A stretch of DNA of 40,051 nucleotides, from contig NZ_LN651373.1 in NCBI RefSeq assembly GCF_000826125.2, forward strand, positions 181,829 through 221,879, in the 5' to 3' direction. The stretch is from Bhargavaea cecembensis (GTDB taxonomy: Bacteria > Bacillota > Bacilli > Bacillales_A > Planococcaceae). Each line of letters begins with the position of its first letter. The first letter of the stretch is position 1. Position numbers and translations under genes: made by a program. This document shows, in pieces, positions 1-40,051 of this stretch. A model generated the notes under the pieces. It was not told where the DNA came from. It did no database searches and was given only the letters and a program-made list of their open reading frames with translations.

Positions 1-125
1 CCTTGATACTCTCAGTCTACCACCGAACGCCCCGCCCTACGCAGCCCATCCCGATAAGCCGATCCGCGGCCCGTCTTCCCAAAAAGCCCTCACGGCCCGG
101 GATGACCCGCCGGCCGCGGGCGTAG

Positions 126-148
126 TAGAATAGAAGGAACGAGGAGGT
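126..148 (+). promoter_or_regulatory. Putative -10 element and ribosome binding site of the first two-component operon
   Basis: A -10-like TAGAAT (126-131) lies just upstream of a strong GAGGAGGT ribosome binding site (141-148), nine bases before the ATG at 158. No convincing -35 is visible, so the promoter may be activator dependent. A similar TAGAAT precedes the PepSY gene at 3747. I see no other gene or element in bases 1-125. Confidence 0.3.
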
Positions 149-157
149 ACGGACGAT

Positions 158-865
158 ATGGCTGAACGGATTTTGATCGTGGAAGATGAGGAGAATATTG
201 CGCGGGTGCTGCAGCTCGAACTCGAGTTCGAGGGGTATGAGGCCGGCGTCGCGCATGCGGGGGATGAGGGGCTCATCCGGTTCCGCGAGGGCGGATGGGA
301 TCTCGTGCTGCTCGATCTCATGCTGCCGGGGCTGTCGGGGCTCGATGTGCTGCGGCGCATCCGGGCGACGGATCCGGCGGCGCCGGTCATTTTGCTGACG
401 GCGAAGAACGATGTGGAGGATAAGGTGGCGGGGCTCGATCTCGGGGCGAATGATTATGTGACGAAGCCATTCGAGATCGAGGAGCTGCTCGCCCGGATCC
501 GCGCGGTGCTGCGGACGGCGAAGGCGCTGTCCGGAAACGGCGCGGCGGCCGGCGGCAACGGGCAGCCGGATCACGTCCATTCGTTCGGCGGGGTGACGCT
601 TGATGAGCATACCCGCGAGGTCATGCGCGATGGCCGGGAGATCGAGCTGACGCCGCGGGAGTTTGACTTGCTGCTGCATTTCCTCAAGTACCCGAACCAG
701 GTGTTCGAGCGTGCGCAGTTGCTCGATGCGGTTTGGGGATTTGACTATTACGGCGACACGAACGTCGTCGATGTATACGTCCGGTACGTGCGCAAGAAAA
801 TCGGCGACGGGCTCATTCACACGGTGCGCGGCGTCGGCTACGTCATGAAGGAAAGCGCGAAATGA
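158..865 (+). CDS. OmpR/PhoB-family response regulator (YkoG/ArlR-like)
   Basis: This 235-residue cytoplasmic response regulator is the normal length for the OmpR class. An N-terminal receiver domain (about residues 3-115) carries the acidic pocket E9/D10, the phospho-acceptor D53 in LLDLMLPG, and the switch lysine in TKPF. A C-terminal winged-helix domain (about 140-232) has the typical ELTPREFDLL and VRYVRKKI segments and ends with HTVRGVGYVMK. A Gly/Ala-rich linker joins the two. The gene overlaps the downstream histidine kinase by 4 bp (ATGA), so the two are translationally coupled and almost certainly cognate. The two PepSY-protein genes that follow make the cluster resemble B. subtilis ykoGHIJ; this comparison is from memory. 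The signal sensed is unknown. A GAGGAGGT site nine bases upstream supports the ATG start. Confidence 0.93.
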   Translation: MAERILIVEDEENIARVLQLELEFEGYEAGVAHAGDEGLIRFREGGWDLVLLDLMLPGLSGLDVLRRIRATDPAAPVILLTAKNDVEDKVAGLDLGANDYVTKPFEIEELLARIRAVLRTAKALSGNGAAAGGNGQPDHVHSFGGVTLDEHTREVMRDGREIELTPREFDLLLHFLKYPNQVFERAQLLDAVWGFDYYGDTNVVDVYVRYVRKKIGDGLIHTVRGVGYVMKESAK

Positions 866-2202
866 AGCTGAAGACCCGGATCCACGTGTTCACGACGCTG
901 CTCATGTTCATCATCCTGGCGCTCGTGAGCACGGGTGTTTATTTCCTGTTTGCGCATATGACGTACGACCGGCAGGCGGAACAGCTGCTGGCGCGGGGGG
1001 AGGAGCTGGCGGTCGCGTTGCACAAGCTGGATCCGACAGATGACTCCAAGAGTGTCATCTTGGCGTATATGCCGCCGAGCGGGGCGGTCTGGGTGACCGG
1101 AGCCGACGAGAAAAAGGCTTCGGTCAGCCAGCTCAAGAAATTCAAGCCGGAGACAGATCCCGACAAGCCGTACACGATCACAAAAGTCGACGGAACAAAA
1201 GCGCTCACCGTATCGCTTCCTTATATTGACCGGGCGGGCGGCGTCGCGGCGATCCACGTCACGCAGCTGTCGGGAGACATCGTACACAATCTGTCGACGC
1301 TGCGCTGGATCCTGATCGGCATCACGGCAGCGGCGATGATCCCGGTGTTCGCCTCGAGCGTCGCGCTCGGCCGGATCGTCACCCAGCCGATCGGCCGGCT
1401 CACCCGGACGATGCGCGCCAATCGCGAAGGCGCGACATACGAAAAGATCGACGAGCCGGACGGCCGGGACGAACTGTACGAAATGACGCTCGCCTACAAC
1501 GACATGATGGAGCGGCTCGGCCGCAACTACGAAAAGCAGGAACGCTTCGTCTCCGACGCCTCCCACGAATTAAAAACGCCGATCACCGTCCTCGAAAGCT
1601 ACGCGCGCCTACTTAAGCGCCGCGGTTTCGGTGACGAGGCGGTGGCGAATGAAGCGGTTGAGACAATGCTCGGCGAAGCGGTCCGCATGAAAATGCTCAC
1701 CCAGCAGCTGCTCGACCTTGCGCGATCGGACAAGCCGGACTTGTATAAATTCGAGCAGGCCGACGTGCGAGTGCTCGCCGAGGAAGCCGTCCGGCCGATG
1801 CGGCAGGCGTACGGCCGGGAGTTTGCCGTGGAAGGGCCGGAGCATGTGCTCGCCGAGACGGACCCCGAAAAGCTGAAGCAGCTGCTGTTCATCCTGCTGG
1901 ACAACGCCCGCAAATACAGCGACGGACCGGTGAAAGTGACGCTCGACGACGGGGCCGGGCGCGCGTGCATCTCCGTCGCCGACTATGGCCCCGGCATCCC
2001 GGAAGAAGCACGGCCGCATCTGTTCGACCGGTTTTACCGCGTCGGCACCGACCGCAACCGGAAAACCGGCGGCACCGGCCTCGGCCTCGCCCTGGCGAAA
2101 GAAATTTCAATCGGACTCGGCGCGGACCTCACCGTCGAAAGCGTCGTCGGCATGGGCACCGTCTTCCGCGTGGACTTGCCGAAGGAGCGGGAAGGTGCGT
2201 GA
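862..2202 (+). CDS. Sensor histidine kinase (YkoH/ArlS-like) with periplasmic-type sensor loop
   Basis: This 446-residue membrane histidine kinase autophosphorylates and passes phosphate to the upstream regulator. The first transmembrane helix (about residues 8-32) and the second (about 149-171) flank an extracellular sensor loop of about 115 residues with no recognisable ligand domain. A HAMP linker follows (about 172-225). The dimerisation helix has the H-box SDASHELKTP with H235 as predicted phospho-acceptor. The ATPase domain shows the N-box with N348 (LLDNARKYS), the G1 box DYGPGIPEE, the F-box FDRFYRV and the G2 box GGTGLGLA. All catalytic motifs are present, so the kinase should be active. 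It starts 4 bp inside the regulator gene and is followed by the first 21-bp repeat array. Confidence 0.93.
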   Translation: MKLKTRIHVFTTLLMFIILALVSTGVYFLFAHMTYDRQAEQLLARGEELAVALHKLDPTDDSKSVILAYMPPSGAVWVTGADEKKASVSQLKKFKPETDPDKPYTITKVDGTKALTVSLPYIDRAGGVAAIHVTQLSGDIVHNLSTLRWILIGITAAAMIPVFASSVALGRIVTQPIGRLTRTMRANREGATYEKIDEPDGRDELYEMTLAYNDMMERLGRNYEKQERFVSDASHELKTPITVLESYARLLKRRGFGDEAVANEAVETMLGEAVRMKMLTQQLLDLARSDKPDLYKFEQADVRVLAEEAVRPMRQAYGREFAVEGPEHVLAETDPEKLKQLLFILLDNARKYSDGPVKVTLDDGAGRACISVADYGPGIPEEARPHLFDRFYRVGTDRNRKTGGTGLGLALAKEISIGLGADLTVESVVGMGTVFRVDLPKEREGA

Positions 2203-2230
2203 CGGGTGCAGCCTTCCGCGTGCGGGCCGA

Positions 2231-2335
2231 GTCGCTTTCTTAACATTCAGGCTCGCTTTCTTAACATTCAGCGCGGTTTGCTTAACATTCGGGAGCCCTT
2301 TCTTAACATTCAGTCCGGTTTGCTTAACATTCGGC
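2231..2335 (+). repeat. 21-bp tandem array A1, TTAACATTC family, 5 units, forward
   Basis: The core TTAACATTC starts at 2240, 2261, 2282, 2303 and 2324, exactly 21 bp apart each time. It is preceded by CTTTC or TTTGC and followed by AG or GG. The other bases of each unit vary. The array fills the gap between the kinase gene and the first PepSY gene. The same unit occurs in reverse complement at 27665-27765. Confidence 0.95.
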
Positions 2336-2354
2336 GGCCCCGTCCTTCCCGGCA

Positions 2355-2386
2355 CTCAGCAATTTCTAATCTTCCCCCTGTATCAT
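2355..2386 (+). promoter_or_regulatory. Candidate response-regulator site and -10 of the first PepSY gene
   Basis: CTCAGC (2355) and CTAATC (2366) are direct repeats 11 bp apart, followed by a -10-like TATCAT (2381-2386). The 18-bp stretch CAATTTCTAATCTTCCCC at 2360-2377 recurs with one mismatch at 3668-3685, upstream of the second PepSY gene. This suggests both genes are controlled by the regulator encoded at 158-865. The link is inference. Confidence 0.45.
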
Positions 2387-2411
2387 GGATGGTAAGAAGG
2401 AGGAGATCGGC

Positions 2412-3233
2412 ATGGCGAAACCGAAATGGTTGCTGCCGGCGGGGCTAGGAGCAGCCGCCGCCATCATTCTCATCATCGTGGCGCTCACCGCATTTCGCGG
2501 CGGGGAAGAAGCGCTCGCAGCGGAAGACGTTGAGCAGAAGATCATCAGCATGTACGGCGGCGAGGTGAAGGACATCCAGCAGGACGGCAATGTCTACCGG
2601 GTTCAGCTGTCGCGCATCGACGGCGAATTCCTCGCCATCGTCGACTCCGACGGCGGTGCCATCATTTCGCTGGAAAAAACCGGGGACACCGAATTGATCC
2701 CCGAAGGAGACATCAAAGCGAAGCTCGCGGAACGCTACGGCGCCGAACCGGCCGGGCTCACATTGAAAGACGGCATTTATTCCGGCAAAGTAGAGAAGGA
2801 CACGCATATTACGGATGTGGAGATCGACGCATCCACCGGCGACATCATGAACGAAGAAGTCACCGACAAAGCGCCGGCCGAACAGGCGGAAGAACCGGCA
2901 GCCGCCGAAAAGCCGGCCGCGCCAAAACCGGACACGAACCAAAATCAAAGCAAGCAGAACCAGAATCAGAACGCCGGCAATCCAGGCGGCCAGACGGGCA
3001 ACCGCGGCAATCAAAACAGCAACAGCCAGCCCGCCAAAACCGTCCGGCTCACCGAAAACGAAGCCGCTGTCATCGCACTCCGCGAAGTCCGCGGCGAACT
3101 CGATGACGTCGACTACGAAGAATCCGACGACGGCGGCTACTACATCGTCGAAATCGAAGCCGGCGACATGGACGCCGAAGTCCAAATCCACGCCATCACC
3201 GGCCGCGTGATGTCCGTGCTGTGGGATGACTGA
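2412..3233 (+). CDS. Membrane-anchored PepSY-domain protein
   Basis: A 273-residue protein anchored by one N-terminal transmembrane helix (about residues 7-27), with the rest predicted outside the cell. A first PepSY-like module covers about residues 38-85 and a weaker one about 90-130. A Glu/Ala/Pro then Gln/Asn-rich linker of about 60 residues follows (about 140-200). The C-terminal PepSY domain starts at the ENEAAVIALREV segment and ends with the typical ITGRVMSVLWDD. PepSY domains are often proposed to inhibit or sense extracytoplasmic proteases, but the function here is not shown. The ATG at 2412 is preferred over an in-frame ATG at 2385 because AAGGAGGAGAT at 2397-2407 is placed to serve it. 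The upstream site it shares with the 3747 gene suggests co-regulation by the two-component system. Confidence 0.85.
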   Translation: MAKPKWLLPAGLGAAAAIILIIVALTAFRGGEEALAAEDVEQKIISMYGGEVKDIQQDGNVYRVQLSRIDGEFLAIVDSDGGAIISLEKTGDTELIPEGDIKAKLAERYGAEPAGLTLKDGIYSGKVEKDTHITDVEIDASTGDIMNEEVTDKAPAEQAEEPAAAEKPAAPKPDTNQNQSKQNQNQNAGNPGGQTGNRGNQNSNSQPAKTVRLTENEAAVIALREVRGELDDVDYEESDDGGYYIVEIEAGDMDAEVQIHAITGRVMSVLWDD

Positions 3234-3282
3234 CTGAAGAAGGGGCGCGGGGGCGTCCCTCTTGATTAGGGGGAAATCAATC

Positions 3283-3627
3283 ATGAACGTGGAACTGACG
3301 AGATTCCGGGTGAAGCCAGGCAAGTCGTCGGTCGTCGACGAATGGCTCCGATTCCTGAATGAGCATATGAGCGACGTGCTCATCACGCTTGAGGGGGAGA
3401 AAATGTGGGTGGAGACAATCTTCCGCGAAGAGCTGAATGGGGACGAATATTTGTACTGGTACTCCGTTCAAGGAGAAGGGGGCCAGGAAGTGGAACAATC
3501 CGACCACTGGATCGACAAGAAACACCTGGAGTACTGGGACGCCTGCATTGACCCCGACTTTAGGCCGGTCGACTTGAGAACCGAAGTCGTCATGATTCCG
3601 GAGAAGATCCGGGGAGCGATGAAGTAA
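3283..3627 (+). CDS. DUF6176-family hypothetical protein
   Basis: A 114-residue soluble protein with no signal peptide or membrane segment. It resembles DUF6176-family proteins, with segments such as RFRVKPGKSSVVDEW, VETIFREELNGDEYLYWYS and WIDKKHLEYWDACID. The aromatic-rich beta strands look like a dimeric alpha/beta-barrel (monooxygenase-like) fold, but no catalytic residue can be named and the function is unknown. The ATG at 3283 has AGGGGGA about eight bases upstream; an in-frame TTG at 3262 lacks a site. The gene separates the two PepSY genes and is followed by its own terminator, so it is probably not part of their regulon. Confidence 0.75.
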   Translation: MNVELTRFRVKPGKSSVVDEWLRFLNEHMSDVLITLEGEKMWVETIFREELNGDEYLYWYSVQGEGGQEVEQSDHWIDKKHLEYWDACIDPDFRPVDLRTEVVMIPEKIRGAMK

Positions 3628-3629
3628 GG

Positions 3630-3656
3630 AAGGGGCGCATCCGGCGCTCCTTTTTC
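3630..3656 (+). terminator. Rho-independent terminator of the DUF6176-like gene
   Basis: The stem AAGGGGCGC pairs with GGCGCTCCT around a short ATCC-containing loop and runs into five T residues at 3651-3655, directly after the stop codon at 3627. Confidence 0.8.
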
Positions 3657-3662
3657 GTCCCT

Positions 3663-3721
3663 CTCATCAATTTCTAACCTTCCCCTCACCACCGTCTCAC
3701 CTCAGCCGGATATAGTAGAAT
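3663..3721 (+). promoter_or_regulatory. Four 11-bp-phased direct repeats and -10 upstream of the second PepSY gene
   Basis: CTCATC (3663), CTAACC (3674), CTCACC (3685) and CTCACC (3696) are spaced exactly 11 bp apart, one helical turn. They are followed by a -10-like element, TATAGT (3711-3716) or TAGAAT (3716-3721). There is no good -35 box. Repeats on one DNA face upstream of a -35-less promoter are typical of OmpR-family activators. The likely binder, by inference, is the regulator at 158-865. Confidence 0.55.
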
Positions 3722-3746
3722 CAACACCGATCAGGAGGAGATTCAA

Positions 3747-4364
3747 ATGAGGAAGAGATGGATCGCGGTACCGGTTGCGGCGGGCGCGCTTGCCATCGGC
3801 GGCGTGGCGTTCGCGGCGAACAACGGGGAGCCGGGAGAACTGACGCTCGTCGATACGGCGCAGTCAAAAGTCATGCAGACAGCCGCCGACTGGATTTCCG
3901 CCGACGAAGCCAAGGACATCGCGATCGAGGCAGCGGGCGGCGGGGACATCCGCGAGCTCGAATTCGACCGCGGCGACCGGATGTACGAAATCGAACTGCT
4001 CATGGATCAAGGCGAAGCCGACATCGACATCGACGCCATCACCGGCGAAGTGCTGAAGCTGGAGTGGGATGACGACGGGGGCCAGGATGATTGGGACGAT
4101 GACTACGACAGTCATGAGGAACACAACCATCATTTCAATGAAGGTGAAGCCCCGGTCGCCAACCTGATCACACAGGAAGAAGCGACCAACATCGCCCTCG
4201 GCAAAGCCAGCGAGAACGCACGCGTGATCGAAATCGAACTTGACGATGACGACCGCTACCCGGTCTACGAGATGGAACTCCACGACGGCATGTTCGAATA
4301 CGACATCGACATCGATGCGCGCACCGGGAACATCGTGGAATTTGAAAAGGAAGAGGACGACTGA
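3747..4364 (+). CDS. Exported PepSY-domain protein with two PepSY repeats
   Basis: A 205-residue protein with an N-terminal signal or anchor segment (about residues 3-24) and a very acidic mature part. PepSY module one runs from SADEAKDIAIEAAG to about residue 110, where it reads DAITGEVLKLEWDDD. An Asp/His/Glu-rich linker (about 111-130) follows. Module two runs from TQEEATNIALGKAS to DARTGNIVEFEKEED. The many Asp and Glu residues could bind cations, but this is only a possibility. The ATG has a clear AGGAGGAG site at 3733-3740. It resembles YkoI/YkoJ-type proteins encoded beside the YkoGH-type two-component system and is likely a target of that system. Confidence 0.87.
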   Translation: MRKRWIAVPVAAGALAIGGVAFAANNGEPGELTLVDTAQSKVMQTAADWISADEAKDIAIEAAGGGDIRELEFDRGDRMYEIELLMDQGEADIDIDAITGEVLKLEWDDDGGQDDWDDDYDSHEEHNHHFNEGEAPVANLITQEEATNIALGKASENARVIEIELDDDDRYPVYEMELHDGMFEYDIDIDARTGNIVEFEKEEDD

Positions 4365-4378
4365 GTCTTTATGAAATA

Positions 4379-4402
4379 AGCTCCGCATCCGCGGAGCTTT
4401 TT
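4379..4402 (+). terminator. Rho-independent terminator of the PepSY gene
   Basis: The perfect stem AGCTCCGC/GCGGAGCT closes an ATCC loop and is followed by TTTTTC. It ends the first two-component/PepSY region. Confidence 0.9.
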
Positions 4403-4463
4403 CAATTCCGGCGGGTCGCATCCGGGCGAAGAATCCGCGGATTTTCTTCCCTGAAATCAAAAA

Positions 4464-4588
4464 GGGCCCTCGGCGAAATGCCGTGGGCCAAATACCTGCA
4501 TTCTCTAAAAGGGGGAAATAGAGAAGTGGGGTTGCTGTTATGTTACCCGGCTGTCCGAAATCTAATCATCTTTCGGAGAATTTTTTTT
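4464..4588 (+). ncRNA. Candidate structured leader or small RNA ending in a terminator
   Basis: Four successive hairpins can be drawn. The first, at 4465-4489, pairs GGCCC-T-CGGC with GCCG-T-GGGCC around a GAAAT loop. The second pairs TTCTCTA (4501-4507) with TAGAGAA (4519-4525). The third is a short GGGT/ACCC helix (4529-4532 with 4545-4548). The fourth is an intrinsic terminator, TCCGAAA (4554-4560) with TTTCGGA (4571-4577), followed by GAA and eight T residues. The element ends about 40 bases before the BceR-like start. This fits a riboswitch or attenuator with its own terminator, or a stand-alone small RNA. I could not match it to a known class, and no clear promoter precedes it. Confidence 0.45.
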
Positions 4589-4627
4589 GCCGGTCCGTTA
4601 AACTAAGGGGAAAAGGGGGCGGCGGAT

Positions 4628-5311
4628 GTGGAGATGACGGTGTTTCTGGTGGAGGATGATGTGTCGATTTTCCGGTCGGTGGAGGAGAAGCTCGGACAGT
4701 GGGGGCTGCGGGTGGCCGGGCCTCCGGATTTCCGCGAGGTGATGGCGGCGTTCGCGGAGGCGCAGCCGCATCTCGTGATCCTCGATATCGGGCTGCCGGC
4801 ATTCGACGGGTTTCACTGGTGCCGGGAGATCCGCGCGGTGTCGAACGTGCCGATCGTGTTCCTGTCGTCTCGCGACCACCCGATGGACCAGGTGATGGCG
4901 ATGAACATGGGCGCGGACGATTTCATCCAGAAGCCGTTCAACGCCGACGTGCTGCTCGCCAAAATCCAGGCGATCCTCCGCCGGACGTACTCCTACGGGG
5001 AAGAAAAGCCGGATGTCGTGGAATGGAGCGGAGCCGTTCTGGACTTGAAACGCGGCGCCATCCGCTCCGGCGGCACCGAGATCGAGCTCACCAAAAATGA
5101 GTTTTTCATCCTCGCCGTCCTCGTGGAATCGAAGAACGAAATCGTCTCGCGCGACGAGCTCATCCGCCGCCTGTGGGACGACGAGCGGTTCGTGAACGAC
5201 AATACGCTGACGGTGAACATCAACCGACTGCGTGCGAAACTCGGGGAAATCGGGCTTGGCGATGCGATTGTGACGAAGAAGGGCATGGGCTACATGGCGG
5301 TCTCGGAGTAG
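4628..5311 (+). CDS. BceR-like response regulator (OmpR family)
   Basis: A 227-residue OmpR-class regulator that strongly resembles Bacillus BceR, which activates peptide-antibiotic export genes. The receiver domain (about residues 3-115) has the acidic pair E9/D10, the acceptor aspartate in LVILDIGLP, and the BceR-type signatures FHWCREIR, VFLSSRDHP and GADDFIQKPF. The winged-helix domain contains ELTKNEFFIL and DNTLTVNINRLRAKL and ends GMGYMAVSE. GTG at 4628 is chosen because AAGGGGG lies eight bases upstream; the next in-frame ATG, at 4634, would be too far. The gene follows a structured RNA with a terminator. It is separated from its presumed kinase at 5651 by a 340-bp gap filled with 21-bp repeats, which is unusual for a bceRS pair. 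Confidence 0.92.
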   Translation: MEMTVFLVEDDVSIFRSVEEKLGQWGLRVAGPPDFREVMAAFAEAQPHLVILDIGLPAFDGFHWCREIRAVSNVPIVFLSSRDHPMDQVMAMNMGADDFIQKPFNADVLLAKIQAILRRTYSYGEEKPDVVEWSGAVLDLKRGAIRSGGTEIELTKNEFFILAVLVESKNEIVSRDELIRRLWDDERFVNDNTLTVNINRLRAKLGEIGLGDAIVTKKGMGYMAVSE

Positions 5312-5324
5312 CCGCGGCGTGCGC

Positions 5325-5605
5325 GGCGGATTGCTACCGACTCGTGAGGGATTGCCACCCACTCGAGTTGAATTGCCATCCACTCGGCCCGGATTGCTAC
5401 CGACTCGCAAGGAAAAGCTACCCACTCACGCCAAAAAGGTAACCACTCGTACAGACAGGCAGCTTGCCTGTACCCGAAAGCGGCTCACTCACGGTGAATT
5501 GCGGCTTGCTCGCACCCGAAAGCGGCTTACTCGCGACGAAATGCGGCTCACTCGCGGTGAGAAGCGGCTTACTCGCGTCCAAAAGCGGCTCACTCGCCCG
5601 ACTCC
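5325..5605 (+). repeat. 21-bp tandem array A2, 13 units in two sub-families, forward
   Basis: Six units of the type GATTGCTACCGACTCG have their ACTC core starting at 5340, 5361, 5382, 5403, 5424 and 5445. One degenerate unit (GCAGCTTGCC, from 5459) follows. Six units of the type GCGGCT(C/T)ACTCG then have GCGGCT at 5480, 5501, 5522, 5543, 5564 and 5585. Every step is 21 bp, and the two sub-families are in phase with each other. The array fills the gap between the BceR-like and BceS-like genes. All frames stay mostly open because 21 is a multiple of three, but I see no start with a ribosome binding site. Confidence 0.95.
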
Positions 5606-5650
5606 ACCCCGACGCCAACCCAAAACGCCCCACGGAAAGGAGGCCTTCCC

Positions 5651-6676
5651 ATGCTGATTCCCTACCTGACATCCCGTTTCCCCTGGATCCTGTTCTTTCT
5701 CGCCGCGCTGCTGCTCGCGGATCTCGTCATTTTCCTCGACAGCGGCATTCCGGCGGAGCTGGCGTCGGTCGTTTATTTCAATATGCTGCTCGTCGCCCTG
5801 TTCGCGCTCTTTCTGATTTGGCGGTTCCTGCGGGAGACGCGGCTGCTGCGGGAGGTCCGCCGGCTTTCCGGGGAGCCGCTCGGGGATTGGGAGGATTTGC
5901 TGCCTTCCGGGGCGCCCGGCTTGGACGGGCTCCTGACCGATCAGCTCGTGGAGATATCCCGGGCGCATCGCCGCGAGCTCGCCGCCGTGAAGGAGGCGCA
6001 AATGCTGGAAGCGGATTACACGGCGTCGTGGGTGCATGAGGTGAAGACGCCGCTGACGGCGATGAAGCTGATTCTCGATGAGCACCGGAAAGAGCCGGCG
6101 ATGCGGGCGCTCTCGGCGGAGTGGCTGCGGCTTCATTTGCTGATCGACCGGCAGCTGTACATGTCCCGGATGCCGTCGCTTGCGTCGGATTTCCTTCCGG
6201 AGACGGCGGGCGTCCGGTCGCTCGTCGCACCGGAAGTCCGGGAACTGGCGGCCTGGTGCATGGAGAAGGATCTCGCCGTGGAAATCGAAGGAGAGGACGC
6301 ACAAATCCGGACCGACGTGAAGTGGGCGCGGTTTGTCGTCCGCCAGATTCTCACGAACGCGGTGAAGTACAGCCCTGCAGGCGGCCAGATCCGCATCGGG
6401 ACCGGCCGTGATGAAGACGGCCATGCATTCATCCGGATCGAGGATGAGGGACCGGGCATCCCGGCCCATGACCTTCCCCGCATTTTCGAGAAAGGCTTCA
6501 CGGGCGGCGCCGGCCGGATCCACAACGCGGCGACCGGTCTCGGCCTGTATCTCGCGGACACCGTCGGCAGCCGGATCGGCATCGCATTCGGCATCCTGTC
6601 AGAGGAGGGCGGGGGCACTGCGGTGTTCTTGAGATTTGCCCGGGAGAATGAATTCGATGAGATATTAAAAAGTTGA
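5651..6676 (+). CDS. BceS-like intramembrane-sensing histidine kinase
   Basis: A 341-residue histidine kinase of the small intramembrane-sensing type. Two transmembrane helices (about residues 11-30 and 37-60) are joined by a loop of only a few residues, so no extracellular sensor domain exists. Kinases of this kind usually take their signal from a partner BceAB transporter. The H-box is SWVHEVKTPLTAMKL with H129. The N-box is NAVKYSPAG, followed by EDEGPGIP, IFEKGFTGGAG and ATGLGLYL. The ATG has GAAAGGAGG just upstream. No ABC transporter is adjacent; the only BceAB-like pair in the window lies about 14 kb downstream (20504-23219). That the two cooperate is inference. Confidence 0.9.
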   Translation: MLIPYLTSRFPWILFFLAALLLADLVIFLDSGIPAELASVVYFNMLLVALFALFLIWRFLRETRLLREVRRLSGEPLGDWEDLLPSGAPGLDGLLTDQLVEISRAHRRELAAVKEAQMLEADYTASWVHEVKTPLTAMKLILDEHRKEPAMRALSAEWLRLHLLIDRQLYMSRMPSLASDFLPETAGVRSLVAPEVRELAAWCMEKDLAVEIEGEDAQIRTDVKWARFVVRQILTNAVKYSPAGGQIRIGTGRDEDGHAFIRIEDEGPGIPAHDLPRIFEKGFTGGAGRIHNAATGLGLYLADTVGSRIGIAFGILSEEGGGTAVFLRFARENEFDEILKS

Positions 6677-6698
6677 GGAAATTATCCATATAATCGTT

Positions 6699-6740
6699 TT
6701 AAAAAAGGGGCAGTCCCAGAAAATGCAGGATGCCCCTTGA
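6699..6740 (-). terminator. Terminator downstream of glpT (minus strand)
   Basis: The inverted repeat AAGGGGCA (6705-6712) and TGCCCCTT (6731-6738) is followed on the minus strand by a run of T residues (the A run at 6701-6706). It may work weakly in both directions, because the BceS-like kinase converges on it. Confidence 0.65.
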
Positions 6741-6762
6741 AATATTTAAAAGCAAATGAATG

Positions 6763-6876
6763 AAAATGACTTCTCGGGAAAGCCGGGAGAGCGGTTCGCT
6801 GTTGTGTTTGCACGCAGCACCGGTCTCCGTATCGGCGTTAGCGCCAGCAGAAACCGGACGTCATTTTTTTCTTTTG
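6763..6876 (+). other. Long inverted-repeat element with internal hairpins and 3' T-run
   Basis: AAAATGAC (6763-6770) pairs with GTCATTTT (6860-6867) and encloses about 90 bases with further hairpins. Examples are TCTCGG with CCGGGAGA near 6772-6790 and GGCG-TTAG-CGCC near 6834-6844. On the plus strand it is followed by a T-rich run (TTTTTTTCTTTT), as in an intrinsically terminated structured RNA. It lies between the convergent BceS-like and glpT genes. I recognise no RNA family. It could be a small RNA, an elaborate terminator or the footprint of a small mobile repeat. Confidence 0.35.
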
Positions 6877-6916
6877 GATGAATCGGCTATTCCAGCCTCT
6901 TTTCAAACAGGATCTG

Positions 6917-8278
6917 TCAGCCCTTGACTACTTCCTGCCCCCGGACGTTCCAGGTGAAGGCGAACAGGATGACTGCCAGCACACAGGAAATTGCAATAAG
7001 CATAAATCCGGCATTCCAGCCGCTGGCTTCCACAACGTAGCCCAAGACCGCATTTGCTGCCACGGAGCCGCCGAGATAACCGAACAAGCCGGTCAGACCG
7101 GCAGCAGTTCCAGCCGCTTTTTTCGGCACAAAGTCCAATGCCTGCAGTCCAACCAGCATCACTGGTCCGTAGATCAGAAAGCCGATTGCAATCAATGCAA
7201 TGTTGTCAATCAACGGATTTCCTGCCGGGTTGAACCAATAAACGAGAACGGCGACGAGAACACCCAGCATGAAGACTACCCCCGCCGGTCCACGACGACC
7301 TTTAAAGACTTTATCGGAAATCCATCCGGCAAGAAGAGTGCCGGGTATTCCCGCCCATTCATATAAAAAGTATGCAATGCCGGTCTCGTTCATGTTGAAG
7401 CCTTTTTCTTCACTTAAATACACAGGAGCCCAGTCCAGTACACCGTAGCGTACAAAGTAAACGAAGATGTTGGCGATGGCAATTGCCCATACCCACTTGT
7501 TGTTCAACACGTACTTGAAGAGAATTTCTTTTGTCGTAAATTCTTTCTCATATGTCTTTTTCGATTTGTTCGGATAGTCATTCCGATACTCTTCAATAGG
7601 CGGCAGCCCGACAGACTGCGGAGTATCCCGGATGAGGACGTAAGCTCCGACCGCAACTAAAATGGCGACAAGCGCGGGAAGGATGAAGACGCCTTCGTAT
7701 CCAATGAAACGAGATCCGAAATAGGTGCCGGCAATGGAAACACCGGCGATCGCCAATGGTGCCATGAGGCCTCCGCCGACGTTGTGGGCCACGTTCCAGA
7801 TGGCTGTTTTACTTCCCCGCTCGCTCACGCTGAACCAGTGGACGAGAACGCGGCCGGACGGCGGCCAGCCCATTCCCTGGACCCATCCGTTCAGGAATAG
7901 CATCACAAACATAATTGCAACCGTAGATGTAAAGAAGGGTACAAACCCCATCAACAAGTTGATGATCGCTGATAAGATCAGTCCGACTGTAAGGAAAACC
8001 CTTGCATTACTTCGATCTGAAACGGTTCCCATGACAAACTTGCTGATACCATAAGCAATTGAAATGGCTGACAATGCGAGGCCCAGCTCGCCCTTTGAAA
8101 AACCTTGCTCCTGCAAGTATGGCATCGCTAGTGAAAAGTTCTTTCGGATCAGGTAGTAAGCTGCATAACCGATGAAGATTCCAATGAACACCTGCAGCCG
8201 TAACTTCTTGTATTCCGAGTCTACCTTTTCATCCGGCAGTCTTTCTACTGCGGGCGCAGGTTTAAATAACTTTAACAT
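6917..8278 (-). CDS. glpT: Glycerol-3-phosphate transporter GlpT (MFS, organophosphate:phosphate antiporter)
   Basis: A 453-residue, twelve-helix MFS protein that exchanges external glycerol-3-phosphate for internal phosphate. It matches Bacillus GlpT closely by eye. Segments include [86 protein letters not shown] and [19 protein letters not shown]. The ATG has GGAGGATC upstream on the minus strand. A near-consensus sigma-A promoter and a leader terminator precede it, as expected for GlpP-type antitermination. There is no glpQ next to it. Base composition is visibly lower in GC than that of the flanking genes. Confidence 0.95.
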
Positions 8279-8410
8279 TTGATCCTCCCTATTTATGTCT
8301 TAGTTAAGTAAGAGGGAGTCCCATCCAAGCCGTTCTTTTATAGCTGCTATTGATCTTTTTAATGCTTATGCAGACGCATTGATGCTTTCTCGTTAGAGCG
8401 TTGGACAAAA

Positions 8411-8475
8411 CAAAAAGATCCGGACTAAAGTCGCCATCCTGGATGCAACAGGGACAGCATTCATTAGTCGGATCT
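8411..8475 (-). terminator. Leader terminator of glpT (candidate GlpP antitermination site)
   Basis: On the minus strand AGATCCGACTAA (8475-8464) pairs with TTTAGTCCGGATCT (8429-8416, one bulge), followed by five T residues (8416-8412). It lies inside the roughly 220-base leader between the glpT promoter and start codon. In B. subtilis GlpP is known to antiterminate leader terminators of glp operons. Its action here is inferred from position. Confidence 0.65.
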
Positions 8476-8507
8476 CCAAATCTCCACCATACTTAACTTG
8501 TTTCACT

Positions 8508-8536
8508 ATTTTAAACGTTCATACCTGGGCTGTCAA
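8508..8536 (-). promoter_or_regulatory. Sigma-A promoter of glpT
   Basis: Read on the minus strand, a perfect -35 TTGACA (8536-8531), a 17-bp spacer and -10 TAAAAT (8513-8508). Transcription would start near 8500. Confidence 0.85.
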
Positions 8537-8746
8537 TCTCATCTGATAAAGAACCGGGGGAGTCGCCATTCGGGATTCGAAAGAGGGGGTATACCGACGA
8601 AGCACAGTCAATACAAACGTAAGCCATATGCCTCAGTTCTATTTGATCAGGGAGGAGCCTTGAAGGAGCTTCCTGACTCTTCCCCCTGACTTTCTCCCCG
8701 CGCCCAAATGCCCGGCGGACGCTCTGCAAATGATTACTTTGGAATA

Positions 8747-8774
8747 TTTACATAATTCAATCAACCGGTATAGG
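8747..8774 (+). promoter_or_regulatory. Promoter of the secreted deacetylase gene
   Basis: A -35 TTTACA (8747-8752), a 16-bp spacer and a -10 TATAGG (8769-8774). The ROK-type dyad at 8810-8828 lies just downstream in the early transcribed region. Between the glpT promoter (8536) and this point I see no gene with a plausible start. Confidence 0.55.
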
Positions 8775-8809
8775 CTTGGGGTAACGAGAGGCCGTTTTAG
8801 GGATAGTTA

Positions 8810-8828
8810 GTTAGTAAGGATTACTAAC
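8810..8828 (+). promoter_or_regulatory. ROK-repressor operator 1
   Basis: The perfect dyad GTTAGTAA-GGA-TTACTAAC lies within TTAGTTAGTAAGG...CCAAACT. It resembles the XylR (ROK) operator, and a related dyad lies upstream of the ROK gene at 11725-11751. This suggests control of the secreted deacetylase by that repressor. Confidence 0.6.
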
Positions 8829-8870
8829 CAAACTGCCTCTTGAAATCAAATCCCGAAAGGAGAGAGTCGA

Positions 8871-11369
8871 TTGAAGAGGTTTTGGTATGGGATTTTGTCC
8901 GTGCTCCTCATCCTGTCCGTCCTTCCGCATGCCATTTTTGCGGAAGGAGCCAAGGAGCTGGATAAGGAACTGTGGAATGTCGTGAAGCCGCTCGGCACGA
9001 CGGTCACGTTTTTGAATACGGGGGCCCATCCGGATGATGAGCGGAGTGATTTTCTCGCTTATTTGTCGCGGGGTCTGGGCGTGAAGACTGCGAGCCTGAT
9101 CGCCAATAGGGGAGAGGGCGGGCAGAACGCGATCGGCGGCGAGCTCGGGAACGGTCTTGGGATCATCCGTTCGAATGAAATGATCGAAGCCGCCAAAGTC
9201 AACGGCGTGAAGGCGTATCATCTCAGCGAAACGACATCGGATCCGATCTATGATTTCGGGTTCTCCAAATCTCCTGAAGAAACGCTCCAAAAGTGGGACG
9301 AGGACGTGACGTATTCGCGGATGATCGAGTTCATCCGGACGTACCGGCCGGATGTCGTCATGCCGTCGTTCCTCGACGTGGACAGCCAGCACGGCCACCA
9401 CCGTGCGATCAACGTCCTCACGATGCGGGCGTTCGAAGATGCAGCGGATCCGTCGGTCTTCCCCGAACAGCTGAAGGAAGGCCTCGAGCCGTGGCAGATC
9501 AAGAAGCTCTATCTGCCGGTTTCGGCCGATGACGCCACGGTGTCCATCGAAATCGGGGACTATGATCCGATTTACAAGATGAGCTATCCGCAGCTCGGCG
9601 AAGCATCCCGTTACTTGCATAAAAGCCAGGGGATGGGACGCGACGTTCCGGTCGAGCCGCGGCAGACCCATCTCCAGCTCGCCAAATCCGCAGTGACATC
9701 GGAATCCGCGGATCTGTTCGCGGGAGTTCCGTACGACTTCAAAGGGTGGGCGAAGTCCGTTTCCGACAAAGGGCTCGGCAAGAAACTCGCAGACCTGCAG
9801 AACCGGCTGAACCGGATCATTGATCTGTACCCGGACCGGACCGCGATTCTGCCCGAATCCCAGAAAGCGCTCGGTGACGTGGAGAAGCTGCTGAAGCACG
9901 TTGGGAAGTCAAAACTGGACAGCGCGGTAAAAAACGACCTGCGCCACAAGCTCGAGCTGAAAGAAGAACAGCTGCGGGCGGTCAGCCTGACGTCTTCCGG
10001 TCTTGAGACGGATATCGAAATCGGTTCGTATGTGCTGACGCCGGGCGAGAAAACCGAAGTCACGGTGACCGTGACGAATAAAGGCGCGGAGAAAATCAAC
10101 CACGTCGAAGCGGCGCTCCTGACCGACCCGGACTGGAAGCATGAAGGAACCGTCCGGCTCAAGCACCTGAAGCCGGGTGAATCGAAGACGGCCAAGTTCC
10201 GGGTGACCGTCCCGGACAATGCGGAATATTTCCGGCCCTACGGCGATCCCGCCATCCGGGCGGAGCTGATGTTCACGGAAAAAGGCGTGGAGACGGAGAG
10301 CGTCCTTGATCTGGACAATACGGTCAGCGTGCTGCCGGAGCTGAGCGTGACGCCGGACCCGGTGAACATCACCGTCAACGCGGCGGATGTCCAGGATGAG
10401 ATTCCGGTCCGCGTGAACGTGAAAAACTACCGGGACGGGGCAGGCAGTGCTTCGGTCTCCCTGAACCTGCCGGACGGATGGACGAGCGATCCGGAAATGG
10501 CTGAACTCGGTTTCGGAGAACGGTTCGAAGAAAAGACGGCCGCCTTCACGTTGATCCCGCCTGCAGCCGTCGAGGAAGGCGACTTCACGGTCGAGGCGGT
10601 CGCCGAGATGGACGGCCACGCCTACAACACGACCGTCCAGGAGATCAAATATGAACATATCAACGATTCCTACTATCTGTATCCGTCCGAAATCAACGGA
10701 GTGGCGTTTGAGCTGCTGAAGCCGGACGGTCTGAAAGTCGGCTACATCGACAGCGGCTTCGACCAGATCGCCGACTCGTTCACAAATGCCGGGTTCAATA
10801 TGACGAAGCTGACGGAAGAGGACCTCGCGTCCGCGGATCTCTCGCAATACGACACGATCGTGACGGGGATCCGCGCGACGCTCGGCAGGCCGGATCTTCT
10901 GGAGAACAACGACCGAATCAAGGAATACGTGAAAAACGGCGGCCACTTCGTCATGCAATACGTGACGGCCGCAGACCCGTGGGATGCAGACCTGACGCCG
11001 CCGTACCGGCTGAAGATCGGCACCCCGTCCATCCGCTGGCGCGTGACGGACGAAAATGCGGAAGTGACGATGACGAAGCCGGACCATCCGCTGTTCAATT
11101 ATCCGAACAACATCACCGCCGGCGACTGGGCCGGCTGGGTGCAGGAGCGCGGCCTGTACTTCCCGATGGAATGGGACGACCGCTATGAGACATTCGTCTC
11201 GATGGCCGATCCGGGAGAGGATCCGTTCACGAGCGGCATCCTCATGGCCGAATACGGGGAAGGGACCTACCTTTATACGAACCTCGTGTTCTACAGGCAG
11301 ATCGCCGCACAAGTTCCGGGTGGCTACCGCATCTTCGCCAACCTCATCAGCTACGGGGCGGAGCGGTAA
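8871..11369 (+). CDS. Secreted multidomain PIG-L-family deacetylase
   Basis: An 832-residue exported protein. A signal peptide (about residues 1-24, ending AIFA) is followed by a PIG-L/LmbE catalytic domain (about 40-250). This domain carries the zinc motif GAHPDDE (H53, D56) and the third-ligand motif SQHGHHRA (H174-H177). Family members remove acetyl groups from N-acetylated sugars or related amides. Two beta-sandwich modules of CARDB/NEW3 type follow (about 385-475 and 490-595). The C-terminal region (about 630-830) looks like a glutamine-amidotransferase-like fold (VGYIDSGFDQIADSFTNAGFN). The start is TTG with AAAGGAGA seven bases upstream. The shared ROK-type operator ties it to the transporter operon that follows. 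The substrate is unknown and could be a polysaccharide, glycopeptide or other N-acyl compound. Confidence 0.85.
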   Translation: MKRFWYGILSVLLILSVLPHAIFAEGAKELDKELWNVVKPLGTTVTFLNTGAHPDDERSDFLAYLSRGLGVKTASLIANRGEGGQNAIGGELGNGLGIIRSNEMIEAAKVNGVKAYHLSETTSDPIYDFGFSKSPEETLQKWDEDVTYSRMIEFIRTYRPDVVMPSFLDVDSQHGHHRAINVLTMRAFEDAADPSVFPEQLKEGLEPWQIKKLYLPVSADDATVSIEIGDYDPIYKMSYPQLGEASRYLHKSQGMGRDVPVEPRQTHLQLAKSAVTSESADLFAGVPYDFKGWAKSVSDKGLGKKLADLQNRLNRIIDLYPDRTAILPESQKALGDVEKLLKHVGKSKLDSAVKNDLRHKLELKEEQLRAVSLTSSGLETDIEIGSYVLTPGEKTEVTVTVTNKGAEKINHVEAALLTDPDWKHEGTVRLKHLKPGESKTAKFRVTVPDNAEYFRPYGDPAIRAELMFTEKGVETESVLDLDNTVSVLPELSVTPDPVNITVNAADVQDEIPVRVNVKNYRDGAGSASVSLNLPDGWTSDPEMAELGFGERFEEKTAAFTLIPPAAVEEGDFTVEAVAEMDGHAYNTTVQEIKYEHINDSYYLYPSEINGVAFELLKPDGLKVGYIDSGFDQIADSFTNAGFNMTKLTEEDLASADLSQYDTIVTGIRATLGRPDLLENNDRIKEYVKNGGHFVMQYVTAADPWDADLTPPYRLKIGTPSIRWRVTDENAEVTMTKPDHPLFNYPNNITAGDWAGWVQERGLYFPMEWDDRYETFVSMADPGEDPFTSGILMAEYGEGTYLYTNLVFYRQIAAQVPGGYRIFANLISYGAER

Positions 11370-11390
11370 CTCTTCATGGAGACCATCGGG

Positions 11391-11490
11391 GCGAGTGTCA
11401 ACTTTAGGGCGACGAGTGTCAATTTTGGCAGGTTAGGTGTCAACTTTCGCGAAGCGGGTATGAACGTTCAGCGGACGAGTGTCAACTTGC
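11391..11490 (-). repeat. 21-bp tandem array A3, GAGTGTCAACTT family, 5 units, reverse
   Basis: GTGTCAA cores start at 11395, 11416, 11437, 11458 (degenerate, GTATGAACG) and 11479, all 21 bp apart. The unit is the reverse complement of AAGTTGACACTC in array A11 (39605-39712). It lies just after the deacetylase gene. Confidence 0.93.
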
Positions 11491-11524
11491 GTGAATGTGA
11501 GGGAGGAGCGCAGCCACATTCGCT

Positions 11525-11597
11525 CCGATGACACTCGAGGCCTCTCTGCTAACACTCACGTGCCCTGCGATGACACTCCCCATGCGCGAACACTCGC
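11525..11597 (+). repeat. 21-bp tandem array A4, (GATG/CTA)ACACTC family, 4 units, forward
   Basis: ACACTC starts at 11531, 11552, 11573 and 11590. The first two steps are 21 bp and the last is 17 bp. It faces array A3 in inverted orientation across about 35 bp. The remaining bases to the promoter at 11677 (about 11600-11676) contain a GC-rich inverted repeat, CCGGCCGCAG...CGCGGCCGGG, followed by a T-rich run, which may terminate the deacetylase transcript. Confidence 0.88.
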
Positions 11598-11676
11598 CGC
11601 CTCTCTAATTCATCGACCCGGCCGCAGAAAAATCCGCGGCCGGGTTTTATTCGGGCGGAATATTGAAAAATTAATC

Positions 11677-11714
11677 TGAAAGCGCTTTACATTATTATCT
11701 GAATCCTCTACACT
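11677..11714 (+). promoter_or_regulatory. cre site overlapping the promoter of the ROK/ABC operon
   Basis: TGAAAGCGCTTTAC (11677-11690) matches the CcpA cre consensus at 13 of 14 positions. It overlaps a -35 TTTACA (11686-11691), which is 17 bp from a -10 TACACT (11709-11714). This predicts carbon catabolite repression of the operon. Confidence 0.7.
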
Positions 11715-11724
11715 ATTCTCAGAT

Positions 11725-11751
11725 AGTTGGTAAGTAAATCTAACAAACTAA
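11725..11751 (+). promoter_or_regulatory. ROK-repressor operator 2 (autoregulatory)
   Basis: The imperfect dyad has arms GTTGGTAAG and CTAACAAAC around TAAAT, just after the predicted transcription start. Its reverse complement, TTAGTTTGTTAG followed by TTACTTACCAACT, aligns with operator 1 at 8805-8834 and with the known XylR operator style. This predicts autorepression by the ROK protein. Confidence 0.6.
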
Positions 11752-11854
11752 CACAAGAAGCACCCGCAAGATGGGAGGGGAAGCCGGAAACGGGAAACCC
11801 GGCAAGCACTGAACAAGGTCTGCGGATTGACCGGCAGAAGGTAGGGGCAATTTC

Positions 11855-13018
11855 ATGCAGAGTCAGAATGAAGAACGGAACAGAAACCGCAATGCGCGGC
11901 AAGTGCTGCAGTGCGTAAAGGAGTCGGGATGCACGACGAGGACGGAGATCGCCCGGAAGCTGTCCCTCTCGAAGCCGACCGTTTCGGCGGCCGTCTCCGG
12001 TCTGATCGAGGAAGGCTGGATCGTCGAGACGGGAAGCGGCGAGGCATCGGCGAGCGGCGGGCGGAAGCCGGTCAACTTGAAGTTCAACCCGAAAAATGCG
12101 CATTGCATCGGCATCGATATCGGCGGGACGAAAGTGGCGGTCGGCATCACGGATCTCGACGGGGAACTGGAGTGTTACCGGACATTCCCAACGCAGGAGC
12201 ACCTGGACCGCGACCTGTTCGAAACGATCCGCGGCAAAGTCGACGAGATGAAGAAAGAGCGAGCCATCCAGGACGACCGGATCATCGGAATCGGAGCGGG
12301 CGTGCCGGGCGTGACGAACGTCGAGACGGGGATCGTCGAAGAGGCGCCGGCACTGAAATGGCGCGACTTCCCGGTCCGCGATCGGCTCCGGGAAGTGTTC
12401 CCTTATCCGGTGTACGTGGACAATGACGTGAACATCGGCGTGCTTGGCGAACACTGGAAAGGCCGCGGCCGGGACAGGCGCAATCTGATCTACATCGCGA
12501 TCGGCACGGGGATCGGCAGCGGGATCATCCTCAACGGGCAGTTGTTCCGCGGCAGCCATTACAGCGCCGGCGAGATCGGCTACACGGTGACGGACCGCGA
12601 TCTCGCCGGCTCGTACGAACCTTCCTTTGAAGGATATGGATTCCTCGAGAGCATCGCCGGCGGCACGTCGGTCGGACGGTCGCTGTCAAAGCGGCTCGGC
12701 CGCCCGGTGTCCGCCGAGGAGGCATTCAGCCTGTACCGGTCGGGGGACCCCGAAGCGGCGGAAACGATCGGTGCGGCCATCGGTCACCTCGGCATTGCGG
12801 TCGCGAACTACGTGTCGCTCCTCGATCCCGAACTGATCATTTTAGGGGGTGGTCTGTCGCAGTCGTTCGATGTCATCCATCCGATCGTTTCGGATTACGT
12901 GGAGCAGTATGCGCCGAAAGAATGCGAGATCGTCCAAACTGCATTCGGCAAGGAAGCGGGCATCATCGGTGCGGTTGCACTGTTGCTCAAAGAGCATAAA
13001 GGATTGTACAACATTTAA
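11855..13018 (+). CDS. ROK-family transcriptional repressor (XylR/NagC-like)
   Basis: A 387-residue cytoplasmic regulator. An N-terminal winged helix-turn-helix (about residues 15-70, SGCTTRTEIARKLSLSKPTVSAAV) precedes a ROK sugar-kinase-like domain. The domain contains the phosphate-binding loop GIDIGGTKVAVGI, a second loop GAGVPGVT, the DNDVN segment and AIGTGIGSGIILNGQ. The Cys-rich zinc motif CxCGxxGCxE usual in ROK proteins is missing, and the matching region reads SAGEIGYTVTDRD. The inducer is probably a sugar or sugar derivative by family precedent. It heads the operon with the ABC importer and lyase, and two matching dyads at 8810 and 11725 are its likely operators. The ATG at 11855 follows a GGTAGGGG-like site. 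Confidence 0.9.
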   Translation: MQSQNEERNRNRNARQVLQCVKESGCTTRTEIARKLSLSKPTVSAAVSGLIEEGWIVETGSGEASASGGRKPVNLKFNPKNAHCIGIDIGGTKVAVGITDLDGELECYRTFPTQEHLDRDLFETIRGKVDEMKKERAIQDDRIIGIGAGVPGVTNVETGIVEEAPALKWRDFPVRDRLREVFPYPVYVDNDVNIGVLGEHWKGRGRDRRNLIYIAIGTGIGSGIILNGQLFRGSHYSAGEIGYTVTDRDLAGSYEPSFEGYGFLESIAGGTSVGRSLSKRLGRPVSAEEAFSLYRSGDPEAAETIGAAIGHLGIAVANYVSLLDPELIILGGGLSQSFDVIHPIVSDYVEQYAPKECEIVQTAFGKEAGIIGAVALLLKEHKGLYNI

Positions 13019-13036
13019 AAGAGAGGGGTAATGATC

Positions 13037-14167
13037 TTGGGAAAACGGTTTAAGAAAAGCTGGCTGCTCGTTCTGACCGCGCTGTTCGCACTCGCACTGG
13101 CCGGCTGCATGGCCGGTTCGGGCGGAGACGGCGCCGCGGAAGAAGACAAAGGGAAAGACACGGGCGGGGACTCGGCGGACAAGCCGGCCGCCGATGAACT
13201 CGAAGACAAAGTCGTCATTTATTCGCCGCACGGCAGCGACATCCTCGGGGACTTCAAACAGCAGTTCGAGGACGAATACGGCATCAAGATGGAGTTCCTC
13301 GACATGGGCTCCCAGGAGATCCTGGACCGGGTCCGCTCCGAGAAAAACAACACCCAGGCGGACGTCTGGTGGGGCGCGCCGCAGGTGAACTTCGACCAGG
13401 CGAAGGATGAAGGCCTGCTTGCCGAATACAAGCCGTCCTATGCCGATGCGCTCGATGACATGTACCATGACGCAGACTGGATGTGGAGCGGCACGTCGAT
13501 GACCCCTGAAGTCATCATGTACAACAACAAGGAAATTTCCGAAGAAGACGCACCGCAGGACTGGGACGACCTCATCGACCCGAAGTGGCAGGATGAGCTC
13601 ATCATCCGCTACCCGCTCGCGTCCGGAACGATGCGCACGATTTATTCCGCGATGATCTACCGCACTTACAAAGACACGGAAGACACCGAGGAAGGCTACG
13701 AGTGGCTCAAGAAGCTCGACCAGAACACGAAGGAATACTCGGCCAACCCGGAGCTCATGTACAACCAGCTCGCGAAGGGCGTCGGCACGGTGACCGTCTG
13801 GAACATGCCGGACACCGTCATGCTGGCGGAAGAGAAGGGTTACCCGTTCGGCTACGTGCTTCCGAAGAGCGGCACGCCGGTCTTGACGGAAGGAATCGCC
13901 ATCATCAAGGATGCCCCGCACCCGAAAGCGGCGGAAGCGTTCTACGAATTCGTCAACACGCCGGAAGCGGCCAAGCTCCTCGCTGAAAAATATTACCGCA
14001 TCCCGACACGCGACGATGTGACGGATCTCCCGGAATGGATCACCGAAGCGGAAGAAGACATCAAGCCGATGGACATCGACTGGACGCTGTTCCAGGAGAA
14101 ATCCGACGAGTGGATGGACTACTGGGACAACCACATCAAGAGCGGCGAAAAAGAAAAGGGAGAGTAA
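13037..14167 (+). CDS. Extracellular solute-binding lipoprotein (family 1, Fbp/AfuA type)
   Basis: A lipoprotein of about 376 residues that captures the substrate for the ABC importer encoded next. The signal peptide ends with the lipobox LALAGC, so the cysteine near residue 24 is the lipid anchor. An acidic, low-complexity linker (about residues 25-60) leads to a two-lobed binding fold with VVIYSPHGSDIL, NNTQADVWWGAP and GTVTVWNMPDTVM. Related proteins bind ferric iron, thiamine or, in AfuA, hexose phosphates. The Tyr residues for iron binding are not obvious, and the ROK/cre setting favours a carbon source. TTG at 13037 fits the GAGAGGGGT site (13021-13029) better than the ATG at 13031, which would be only three bases away. 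Confidence 0.85.
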   Translation: MGKRFKKSWLLVLTALFALALAGCMAGSGGDGAAEEDKGKDTGGDSADKPAADELEDKVVIYSPHGSDILGDFKQQFEDEYGIKMEFLDMGSQEILDRVRSEKNNTQADVWWGAPQVNFDQAKDEGLLAEYKPSYADALDDMYHDADWMWSGTSMTPEVIMYNNKEISEEDAPQDWDDLIDPKWQDELIIRYPLASGTMRTIYSAMIYRTYKDTEDTEEGYEWLKKLDQNTKEYSANPELMYNQLAKGVGTVTVWNMPDTVMLAEEKGYPFGYVLPKSGTPVLTEGIAIIKDAPHPKAAEAFYEFVNTPEAAKLLAEKYYRIPTRDDVTDLPEWITEAEEDIKPMDIDWTLFQEKSDEWMDYWDNHIKSGEKEKGE

Positions 14168-14212
14168 CCTGCAGACCGCATGACCTCCGTATGAACGATC
14201 AATCTTTGACAA

Positions 14213-14256
14213 CGGACTATCGCAGGCGCAGTGCCGGCGGTAGTCCACTGTTTTTA
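14213..14256 (+). terminator. Intra-operon attenuating terminator
   Basis: GGACTATCGC pairs with GCGGTAGTCC, and a short ACTG precedes TTTTTAT. It sits between the binding-protein gene and the ATPase gene. This placement commonly keeps the binding protein more abundant than the rest of the transporter. Confidence 0.75.
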
Positions 14257-14277
14257 TAGGAAAGGACGTGAACAGAA

Positions 14278-15375
14278 GTGTCCATCGTTCATTTATCAGC
14301 CATCACGAAGCAGTTCGGCACCGTCAAGGCAGTGGAAGACCTGGAGCTGCTCATCAAGGAAGGCGAATTCTTCACATTCCTCGGGCCGAGCGGCTGCGGG
14401 AAGACGACCACGCTCCGGATGGTCGCCGGGTTTTATTACCCGACGAAGGGAGTCGTGAAATTCAACGACCGGGACATGACGACCGTCCCGCCGGAAAAAC
14501 GGAACACCGGCATGGTCTTCCAGAACTACGCACTGTTCCCGCATATGACCGTCTTCGAAAACGTCGCGTTCGGGCTCAAAGTCCGGAAAATGAACAAAGC
14601 GGAGACGAAGAAACGCGTGGAAGACGTGCTGAAGAAAGTCCGGCTCGATCAATACGCCGAGCGTCAGGTGAGCCAGTTGTCCGGCGGCCAGCAACAGCGG
14701 GTGGCGCTCGCACGCGCGATCGTCATCGAGCCGGACATCCTGTTGCTCGACGAACCGCTCAGCAACCTCGATGCCCGGCTGCGCGATGAAATGCGCGCCG
14801 AGATCCTCCGCCTCCAGCGGGAATATAAAATCACGACGATCTACGTCACGCACGACCAGGTCGAGGCGCTGACGATGAGCGACCGGATTGCGGTCTTCAA
14901 TTTCGGGAAGTGCCAGCAGGTCGGGACGCCGACAGAGATCTACAACGAGCCGGTGAACGACTTTGTCGCCGAATTCATCGGCGAGACGAACCTGCTGCCG
15001 GTCACCGCGGTGCGGACGGAAGACGGGGTGCGGGTGTTCCGGCCCGATGCGCTGGAAGAGGAGATCCGCGTGAACGATGCGCCTCTGAACATCGCCCGGT
15101 ACGGGGAGTCCGACGAGCTGCGCATGTCGATCCGCCCTGAAGCCGTCGAAGTCTCCGGCGTGCGGCCCGGCGGCCCGAATGTTTATCCGGGCACGGTGAA
15201 ATTGGTCCAGTTCACGGGAGCGGCGGTACATACCTATGTAGAAATGAATGAACGCCTGACGCTCGTCGCGACCGCGCTCAACCAGGGCCCGAGCACGTAT
15301 TTGAGGGAAGGGGCGGAAGTGTTCGTCCGCCTGCCCGAGGATCAGATCCGGATCGTGCCGAAAGCGGGGGTGTGA
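14278..15375 (+). CDS. ABC transporter ATP-binding protein (FbpC/PotA/UgpC type, with TOBE domain)
   Basis: A 365-residue cytoplasmic ATPase that energises the importer. Walker A is GPSGCGKTTT (about residues 36-45), the Q-loop VFQNYALFPHMT, the signature LSGGQQQRVALARA, Walker B ILLLDEPLSNLD and the switch histidine in YVTHDQVEALTM. After about residue 240 a TOBE-type regulatory domain follows. The start is GTG at 14278 behind AAAGGA. The catalytic residues are complete. It lies between the binding protein and the fused permease and is co-directional with both. Confidence 0.92.
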   Translation: MSIVHLSAITKQFGTVKAVEDLELLIKEGEFFTFLGPSGCGKTTTLRMVAGFYYPTKGVVKFNDRDMTTVPPEKRNTGMVFQNYALFPHMTVFENVAFGLKVRKMNKAETKKRVEDVLKKVRLDQYAERQVSQLSGGQQQRVALARAIVIEPDILLLDEPLSNLDARLRDEMRAEILRLQREYKITTIYVTHDQVEALTMSDRIAVFNFGKCQQVGTPTEIYNEPVNDFVAEFIGETNLLPVTAVRTEDGVRVFRPDALEEEIRVNDAPLNIARYGESDELRMSIRPEAVEVSGVRPGGPNVYPGTVKLVQFTGAAVHTYVEMNERLTLVATALNQGPSTYLREGAEVFVRLPEDQIRIVPKAGV

Positions 15376-15378
15376 CCC

Positions 15379-15456
15379 ATGAGAAATCAAAATCAACGCC
15401 GCCTGTCCGCAACCGGGCCGAAAACCGAACGGGAAAGGCGGGATAAGCTGTGCTGA
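15379..15456 (+). CDS. Possible 25-residue leader peptide overlapping the permease start
   Basis: An ATG at 15379 with GGGGG about nine bases upstream opens a 25-residue, strongly basic reading frame (MRNQNQRRLS...) that ends seven bases inside the permease gene. It may only serve translational coupling. There is no homology I can name and no independent proof of expression. Confidence 0.2.
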   Translation: MRNQNQRRLSATGPKTERERRDKLC

Positions 15457-17138
15457 ACGCGGAAAAACGCAAAACGTTCCTGCTCCTGATCCCGGTCGTC
15501 CTCATCCTCGTCGGCTACGTTCTCTATCCGACGCTGAGGACCGCGTACGAAAGTTTCCTCCATAACGGGGCATTCTCCTTCCAAAACTACGAAGACTTCT
15601 TCGGCACGAAGGCGAAGGCGAACCTGCAGGCGCTCTGGAATTCGGTCTGGATTTCCCTTCTGTCGGTCTTGTTCAGCGCTTTGATCGGCATTCCGCTCGC
15701 CTATATTTTCAACCGGTATGAATTCCCGGGGCGGCGGTTCTTCTCGAACATCGCGATCATGCCGATCGTCCTGCCTTCGCTCGTCGGCGTCATGGCGTTC
15801 ATGTTCCTCTACGGAGAAGCGGGCCTCGTGCCGAACGCGATCAAGGACTTGCTGAACCTGTCGGACGTCCCGTTCAAGATCGGCGGGATTTCCGGAATCC
15901 TGATCGTCCATGCGTATACGATGTATCCGTACTTCTATATGACAACATCATCGGCGCTCGGCAATCTCGACCCATCGCTTGAGGAAGCGGGGTCCAACCT
16001 TGGCGCGAACCGGTTCAAGGTGTTCTGGCAAGTGACGTTCCCGCTGCTGACGCCGGGAATCGTCGCCGCCTCGCTGCTCGTCTTCATGGTGTCGATGGCG
16101 AGCTTCAGTGCGCCGTTCCTCCTTGCGGGCGGGTTCCGGGTGCTGAGCCTTCAGGTCTATTTCTCAAAGATCAACGGCGACCTGGAAATGGCGGCCACCC
16201 AGTCGGTCATTCTGTCGATCGTGTCGATCTCGTTCCTCTTGTTCATGCGCTGGTATGAGGCGCGAAAAGATTACCGGATGGCCTCCAAAGGGATCGGCGC
16301 CCACCGCAGTGAAGTGAGCAATCCGCTGCTGAAGTGGACGATGGTCACGCTCGGCATCGTGGCGATGATCATCCTGCTCCTGCCGCATGCGACGCTGCTG
16401 ATCCTGTCGCTCGTCCCCGAAGGAACGTGGACATGGCAGACTTATCCGACCGCATTCAACTTCGAGAACTACACGCTGCTGTTCAACACCCCGTATATCT
16501 GGGAGCCGGTGCGCAACAGTCTCATCATGGCGTTCATCGCCTGTCTCGGCGTGTTCATCTTCGGGATCTTCACGTCGTACGCGCTCGTCAAGCGGAAGTT
16601 CATCGGGAAAAACCTGCTCGACATTCTCGTCATGATCCCGTGGGCGCTTCCGGCGACCGTCGTCGGGATGAACCTCATCCTGGCGTTCAACTCGCCGAAC
16701 CCGTTCTCGTTCGGCAAGATCCTCGTCGGGACGTTCTGGATCCTGCCGCTCGCCTACTTCGTCCGCTTCCTGCCGCTCGTCGTCCGCTCGACGAACGCGG
16801 TGCTCGAGCAGCTGGATGACTCCATCGAAGAAGCGGCGCAGAACCTCGGCGCGAAGTGGTTCTACACATTCCGGAAGATCGTCATCCCGATCATCCTGCC
16901 GGGCGTCCTGAGCGGGACACTGCTTGCATTCGTCCAAGCGGTCGGGGAATTCCCGACGTCGGTCCTGCTGTACACGATCGGCAACCGGCCGATTTCCATC
17001 GAGATCATGAACCAGCTGCGCATGTTCAACATCGGGCAGGCCGCGGCCTACGGAATGATCCAGGTCGGGCTGATCGCAATCGTCATGTTCATCTCCAGCC
17101 GGTTCCTCGGCGTCAAGGCCGAGAAGTCACTCGGTTAA
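15450..17138 (+). CDS. ABC transporter permease, two fused membrane domains (FbpB type)
   Basis: A 562-residue inner-membrane permease made of two homologous halves of about six helices each, as in FbpB/AfuB-type iron or sugar-phosphate importers. Each half carries an EAA loop for contact with the ATPase: EEAGSNLGANRFKVFWQVTFP in the first half and EEAAQNLGAKWFYTFRK in the second. A short cytoplasmic linker around residue 280 joins them. The start is GTG at 15450 after AAAGGCGGGA. With a fused permease only one transporter subunit of each kind is needed, which matches the three-gene set present. Confidence 0.9.
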   Translation: MLNAEKRKTFLLLIPVVLILVGYVLYPTLRTAYESFLHNGAFSFQNYEDFFGTKAKANLQALWNSVWISLLSVLFSALIGIPLAYIFNRYEFPGRRFFSNIAIMPIVLPSLVGVMAFMFLYGEAGLVPNAIKDLLNLSDVPFKIGGISGILIVHAYTMYPYFYMTTSSALGNLDPSLEEAGSNLGANRFKVFWQVTFPLLTPGIVAASLLVFMVSMASFSAPFLLAGGFRVLSLQVYFSKINGDLEMAATQSVILSIVSISFLLFMRWYEARKDYRMASKGIGAHRSEVSNPLLKWTMVTLGIVAMIILLLPHATLLILSLVPEGTWTWQTYPTAFNFENYTLLFNTPYIWEPVRNSLIMAFIACLGVFIFGIFTSYALVKRKFIGKNLLDILVMIPWALPATVVGMNLILAFNSPNPFSFGKILVGTFWILPLAYFVRFLPLVVRSTNAVLEQLDDSIEEAAQNLGAKWFYTFRKIVIPIILPGVLSGTLLAFVQAVGEFPTSVLLYTIGNRPISIEIMNQLRMFNIGQAAAYGMIQVGLIAIVMFISSRFLGVKAEKSLG

Positions 17139-17165
17139 CTACATTTAAAATGAGGTGCCTATCAA

Positions 17166-18575
17166 TTGAGCGTTTGGAAGAAGGAATTCATTCTGACGGA
17201 CGGGGATTCGTTCCCGGGGAAAACGTATGTGGACGTGCTGCTGCGTCCCGTGTTCGACGAGCAGCGGGATTATCTGTTCGACGCCATGTTCGAAGTGCAC
17301 GCGGCGCATACCCGGATGCTGGCCGAGCAGGGCATCCTGGAAGATTCGGAGGCCGGTAAAATCCAGGAGGCCATCCGCCGGGTCGGGCAGATCGACCGTG
17401 CGCTGCTTTCCTACACGGCCGAGCACGAGGACCTGTTCTTCCTCGTCGAGTCGAAGATCGGCGAACTGATCGGCGACGAGCTCGCGGGGAAGATGCACAT
17501 CGCAAAAAGCCGGAACGACATGGGCGAGGCGATGTACCGGATCGTCATCCGGCAATACTTGGCGGAAACGATCGACAACGCGGAACGTCTCGCCGGTGTG
17601 ATCCTCGACCAGGCGGCGGAACATACGGAGACGGTCATGCCGGCACACACGCATACGCAGCCGGCCCAGCCGACGACGTTCGGCCATTACCTCGCCGCGA
17701 TCTATGACAACCTGACGCGCGACATCGAGCGGCTGAAGCGCGCGCGCCATACGGTGAACCAATCCCCGATGGGCGCCGCGGCGATCACGACTACCGGCTT
17801 CCCGATCAGCCGGGAGCGGATGGTCGAGCTGCTCGGATTCGAAGGGATGATCGAGAACTCGTACGACGCGATCGGAACGGGCGATTACCTCATCGAATCG
17901 GCGCAGAGCCTGATCAGCCTCATGACGAATATGGGCCGCTGGATCCAGGAATTCCTCCGGATGGCGTCCAAGGAAGTCGGCCTGCTCCGGGTATCGGACG
18001 CCTACGTCCAGATCTCGAGCATCATGCCGCAAAAACGCAACCCGGTGTCGATGGAACACTCCCGCGCGCTCGCGTCCAGCGCCGCCTCGGAAGGGCTCGC
18101 CGTCATCCATATGATCCACAACACGCCGTACGGCGACATCAACGATACCGAAGATGACCTCCAGCCGCATCTGTACGCCGGATTCGAAAAGGCGAACCGG
18201 GTGCTCCGCCTCATGACGGCGGTCGTCACGACATTCACATTCAATGTCGGCCGCGCCCGTCAGCAGGCCCGCGAAAACATGATCACGATCACCGAACTCG
18301 CGGACGTCCTCGCAAGGGAATACGGCGTGTCGTTCCGAAAGGCGCACCACAAGGCGAGCATCATCGCACAGGAAGCGGACCGCCATGAACAAGAGCTGTA
18401 CGAAATCCCGATCGAAACGATCAACGACTGGCTCGGCGATGTCAAGCTCTCGCCCGAAGACTGGAAGGCGATCGTCGACCCGATGGCATTCGTCGAGCGC
18501 AGAAGCGTCACCGGCGGACCGAACCCGGACGTCGTGCGGGAGATGATCCGCCGCAGGCAAGAGAAAAGTTCATGA
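17166..18575 (+). CDS. Argininosuccinate-lyase-family enzyme, substrate unknown
   Basis: A 469-residue member of the aspartase/fumarase/argininosuccinate lyase superfamily, which cleaves C-N or C-O bonds by beta-elimination, usually releasing fumarate. Visible motifs are AKSRNDMGEAMYR (113-125), HTHTQPAQPTTFGHYL (161-176) with candidate catalytic H163, and the mobile-loop signature SSIMPQKRNPVSMEH (284-298) with a catalytic Ser. True ArgH has RSRNDQVATD where this protein has KSRNDMGEAM. It also lies in a ROK/cre-controlled transport operon rather than beside argG, so it is unlikely to be the biosynthetic enzyme. TTG at 17166 has AGGTG eight bases upstream. It is the last gene of the operon and probably acts on the imported compound. 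Confidence 0.88.
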   Translation: MSVWKKEFILTDGDSFPGKTYVDVLLRPVFDEQRDYLFDAMFEVHAAHTRMLAEQGILEDSEAGKIQEAIRRVGQIDRALLSYTAEHEDLFFLVESKIGELIGDELAGKMHIAKSRNDMGEAMYRIVIRQYLAETIDNAERLAGVILDQAAEHTETVMPAHTHTQPAQPTTFGHYLAAIYDNLTRDIERLKRARHTVNQSPMGAAAITTTGFPISRERMVELLGFEGMIENSYDAIGTGDYLIESAQSLISLMTNMGRWIQEFLRMASKEVGLLRVSDAYVQISSIMPQKRNPVSMEHSRALASSAASEGLAVIHMIHNTPYGDINDTEDDLQPHLYAGFEKANRVLRLMTAVVTTFTFNVGRARQQARENMITITELADVLAREYGVSFRKAHHKASIIAQEADRHEQELYEIPIETINDWLGDVKLSPEDWKAIVDPMAFVERRSVTGGPNPDVVREMIRRRQEKSS

Positions 18576-18578
18576 GAG

Positions 18579-18617
18579 AAAGGGACCGGCGGCCGGATGG
18601 GGCTTTCGGTCCTTTCG
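18579..18617 (+). terminator. Probable terminator of the ROK/ABC/lyase operon
   Basis: GAAAGGGACCG pairs with CGGTCCTTTC with one bulged G around a GC-rich loop. The T run is short, so this is a weak candidate. Confidence 0.5.
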
Positions 18618-18622
18618 GCATC

Positions 18623-18651
18623 TTGACGGCCGGGCTTCTCGGGGATATAAT
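18623..18651 (+). promoter_or_regulatory. Sigma-A promoter of the sulfur-uptake operon
   Basis: TTGACG (18623-18628), a 17-bp spacer and a perfect TATAAT (18646-18651). A hairpin with arms GGAAGA/TCTTCC and CGG/CCG (18666-18694) lies directly before the AAAGGAG ribosome binding site and could modulate translation. Confidence 0.88.
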
Positions 18652-18712
18652 CAACGGTTGTATATGGAAGATGCGGATCTGAAGACCGTCTTCCAAAGGA
18701 GTCCTCGTTTCA

Positions 18713-19921
18713 ATGAAATCATTATATACCCGGCTGTTCGGGCGCTACTGGAACCCGTACACCGCACTCATTGCGGCCGGCGTGCTCAGCGCGCTCTACT
18801 TCGGCCTGACCGGCACGGTCTGGGCGGTGACCGGCGAATTCACCCGGCTCGGCGGCCACATCCTGAACTTCTTCGGCGTCGACACGTCGGACTGGGCCTA
18901 CTTCGGCCTCGTTCACATGCAGGGGTCGTCATTCTCCCGGTCGGACGGCTGGATTGTCTGGGGCATGTTCATCGGCGCGCTCATCACCGTGCTGCTCTCG
19001 AACAGCTTCAAAATCCGTGTGCCGAAGCAGAAACGCCGGCTCTTCCAAGGACTGATCGGCGGCATCATCGCCGGCTTTGGCGCCCGGCTCGCCATGGGCT
19101 GCAACCTCGCCGCCTTCTTCACCGGCGTGCCGCAGTTCTCGATCCACTCGTGGATCTTCATCGTCGCCACCGGATTCGGCACGTACCTCGGCGCCCAGAT
19201 CACGAAAACGAAATGGTGGAAAGGGAAGCCGGCCCTCACGAAAGGGTCGGCCGTCACCAAAACGAGGGAAAAGCGGGTCATCCAGCCGTATGTCGGCGGC
19301 CTCGTGGCCCTCGCGTACAGCGTGCTCATCATTGTCTTCTTCGCCACCGGCAAGCCCCTGCTCGGCACGGCCGCCATATTCGGCGCCTTGTTCGGCATCT
19401 TGATCGAGCGCGGACAGATCTGTTTCACCTCGGCGTTCCGTGACCTGTGGCTCACCGGCCGCAGCCTCATGGGCAAGGCGATCATCCTCGCGATGGCCGT
19501 CTCGTCGGTGTTTACGATCTTCGTGATCGCCGTGTACGGCATGGAGCCGATCACCCAGATCGCTTCGCCGGGCACATTCGTCGGCGGCTTCCTGTTCGGG
19601 CTCGGCATCGTGCTTGCGAGCAGCTGCGAAACCGGCATGATGTACCGCCTCATGGAAGGCCAGGTTCTCTACCTCGTCGTCTTCGCCGGCAACATCATCG
19701 GCGTCACGCTGCTCGCCTACGCCTGGGACCACCTCGGCGTGTACGAACTGCTCGTGGCGAGCGGGGAGAAAGTCAACCTCGTGGCTACGATCGGTCCGGT
19801 CTGGGCGATCATCGCCACGCTCACGATGCTCGCCGCCTGCTGGGTGTTCGTCGACTACTGGGCCAAACACAAACGCTACCGCATGACGGTGAAAAGGGAG
19901 GAAAAGAAACTTGTCAGCTGA
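18713..19921 (+). CDS. YeeE/YedE-family sulfur transporter (TsuA-like)
   Basis: A 402-residue polytopic membrane protein of the YeeE/YedE family, whose structurally known member TsuA imports thiosulfate through conserved cysteines. Three conserved cysteines are visible: C130 in ARLAMGCNLAAFF, C237 in ERGQICFTSAFRD and C305 in ASSCETGMMYR, spaced in two homologous halves. About nine to ten hydrophobic segments can be counted. The ATG has AAAGGAG upstream. It overlaps a TusA-like gene by 11 bp, the usual TsuA/TsuB pairing. The exact substrate (thiosulfate or another sulfur or selenium species) cannot be read from the sequence. Confidence 0.88.
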   Translation: MKSLYTRLFGRYWNPYTALIAAGVLSALYFGLTGTVWAVTGEFTRLGGHILNFFGVDTSDWAYFGLVHMQGSSFSRSDGWIVWGMFIGALITVLLSNSFKIRVPKQKRRLFQGLIGGIIAGFGARLAMGCNLAAFFTGVPQFSIHSWIFIVATGFGTYLGAQITKTKWWKGKPALTKGSAVTKTREKRVIQPYVGGLVALAYSVLIIVFFATGKPLLGTAAIFGALFGILIERGQICFTSAFRDLWLTGRSLMGKAIILAMAVSSVFTIFVIAVYGMEPITQIASPGTFVGGFLFGLGIVLASSCETGMMYRLMEGQVLYLVVFAGNIIGVTLLAYAWDHLGVYELLVASGEKVNLVATIGPVWAIIATLTMLAACWVFVDYWAKHKRYRMTVKREEKKLVS

Positions 19922-20138
19922 CTTCACACTCGACCTGCGCGGCGAATCCTGCCCGTACCCGGTCATCTACACACTCGACGCCCTGAAGGACATGCAGCCC
20001 GGCCAGCTCCTGCAAGTCATCACCGACTGCCCCGGCTCGTTCCGCAACGTCCCGGAAGAAGTCGTCTCGCACGGCTACCGGCTTACGAAAGATCCGGAGA
20101 AAAATGGGCAGGAATACTTGTTTTATATTGAAGCCTGA
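19911..20138 (+). CDS. TusA-family sulfur carrier (TsuB-like)
   Basis: A 75-residue cytoplasmic TusA-type protein. The sulfur-accepting cysteine is C14 in the hallmark CPYP motif (LDLRGESCPYP), followed by a two-layer alpha/beta fold ending FYIEA. The start is TTG inside the end of the transporter gene, with GGAGG eleven bases before, which implies coupled translation. It likely receives sulfur from the transporter. A terminator follows directly. Confidence 0.9.
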   Translation: MSADFTLDLRGESCPYPVIYTLDALKDMQPGQLLQVITDCPGSFRNVPEEVVSHGYRLTKDPEKNGQEYLFYIEA

Positions 20139-20143
20139 TGGAG

Positions 20144-20174
20144 AAAAGGGACGCCTTGGTGCGTCTCTTTTTTT
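20144..20174 (+). terminator. Rho-independent terminator of the sulfur operon
   Basis: AGGGACGC pairs with GCGTCTCT around CTTGGT, followed by a run of T residues. Confidence 0.85.
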
Positions 20175-20246
20175 ATGGGCGGGGGAAGAAGTGCGGGGAA
20201 TCGCCGGACGGGGTGAATGCACGTCCCGCGGCACAGCCGCCCGGTG

Positions 20247-20370
20247 TTTATCCACATGTGGATAAGGGTACGAACGGCGGATTCATCCACAAAACGGGGC
20301 TGTTCGTCCACAATCGGGGGATGAGCGGGCGGATTCCGCGAGCCGGCTGATTCCTCGATTGTGGACGAAC
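20247..20370. promoter_or_regulatory. Cluster of DnaA-box-like sequences
   Basis: The perfect palindrome TTATCCACATGTGGATAA (20248-20265) is two consensus DnaA boxes abutting head to head. TTCATCCACA (20282) and TTCGTCCACA (20303) follow, 21 bp apart. The 15-bp segment GTTCGTCCACAATCG (20302-20316) recurs as an exact inverted copy at 20356-20370. It could be a DnaA-titrating or DnaA-regulated site upstream of the BceAB-like genes, or another member of the 21-bp repeat group. Confidence 0.5.
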
Positions 20371-20381
20371 CTTACGAAATC

Positions 20382-20445
20382 GTCACATTGGGCGACCGGT
20401 TTGTCACACCAATCAAACGACCGGGCCGGCCAGCCGCGGTATGAT
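20382..20445 (+). promoter_or_regulatory. Promoter region of the BceAB-like operon
   Basis: GTCACA occurs at 20382 and 20403, 21 bp apart, upstream of a -10 TATGAT (20440-20445) that has no good -35. This arrangement suits activation by a response regulator binding direct repeats. The BceR-like protein at 4628 is the obvious candidate, but this is inference. Confidence 0.4.
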
Positions 20446-20503
20446 AAAGACAACAAATCGGGCGGTGCCGCACCGCGCACCCGCCGACCGGGAGGAAATC
20501 AAC

Positions 20504-21280
20504 ATGCCGCAAGACCGATATATTCTTGAAGCGCACCAAGTCCGAAAGTCGTTCGGCTCCAAGCAAAACGCCCAGGAAGTCCTCAAAAGGATCGACCTGC
20601 GGGTGAAGGAAGGGGAGTTTGTCGGCATCATGGGTCCGTCGGGTGCGGGGAAGACGACGCTCCTCAACGTGCTCGCCACGATCGACCGGCCGACATCCGG
20701 CGCGATTCGGATCGACGGACAGGAAACGTCCAAGATGAAGGACGCCCAGCTGTCCACATTCCGCCGCGACAAGCTCGGCTTCATCTTCCAGGACTACAAT
20801 CTGCTCGACACGCTCACCGTGAAGGAGAACATCCTCTTGCCGGCTTCGCTCGGCGGCCTGTCGAAAAAGGCGGCCGAAGCGCAATTCCGGGACATCGCCG
20901 GCATTCTCGGCATCACGGATCACGCCGACAAATATCCGCATGAAATATCCGGCGGACAAAAGCAGCGGACATCCGCCGCGCGTGCGCTCATCAACGAGCC
21001 GTCGATGGTGTTCGCCGATGAACCGACCGGCGCCCTTGATTCCAAGTCGGCCGGCTCGCTGCTCGGCACGCTCGAAGACATCAACCAAAAGCGCGGCGTC
21101 ACGATCATGATGGTCACGCACGATCCGGTCGCGTCCAGCTACTGCAGCCGGGTCGTCTTCCTGAAGGACGGTGCGCTTTACTCCGAGTTGTACCGCGGCG
21201 ACAAGACACGCCAGGCGTTCTTCCAGGAAATCCTGAATGTCCAGGCCGTTCTCGGGGGTGACCGCGTTGACGCTCGTTGA
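20504..21280 (+). CDS. BceA-like ABC transporter ATP-binding protein
   Basis: A 258-residue ATPase of the MacB/BceA class, which in Firmicutes powers resistance to cell-wall-active peptides such as bacitracin. Walker A is GPSGAGKTT (about 44-52), the Q-loop [11 protein letters not shown], the signature SGGQKQR, Walker [13 protein letters not shown] and the switch region MVTHDPVAS. The ATG at 20504 follows GGAGG at 20491-20495; an in-frame ATG at 20441 falls on the -10 element and is rejected. It overlaps the permease gene by 14 bp. No two-component genes are adjacent. Confidence 0.92.
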
Positions 21281-23219
21281 TCTCGTCATCCGCTCGATGC
21301 GCAAGAACATCAAGCACTACTACTTGTATTTCTTTGCGCTGATCTTCGGCGTGACGCTGTTCTTCATCTTTTCGACGCTGCAGTTTGACGGAGCGGTGTC
21401 CGGAGAAACGGATCTGTCAGCGAAAATGACATCCGGCTTCCAGGCGGCCACGGTGCTTTTATTCGCCATCCTGCTCATTTTTGTCACTTATGCCAATGAC
21501 CTGTTCCTGACGAGACGCAGCCGCGAAATCGGGCTGTATCAGCTCGTCGGACTCACGAAACGCACGGTGTCCCGGATGCTGATCATCGAAAACGTGCTCC
21601 TCGGAGCCGGCGCGTTCATCATCGGCATCGGTGCGGGACTTCTCGTGTCGCGTCTGTTCCTGCTGCTGCTCATGAAGCTGATCGGGTACGAAGGGACGGT
21701 CAGCCTGTCGTTCAGCGGTGCCGCGTTCAGCCAGACGGCGATCCTGTTCGCCGTGCTGATCCTCGTGACTTCCGTCCGGATGTTCATCAAAGTCCGGCGT
21801 TCGAAGCTTATCGATCTGTTCAACGAAGATAAAAGGGACGAGCATCCGAAGCAGCCGAAGCCGGTCCGCTCGGCGATCCTGGGAATCCTGGGTCTTGGGA
21901 TGATCGTATTCGGCTACTGGTTCGCCAATTCTGAGCATATGATGAACGCCTTTTTGCTTTTGAACATGCTGATGGTTCTGGCGCTTGTCATCGTCGGCAC
22001 GTATCTCGTATTCCGCGTGACGATCGGCTGGATCCTCACGCTGTACCGGCGGAGCCGCAGAGGTCAGATCGGCCTGGAGGGCGCCTTGTCGGTTGCTCCG
22101 CTCATGCACCGCATGCGGGCGAATGCGAAGTCGCTCACCGTCATCACCACGCTTTCCGCGATGACGCTGGCCATGTCAGGATTTGCCTTTTCGATCTATT
22201 ACTCGACCGGACAGGAGGTCCGTGTCGGGACACCGCATGATTTCATGTTCACGGAAAGGGAAGAGGCGAACGAGCCGATGCCGGAAGAACTGGCCGGCCA
22301 ATTCGCACGGTCACTGGACGATGCCGGCATCTTGTACGATGAACAGGCGATTACCTACGTCCACACGATCGGCATGTTCAACGGCAAGCATTTTCCAGAA
22401 ATCCTGAATCTCGAAGGCCGTACAGTGGATGTGCTCGTGTTCGACTGGGATCAGTTGAATGCATCCGGACTCGAGACCGAAGTTCCGGCCAAAGATGAAG
22501 CCGTCATGCATGATTCCGGCCTTTCCTGGATCCTGACGGACAAGTCCTTCCCGTTTGATGCGACGCTGGCTGCCGGCGACCTCAAAGAAACTTTCCGGGT
22601 GAGCGAGATGGGGGATCGCCAGGTGACGAGCGGCTATGAGGGCGTCACCACCGAGTTTGTCGTCGATCATGAACAGTATAGGCAATTGAAAGAGGCGGCT
22701 CTGCCCGAGTCTTTGCATACTGTCGTCGGATTTAATCTCAAAGACAAAGACGATCTCAAGGAAGCTTCCAAGCTGTATCAGGAGATAAATCCAAGCAATC
22801 CGAGGCTCGATTACTATCTGTCTTACCGGGACGCCCTGTCTTACAGCGGAATCCTGATTTTCATCACCGGGTTCCTCGGACTCGCCTTCCTTGCCTCGAC
22901 CGGCAGCATTCTGTATTTCAAGCAGATGAGCGAAGCCGAACAGGAAAAGCGGAGCTACACGACCCTCCGCCAGCTCGGATTCCAAACGAGCGAAATCATG
23001 AAGGGCATCCGGCGCAAGCAGGCCTTCGTGTTCGGCATCCCGCTCGCCATGGGGATTGTCCATTCAATCTTCGCCATCAAGTCCGTCTCCATCTTCTTCA
23101 CATCCGGCGACATCCGGATTCCGGTCGCCATCGCGATGATCGTCTACTCGCTCATCTACCTGGTGTTCGCCGTCCTCACCGTCGGCTATTACCGGAAAAC
23201 GGTAAATGAAGCACTTTAA
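21267..23219 (+). CDS. BceB-like ABC transporter permease
   Basis: A 650-residue BceB-type permease with about ten transmembrane helices. The first four or so cluster in residues 10-150. A large extracellular domain of about 200 residues (about 320-515) lies between helices seven and eight, where peptide antibiotics or their lipid complexes are recognised in this family. Recognisable segments are [48 protein letters not shown] and LRQLGF. TTG at 21267 is the preferred start: GGGGGTG lies six bases before it and [11 protein letters not shown] matches the usual BceB N-terminus, whereas the upstream ATG at 21237 adds ten unrelated residues. It is translationally coupled to the ATPase gene. Confidence 0.9.
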
Positions 23220-23221
23220 AA

Positions 23222-23256
23222 GAGCGCGCCTTTTCCGACAAGGGAAGGGCGCGTTC
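23222..23256 (+). terminator. Possible terminator of the BceAB-like operon
   Basis: GCGCGCCTTTTCC can pair with GGGAAGGGCGCG around GACAA. The T run is missing, so efficiency is doubtful. The palindrome ATTTCCCGGGAAAT follows at about 23259-23272. Confidence 0.4.
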
Positions 23257-23321
23257 GACATTTCCCGGGAAATAAAACGAAAAAAGTTTCACATGAAACG
23301 ACAAATTTCTCGTCAAGTGTC

Positions 23322-23350
23322 TTTACAGTTGTGTTGATTCGTGGCATATT
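23322..23350 (+). promoter_or_regulatory. Promoter of the flavin monooxygenase gene
   Basis: TTTACA (23322-23327), a 17-bp spacer and CATATT (23345-23350). An inverted repeat GTTTCA-CA-TGAAAC at 23286-23299 upstream may be a regulator site. Confidence 0.5.
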
Positions 23351-23379
23351 GTCTGTATCAATCAATGGAGGCGGAAAAG

Positions 23380-24714
23380 ATGAACAACGAGAAACGGCTT
23401 GTGCTCGGGACGATGATCCACGGGGCGGGGGAGCGCCGGACGGACTGGCGCCATCCGGGCATCCCGTCCGATGCCAGCGTCAACTTCAGGTTTTACAAGG
23501 AACAGGCGATCCTCTCGGAAAAAGGGAAGTTCGACTTCGTCTTCGTCGCCGATGCCCTTTATATCACGGAAGAATCGACGCCCCATTACCTTAACCGGTT
23601 CGAACCGCTCACCGTCCTCTCGGCACTCGCCGCGGTGACGGACCGGATCGGACTCGTCGCCACCCTGTCATCGACCTACAGCGAGCCGTATTCCGCAGCC
23701 CGCCAGCTGGCGTCGCTCGACATGATCAGCGGCGGCAGGGCCGGCTGGAACGCCGTCACGACCGGTCTTGGCGGAACAGCGCTCAATTTCGGGCATCGCC
23801 GCGGAGAACATCCCGAGCACCGGACCCGCTACCGGATGGCGGCGGAATTCACCGACGTGATTCAGAAACTTTGGGATACATGGGAGGACGACGCGTTTCC
23901 CCGCGACAAGGGGAGCGGACGGTTCGCGGATTTCGGAAAGATGCACGAGGCCCGGCACCACGGTGAATTCTTCTCCGTCGAAGGCGCCCTCAACATCGCC
24001 CGCTCACCGCAGGGCCAGCCGGTCATCTTCCAGGCAGGAAAATCGCCGGCAGGCCGTGCGTTCGCTTCAAAAACAGCCGATGTCGTGTTCGCCATCGACG
24101 GGAACGAGCGGCAAGCAAGGCAGTACTATGCCGACATGAAAGCCAGGGCAGCGAAAGAAGGAAGAGGCCCCGACCGGCTGCTCGTCATCCAAGGCATCAG
24201 CCCGATCGTCGCCACGACGGAAGCGGAAGCCCTGCGCATCCAGGATGAACTCGCCTCCGTCGTCACGCTCGAAGAAGCCCTCGCCGACCTCGGCCGCCAC
24301 TTCGATCATCACGACTTCACCCAATACGACCCCGACGCCCCGTTCCCGGACCTCGGCGACCTCGGACTCAACGGCTTCCAGAGCGACACCGAACGGATCC
24401 GCCGCATGGCCGCCGCCGACCGGCTCACCCTCCGCGAAACCGCCATGCGGGAAGCCGCTCCGAAAACCCCGTTCATCGGGACGCCGGTGCAGGTCGCGGA
24501 CCGGATCGAGCGCTGGGTGAGGAACGGGGCGTGCGACGGCTTCATGCTCATCGCCAATCTCCCGGGGTTGCTCAAAAACTTTGTTGATCTCGTCGTGCCG
24601 ATTCTGGTGGAGCGGGGATTGTTCAGAGAAGAATACGAGGAAGAAACCTTGAGGGGGCATCTGGGACTCGCTTTTAAAGAAAACCGGCATGCGGAAAGAG
24701 AACAGGTCAAATGA
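23380..24714 (+). CDS. NtaA/SnaA/DszA-family FMN-dependent monooxygenase
   Basis: A 444-residue luciferase-like TIM-barrel protein of the NtaA/SnaA/DszA group, which uses reduced FMN from a partner reductase to oxidise substrates such as aminopolycarboxylates, sulfur heterocycles or long-chain compounds. Typical segments are SEKGKFDFVFVADALY, EPLTVLSALAAVTDRIGL, SGGRAGWNAVTT, HRTRYRMAAEFTDV and PQGQPVIFQAGKSPAGRAFAS. The ATG at 23380 has GGAGG upstream. It is a single-gene unit with its own promoter and terminator. No flavin reductase is adjacent, so the partner must be elsewhere. The substrate is unknown. Confidence 0.88.
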   Translation: MNNEKRLVLGTMIHGAGERRTDWRHPGIPSDASVNFRFYKEQAILSEKGKFDFVFVADALYITEESTPHYLNRFEPLTVLSALAAVTDRIGLVATLSSTYSEPYSAARQLASLDMISGGRAGWNAVTTGLGGTALNFGHRRGEHPEHRTRYRMAAEFTDVIQKLWDTWEDDAFPRDKGSGRFADFGKMHEARHHGEFFSVEGALNIARSPQGQPVIFQAGKSPAGRAFASKTADVVFAIDGNERQARQYYADMKARAAKEGRGPDRLLVIQGISPIVATTEAEALRIQDELASVVTLEEALADLGRHFDHHDFTQYDPDAPFPDLGDLGLNGFQSDTERIRRMAAADRLTLRETAMREAAPKTPFIGTPVQVADRIERWVRNGACDGFMLIANLPGLLKNFVDLVVPILVERGLFREEYEEETLRGHLGLAFKENRHAEREQVK

Positions 24715-24717
24715 GAG

Positions 24718-24744
24718 AGTTCCCGGGGAATTCCGGGAACTTTT
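24718..24744 (+). terminator. Rho-independent terminator of the monooxygenase gene
   Basis: AGTTCCCGG and CCGGGAACT form a perfect nine-pair stem around GGAATT, followed by a T run. Confidence 0.9.
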
Positions 24745-24801
24745 ATTTAGGCTTCCCGTTTTCGCCAAATCTCTGTCTCTTTCGACCTATTCATGTTTGG
24801 A

Positions 24802-24849
24802 ACACTATATGTTAGGCTATATGAGCGTTAACAACACTATATCTAGTAG
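24802..24849 (+). promoter_or_regulatory. Two NrdR boxes upstream of the ribonucleotide reductase operon
   Basis: ACACTATATGTTAGGC (24802-24817) and ACACTATATCTAGTAG (24834-24849) resemble the NrdR-box consensus. Their starts are 32 bp apart, three helical turns, which is the usual spacing for cooperative NrdR binding. NrdR represses nrd genes when (deoxy)ATP is plentiful. The promoter itself probably overlaps the first box. Confidence 0.8.
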
Positions 24850-24859
24850 TACGATGGAT

Positions 24860-25040
24860 CGGTACCGATCGCGGTTTAATAGGGAATCCGGAGAAGCCGG
24901 AGCTGTCCCCGCAACTGTGAACGCGGACGACCGCCGAAAAAGCCACTGTGGTGCAAGCCGCGGGAAGGTCGGCGGAAGGATGATGCGTGAGCCAGTAGAC
25001 CTGCCGGCCGTCGTGAAGCGACACTTTCTTCGGGGGTTGA
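24860..25040 (+). ncRNA. Cobalamin riboswitch upstream of nrd operon
   Basis: Conserved B12-riboswitch blocks appear in order. They are AATAGGGAA; GAAGCCGGAGCTG then CCCCGCAACTGT (about 24892-24918); AGCCACTGTG; GGGAAGGTCGGCGGAAGGA; and the B12 box GAGCCAGTAGACCTGCC (24989-25005). It is followed by a strong terminator at 25138-25184, so adenosylcobalamin should switch transcription of the downstream reductase genes off. The exact boundaries are approximate. Such control of a B12-independent reductase suggests the organism also has a B12-dependent class II enzyme. Confidence 0.9.
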
Positions 25041-25137
25041 GGAGTGGAAGCGAACGGGTGCCGACCCATTCATTTCTTTTATTCTTCCATTTATTCCAGG
25101 CCCCGGTCTATTCCAATCCATCGTTCCATTGCAGTGG

Positions 25138-25184
25138 CAGAAGCCCCGCCGAAGAGTCTTTCTTCAGCGGGGCTTCTGTTTTTT
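25138..25184 (+). terminator. Riboswitch-controlled terminator
   Basis: AGAAGCCCCGC (25139-25149) pairs with GCGGGGCTTCT (25167-25177), eleven perfect pairs, followed by GTTTTTT. It is the presumed expression platform of the cobalamin riboswitch. Confidence 0.9.
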
Positions 25185-25198
25185 GCGTCAGGAAAAAA

Positions 25199-25340
25199 GC
25201 GGCTTACTCGGGCCGGATTGCGGCTCACTCGGGAGTGAAAGCGGCTTACTCGTGAGGCAAAGCGGCTCACTCGAAAGTGAAAGCGGCTTACTCGAACACA
25301 AATGCGGCTCACTCGCGGCCCAAAGCGGCTCACTCGCCCC
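25199..25340 (+). repeat. 21-bp tandem array A5, GCGGCT(C/T)ACTCG family, 7 units, forward
   Basis: GCGGCT starts at 25199, 25220, 25241, 25262, 25283, 25304 and 25325, always 21 bp apart. The next base alternates between TTACTCG and TCACTCG (T, C, T, C, T, C, C). It belongs to the same sub-family as the second half of array A2. It lies in the transcribed leader between the riboswitch terminator and the reductase start codon. Confidence 0.95.
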
Positions 25341-25419
25341 GCCGCATGCTCCCGTCGGCAAAAAGCCACCCACTCATTCCCGCACACAACCGTTCCACCC
25401 ACCAAAAGGAGGAATCACC

Positions 25420-27636
25420 ATGGTCTCAAAACCGACTGATCAGCTTACCATCATCCAATCTCTTGAAGAGGAATTCACGCCCGAGAAAATCGCGCCGCTC
25501 CGCCGCTCTGCGGAAACCTACACTGCCCGCCACGGGGAGGGTGATCCGAATTTCGCGGCGCATCTGATCCGCGAGGCGCTTGCGCAGGTGGATGAGAGCG
25601 AGACGTTCTGGACGGATGTGGCGGCGCGGATCCTGCTCGGCCGGCTGTACCGAGACCAGGCGGACCGCCGGGGCCTCGCCGATCCGTACGCGGATTTCCC
25701 GCGCCACGTTCAGGAGCTCGCCGCCGGGGGGCTTTATGCAAAAACACTCGCCTCGTCTTACTCTCGGGAAGAGCTCGCGGAGATCGGCCGATTCATCGAT
25801 CCGTCGCGCGACCGGCTGTTCACGTATACCGGCCTGAAGACGCTCACCGACCGGTACGTCGCGACGGATTTCACGAAAAAGCCGGTCGAGCTGCCGCAGG
25901 AGCGCTGGCTCGTCATCGCGATGACGCTCATGCGCAACGAGACCGAAGATCGCCTCGGGAAAATAAAAGAAGCGTACTGGGCACTCTCGAATCTGTATAT
26001 GACCGTGGCGACGCCCACGCTCGCGAATGCCGGAAAGCCGCACGGGCAGCTGTCGAGCTGCTTTATCGATACGGTCGATGATTCGCTTCAGGGGATCTAT
26101 GATTCGAACACCGACATCGCGAACCTCTCGAAATACGGCGGCGGCATCGGCGTCTACATGGGGAAAGTCCGGGCTCGGGGCTCGGCGATCCGAGGGTTCA
26201 AGGGCGCGTCGAGCGGCGTGCTTCCGTGGATCAAGCAGCTGAACAATACGGCGGTTTCCGTCGATCAGCTCGGCCAGCGCCAGGGGGCGGTCGCGGTGTA
26301 TCTCGATGTGTGGCACAAGGACATCCTGACATTCCTCGACCTGAAGCTCAACAACGGCGACGAGCGGCTGCGCGCGCATGATATCTTCACCGGGGTCTGC
26401 CTGCCGGACTTGTTCATGGAGCAGGTCGACGCGCGCGGCGACTGGCATTTGTTCGATCCGCATGAAGTCCGCTCCGTGATGGGCTGGTCGCTCGAGGATT
26501 TCTATGACGAGCGGCGCGGGGACGGATCGTTCCGCGAACGGTATTTCCAGTGCGTGGCGCACCCCGGCATTTCTTCCGAAAAAGTCCCGGCCATCGACAT
26601 CATGAAGCGCATCATGCGCAGCCAGCTTGAAACCGGCGTGCCGTTCATGTTTTACCGCGACGAGGTGAACCGGATGAATCCGAACAAGCATGAGGGGATG
26701 ATCTACTCGTCGAACTTGTGCTCGGAGATCGCGCAGAACATGAGCGCGACCGGGGCGTCGCAGGAGACGCTGGAGGACGGGGTGATCGTGAGCCGCCGGA
26801 CGCCGGGGGATTTCGTCGTCTGCAATCTGTCGTCGATCAACCTCGGCAAGGCGGTGCCGGCGGGCGTGCTCGGTCGGCTGATTGAGATTCAGGTCCGGAT
26901 GCTCGACAACGTCATCGATCTGAATCAGATCCCCGTGCTGCAGGCCGGGGTCACGAACGCGCGCTACCGCGGGATCGGCCTCGGCACGTTCGGCTGGCAT
27001 CATCTGCTCGCAAAGGAAGGCGTGCACTGGGAGTCGGATGAGGCGGTCGAGCGGGCGGACGTATTATATGAAGAGATTGCGTACCACACGATCCGCGCGT
27101 CGATGGAACTGGCCCGGGAGAAGGGCGCGTATCCGCTCTGCGAAGGGTCGGACTGGCAGACCGGCGGGTATTTTGAGAGTCGCGGATACGGCGGTGAGCG
27201 CTGGACGGAACTGCAGGCGGCGGTCGCGGAATACGGCGTCCGCAACGGCTACATGATGGCCGTCGCGCCGAACTCGTCGACGTCCGTCATCGCCGGCTCC
27301 ACCGCTTCGATCGACCCGGTGTTCAAGCCGTTTTACCATGAGGAAAAGAAAGACTATAAACTGCCCGTCGTCGCCCCGGACCTCGACCACCGCACATACG
27401 ACATTTACCGCCGGTCGGCCTACATCGTCGACCAGCGCTGGAGCGTCCGGCAAAACGCCGCCCGCCAGCGCCACATCGACCAGTCGATTTCTTTCAATCT
27501 ATACGTCCCGAATACAATCCGCGCGAGCGTGCTGCTCGACCTGCACTTGCAGGCGTGGAAATCCGGCATGAAGACGACGTATTATACGCGGTCGACCGCG
27601 AGTGACGTGGACGAGTGCGAGTGGTGCCAGTCGTGA
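25420..27636 (+). CDS. nrdE: Class I ribonucleoside-diphosphate reductase, alpha (catalytic) subunit
   Basis: A 738-residue catalytic subunit that reduces ribonucleoside diphosphates to deoxy forms. Active-site residues are visible: C214 in GQLSSCFID and C468 in VVCNLSSINL (the redox pair), the radical site N432-C434-E436 in SNLCSEI, the radical-transfer pair Y721-Y722 in KTTYYTRS, and the C-terminal shuttle cysteines in CEWC. The N-terminus shows no ATP-cone, so the allosteric activity site seems absent, as in many NrdE proteins. ATG at 25420 follows AAAAGGAGG. The frame stays open upstream through array A5, but that extension is repeat translation and is rejected. Downstream lie a flavodoxin and the beta subunit. 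Confidence 0.93.
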   Translation: MVSKPTDQLTIIQSLEEEFTPEKIAPLRRSAETYTARHGEGDPNFAAHLIREALAQVDESETFWTDVAARILLGRLYRDQADRRGLADPYADFPRHVQELAAGGLYAKTLASSYSREELAEIGRFIDPSRDRLFTYTGLKTLTDRYVATDFTKKPVELPQERWLVIAMTLMRNETEDRLGKIKEAYWALSNLYMTVATPTLANAGKPHGQLSSCFIDTVDDSLQGIYDSNTDIANLSKYGGGIGVYMGKVRARGSAIRGFKGASSGVLPWIKQLNNTAVSVDQLGQRQGAVAVYLDVWHKDILTFLDLKLNNGDERLRAHDIFTGVCLPDLFMEQVDARGDWHLFDPHEVRSVMGWSLEDFYDERRGDGSFRERYFQCVAHPGISSEKVPAIDIMKRIMRSQLETGVPFMFYRDEVNRMNPNKHEGMIYSSNLCSEIAQNMSATGASQETLEDGVIVSRRTPGDFVVCNLSSINLGKAVPAGVLGRLIEIQVRMLDNVIDLNQIPVLQAGVTNARYRGIGLGTFGWHHLLAKEGVHWESDEAVERADVLYEEIAYHTIRASMELAREKGAYPLCEGSDWQTGGYFESRGYGGERWTELQAAVAEYGVRNGYMMAVAPNSSTSVIAGSTASIDPVFKPFYHEEKKDYKLPVVAPDLDHRTYDIYRRSAYIVDQRWSVRQNAARQRHIDQSISFNLYVPNTIRASVLLDLHLQAWKSGMKTTYYTRSTASDVDECEWCQS

Positions 27637-27664
27637 TTTTGGCGGCGGCCGGGGGGCAGGACGC

Positions 27665-27765
27665 GGCGAATGTTAAGCAAATCGGGTTGGATGTTAAGCA
27701 AACTGCTGCGAATGTTAAGCAAATAGTTCCGAATGTTAAGCAAACAGTCACGAATGTTAAGCAAA
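27665..27765 (-). repeat. 21-bp tandem array A6, GAATGTTAAGCAAA family, 5 units, reverse
   Basis: Units start at 27668, 27689, 27710, 27731 and 27752, exactly 21 bp apart. The core is the reverse complement of the TTTGCTTAACATTC unit of array A1. The array fills the gap between the alpha-subunit and flavodoxin genes. Confidence 0.95.
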
Positions 27766-27806
27766 TACTGTGCTGAGAGGTCTCGATAAGGAGGGGGTGC
27801 TTTCAG

Positions 27807-28247
27807 ATGAATAACGTGCTCATCGCCTACGCCACGTACAGCGGCAACACGAAAGAAGCGGCGGAGCTGTTGGCGGACGCGCTCGGGGCGGCCGGCTGCC
27901 GGGCGGAACTGCACCGGATCGGCACGGAACGGGTGCCGGACGTGTCGCGCCATGACGCGCTCGTCGTCGGTTCATTCACATGGGCGGAAGGCGCCGTCCC
28001 GGAAGAAGTAAAGGACTTCATCCTCGACGTCGGCTACAAGCCGCCCCGCGTGTTCGTGTTCGGAACCGGCGACACCCAGTTCGGCGGAGACGACCTGTTC
28101 TGCCGTGCCGCCGTGAAACTCGCCCGCTTCTACGAATCCCCGATGCCCCCGCTGAAAATCGAACAGAGCCCGCGCGGAGAGCAGGAAGCGCGGGTGGCCA
28201 GGTGGGCGGGGGAGATTGCATCCGTCCTGCGGGAAGTGACGGCGTGA
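27807..28247 (+). CDS. Flavodoxin, NrdI-like role in the ribonucleotide reductase operon
   Basis: A 146-residue flavodoxin-fold protein. The FMN-phosphate loop is TYSGNTKEAAE (about residues 10-20). The isoalloxazine-contact loops include SFTWAEGAVPEE and the FGTGDTQFGGDDLFC segment. Its place between the alpha and beta subunits suggests it supplies the electrons or oxidant needed to build the beta-subunit cofactor, as NrdI does in class Ib systems. By sequence it looks more like a general flavodoxin than a short NrdI, so the role is inferred. The ATG has AAGGAGGGGG upstream. Confidence 0.85.
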   Translation: MNNVLIAYATYSGNTKEAAELLADALGAAGCRAELHRIGTERVPDVSRHDALVVGSFTWAEGAVPEEVKDFILDVGYKPPRVFVFGTGDTQFGGDDLFCRAAVKLARFYESPMPPLKIEQSPRGEQEARVARWAGEIASVLREVTA

Positions 28248-28269
28248 AGCGGCGGCGATCTTGGACAGG

Positions 28270-28325
28270 GCGGGCAAGCTGCGCCGCGCCCGAGTGAGCC
28301 GCAATTGCACGCGAGTAAGCCGCAT
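28270..28325 (-). repeat. 21-bp repeat array A7, CGAGT(G/A)AGCCGC family, 2-3 units, reverse
   Basis: CGAGTGAGCCGC at 28291 and CGAGTAAGCCGC at 28312 are 21 bp apart. A degenerate copy (CGGGCAAGCTGC) lies at 28271. They are reverse complements of the A2/A5 unit. The array lies between the flavodoxin and beta-subunit genes. Confidence 0.85.
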
Positions 28326-28365
28326 TTCCGCGCTGCACCAACACCAACAAAGGAGTGACGCCATC

Positions 28366-29418
28366 ATGAATACAACGACAGACACCCGTCTCACACGAGT
28401 GAAGGTCCTCGAACCGGTGAATCCGAACCGGGCGACGGCCATTTTCGGCGGAGAGGCGAGCGGCATCCTGAACTGGAATGACCTGAAATATCCTCATTTC
28501 TACAAGCTCCGCCAGCGCATCCGGTCCTTGTTCTGGACGGCCAACGAAGTCGATATGACACAGGATGTGAAGCAGTTCACGCAGCTCACGCCCCCAGAGC
28601 GGGACGCGTTCCTGAAGATCATCGGGCTGCTCGCGACGCTCGACGGGCCGCAGACCGACGTGGCTGCGAAGCTGTCTGCATACGTGACGGACCCGTCGGT
28701 GAAGTCACTGTTCGCCACGATCGCCGACCAGGAAAGCGAGCACAACCACAGCTACGCGTATGTGCTGAGCTCGGTCACGACGTTCGACAACCAGGTGAAG
28801 TCATTCGAAATGGGCCGCCGGGACGCGGTTCTTCTGAAACGGAATGAACGGATCGCCGAGGTGTACAACGACTTTGCGGAAAATCCGACCGTCGGGAACG
28901 CGCTCAAGTCGATGGTGTACACGACGCTGCTCGAAGGCCTCTTCTTTTATTCCGGGTTCGCGTTCTTCTATAACCTGGCGCGAAACGGAAAAATGGTCGG
29001 CACGTCGACGATGATCAGCTACATCAACCGCGACGAACTAGAGCACGGCAAGGCGATGAGCGACGTCTTCCGCGCGGCGATGGGGGAAAATCCGGAGCTC
29101 AACACGCCGGAATTCACCGAATGGATCTACGACGCCTACCGCCATTCCGTCGAGCAGGAGACCGAATGGAGCCGCTATGTGCTCGACGGCATCGACGGAA
29201 TCGACCCGGACGAGATGGAAGGCTACATTAAATACCGCGCGAATAAAATGTTGCGGATGCTCGGCCTCAGCGAACTTTATGAAGAGCATACCGACAATCC
29301 GATGAAGTGGATCCGCGCGTACGTCGACTCATTCGACAACACGAAAACGGACTTCTTCGAGCAGACTTCGCGCCAATACACGAAAACGAGCGACCTGAAC
29401 GGGTTTGACGACTTATAA
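28366..29418 (+). CDS. nrdF: Class I ribonucleotide reductase, beta (radical-generating) subunit
   Basis: A 350-residue ferritin-like protein that holds the dimetal site and tyrosyl radical for the alpha subunit. The metal ligands can be assigned as D93 (TLDGPQ), E123 and H126 (ESEH), E190 (LLEGLFFYSGF), E224 and H227 (DELEH). The radical tyrosine is Y130 in ESEHNHSY. All are present, so it should be a functional Tyr-radical enzyme, with iron or manganese depending on the flavodoxin partner. ATG at 28366 follows AAAGGAGTG; the frame upstream runs through repeats and is rejected. It is the last gene of the riboswitch- and NrdR-controlled operon. No clear terminator follows. Confidence 0.93.
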   Translation: MNTTTDTRLTRVKVLEPVNPNRATAIFGGEASGILNWNDLKYPHFYKLRQRIRSLFWTANEVDMTQDVKQFTQLTPPERDAFLKIIGLLATLDGPQTDVAAKLSAYVTDPSVKSLFATIADQESEHNHSYAYVLSSVTTFDNQVKSFEMGRRDAVLLKRNERIAEVYNDFAENPTVGNALKSMVYTTLLEGLFFYSGFAFFYNLARNGKMVGTSTMISYINRDELEHGKAMSDVFRAAMGENPELNTPEFTEWIYDAYRHSVEQETEWSRYVLDGIDGIDPDEMEGYIKYRANKMLRMLGLSELYEEHTDNPMKWIRAYVDSFDNTKTDFFEQTSRQYTKTSDLNGFDDL

Positions 29419-29472
29419 TTTAAAAACCCGCCAAAATTCCTATATAAAAAAATAAAATTCCTCCTTCAATCA

Positions 29473-29526
29473 TGGACAAAGGTGATGAAATATTTGTTAT
29501 AATTGCGTCAATGAATAATTTGTCCA
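29473..29526 (+). promoter_or_regulatory. Promoter flanked by an inverted repeat upstream of the IS3-derived gene
   Basis: A perfect -10 TATAAT lies at 29498-29503, with a poor -35 (TGGACA, 19-bp spacer). TGGACAAA (29473-29480) and TTTGTCCA (29519-29526) are exact inverted copies that bracket the promoter. This could be an autoregulatory operator. Confidence 0.5.
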
Positions 29527-29540
29527 AAGGAGAGAAGAGC

Positions 29541-30200
29541 ATGGCGGGAACCGCAAATGAAGAGAAGGGCACCAAACCACAAAAAACATTTGAACAAAGG
29601 CTCCGGGCAGTCAAAGAAGTGACCGGGAAAAAACGGAAAAGGGGAGCCGTGGCACGTGAGCTCGGCATCCATCCGAACACTCTCAAAAACTGGATTGACG
29701 CCTTTGAAGCCGAGGGGGAGGAAGGCCTGATCCCGAAAAAACGCGGCCGCCAGCCGAAAACGCCGTCCGTCGACCCGAACCGCCGTATGCGTGAACTCGA
29801 GCGCGAAACCCGGCGTCTCCGCGAGGAAAACGAAATCCTCCAGAAATTCCTTTCGATGGTCAAGATCAAAAAAACCGACCGCTTCGACGCCATCACGGAG
29901 ATGAAGGAAGAGCATAAAGTCCGCCGCCTGTGCATGACGCTCGACGTGTCCGAAAGCGGCTATTACAACTATATGAACCGGCCGGACAACAAGCTGTCCG
30001 ACCGCGACAAGGAGGATATCCTCGTCATCCGCCGCCTCATGGAAACCGAGGGCGTCGACGACCCGGACTGGATCCTCCTCGAAATGCGGAAGGAAGGCCA
30101 CAAGATCAACCGCCGCCGACTTCTCCGACTTCTCGACCAGCTGGACCTCGTCGAAGAAGAAGAGGAAATGAAGGAAAAAGAACCGGTCGCAGCGGAATAA
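29541..30200 (+). CDS. IS3-type transposase-derived DNA-binding protein lacking the DDE domain
   Basis: A 219-residue protein. Residues about 15-65 form an IS3/IS150 OrfA-type helix-turn-helix (RLRAVKEVTG, GAVARELGIHPNTLKNWIDAFE). A basic coiled coil (about 80-110, RRMRELERETRRLREENEILQKFL) follows, as in OrfA. Residues about 125-205 match the N-terminal helical region of IS3 OrfB (HKVRRLCMTLDVSESGYYNYMNRP and MRKEGHKINRRRLLRLL). The rve/DDE catalytic domain is absent and the protein ends in an acidic tail. There are no IS ends, and it has its own promoter, AAAGGAGAG ribosome binding site and terminator. This suggests a domesticated regulator rather than an active element. Its target is unknown. 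Confidence 0.8.
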   Translation: MAGTANEEKGTKPQKTFEQRLRAVKEVTGKKRKRGAVARELGIHPNTLKNWIDAFEAEGEEGLIPKKRGRQPKTPSVDPNRRMRELERETRRLREENEILQKFLSMVKIKKTDRFDAITEMKEEHKVRRLCMTLDVSESGYYNYMNRPDNKLSDRDKEDILVIRRLMETEGVDDPDWILLEMRKEGHKINRRRLLRLLDQLDLVEEEEEMKEKEPVAAE

Positions 30201-30214
30201 CGAGCCGGATCACC

Positions 30215-30249
30215 AAAGCCGCCGGAACATGAAATCCGGCGGCTTTTCC
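30215..30249 (+). terminator. Rho-independent terminator of the IS3-derived gene
   Basis: AAAGCCGCCGGA and TCCGGCGGCTTT form twelve pairs around ACATGAAA, followed by TTCC. Confidence 0.92.
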
Positions 30250-30284
30250 TTCGGTTCATTTAACTTCGAAAGGGGATGGGGGAT

Positions 30285-31247
30285 TTGAAAAAGACGGTCT
30301 TCATCACGCGGCAGCTGCCCGACGAGGCGGTCGCGCCGCTCCGGGAGAGGTTTGACGTGGACATGTGGGGGAGCGAGGACGAGCCGGTTCCGCGGGACGT
30401 GCTGCTCGAAAAGGCCGAGACGGCCCACGCGCTCTGGACGGTGATTTCCGAGGAAGTCGACCGGGAACTGTTCGGGCGGGCGAAGAATCTGGAAATCGTC
30501 GCGAACATGGCCGTCGGCTACAACAACATCGACACCGAAGCGGCGAAAGAACACGGTGTCGCCGTCACGAACACGCCCGGCGTCCTCACCGAAACGACCG
30601 CCGACCTCGCGTTCACCCTCATGCTCGCCGCCGCACGCCGCACCGGCCAGGCGGAAAAGGCGCTCCGTGCGGGCGAGTGGAAATCATGGACACCAATGGG
30701 CTTCACCGGCCAGGACATCTTCGGCGCCACGCTCGGCATCATCGGCATGGGCCGCATCGGCGAAGGCGTCGCCCGGCGCGCCCGAGGCTTCGACATGGAC
30801 GTCTTCTACCACAACCGCACCCGCAAACCCGAAGCCGAATCGATGCACGGCTTCCGGTACTCGGGGCTCGATGATTTGCTGCGCCGGTCCGACTTCATCG
30901 TCGTGCTCACCCCGCTGACCGACGAAACCCGCGGCCTCATCGGCGCACGCGAACTTGGACTCATGAAGGAGACGGCCGTGCTGGTGAACGCCGCCCGCGG
31001 AGGGATCATTGACGAAGAAGCCCTGTATGACGCGCTGCGGAGCGGGCAGATCTGGGCCGCCGGACTCGACGTCTTCGAAGAAGAACCGATCGGCCTGGAG
31101 CACCCGCTGCTCGAACTGCCGAATGTCACCGCGCTGCCCCACATCGGCAGCGCCAGCATCAAAACAAGGCTCGCCATGATGAAACTGAACGCGGAAACCA
31201 TCACAGACTGCCTCGAAGGACGCCAGCCCGCGAACCGGGTGGTGTGA
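30285..31247 (+). CDS. D-2-hydroxyacid dehydrogenase (glyoxylate/hydroxypyruvate reductase type)
   Basis: A 320-residue NAD(P)-dependent enzyme that interconverts 2-keto acids and D-2-hydroxy acids, most likely glyoxylate or hydroxypyruvate. The Rossmann motif is GIIGMGRIGEGVARRARGF. The catalytic set is Arg in NAARGGIIDE, Glu in DVFEEEP and His in LPHIGSAS. Substrate-loop residues appear in NMAVGYNNIDTEAA and NTPGVLTETTADLAF. TTG at 30285 fits the AAAGGGG site (30269-30275); the ATG at 30276 would abut the site and is less likely. Two tiny membrane-protein genes follow closely. Confidence 0.9.
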   Translation: MKKTVFITRQLPDEAVAPLRERFDVDMWGSEDEPVPRDVLLEKAETAHALWTVISEEVDRELFGRAKNLEIVANMAVGYNNIDTEAAKEHGVAVTNTPGVLTETTADLAFTLMLAAARRTGQAEKALRAGEWKSWTPMGFTGQDIFGATLGIIGMGRIGEGVARRARGFDMDVFYHNRTRKPEAESMHGFRYSGLDDLLRRSDFIVVLTPLTDETRGLIGARELGLMKETAVLVNAARGGIIDEEALYDALRSGQIWAAGLDVFEEEPIGLEHPLLELPNVTALPHIGSASIKTRLAMMKLNAETITDCLEGRQPANRVV

Positions 31248-31249
31248 AC

Positions 31250-31351
31250 ATGAAGAAAATCATCGCCGCCACGGGGCTCATCTACCTCATCGGCGCCATC
31301 ACGGCCCCCAAACGCACGAAATCAAGCTTGGCGGAAAGGAACCATCCATGA
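31250..31351 (+). CDS. 33-residue hydrophobic small protein
   Basis: ATG at 31250, two bases after the dehydrogenase stop, opens a 33-residue frame with a basic start (MKKII), a hydrophobic stretch (about residues 4-20, AATGLIYLIGAIT) and a basic tail. Its stop overlaps the next start by 4 bp (ATGA), the typical sign of coupled real genes. The ribosome binding site is weak. The function is unknown; it may be a small membrane peptide. Confidence 0.45.
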   Translation: MKKIIAATGLIYLIGAITAPKRTKSSLAERNHP

Positions 31352-31554
31352 AAACCATGAGCACCAATCAGAAATTCATCCTCGCCGGCGGACTCATCTT
31401 ATTGATCGCCGTCCTCACCATCGTATTGATGACCTACTTCAACACAAAAGAGATCAAAGCACTGATCGACGGATGCGAAGAAAACGGCGGACAATACGAT
31501 TTGAATATCACCAAACCGCTCACCAGCGGCTATGAATTTGAGTGTAAGAAATGA
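31348..31554 (+). CDS. Small single-pass membrane protein, hypothetical
   Basis: A 68-residue protein with one transmembrane helix (about residues 8-31, FILAGGLILLIAVLTIVLMTYF) and a short outside domain with two cysteines (DGCEENGG and YEFECKK) that could form a disulfide. AAAGGA is eight bases upstream of the ATG, and a terminator follows. I do not recognise a family. Confidence 0.65.
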   Translation: MKTMSTNQKFILAGGLILLIAVLTIVLMTYFNTKEIKALIDGCEENGGQYDLNITKPLTSGYEFECKK

Positions 31555-31556
31555 AG

Positions 31557-31594
31557 GAAGGCCCCGTCCCCGTGTGGGGGATGGGGTCTTGTTG
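31557..31594 (+). terminator. Terminator of the dehydrogenase/small-protein operon
   Basis: GGCCCCGTCCCC pairs with GGGGGATGGGGTC around a GTGT loop, followed by TTGTTGG. Confidence 0.75.
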
Positions 31595-31599
31595 GTTGG

Positions 31600-31810
31600 G
31601 TGTCGGCTTTCGTAGGGTGAGTGTCATCGGAAGGCGTCCGAGTGTCATCGGAAGTGGGTCGAGTGTTATCGGAAGGCGTGTGCGGTCGGGAAAGTTATCG
31701 CATGTCCATGCACTTGAGAGAAGGGTGTGTTTGCAAGACGACGTGGTGAGTGTAATCGGAAGCAGGCCGAGTGTCATCGCAGGACGCGCGAGTGTGATCG
31801 CAAGGTCGCG
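31600..31810 (-). repeat. 21-bp tandem array A8, GAGTGTCATCGG family, 4 + 3 units, reverse
   Basis: GTGTC cores start at 31600, 31621, 31642 and 31663, then again at 31750, 31771 and 31792. Steps are 21 bp inside each block, and the blocks are offset by 3 bp relative to each other. The unit is the reverse complement of CCGATGACACTC found in A4 and A9. It fills the space between the converging small-protein and NERD genes. Confidence 0.92.
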
Positions 31811-31842
31811 GGAGGCGCATCGATATGGGGATCCATGGTCAA

Positions 31843-32832
31843 TCAACCCGGTTGCCTTTTCTTTAGCCGAGTGGAATCAAGATGGTGACCGGGATAGAAG
31901 GCGAAGGCGGCGTTTGGTCCCCAGCCGACCGGGGACAGATGCCTGTTTAAACAGCGCCGAGCTGTAGCTTCCGGCACGATTTGGGCGAAGCGGGTGAATT
32001 CTTTCGTTGTGACCACGGGCCGGATCGTGAGGACATAATCGAGCAGGGCCCGGGCAATGGGTTCGTCCGGATCGGGCTGCCCGCAGGAAAGGCATGTGTA
32101 GCTCCTCTGAGTTCCGCGCTTTAGCCGGCCCCGGCAAGATTCGCAGATCAATCCATGGAGGAAGTCGCGGCTGGTCAATCCTTGGCGCTCGCTTGATGGG
32201 GTCTCATCCGGCCCCAACTGCGCAAATCGGATGCTGTCAAATGCCCTGACACCAGTTTCGACGGCAGAGAACCGGGAATTCCTGACCTGGGCGTTGAGAA
32301 AGGAGGGGAGCTCTTTCACGGATAAAATGGTAAAGTTATCCGGAAGGTTCACCCACGTATTCCGGGTCGCAAAGCCGACCACTCCATTCACCGGCATGTC
32401 CAGATTGCGCGACTGCAGCCAACCGCGGAGTACCACTTTCTGATTCTCCACCTGGATGATCGGACAGTCGAAAGTTAGAATCGAACCATCGTCCCTCACT
32501 CGTTCCATCCGTCTCGGAAACTCTTTCCACTCCAATGTTCCCCGAATCATCTTGGCCTCAATGATCCAAATACCCCGCTCTGTGAAAACCAACGTATCAA
32601 ACTGCACGATGTAATCGTCGTTGATCCGCAGGCGGACGTCCCGCAAAACCCTCCACCAACAGGGCAAATTGGCATGAACCAAATACTGGTCAACAGAAAG
32701 TTCCCCTTTATACCCAGCCCGGATCCGGTCCGTCTGTTCATTAAAGAAATCCCTCTTCACATGGCCCGAAATAAGCCTGAACTCCGACCGTTCCGCCCGA
32801 AGCAGCTCAACCGGATAACCCCTCTCGCTCAT
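31843..32832 (-). CDS. NERD-domain nuclease-like protein with zinc ribbon
   Basis: A 329-residue cytoplasmic protein. The NERD (nuclease-related) domain spans about residues 35-160, with the PD-(D/E)xK-like signature GYKGELSVDQYL, then QFDTLVFTERGIWIIEAKM containing the Asp and the E-x-K triad. A treble-clef or zinc-ribbon module lies at about 245-270 (CESC, then CLSC). Helices at the C-terminus resemble an HRDC/topoisomerase-associated tail. Family members are thought to act on DNA, but the role here is unknown. The start at 32832 (MSERGYPVEL) has AAAGGGGTG upstream on the minus strand; a start at 32925 has no site. It is a monocistronic, minus-strand gene between repeat arrays A8 and A9. 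Confidence 0.82.
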   Translation of the reverse strand: MSERGYPVELLRAERSEFRLISGHVKRDFFNEQTDRIRAGYKGELSVDQYLVHANLPCWWRVLRDVRLRINDDYIVQFDTLVFTERGIWIIEAKMIRGTLEWKEFPRRMERVRDDGSILTFDCPIIQVENQKVVLRGWLQSRNLDMPVNGVVGFATRNTWVNLPDNFTILSVKELPSFLNAQVRNSRFSAVETGVRAFDSIRFAQLGPDETPSSERQGLTSRDFLHGLICESCRGRLKRGTQRSYTCLSCGQPDPDEPIARALLDYVLTIRPVVTTKEFTRFAQIVPEATARRCLNRHLSPVGWGPNAAFAFYPGHHLDSTRLKKRQPG

Positions 32833-32918
32833 CGAATCACCCCTTTGATGAGACGATAGCACACCAGCAGATGCAACTGAAGTCAACTCTCCAACTTTCA
32901 AAAATGAAGCAAAATCCG

Positions 32919-32941
32919 ATGTCACTTTTGAAAATTGACAT
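32919..32941. promoter_or_regulatory. 23-bp near-palindrome upstream of the NERD gene
   Basis: ATGTCA and TGACAT flank TTTT and AAAA segments in mirror order (ATGTCA-C-TTTT-G-AAAA-T-TGACAT), about 90 bp upstream of the NERD start. A regulator site is likely. A minus-strand TTGACT (-35) is visible near 32885. Confidence 0.4.
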
Positions 32942-32979
32942 GAAAAAGTGCCCCAAAATTGGATTATGCGAAACTAAGC

Positions 32980-33220
32980 CCCTCCGATGACACTCGCAGC
33001 CCGCGCGATAACACTCGCCCTCTCTCCGTTAACACTGGCGGCTTCTCCGCTAACACTCACGTCCCGCGCGCTAACACTCGCGACTTTTCCGACAACACGC
33101 CCCCGTCGCCACAACCTTCCCTTATCGCTAATACTTACTGCCCTCAGATGGCACTCGTAGCCTCTCCGATGACACTCACGCCCGATGCGCTAACACTCGC
33201 CCCTCTCCGATAACACTCGC
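32980..33220 (+). repeat. 21-bp tandem array A9, TAACACTCG family, about 12 units, forward
   Basis: ACACTC cores start at 32990, 33011, 33032, 33053, 33074 and 33095 (all 21 bp). A degenerate stretch follows (33111-33136), then cores at about 33131, 33151, 33172, 33193 and 33213 (steps of 20-21 bp). The bases before the core alternate between TCTCCG and CGCGCG types. The array ends just before the VOC gene. Confidence 0.93.
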
Positions 33221-33302
33221 CCCCCGCGTGCCAACCCCCTCACCCCCAAATGTTATCCCACCCCGCCCCAACGGGTATGATAGGGACAAGAAGAGGAAAG
33301 CG

Positions 33303-33746
33303 GTGAGTGGGATGAAGAAATGTATGCCTTATTTGATGTTTTATGGACGGGCCGCGGAGGCGGCGGTGTTTTATGGGGATTTGTTCGGGTTGGAGACGGT
33401 GGATCGGCAACGGTATGGGGATGCGGAGTTTCCGACGCCTGAGGGGGCGGAGGAGTTTTTGATTCATTGCCATTTGAAGGGGCCTTGCCTGGAGTTGATG
33501 TTGGCGGATTCGACTGAACCGGAGCCGGAGATTCCGATTCGGAGTGTGTCGTTCATGATTGATTGTGAGTCGGAGGAGGAGATCCATCGTTTGTATGATG
33601 CGCTGCTGGAGGAGGGGCGCCGGCTGATGGAGCTGCAGGAGACGTTCTGGGGGGCGACCTTTGCGAAGGTGGAGGATCGGTTCGGGTTCACCTGGGATTT
33701 GAATTACCAGAAGGATCCCGCCGCCGCTCCGCCGCAGTCAGACTGA
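33303..33746 (+). CDS. VOC-family (PhnB/glyoxalase-like) protein
   Basis: A protein of about 147 residues with the vicinal-oxygen-chelate fold of PhnB-like proteins. It starts MKKCMPYLMFYGRAAEAAVFYGDLF, has SVSFMIDCESEEEIHRLYDALLEEG in the middle and ends with WGATFAKVEDRFGFTWDLNYQ. The possible metal ligands are not fully conserved, so no enzymatic activity can be assigned. GTG at 33303 is preferred because GAGG lies seven bases before it; the ATG at 33312 is the alternative. The codons use more T than neighbouring genes. A terminator follows. Confidence 0.82.
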   Translation: MSGMKKCMPYLMFYGRAAEAAVFYGDLFGLETVDRQRYGDAEFPTPEGAEEFLIHCHLKGPCLELMLADSTEPEPEIPIRSVSFMIDCESEEEIHRLYDALLEEGRRLMELQETFWGATFAKVEDRFGFTWDLNYQKDPAAAPPQSD

Positions 33747-33766
33747 AAACCGATCAACACACCAGA

Positions 33767-33799
33767 GGCCATCCGCCGAGCAGACGGATGGCTTTTCTT
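33767..33799 (+). terminator. Rho-independent terminator of the VOC gene
   Basis: GCCATCCG pairs with CGGATGGC around CCGAGCAGA, followed by TTTTCTT. Confidence 0.88.
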
Positions 33800-33842
33800 C
33801 ATTTTGAAATCTCCCGTTCATCTTCCGTTCAACTTCGCCCCG

Positions 33843-33937
33843 TACAATAGAAGCATCACTTAAGACAAAGTTCCAAGACGGCCGCGGAAGGGTAGAGTCC
33901 AACCAAAAGGCGCCCGTGTCGATACGGTTCGGTTGGA
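33843..33937 (+). promoter_or_regulatory. Promoter and RBS-masking hairpin upstream of aarF
   Basis: A -10 TACAAT (33843-33848) without a clear -35. In the leader, TCCAACC (33898-33904) can pair with GGTTGGA (33931-33937), which overlaps the GGAGGGG ribosome binding site. This hairpin could limit translation. Speculative. Confidence 0.3.
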
Positions 33938-33946
33938 GGGGATTCC

Positions 33947-35611
33947 ATGATTGTTTCGATTGTGCTGTTTATTTTGTTCAGCTTCATCAGCTACCGGCTG
34001 ATCGGGAGTGAAAATGTCCGGGGGAAGGCGGTGATCGCCTCCCTCTTTTCCCTCGTCTTCTCGAGTGCGGCGTACTACGTGTTCCATCTGCGGAGTGCCG
34101 GCCCGCAGACGAGGATTTTCTATTTTGACCATTACACGTTCCTGTACTTCATCACGCTCGTCGTCGTGTCGATGGGGTTTTCGCTCATCCTGGAGATGAT
34201 GTCGGGGCATGAGGAGGAACTGGAGGATGCGCCCGGTTTCTTCGGCCGGCTGAGGTATTTCTTTTCTTCCCGTCTCCGCTACTTGAATCTGCTGACGATC
34301 GTCTCAAAGAACGGCCTCTTGAAGAGCACGCTCCGGCCGGGCGGCGGGATCCGCAGCAGGGAGACGGCGGCCGCGTTCCGCAATACGCTTGAGAAGGCGG
34401 GCGGGATTTTCGTGAAGTTCGGCCAGTTCCTGTCGACGCTCGGACTTGTTCCCGGCGGAGTTCCGGGAAGAGATGTCGAAGCTGCAGGAACAGGTCGAGC
34501 CGGTCCCGGTCGATCAGATCCGCGAAGTTATCCGCGCGCAGCTCGGCCGTCCGGTGGATGAGGTCTTCCGCGAATTCGATGATGAGCCGCTCGCCGCGGC
34601 GTCGATCGCCCAGGTCCACCGGGCGACGCTGAAAAACGGCCGCCGGGTGATCGTGAAAGTGCTGCGGCCCGCGCTCCGCAAACAGCTGGCGGTCGACCTC
34701 AATATTTTAACGAGTTTCGCGGATCTTCTTGCCAGAAAAGCGGCGTGGGCCCGGCGGATCGGCATCAAGTCGCTGACGGAGGGGTTCATCCAGAATTTGC
34801 ACGAGGAAATCGATTTCTCCCATGAGTTCAACAACATCCGGCAGATGAAGAAGGAGGAGAGCCCGGACGTTTATATTCCGGTCGCGTACAAGGAGTATTC
34901 GACGCCGGATGTGCTCGTGATGGAGTATCTCGACGGCGTGAGCCTCAGCAAGGCCGGCCGGGTGCTGCACCGCGATCCGGAAGCCCGTGCCCGGCTCGCG
35001 GACGACCTGTTCCGCGAAATGCTCACCCAGATTTTTGAAAAGGGGCTGTTCCACGGCGATCCGCATCCGGGCAATATCCTGCTCCTGCGCGACGGCCAGC
35101 CGGCGTTCATCGACTTCGGGTCGGTCGGCCGACTGTCGGACATCCAGCGGAACGGTTTCAAATGGCTGCTCATCGGCATCATCCGCAGCAACGCCGACTC
35201 GATGGTCACCGGCGTGAAAAGCCTCGTCGAGAATAGTGATGAAATCGACACGAGAAGCCTTGAGCAGGCGCTCAGCCAGTTTCTCGCGGAGCACTCATTC
35301 GAAGGCGACATCCTCGACGAGATGGGCAAGGACCTGTTCGACATCATGGGCCGGTTCAGCCTGCAGTTCTACCCGGACGTCGCGACGGCATTCCGGAGCC
35401 TCATCATCCTGCAGGGCAGCCTGCAGACGGTCGACCCGGAATTCAACCTGGCGGACGTCCTCGATTCTTACATGAAGAGCATCCTGAAAATCGGCAATCT
35501 CAAGAAAACCGCGCTGGATTCGGTGAAGACGATCTGCTGAACCTGATCCCGATGCTGAAAGCTCTGCCGAAGCGGATCGACGGGATCACCCGGCAAGTGG
35601 AAAACGGCAAC
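33947..35611 (+). pseudogene. AarF/UbiB-family atypical kinase, two frameshifts and truncated C-terminus
   Basis: The reading starts with a membrane-embedded N-terminal segment (MIVSIVLFILFSFISYRL and two further helices) and reaches the UbiB motif VKFGQFLST. There the frame shifts: ACG-CTCGGAC replaces the expected ACG-CGC-TCG-GAC, a loss of two bases near 34438. The protein continues as LFPAEFREEMSKLQEQ in another frame, with the kinase-like motifs AAASIAQVHRATL, VIVKVLRP, VMEYLDGV, HGDPHPGNI and FIDFGSVG. A second shift near 35530 (one base missing before GATCTGCTG) leads to the tail DLLNLIPMLKALPKRID. The usual C-terminal transmembrane tail is missing: at about 35611 the frame passes directly into an MFS protein. 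UbiB proteins handle quinone or lipid intermediates. This copy looks inactivated unless the shifts are sequencing errors. Confidence 0.8.
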
Positions 35612-36669
35612 TTCACTCTCGGGTTCTTCACCCTTCAGGAATCGAAGGAAGAAGTGCTGTCGAAGATCGACTTCCTCGGCATCCTGCTCCTGTCGTTCTC
35701 GATCTTGAGCATCATGTTCGCGATCAACAACCTCGGACAGGGCAGCCTGCTCAACGCGAGCGTACTCGGCCTGCTCCTCCTCGGAGTCGCCATCTTCGCG
35801 GCGCTCATCGTCGTTGAAAAACGCAGTGAACAAAAACAGCAGATCGACCCGATTCTCCCGTACAGCCTGCTGCGCAAGACAACGTACTCAGTCACGATGA
35901 TCATGGCGCTCCTGTCCGGAACATTCATCGGCGCGATCATCTTCATCCCGTCGTTCGCCGAACAGATCCTCGGCATCCCGGCCGCCAAATCCGGCTACTG
36001 GATGACGCCGCTCGCCCTCGCATCTGGCATCGGCGCAGGCGGCGGAGGCTACTTCGTCGACAAGCAGGGCCCGGTCCGCACGCTCATCATGTCCGGGATC
36101 ATCTCGATCATCGGCTTCGGCGGACTCAGCCTCTTCACCGACACGAAAGTCACATTCATCATCTTCTCGGTCATCGCCGGCATCGGCTTCGGCTTCGTCC
36201 TCGGGGCACCGCTCACGGTCCTCACCTCGAACGCCGCCGGCACCCAGAAAGGCTCCGCGCTCGGCACCCTGAGCGTTGCGCGCCAGATCGGCCTCACCAT
36301 CTCGCCGACCGTCTTCGGTGCCATGATCCAGCGCGGCTTCAGCCAGATCGGCGACATCATCCCGGAAAAACTCCAGGAACACGGCGTCGACCCGGCCGCC
36401 ATGCCGCCCGGTTCCATGGAAAGCATCGAAGGCACCAACTACAGCGACATCCAAAGCGCCATCGCCAAAATCCCGTCGACGGACGTCCAGGACGCCCTCC
36501 GCGAAGCCTTCAGCGTCGCCGCGCACCGGGCGTACGAACCGATCTACATGACGACCGCCATCGCCGCCGTCCTCCTCATCCTCCTCGCCGTTCTGTTCAG
36601 GAAGAAGTTCCGTGCAGACGCCGCCGAGGATGCGGCGCGTGAGGCGGAGGCGCAATCCGGCCGGTTTAA
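35612..36669 (+). pseudogene. C-terminal half of a DHA2-type MFS drug transporter, fused to aarF remnant
   Basis: From the junction (GNFTLGF then FTLQESKEEV) the sequence reads as the second half of a fourteen-helix MFS exporter: KIDFLGILLLSFSILSIMFAI, RKTTYSVTMIMALLSGTF, ASGIGAGGGGYFVDKQGP, VLTSNAAGTQKGSALGTLS and a last helix before FRKKFRAD. The first half (helices 1-6) is missing and there is no native start, so this is a 5'-truncated gene joined to the end of aarF, most simply by a deletion. The frame has no proper stop and runs on through the terminator and antisense to the ABC-2 permease to 37363. The end given here is therefore approximate, at an out-of-frame TAA. Confidence 0.8.
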
Positions 36670-36686
36670 CCCCATCCAATCCATCC

Positions 36687-36719
36687 AAAAGAAGCGTTCG
36701 CACAGGCGAACGCTTCTTT
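36687..36719. terminator. Bidirectional terminator between converging genes
   Basis: GAAGCGTTCGC and GCGAACGCTTC are exact inverted copies around ACAG, with AAAA on the left and TTT on the right, so it can end transcripts from both strands. Confidence 0.85.
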
Positions 36720-36750
36720 CAATTCAATCCATCAATCCATCCGCCGCTTC

Positions 36751-37431
36751 TTATACACGACGACCGTCACGGCGACGGCGGCGACTGCCCAGGCGGCGAG
36801 GATCAGCAGGTTCCCCCGCGATCCCCGTTCCACTTTCCAGTCCTTCCCACACGGCGAGCAACTGCTCGCCGGGGAGCCAGTCGATGAGGGCGAGGATGGT
36901 TTCATTGGTGATCAGCGATTTGAACATGCCGGCCATTCCGAAGATGAGCATGACGGGCATGCCGATGATGCTCGTTTCCATGACGGTGCGGGAGAGCAGG
37001 CCGAGCAGCGTGCCGATGGAGAGGAAAGTGATGAGACCGAGGAAGATGCTGACGGCCGCCATCGGCAAAGAAGGCACCGTGAATCCCGCGAGGAAGACGC
37101 AAGCGATGATGATCAGCACGGTCGCCGTGCCGCTCAGCAGGCTTTTGCCGACCAGAATCTCAACAGTGCTTGCCGGCGACAGGAGCAGCCCGCGCAAGGT
37201 GTTCTTTTCCTTTTCCTCCGCGACCATCGCGGCCTGGACGAACGCACCGGCGATGACGAGCGCGAAGTTGATCGTGAAGGCGGCGAGTGCGGCGTTGCTT
37301 TCACCCATCCGGCCGAACACGGCGGCAAGCACGAGCGGGAAGGAGAGCGTGATGAGCACGTAGCCGTTGCGCTGCATGTCTTTCCAGTCTTTCATAAAAA
37401 TCGCATTCACGCGTTTCATTGAAAAAGTCAT
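36751..37431 (-). CDS. ABC-2 type transporter permease, frameshifted near the 3' end
   Basis: A membrane permease of an exporter, with helices at about residues 25-45, 50-75, 100-125, 130-150 and 160-180. The frame shown ends after 226 residues with an unnatural Arg-rich tail (ADPRRLGSRRRRRDGRRV). In a shifted frame the same DNA reads DWKVERGSRGNLLILAAW, then a complete last helix and KKRRMD, with a stop at 36732. Two bases seem to be missing near 36840 (GAAGGACTGG in place of GAAGGGGACTGG). The intact gene would span 36732-37431. It overlaps the upstream ATPase gene by 4 bp (ATGA). It is either damaged at its last helix or the site of a sequencing error. Confidence 0.8.
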   Translation of the reverse strand: MTFSMKRVNAIFMKDWKDMQRNGYVLITLSFPLVLAAVFGRMGESNAALAAFTINFALVIAGAFVQAAMVAEEKEKNTLRGLLLSPASTVEILVGKSLLSGTATVLIIIACVFLAGFTVPSLPMAAVSIFLGLITFLSIGTLLGLLSRTVMETSIIGMPVMLIFGMAGMFKSLITNETILALIDWLPGEQLLAVWEGLESGTGIAGEPADPRRLGSRRRRRDGRRV

Positions 37432-38276
37432 CCGAGTTTCCTCCCTGTGAGCTGGACGAACAAGTCGCCGAGCGTCGGTTCATTTGAGTGGATCGTGAGC
37501 AGTTCGCCGCTTTCCATGTAACCGGCAATTACGGCGGCCCCGTCGGCATTAGGCTCGACCGTCACCGTCTGCCGGTCCTTCAATAAAACCGAAATCGTCG
37601 GCCGGCCTTGGCCCGTCCTTAAGTTCTGCGGCGTATCGAAAAGCCGGATCTCCCCGTCGTGCAGGAACGCGACCCGGTCGCAGAGCGATTCGGCCTCATT
37701 CATGTCGTGCGTCGTCAGGAAGATCGTCGTCCCGGCGCGGTTGAGTTCTTTCAATCCTTCATGGATGTTCCGGGTGTTCACCGGGTCGAGCGCGGACGTC
37801 GGCTCGTCGAGGAACAGCAGATCCGGCTTGTGCAAAATCGCCCGCGCAAGCGTCACACGCTGTTTCATCCCTTTGGACAGCTTCTGGACGGGCGTCTTTT
37901 CCTCGCCCGTCAGGCTGACCATCTCGAGCGCTTCCGCGACCCGCCGGCGGTCCGTTCCATAGAGGTCTGCGTACAAGCCGAGGTTGTCGGCGATTGTCAG
38001 CCGGTCGTACAGACCGCTGTTGTCAGTGAGGATGCCGATGCGGCTCATACGCGCCGGGTCCTTCAATTGATCGACCGGCTCGCCGAACACCCGGACGTCG
38101 CCGGCTGTCGGCGCGAGCTGAGCGGTGAGGATCTTGATCGTCGTCGTCTTGCCCGATCCGCTCGGTCCGAGGAAGCCGATCGTCTCTCCTTTGCGCACAT
38201 TAAAATCCACATTTTTAAGCGCCGTTTTGTTTCCGAATGATTTGACGAGGCTGCGCACCTCGATGATGTTCTCCAT
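37428..38276 (-). CDS. ABC transporter ATP-binding protein (ABC-2 exporter partner)
   Basis: A 282-residue ATPase of the CcmA/DrrA-like group. Walker A is GPSGSGKTTT, the signature is LSKGMKQRVTLARA, Walker B is LLFLDEPTSALD and the switch histidine lies in LTTHDMNEAE. The C-terminal 70 residues form a regulatory extension. The start at 38276 (MENIIEVRSLV) has GGGGCGG upstream on the minus strand; upstream in-frame codons run through direct repeats and are rejected. It overlaps the permease gene by 4 bp. The LytTR-fusion gene directly upstream on the same strand is its probable regulator. Confidence 0.9.
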   Translation of the reverse strand: MENIIEVRSLVKSFGNKTALKNVDFNVRKGETIGFLGPSGSGKTTTIKILTAQLAPTAGDVRVFGEPVDQLKDPARMSRIGILTDNSGLYDRLTIADNLGLYADLYGTDRRRVAEALEMVSLTGEEKTPVQKLSKGMKQRVTLARAILHKPDLLFLDEPTSALDPVNTRNIHEGLKELNRAGTTIFLTTHDMNEAESLCDRVAFLHDGEIRLFDTPQNLRTGQGRPTISVLLKDRQTVTVEPNADGAAVIAGYMESGELLTIHSNEPTLGDLFVQLTGRKLG

Positions 38277-38354
38277 GTTTCCGCCCCTTTTCTCTGTTGT
38301 CCCTTGCTTGACTCCAATGTACCGCGGATTCGGCAGGAACGCAGTAACATCAAG

Positions 38355-38430
38355 GCGAAAGGAGCAGAGGGAAGGGTGAACGGAGCATAGGACGGCTGAA
38401 CGGAGCACCATTTCAGGCCGATGGAGCGCC
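38355..38430 (-). repeat. Tandem 20-21-bp direct repeats A10, candidate LytTR operator
   Basis: On the minus strand, CTCCATCGG, CTCCGTTCAG, CTCCGTTCAC and CTCCTTTCGC recur with steps of 21, 20 and 21 bp (plus-strand GGAGC starts near 38361, 38382, 38402 and 38423). TCCGTTCA fits the consensus of LytTR-domain binding sites, nine-base repeats with about 12-base spacers. The array lies between the LytTR-fusion gene and the ABC operon. Confidence 0.65.
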
Positions 38431-39522
38431 CTAGATGCCGAGAAACGTCTTCAATTCGGCGTACTTTCCCTTGGAGAGCGGAACCGAGCTTTTATTTGGG
38501 TCTTCGAGGATCAGGCTATAGCTGTTCCGCGTCCACGTGATCACCTCGCGCACACGCTGCAGGTTCACGAGATACGACCGGTGGCACCGGAAAAATCCGA
38601 ACGGCTCGAGCCGTCCGGCCAGATCGCCGAGCGTGAGCGCACACGGGAAGGTCTCGCCGTTCACATGCAGCATCGACACCCCGTCGGTGCTCTCGACGAA
38701 CACGATCTCCGTCGGGTCAAATAAAATCAGCTTGTCGTTCACCTTCGCCGGCACCTTGTCGAACCGGATCTGGAAGGAGGACGGCCCGTCTGCCGCATCC
38801 GGGGTTTCTGCCGCGTCCGGAGCGGGGGCCGGCGGCACTTCTTCCACCGGGTGCTCTTCCTCTTCGGCCGCCGGATCCTCTTCTGGCGCGAGGTCGATCC
38901 GCTTCAGCCCGTCCCGGTTCAGCCGGTAGACGGTGTCGGTCATTGCGACGGCGTTCTCGAGGTTGCTCGTCGTCAGCAGCACCGAGCCGCCCGCCGCGGT
39001 AAATTCTCCGAGTACGCGCTGCAGGATGACGCGGCTCTCGATGTCGAGGTTCTGCTCGGGCTCCTCGAGCAGCAGCAGTTCCGGCCCGTGCACGATCGCC
39101 CGCGCCAGCTGCAGCCGCCGCTTCTCGGAACGGGAAAGCTTCCCCGACCGGACGGCCGTCTTGTCGGCGAGCCCGACCCTCCGGAGCAGCTCATCAACCG
39201 GCGCCCCGCCCCCGTGCAGATCCCGGAACAGGCGCAAATACTCGGCCGGCGTCAGCCGCTCGTACAGCTCATCGTCGAGCAGGAGCACCCCGATCCGCCC
39301 GGAAAGCTCCCGGAACCGGCCCGCCACCGGCTCTCCGCCGAACCGGACCTCTCCGTGAAGCAGCGGCTCCATCCCCGTCACGAGCCCGATCAGCCGGCGC
39401 CCCGCCTCATGATCGCACTGCACCGCCGCAAAACTCCCCGCCTCCACGCTCAAATCAAACCGGGGAAACACCACCGCATTCCCCGCCGACTTCTCTACTT
39501 GCCGAAACTCCAGCCTCGTCAT
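38431..39522 (-). CDS. LytTR-family regulator fused to a degenerate ABC ATPase domain
   Basis: A 363-residue protein with two parts. Residues about 1-215 form an ABC-ATPase-like domain. Walker A is lost (VQCDHEAGRR in place of GxxGxGK), the signature is altered (KLSRSEKRRLQLARA), and the Walker-B region LLLLEEPEQNLD is recognisable. An acidic Pro/Glu-rich linker follows (about 217-258). Residues about 262-360 are a LytTR DNA-binding domain (IVFVESTDGVSMLHVNGETF, FFRCHRSYLVNLQRV, VPLSKGKYAELK). There is no receiver domain. The start at 39522 (MTRLEFRQVEK) follows AGGGGG. It probably senses the adjacent ABC exporter and regulates it. Upstream in-frame codons are repeat translation from array A11. 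Confidence 0.85.
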   Translation of the reverse strand: MTRLEFRQVEKSAGNAVVFPRFDLSVEAGSFAAVQCDHEAGRRLIGLVTGMEPLLHGEVRFGGEPVAGRFRELSGRIGVLLLDDELYERLTPAEYLRLFRDLHGGGAPVDELLRRVGLADKTAVRSGKLSRSEKRRLQLARAIVHGPELLLLEEPEQNLDIESRVILQRVLGEFTAAGGSVLLTTSNLENAVAMTDTVYRLNRDGLKRIDLAPEEDPAAEEEEHPVEEVPPAPAPDAAETPDAADGPSSFQIRFDKVPAKVNDKLILFDPTEIVFVESTDGVSMLHVNGETFPCALTLGDLAGRLEPFGFFRCHRSYLVNLQRVREVITWTRNSYSLILEDPNKSSVPLSKGKYAELKTFLGI

Positions 39523-39604
39523 GATGCATCCCCCTGTTGTCGTCGTCTGAATTCTTTCCTTTAAGTGTAATGAAAGGAGGGGGGCGGGGCAATAGCTGGC
39601 GGGT

Positions 39605-39712
39605 GTCTGAGCGAAGTTGACACTCGCATCCCGGAAAGTGACACTCGGGCGGATGAAGTTGACATTCAGGCGGCTGAAGTTGACACTCGCCGCGCTGAAG
39701 TTGACACTCATT
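39605..39712 (+). repeat. 21-bp tandem array A11, AAGTTGACACTC family, 5 units, forward
   Basis: GACA(C/T)TC starts at 39619, 39640, 39661, 39682 and 39703, exactly 21 bp apart. The core is the reverse complement of array A3. It occupies the divergent region between the LytTR-fusion gene and cwlJ. Confidence 0.95.
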
Positions 39713-39759
39713 CATCGATCGCCTCCGGTTTTCATATCTTACAGGTGGAGGTGTGCGGA

Positions 39760-40051
39760 TTGGCGAGGGTGAAGTACCGGAATGAGGACGTGGATTTGAT
39801 GGCGCGGATGATGCGGGCGGAGGCGGAGGGCGAGGGGAAGCAGGGAATGCTGTATGTCGGCAATGTGATCGTCAACCGGGCGGTCGCGGATTGCCTGGAT
39901 TTTGCCGATGTGCGGTCGATCGAAGATGTGATTTTCCAGATACAGGGCGGCAACTATTCATTCGAGGCCGTTCAGAAAGGGAATATGTTCTATCAGCGGG
40001 CGCGCGAGTCGGAGAAGCGGCTCGCCCGGCAGACGCTGGATTACTGGCGGG
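39760..40051 (+). CDS. cwlJ: Spore cortex/cell-wall hydrolase CwlJ, partial (runs off the window)
   Basis: The first 97 residues of a SleB/CwlJ-type hydrolase, which degrades spore cortex peptidoglycan during germination. The visible segments VDLMARMMRAEAEGEGKQGM, YVGNVIVNRAVADCLDF, FEAVQKGNMFYQRARESE and KRLARQTLDY match CwlJ, including the Glu of the RAEAEGEG catalytic region. TTG at 39760 follows GGAGGTG. The C-terminal part lies beyond base 40051. Its presence supports a spore-forming Bacillales host. Confidence 0.88.
   Translation, partial: MARVKYRNEDVDLMARMMRAEAEGEGKQGMLYVGNVIVNRAVADCLDFADVRSIEDVIFQIQGGNYSFEAVQKGNMFYQRARESEKRLARQTLDYWR

What the first reader, a model, noticed from the sequence alone, without database searches (positions are those of the whole stretch)
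2231..39712. A superfamily of intergenic 21-bp tandem arrays, at least 11 in 40 kb
Eleven arrays (2231-2335, 5325-5605, 11391-11490, 11525-11597, 25199-25340, 27665-27765, 28270-28325, 31600-31810, 32980-33220, 38355-38430, 39605-39712) hold roughly 65-70 units. Almost every step is exactly 21 bp. The conserved cores differ by array (TTAACATTC; GCTACCGACTCG; GCGGCTYACTCG; GTTGACACTC; GATGACACTC; CTAACACTC) but in one orientation nearly all end in A-C-(A)-Y-T-C-R, which suggests one diverging family. They lie between genes only. A 21-bp period is two helical turns, so protein sites would sit on one DNA face. It is also a whole number of codons, so all frames stay open. Unlike CRISPR there are no equal-length unique spacers. 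I know of no described element of this kind.
Basis: seen in the sequence. Interest (0 to 1): 0.88.

Follow-up and report, generated by a model that had tools for sequence, protein, structure and literature searches.

The report
Fixed-step intergenic repeat arrays, unknown binder
Gaps between genes in Bhargavaea and some related bacteria hold arrays of a short DNA word repeated every 21 letters; the step is kept while the word differs between species, which hints at an unknown, fast-changing DNA-binding partner.

Summary
The window lies in a Bhargavaea-group genome (3.16 Mb). Lag-21 self-similarity stands far above other lags in the window and in 800 kb of further stretches; I estimate 300-400 arrays in this genome. 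A unit is a 12-15 bp asymmetric core plus a free spacer of 6-9 bp. About 15 cores are well supported here, nearly always one per array. Cores are lineage-specific: GAGTRAGCCGC pairs number 64 here and 0 in seven congeners. In the orthologous nrdE leader of seven genomes there are 0 to about 13 units with three different cores, all stepped by 21. In most aligned orthologous arrays the core changes less than spacer or flank. Arrays show no strand preference (23:24), are rare between divergent genes (4 of 31 gaps versus 70 of 144) and show no consistent RNA fold, so they probably act as DNA. Similar arrays occur in some Sporosarcina, Psychrobacillus, Paenisporosarcina and Lysinibacillus loci. REP/RAYT and CRISPR are not met. 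Best reading: phased sites for rapidly evolving, side-by-side binding proteins. The binder was not found, and 20-bp arrays in some species weaken the exact two-turn argument. Ten searches of open-access papers found no description.

The parts
2238..2334 (+). array, core CTTAACATTC (family C), 5 units, all steps 21
5330..5449 (+). array, core GCYACCSACTCG with variants (family O), 6 units, all steps 21
5477..5596 (+). array, core AAAGCGGCTYACTCG (family D), 6 units, all steps 21
11391..11489 (-). degenerate array, core AAGTTGACACTCG (family B) read on the minus strand, 4-5 units
11525..11596 (+). array, core CGATGACACTCG (family A), 4 units, facing the preceding array
25196..25336 (+). array, core AAAGCGGCTYACTCG (family D), 7 units, in the leader of nrdE downstream of a terminator; one further unit of another core at about 25360-25375
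27666..27766 (-). array, core CTTAACATTC (family C) on the minus strand, 5 units, between nrdE and nrdI-like flavodoxin gene
28290..28327 (-). two units of family D on the minus strand
31618..31676 (-). array, family A (CGAGTGTCATCGG on the plus strand), 3 units
31748..31805 (-). array, family A, 3 units, same strand as the preceding one
32985..33222 (+). array, family A (core YTAACACTCG and variants), about 10 recognisable units with breaks in phase (steps 19-21, 38, 42)
38352..38430 (-). 3-4 imperfect units of a rare core (GGCTGAACGGAGCA on the plus strand), steps about 20-22
39614..39709 (+). array, core AAGTTGACACTCG (family B), 5 units, between divergent genes

Best explanation
Each array is a row of asymmetric 12-15 bp binding sites set about two helical turns apart, so that copies of a sequence-specific DNA-binding protein load side by side, probably cooperatively, on one face of the DNA. 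The core is the site; the spacer only sets the distance. Units are gained and lost in 21-bp steps, most likely by unequal exchange or slippage. Binding specificity changes fast, so lineages use different cores, a new core comes to occupy many places, and an old place can be refilled with a new core. SHOWN: fixed step; core/spacer split; slower change of cores than of spacers and flanks in most aligned orthologous pairs; lineage-specific cores; different cores at one orthologous place; no strand preference; rarity in divergent-promoter gaps.
For: Fixed step: 595 of 628 core-to-core steps up to 30 bp are 21 (arrays were chosen by lag 21). Cores conserved beside free spacers: 584 core sites against 23 in reversed sequence, 488 of them with a neighbour 20-22 bp away (patterns written from the same data). 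Orthologous arrays: differences core 11/146, spacer 19/82, flank 60/374 for one species pair; 8/96, 30/54, 51/181 for another; 11/84, 22/45, 49/190 for a third (Fisher tests for the first two). Unit number differs by whole units while cores persist at the nrdE-nrdI gap (1-5 units in eight genomes). No strand bias, 23:24 and 21:21. Arrays in 4 of 31 divergent gaps against 70 of 144 others (p 0.0002).
Against: No binder found; among 699 own proteins no unusual DNA-binding family is expanded (about a quarter of the genome), although about 15 cores would seem to need several readers. Some relatives have 20-bp arrays, so two exact turns is not a universal rule. Three comparisons with L082 do not show slower cores clearly (core 18/65, 11/43, 21/65 against flank 47/119, 55/148, 36/147; in the last the core changed more; that row is partly misaligned). 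Two of 12 folded strands have z below -2.
Confidence: 0.45

Rival explanations
1. Selfish satellites: arrays spread and expand by themselves or through an enzyme of a mobile element, settle where harm is least (gene ends, operon gaps) and have no host role; the core is what that enzyme recognises.
For: Avoidance of divergent gaps and indifference to strand fit tolerated insertions; whole families are present in one species only.
Against: A passive copy should lose core and spacer alike, yet cores are kept beside diverged spacers and changed less than flanks in most aligned pairs. No Y1 transposase in the eight Bhargavaea genomes. No array-like trace in the viral, plasmid and phage searches made.
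Confidence: 0.2
2. Enzyme-made arrays: an unknown ruler mechanism adds units of fixed length, a templated core plus an untemplated or captured spacer, somewhat like CRISPR adaptation or telomere addition, so that conserved cores reflect manufacture rather than selection.
For: Step is fixed while the core differs between arrays and species; spacers look free; one core per array nearly always (2 exceptions of 136 regions).
Against: Orthologous cores persist between species whose nrdE third codon positions are 67-71% identical, which asks for maintenance after manufacture; repeated spacers in 42-bp pattern suggest ordinary unequal exchange; no candidate enzyme.
Confidence: 0.1
3. Neutral tandem repeats made by slippage, with apparent cores due to recent common origin.
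For: 42-bp higher-order patterns in many arrays; unit number differs between species.
Against: The same core recurs in many separate arrays with unrelated spacers; the lag spectrum is concentrated at 21 and its harmonic, which slippage does not predict.
Confidence: 0.1
4. An RNA element of untranslated regions (decay, termination or translation control), as proposed for the TAACTGA repeats.
For: Many arrays lie in operon gaps or between stop codon and terminator, so they are probably transcribed; two of 12 strands fold with z below -2.
Against: Strand relative to flanking genes is 23:24; the other 10 of 12 folds are within -1.8 to +0.9; cores are not palindromic; no Rfam match over the arrays.
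Confidence: 0.07
5. The reader is the domesticated transposase-like protein P0001 (window 29472-30200), an IS3 front half without its catalytic half.
For: One close relative in each of eight Bhargavaea genomes at 74-100% identity, next to nrdF in six of eight; matches positions 1-185 of 369 of the IS3 transposase profile; two possible DNA-binding parts would suit a bipartite core.
Against: One protein for about 15 cores; outside the genus only weak transposase matches although arrays occur there; no array in the gaps beside its gene in the genomes shown.
Confidence: 0.05

Closest known systems
TAACTGA heptamer direct repeats of Beggiatoaceae, Cyanobacteria and Bacteroidetes (PMC4679880; abstract and section 7 read)
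   Same: Many sets of short direct repeats between genes, restricted to some lineages, binder unknown.
   Different: 7-bp unit with one sequence across distant lineages; mostly just upstream of start codons and in one orientation. Here 21-bp unit with a free spacer, many cores that differ between species, no strand preference, few in divergent gaps.
VANC-target tandem repeats of Arabidopsis VANDAL transposons (PMC10398659; abstract and found passages read)
   Same: Noncoding tandem repeats with short motifs that contract, expand and diverge rapidly, each set read by its own sequence-specific protein.
   Different: Plant transposons that encode their reader; here bacterial chromosomes, a fixed 21-bp step, no encoded reader found, not tied to a transposon.
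REP sequences and REPINs with RAYT transposases (PMC3116915; abstract and outline only)
   Same: Short dispersed extragenic repeats, several groups in one genome.
   Different: REPs are palindromic and tied to a Y1 transposase; here cores are not palindromic and the transposase was not detected in Bhargavaea.
Plasmid iterons (recalled)
   Same: Direct repeats of about 20-22 bp, phased, bound side by side by an initiator.
   Different: Usually one array at an origin near the initiator gene; here hundreds on the chromosome with many cores.
CRISPR arrays (recalled)
   Same: Repeat and spacer alternate.
   Different: Spacers of 6-9 bp are far too short; many repeat types per genome.

Membership tests
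CRISPR array | Repeats of about 23-50 bp separated by unique spacers of about 25-45 bp (lengths recalled) | tested here: not met
   Core 12-15 bp, spacer 6-9 bp, step 21
CRISPR array | cas genes nearby | not tested
   No cas search was made; Pfam scans of 18 window proteins show none
REP/REPIN with RAYT | Palindromic, hairpin-forming core | tested here: not met
   Of 15 cores, 11 have no stem of 3 or more, 3 have a stem of 3 and one of 4, not beyond shuffled cores except one at fraction 0.07
REP/REPIN with RAYT | Y1-type transposase (PF01797) in the genome | tested here: not met
   0 of 8 Bhargavaea genomes; of two other array-bearing genomes G016 has 2 matches, G023 none
TAACTGA-type heptamer repeats | 7-bp unit | tested here: not met
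   Lag 14 gives 0 regions and lag 21 gives 89 in 440 kb; lag 7 was scanned in the window only, none
TAACTGA-type heptamer repeats | Mostly one orientation, toward the downstream start codon | tested here: not met
   23:24 and 21:21
Plasmid iterons | Array beside a replication initiator gene | tested here: inconclusive
   Genes beside the longest sampled arrays are ordinary; one array had no plasmid match; initiator families were not searched
Rfam RNA family | Match to a curated covariance model | tested here: not met
   Only a cobalamin riboswitch at 24842-25022 and three weak hits, none over an array
Phased protein-binding array | A protein that binds the core, phased along the DNA | not testable with these tools
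   Only indirect signs: fixed step, core constraint, no strand bias

The most novel reading that the evidence does not exclude
A bacterial satellite system in which place and 21-bp ruler are inherited while the repeated word is replaced across a lineage, driven by an unknown, rapidly evolving DNA-binding protein or guide: a bacterial counterpart of fast-evolving satellite DNA or of the VANC-target repeats, filling about half of the longer non-divergent gaps of one Bhargavaea genome and present in several Planococcaceae genera.
Probability: 0.37. Interest if true: 0.93.

Novelty: categorically new. Interest (0 to 1): 0.85.

Why it matters
If the reading holds, free-living bacteria keep hundreds of ordered DNA sites with conserved geometry and replaceable sequence. 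That would be a bacterial model for satellite turnover and for coevolution of DNA words with their readers, small enough to test by deletion. In the sample, 70 of 144 tandem or convergent gaps of 200 bp or more hold such an array, yet I found no description of them in ten searches of open papers.

Tried and rejected
Considered and not supported: CRISPR (spacers too short); REP/RAYT; Rfam RNA; consistent RNA structure; IS21 ends (an idea from recalled TG-starting ends; IstB-family matches occur in 61 of 61 genomes, in G000 only weakly, best E 4.4e-8, so uninformative); viral origin (two patterns gave 7 and 29 stretches; read by eye they are microsatellites or largely uniform, often coding repeats, with no clear core-plus-free-spacer array; other cores were not scanned); plasmid and phage similarity (one array each, no match); an expanded DNA-binding family (largest paralogue groups among 699 proteins are ABC transporters, 20, then response regulators and histidine kinases, 7 each, which is ordinary); a cognate gene beside the longest arrays. 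HTH_21 counts in 41 genomes did not follow array presence. Ten literature searches found no description; subscription papers and preprints are not held.

Limits: gene calls come from my own codon-usage caller, not validated. stretches were mostly chosen near known hits; density therefore rests, whose coordinates were chosen without regard to hits, except that 17 of its 20 stretches lie in contig 3: 61 regions in 400 kb, from which I subtract by eye 5 assembly duplicates and at least 3 protein-coding regions; long arrays are split into several regions, hence '300-400 per genome', an estimate. In one search flanks of neighbouring regions overlap, so some units count twice, and protein-coding regions are included. 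The 20 patterns were written from the arrays they count; 15 are well supported, five (L, P, Q, R, S) rest on 0-2 phased sites each, and R has more hits in the control (4) than in the data (2). In one search arrays with alignment score below 1.5 were dropped. Core columns were marked where either sequence shows the core. L082 is partly misaligned in A2. Statistics on arrays (tests) treat neighbouring arrays as independent; one search counts gaps. The place list is cut at 100 and was not used for strand counts.
Full report
CHECK. All eleven places hold repeats, roughly 62-66 units, mostly stepped by 21 bp. Lag-21 autocorrelation marks 10 merged regions of the window and lag 42 marks 7; other lags from 6 to 60 mark 0 or 1. 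The arrays are not confined to the window: 51 GCGGCTYACTCG pairs and 204 NACACTC pairs at 21 bp in the 3.16 Mb genome, control 0. In window plus 20 stretches (440 kb, mostly chosen near hits) lag 21 gives 89 regions, lag 42 gives 72 (harmonic), other lags from 10 to 60 give 0-11. In a second set of 20 stretches (400 kb, chosen without regard to hits) lag 21 gives 61, lag 42 gives 48, other lags from 12 to 42 give 0-11. The claim that all frames stay open is wrong (0-5 of 6 open per array).

WHERE. 

ANATOMY. A unit is a core of 12-15 bp and a spacer of 6-9 bp. I wrote 20 core patterns from the arrays: 584 sites in 822 kb, 488 with a neighbour 20-22 bp away, against 23 hits in the reversed sequence; 15 of the patterns are well supported, 5 are not. 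Of 136 non-redundant lag-21 regions, 126 hold a pattern and 2 hold two patterns at least twice each; of the 10 without a pattern, 7 look protein-coding and 3 look like degenerate arrays (by eye). Of 628 core-to-core steps up to 30 bp, 595 are 21 (arrays were chosen by lag 21). When array profiles are aligned as circles on both strands, 129 own regions share a skeleton led by GARTG (score 455; column-permuted control 194 +/- 3, maximum 201); 20 regions of other Bhargavaea (111 against 45 +/- 2) and 67 of other genera (187 against 111 +/- 4) also exceed their controls, with skeletons of their own. Cores are not palindromic.

CONTEXT. In the first sample 70 of 80 non-redundant regions are intergenic; of 68 with both neighbours called, 42 are tandem, 24 convergent, 2 divergent. 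By gap in the full own sample (gaps of 200 bp or more without N) arrays lie in 53 of 118 tandem, 17 of 26 convergent and 4 of 31 divergent gaps. The window itself has one in a divergent gap (39614-39709). Strand relative to flanking genes in tandem gaps is 23:24 (21:21). This argues for action as DNA rather than RNA. Folding 12 strands of six arrays gives z-scores from -2.4 to +0.9; two are below -2.

EVOLUTION. Cores are lineage-specific. Exact pairs at 21 bp in ten genomes: GAGTRAGCCGC 64 in G000 and 0 in nine others; ATAAAGATAACG 40 and 0; GAATGACGAAAC 0 in G000 and G003, 4-30 in the other six Bhargavaea, 0 in G016 and G023; GARTGTTAAG 62 in G000, 38 in G003, 16 in G002, 4, 2 and 1 in G005, G007 and G006, 0 in the other four. 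G000 counts include some assembly duplicates. At the nrdE-nrdI gap all eight Bhargavaea genomes carry 1-5 units of related cores; those of Edaphobacillus are degenerate (by eye). In the nrdE leader, between terminator and ribosome-binding site, seven genomes were read (by eye): the window has 7 units of AAAGCGGCTYACTCG; B. cecembensis about 13, sp. 331 about 6, G007 3 and B. ginsengi 2 units of a TTCGCGNCNGCA-type core; B. beijingensis has a few units of a third core which shares only its CACTC end with the window's; Edaphobacillus has none. So place and step can persist while the word changes. In orthologous arrays cores changed less than spacers and flanks for three species pairs: 11/146, 19/82, 60/374; 8/96, 30/54, 51/181; 11/84, 22/45, 49/190 (tests for the first two). 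The three pairs with L082 are against or unclear: core 18/65, 11/43 and 21/65, flank 47/119, 55/148 and 36/147; that row is partly misaligned. Third codon positions of nrdE are 62-71% identical between the species compared, so diverged spacers are expected and conserved cores are not.

RANGE. In 80 named loci around nrdE lag-21 regions occur in 4 of 4 Bhargavaea loci, 0 of 1 Edaphobacillus, 10 of 23 Sporosarcina, 9 of 10 Psychrobacillus (with FJAT-22090), 4 of 8 Lysinibacillus, 2 of 4 Paenisporosarcina, 2 of 6 Domibacillus (low-complexity or weak by eye), 0 of 4 Kurthia, 0 of 2 Viridibacillus, 0 of 1 Rummeliibacillus, 0 of 1 Storch isolate and 0 of 16 other Bacillaceae. Lag-20 regions: Sporosarcina 5, Paenisporosarcina 1, Paucisalibacillus 3. 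Of 20 stretches, 8 of 14 from seven Bhargavaea genomes hold arrays, at least one per genome (a ninth has only a coding-like region); of six other family members, G016 and G023 do, the other four do not. In 40 further stretches of family and class members no array was seen beyond low-complexity sequence at lags 19-23, and one possible 18-bp array in L269. One 20-kb stretch per genome can miss arrays.

WHO READS THEM. Not found. Among 699 own proteins no unusual DNA-binding family is expanded. Genes beside the longest arrays are ordinary. P0001 is a genus-specific lead, but arrays exist outside its range. No Y1 transposase in Bhargavaea. The viral, plasmid and phage searches made gave no clear array.

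READING. Conserved cores beside free spacers ask for something that reads the core; proteins binding side by side are the simplest reader. About 15 cores without an expanded protein family is the main puzzle; a guide-based or two-part reader is not excluded. Some cores look like recombined halves (AACGTT with different ends; CACTCG with different beginnings), which I did not test.

COMPARISON. The nearest bacterial case in print that I found is the TAACTGA heptamer repeats (PMC4679880, abstract and section 7); the nearest in behaviour is the plant VANC-target repeats (PMC10398659, abstract and passages). Neither is the same kind. 'Categorically new' rests on failed membership tests and on ten open-literature searches, so an existing description elsewhere is possible.

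Noticed in passing
window 29472-30200: P0001: front half of an IS3-type transposase (HTH parts, no catalytic half), with one close relative in each of eight Bhargavaea genomes at 74-100% identity and only weak transposase matches elsewhere among 61 genomes; looks domesticated.
   Followed up: partly
L043-L062, for example L054:5258-7280 and L052:2548-4916: The G000 assembly holds many exact 0.8-1.5 kb direct duplications abutting one base or runs of N, probably unmerged contig ends; they also duplicate arrays.
   Followed up: partly
window 24842-25022: Cobalamin riboswitch (E 1.4e-27) upstream of the class I ribonucleotide reductase genes; an array lies between its terminator and nrdE.
   Followed up: no
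L095:11199-11912 and 18854-19901 (G016): Very long 21-bp arrays (about 50 units in the longer one) with a TTCGTGCGGATAC-type core in a 41% GC family member.
   Followed up: no
L110:4014-4646, L111:4366-4668, L172:883-1169: Similar-looking arrays with a 20-bp step in Sporosarcina and Paucisalibacillus.
   Followed up: no
L080:13481-13702, L079:5468-5660, L084:14056-14257, window 11391-11597: Pairs of arrays facing each other a few tens of bases apart, with the same or different cores.
   Followed up: no
L269:2484-2615: A possible 18-bp core-and-spacer array in a class member outside the family.
   Followed up: no
L083 and L084, between nrdF and the P0001 relative: About 7 kb of extra DNA in B. 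cecembensis (G005) and G006, absent in the other Bhargavaea loci compared.
   Followed up: no
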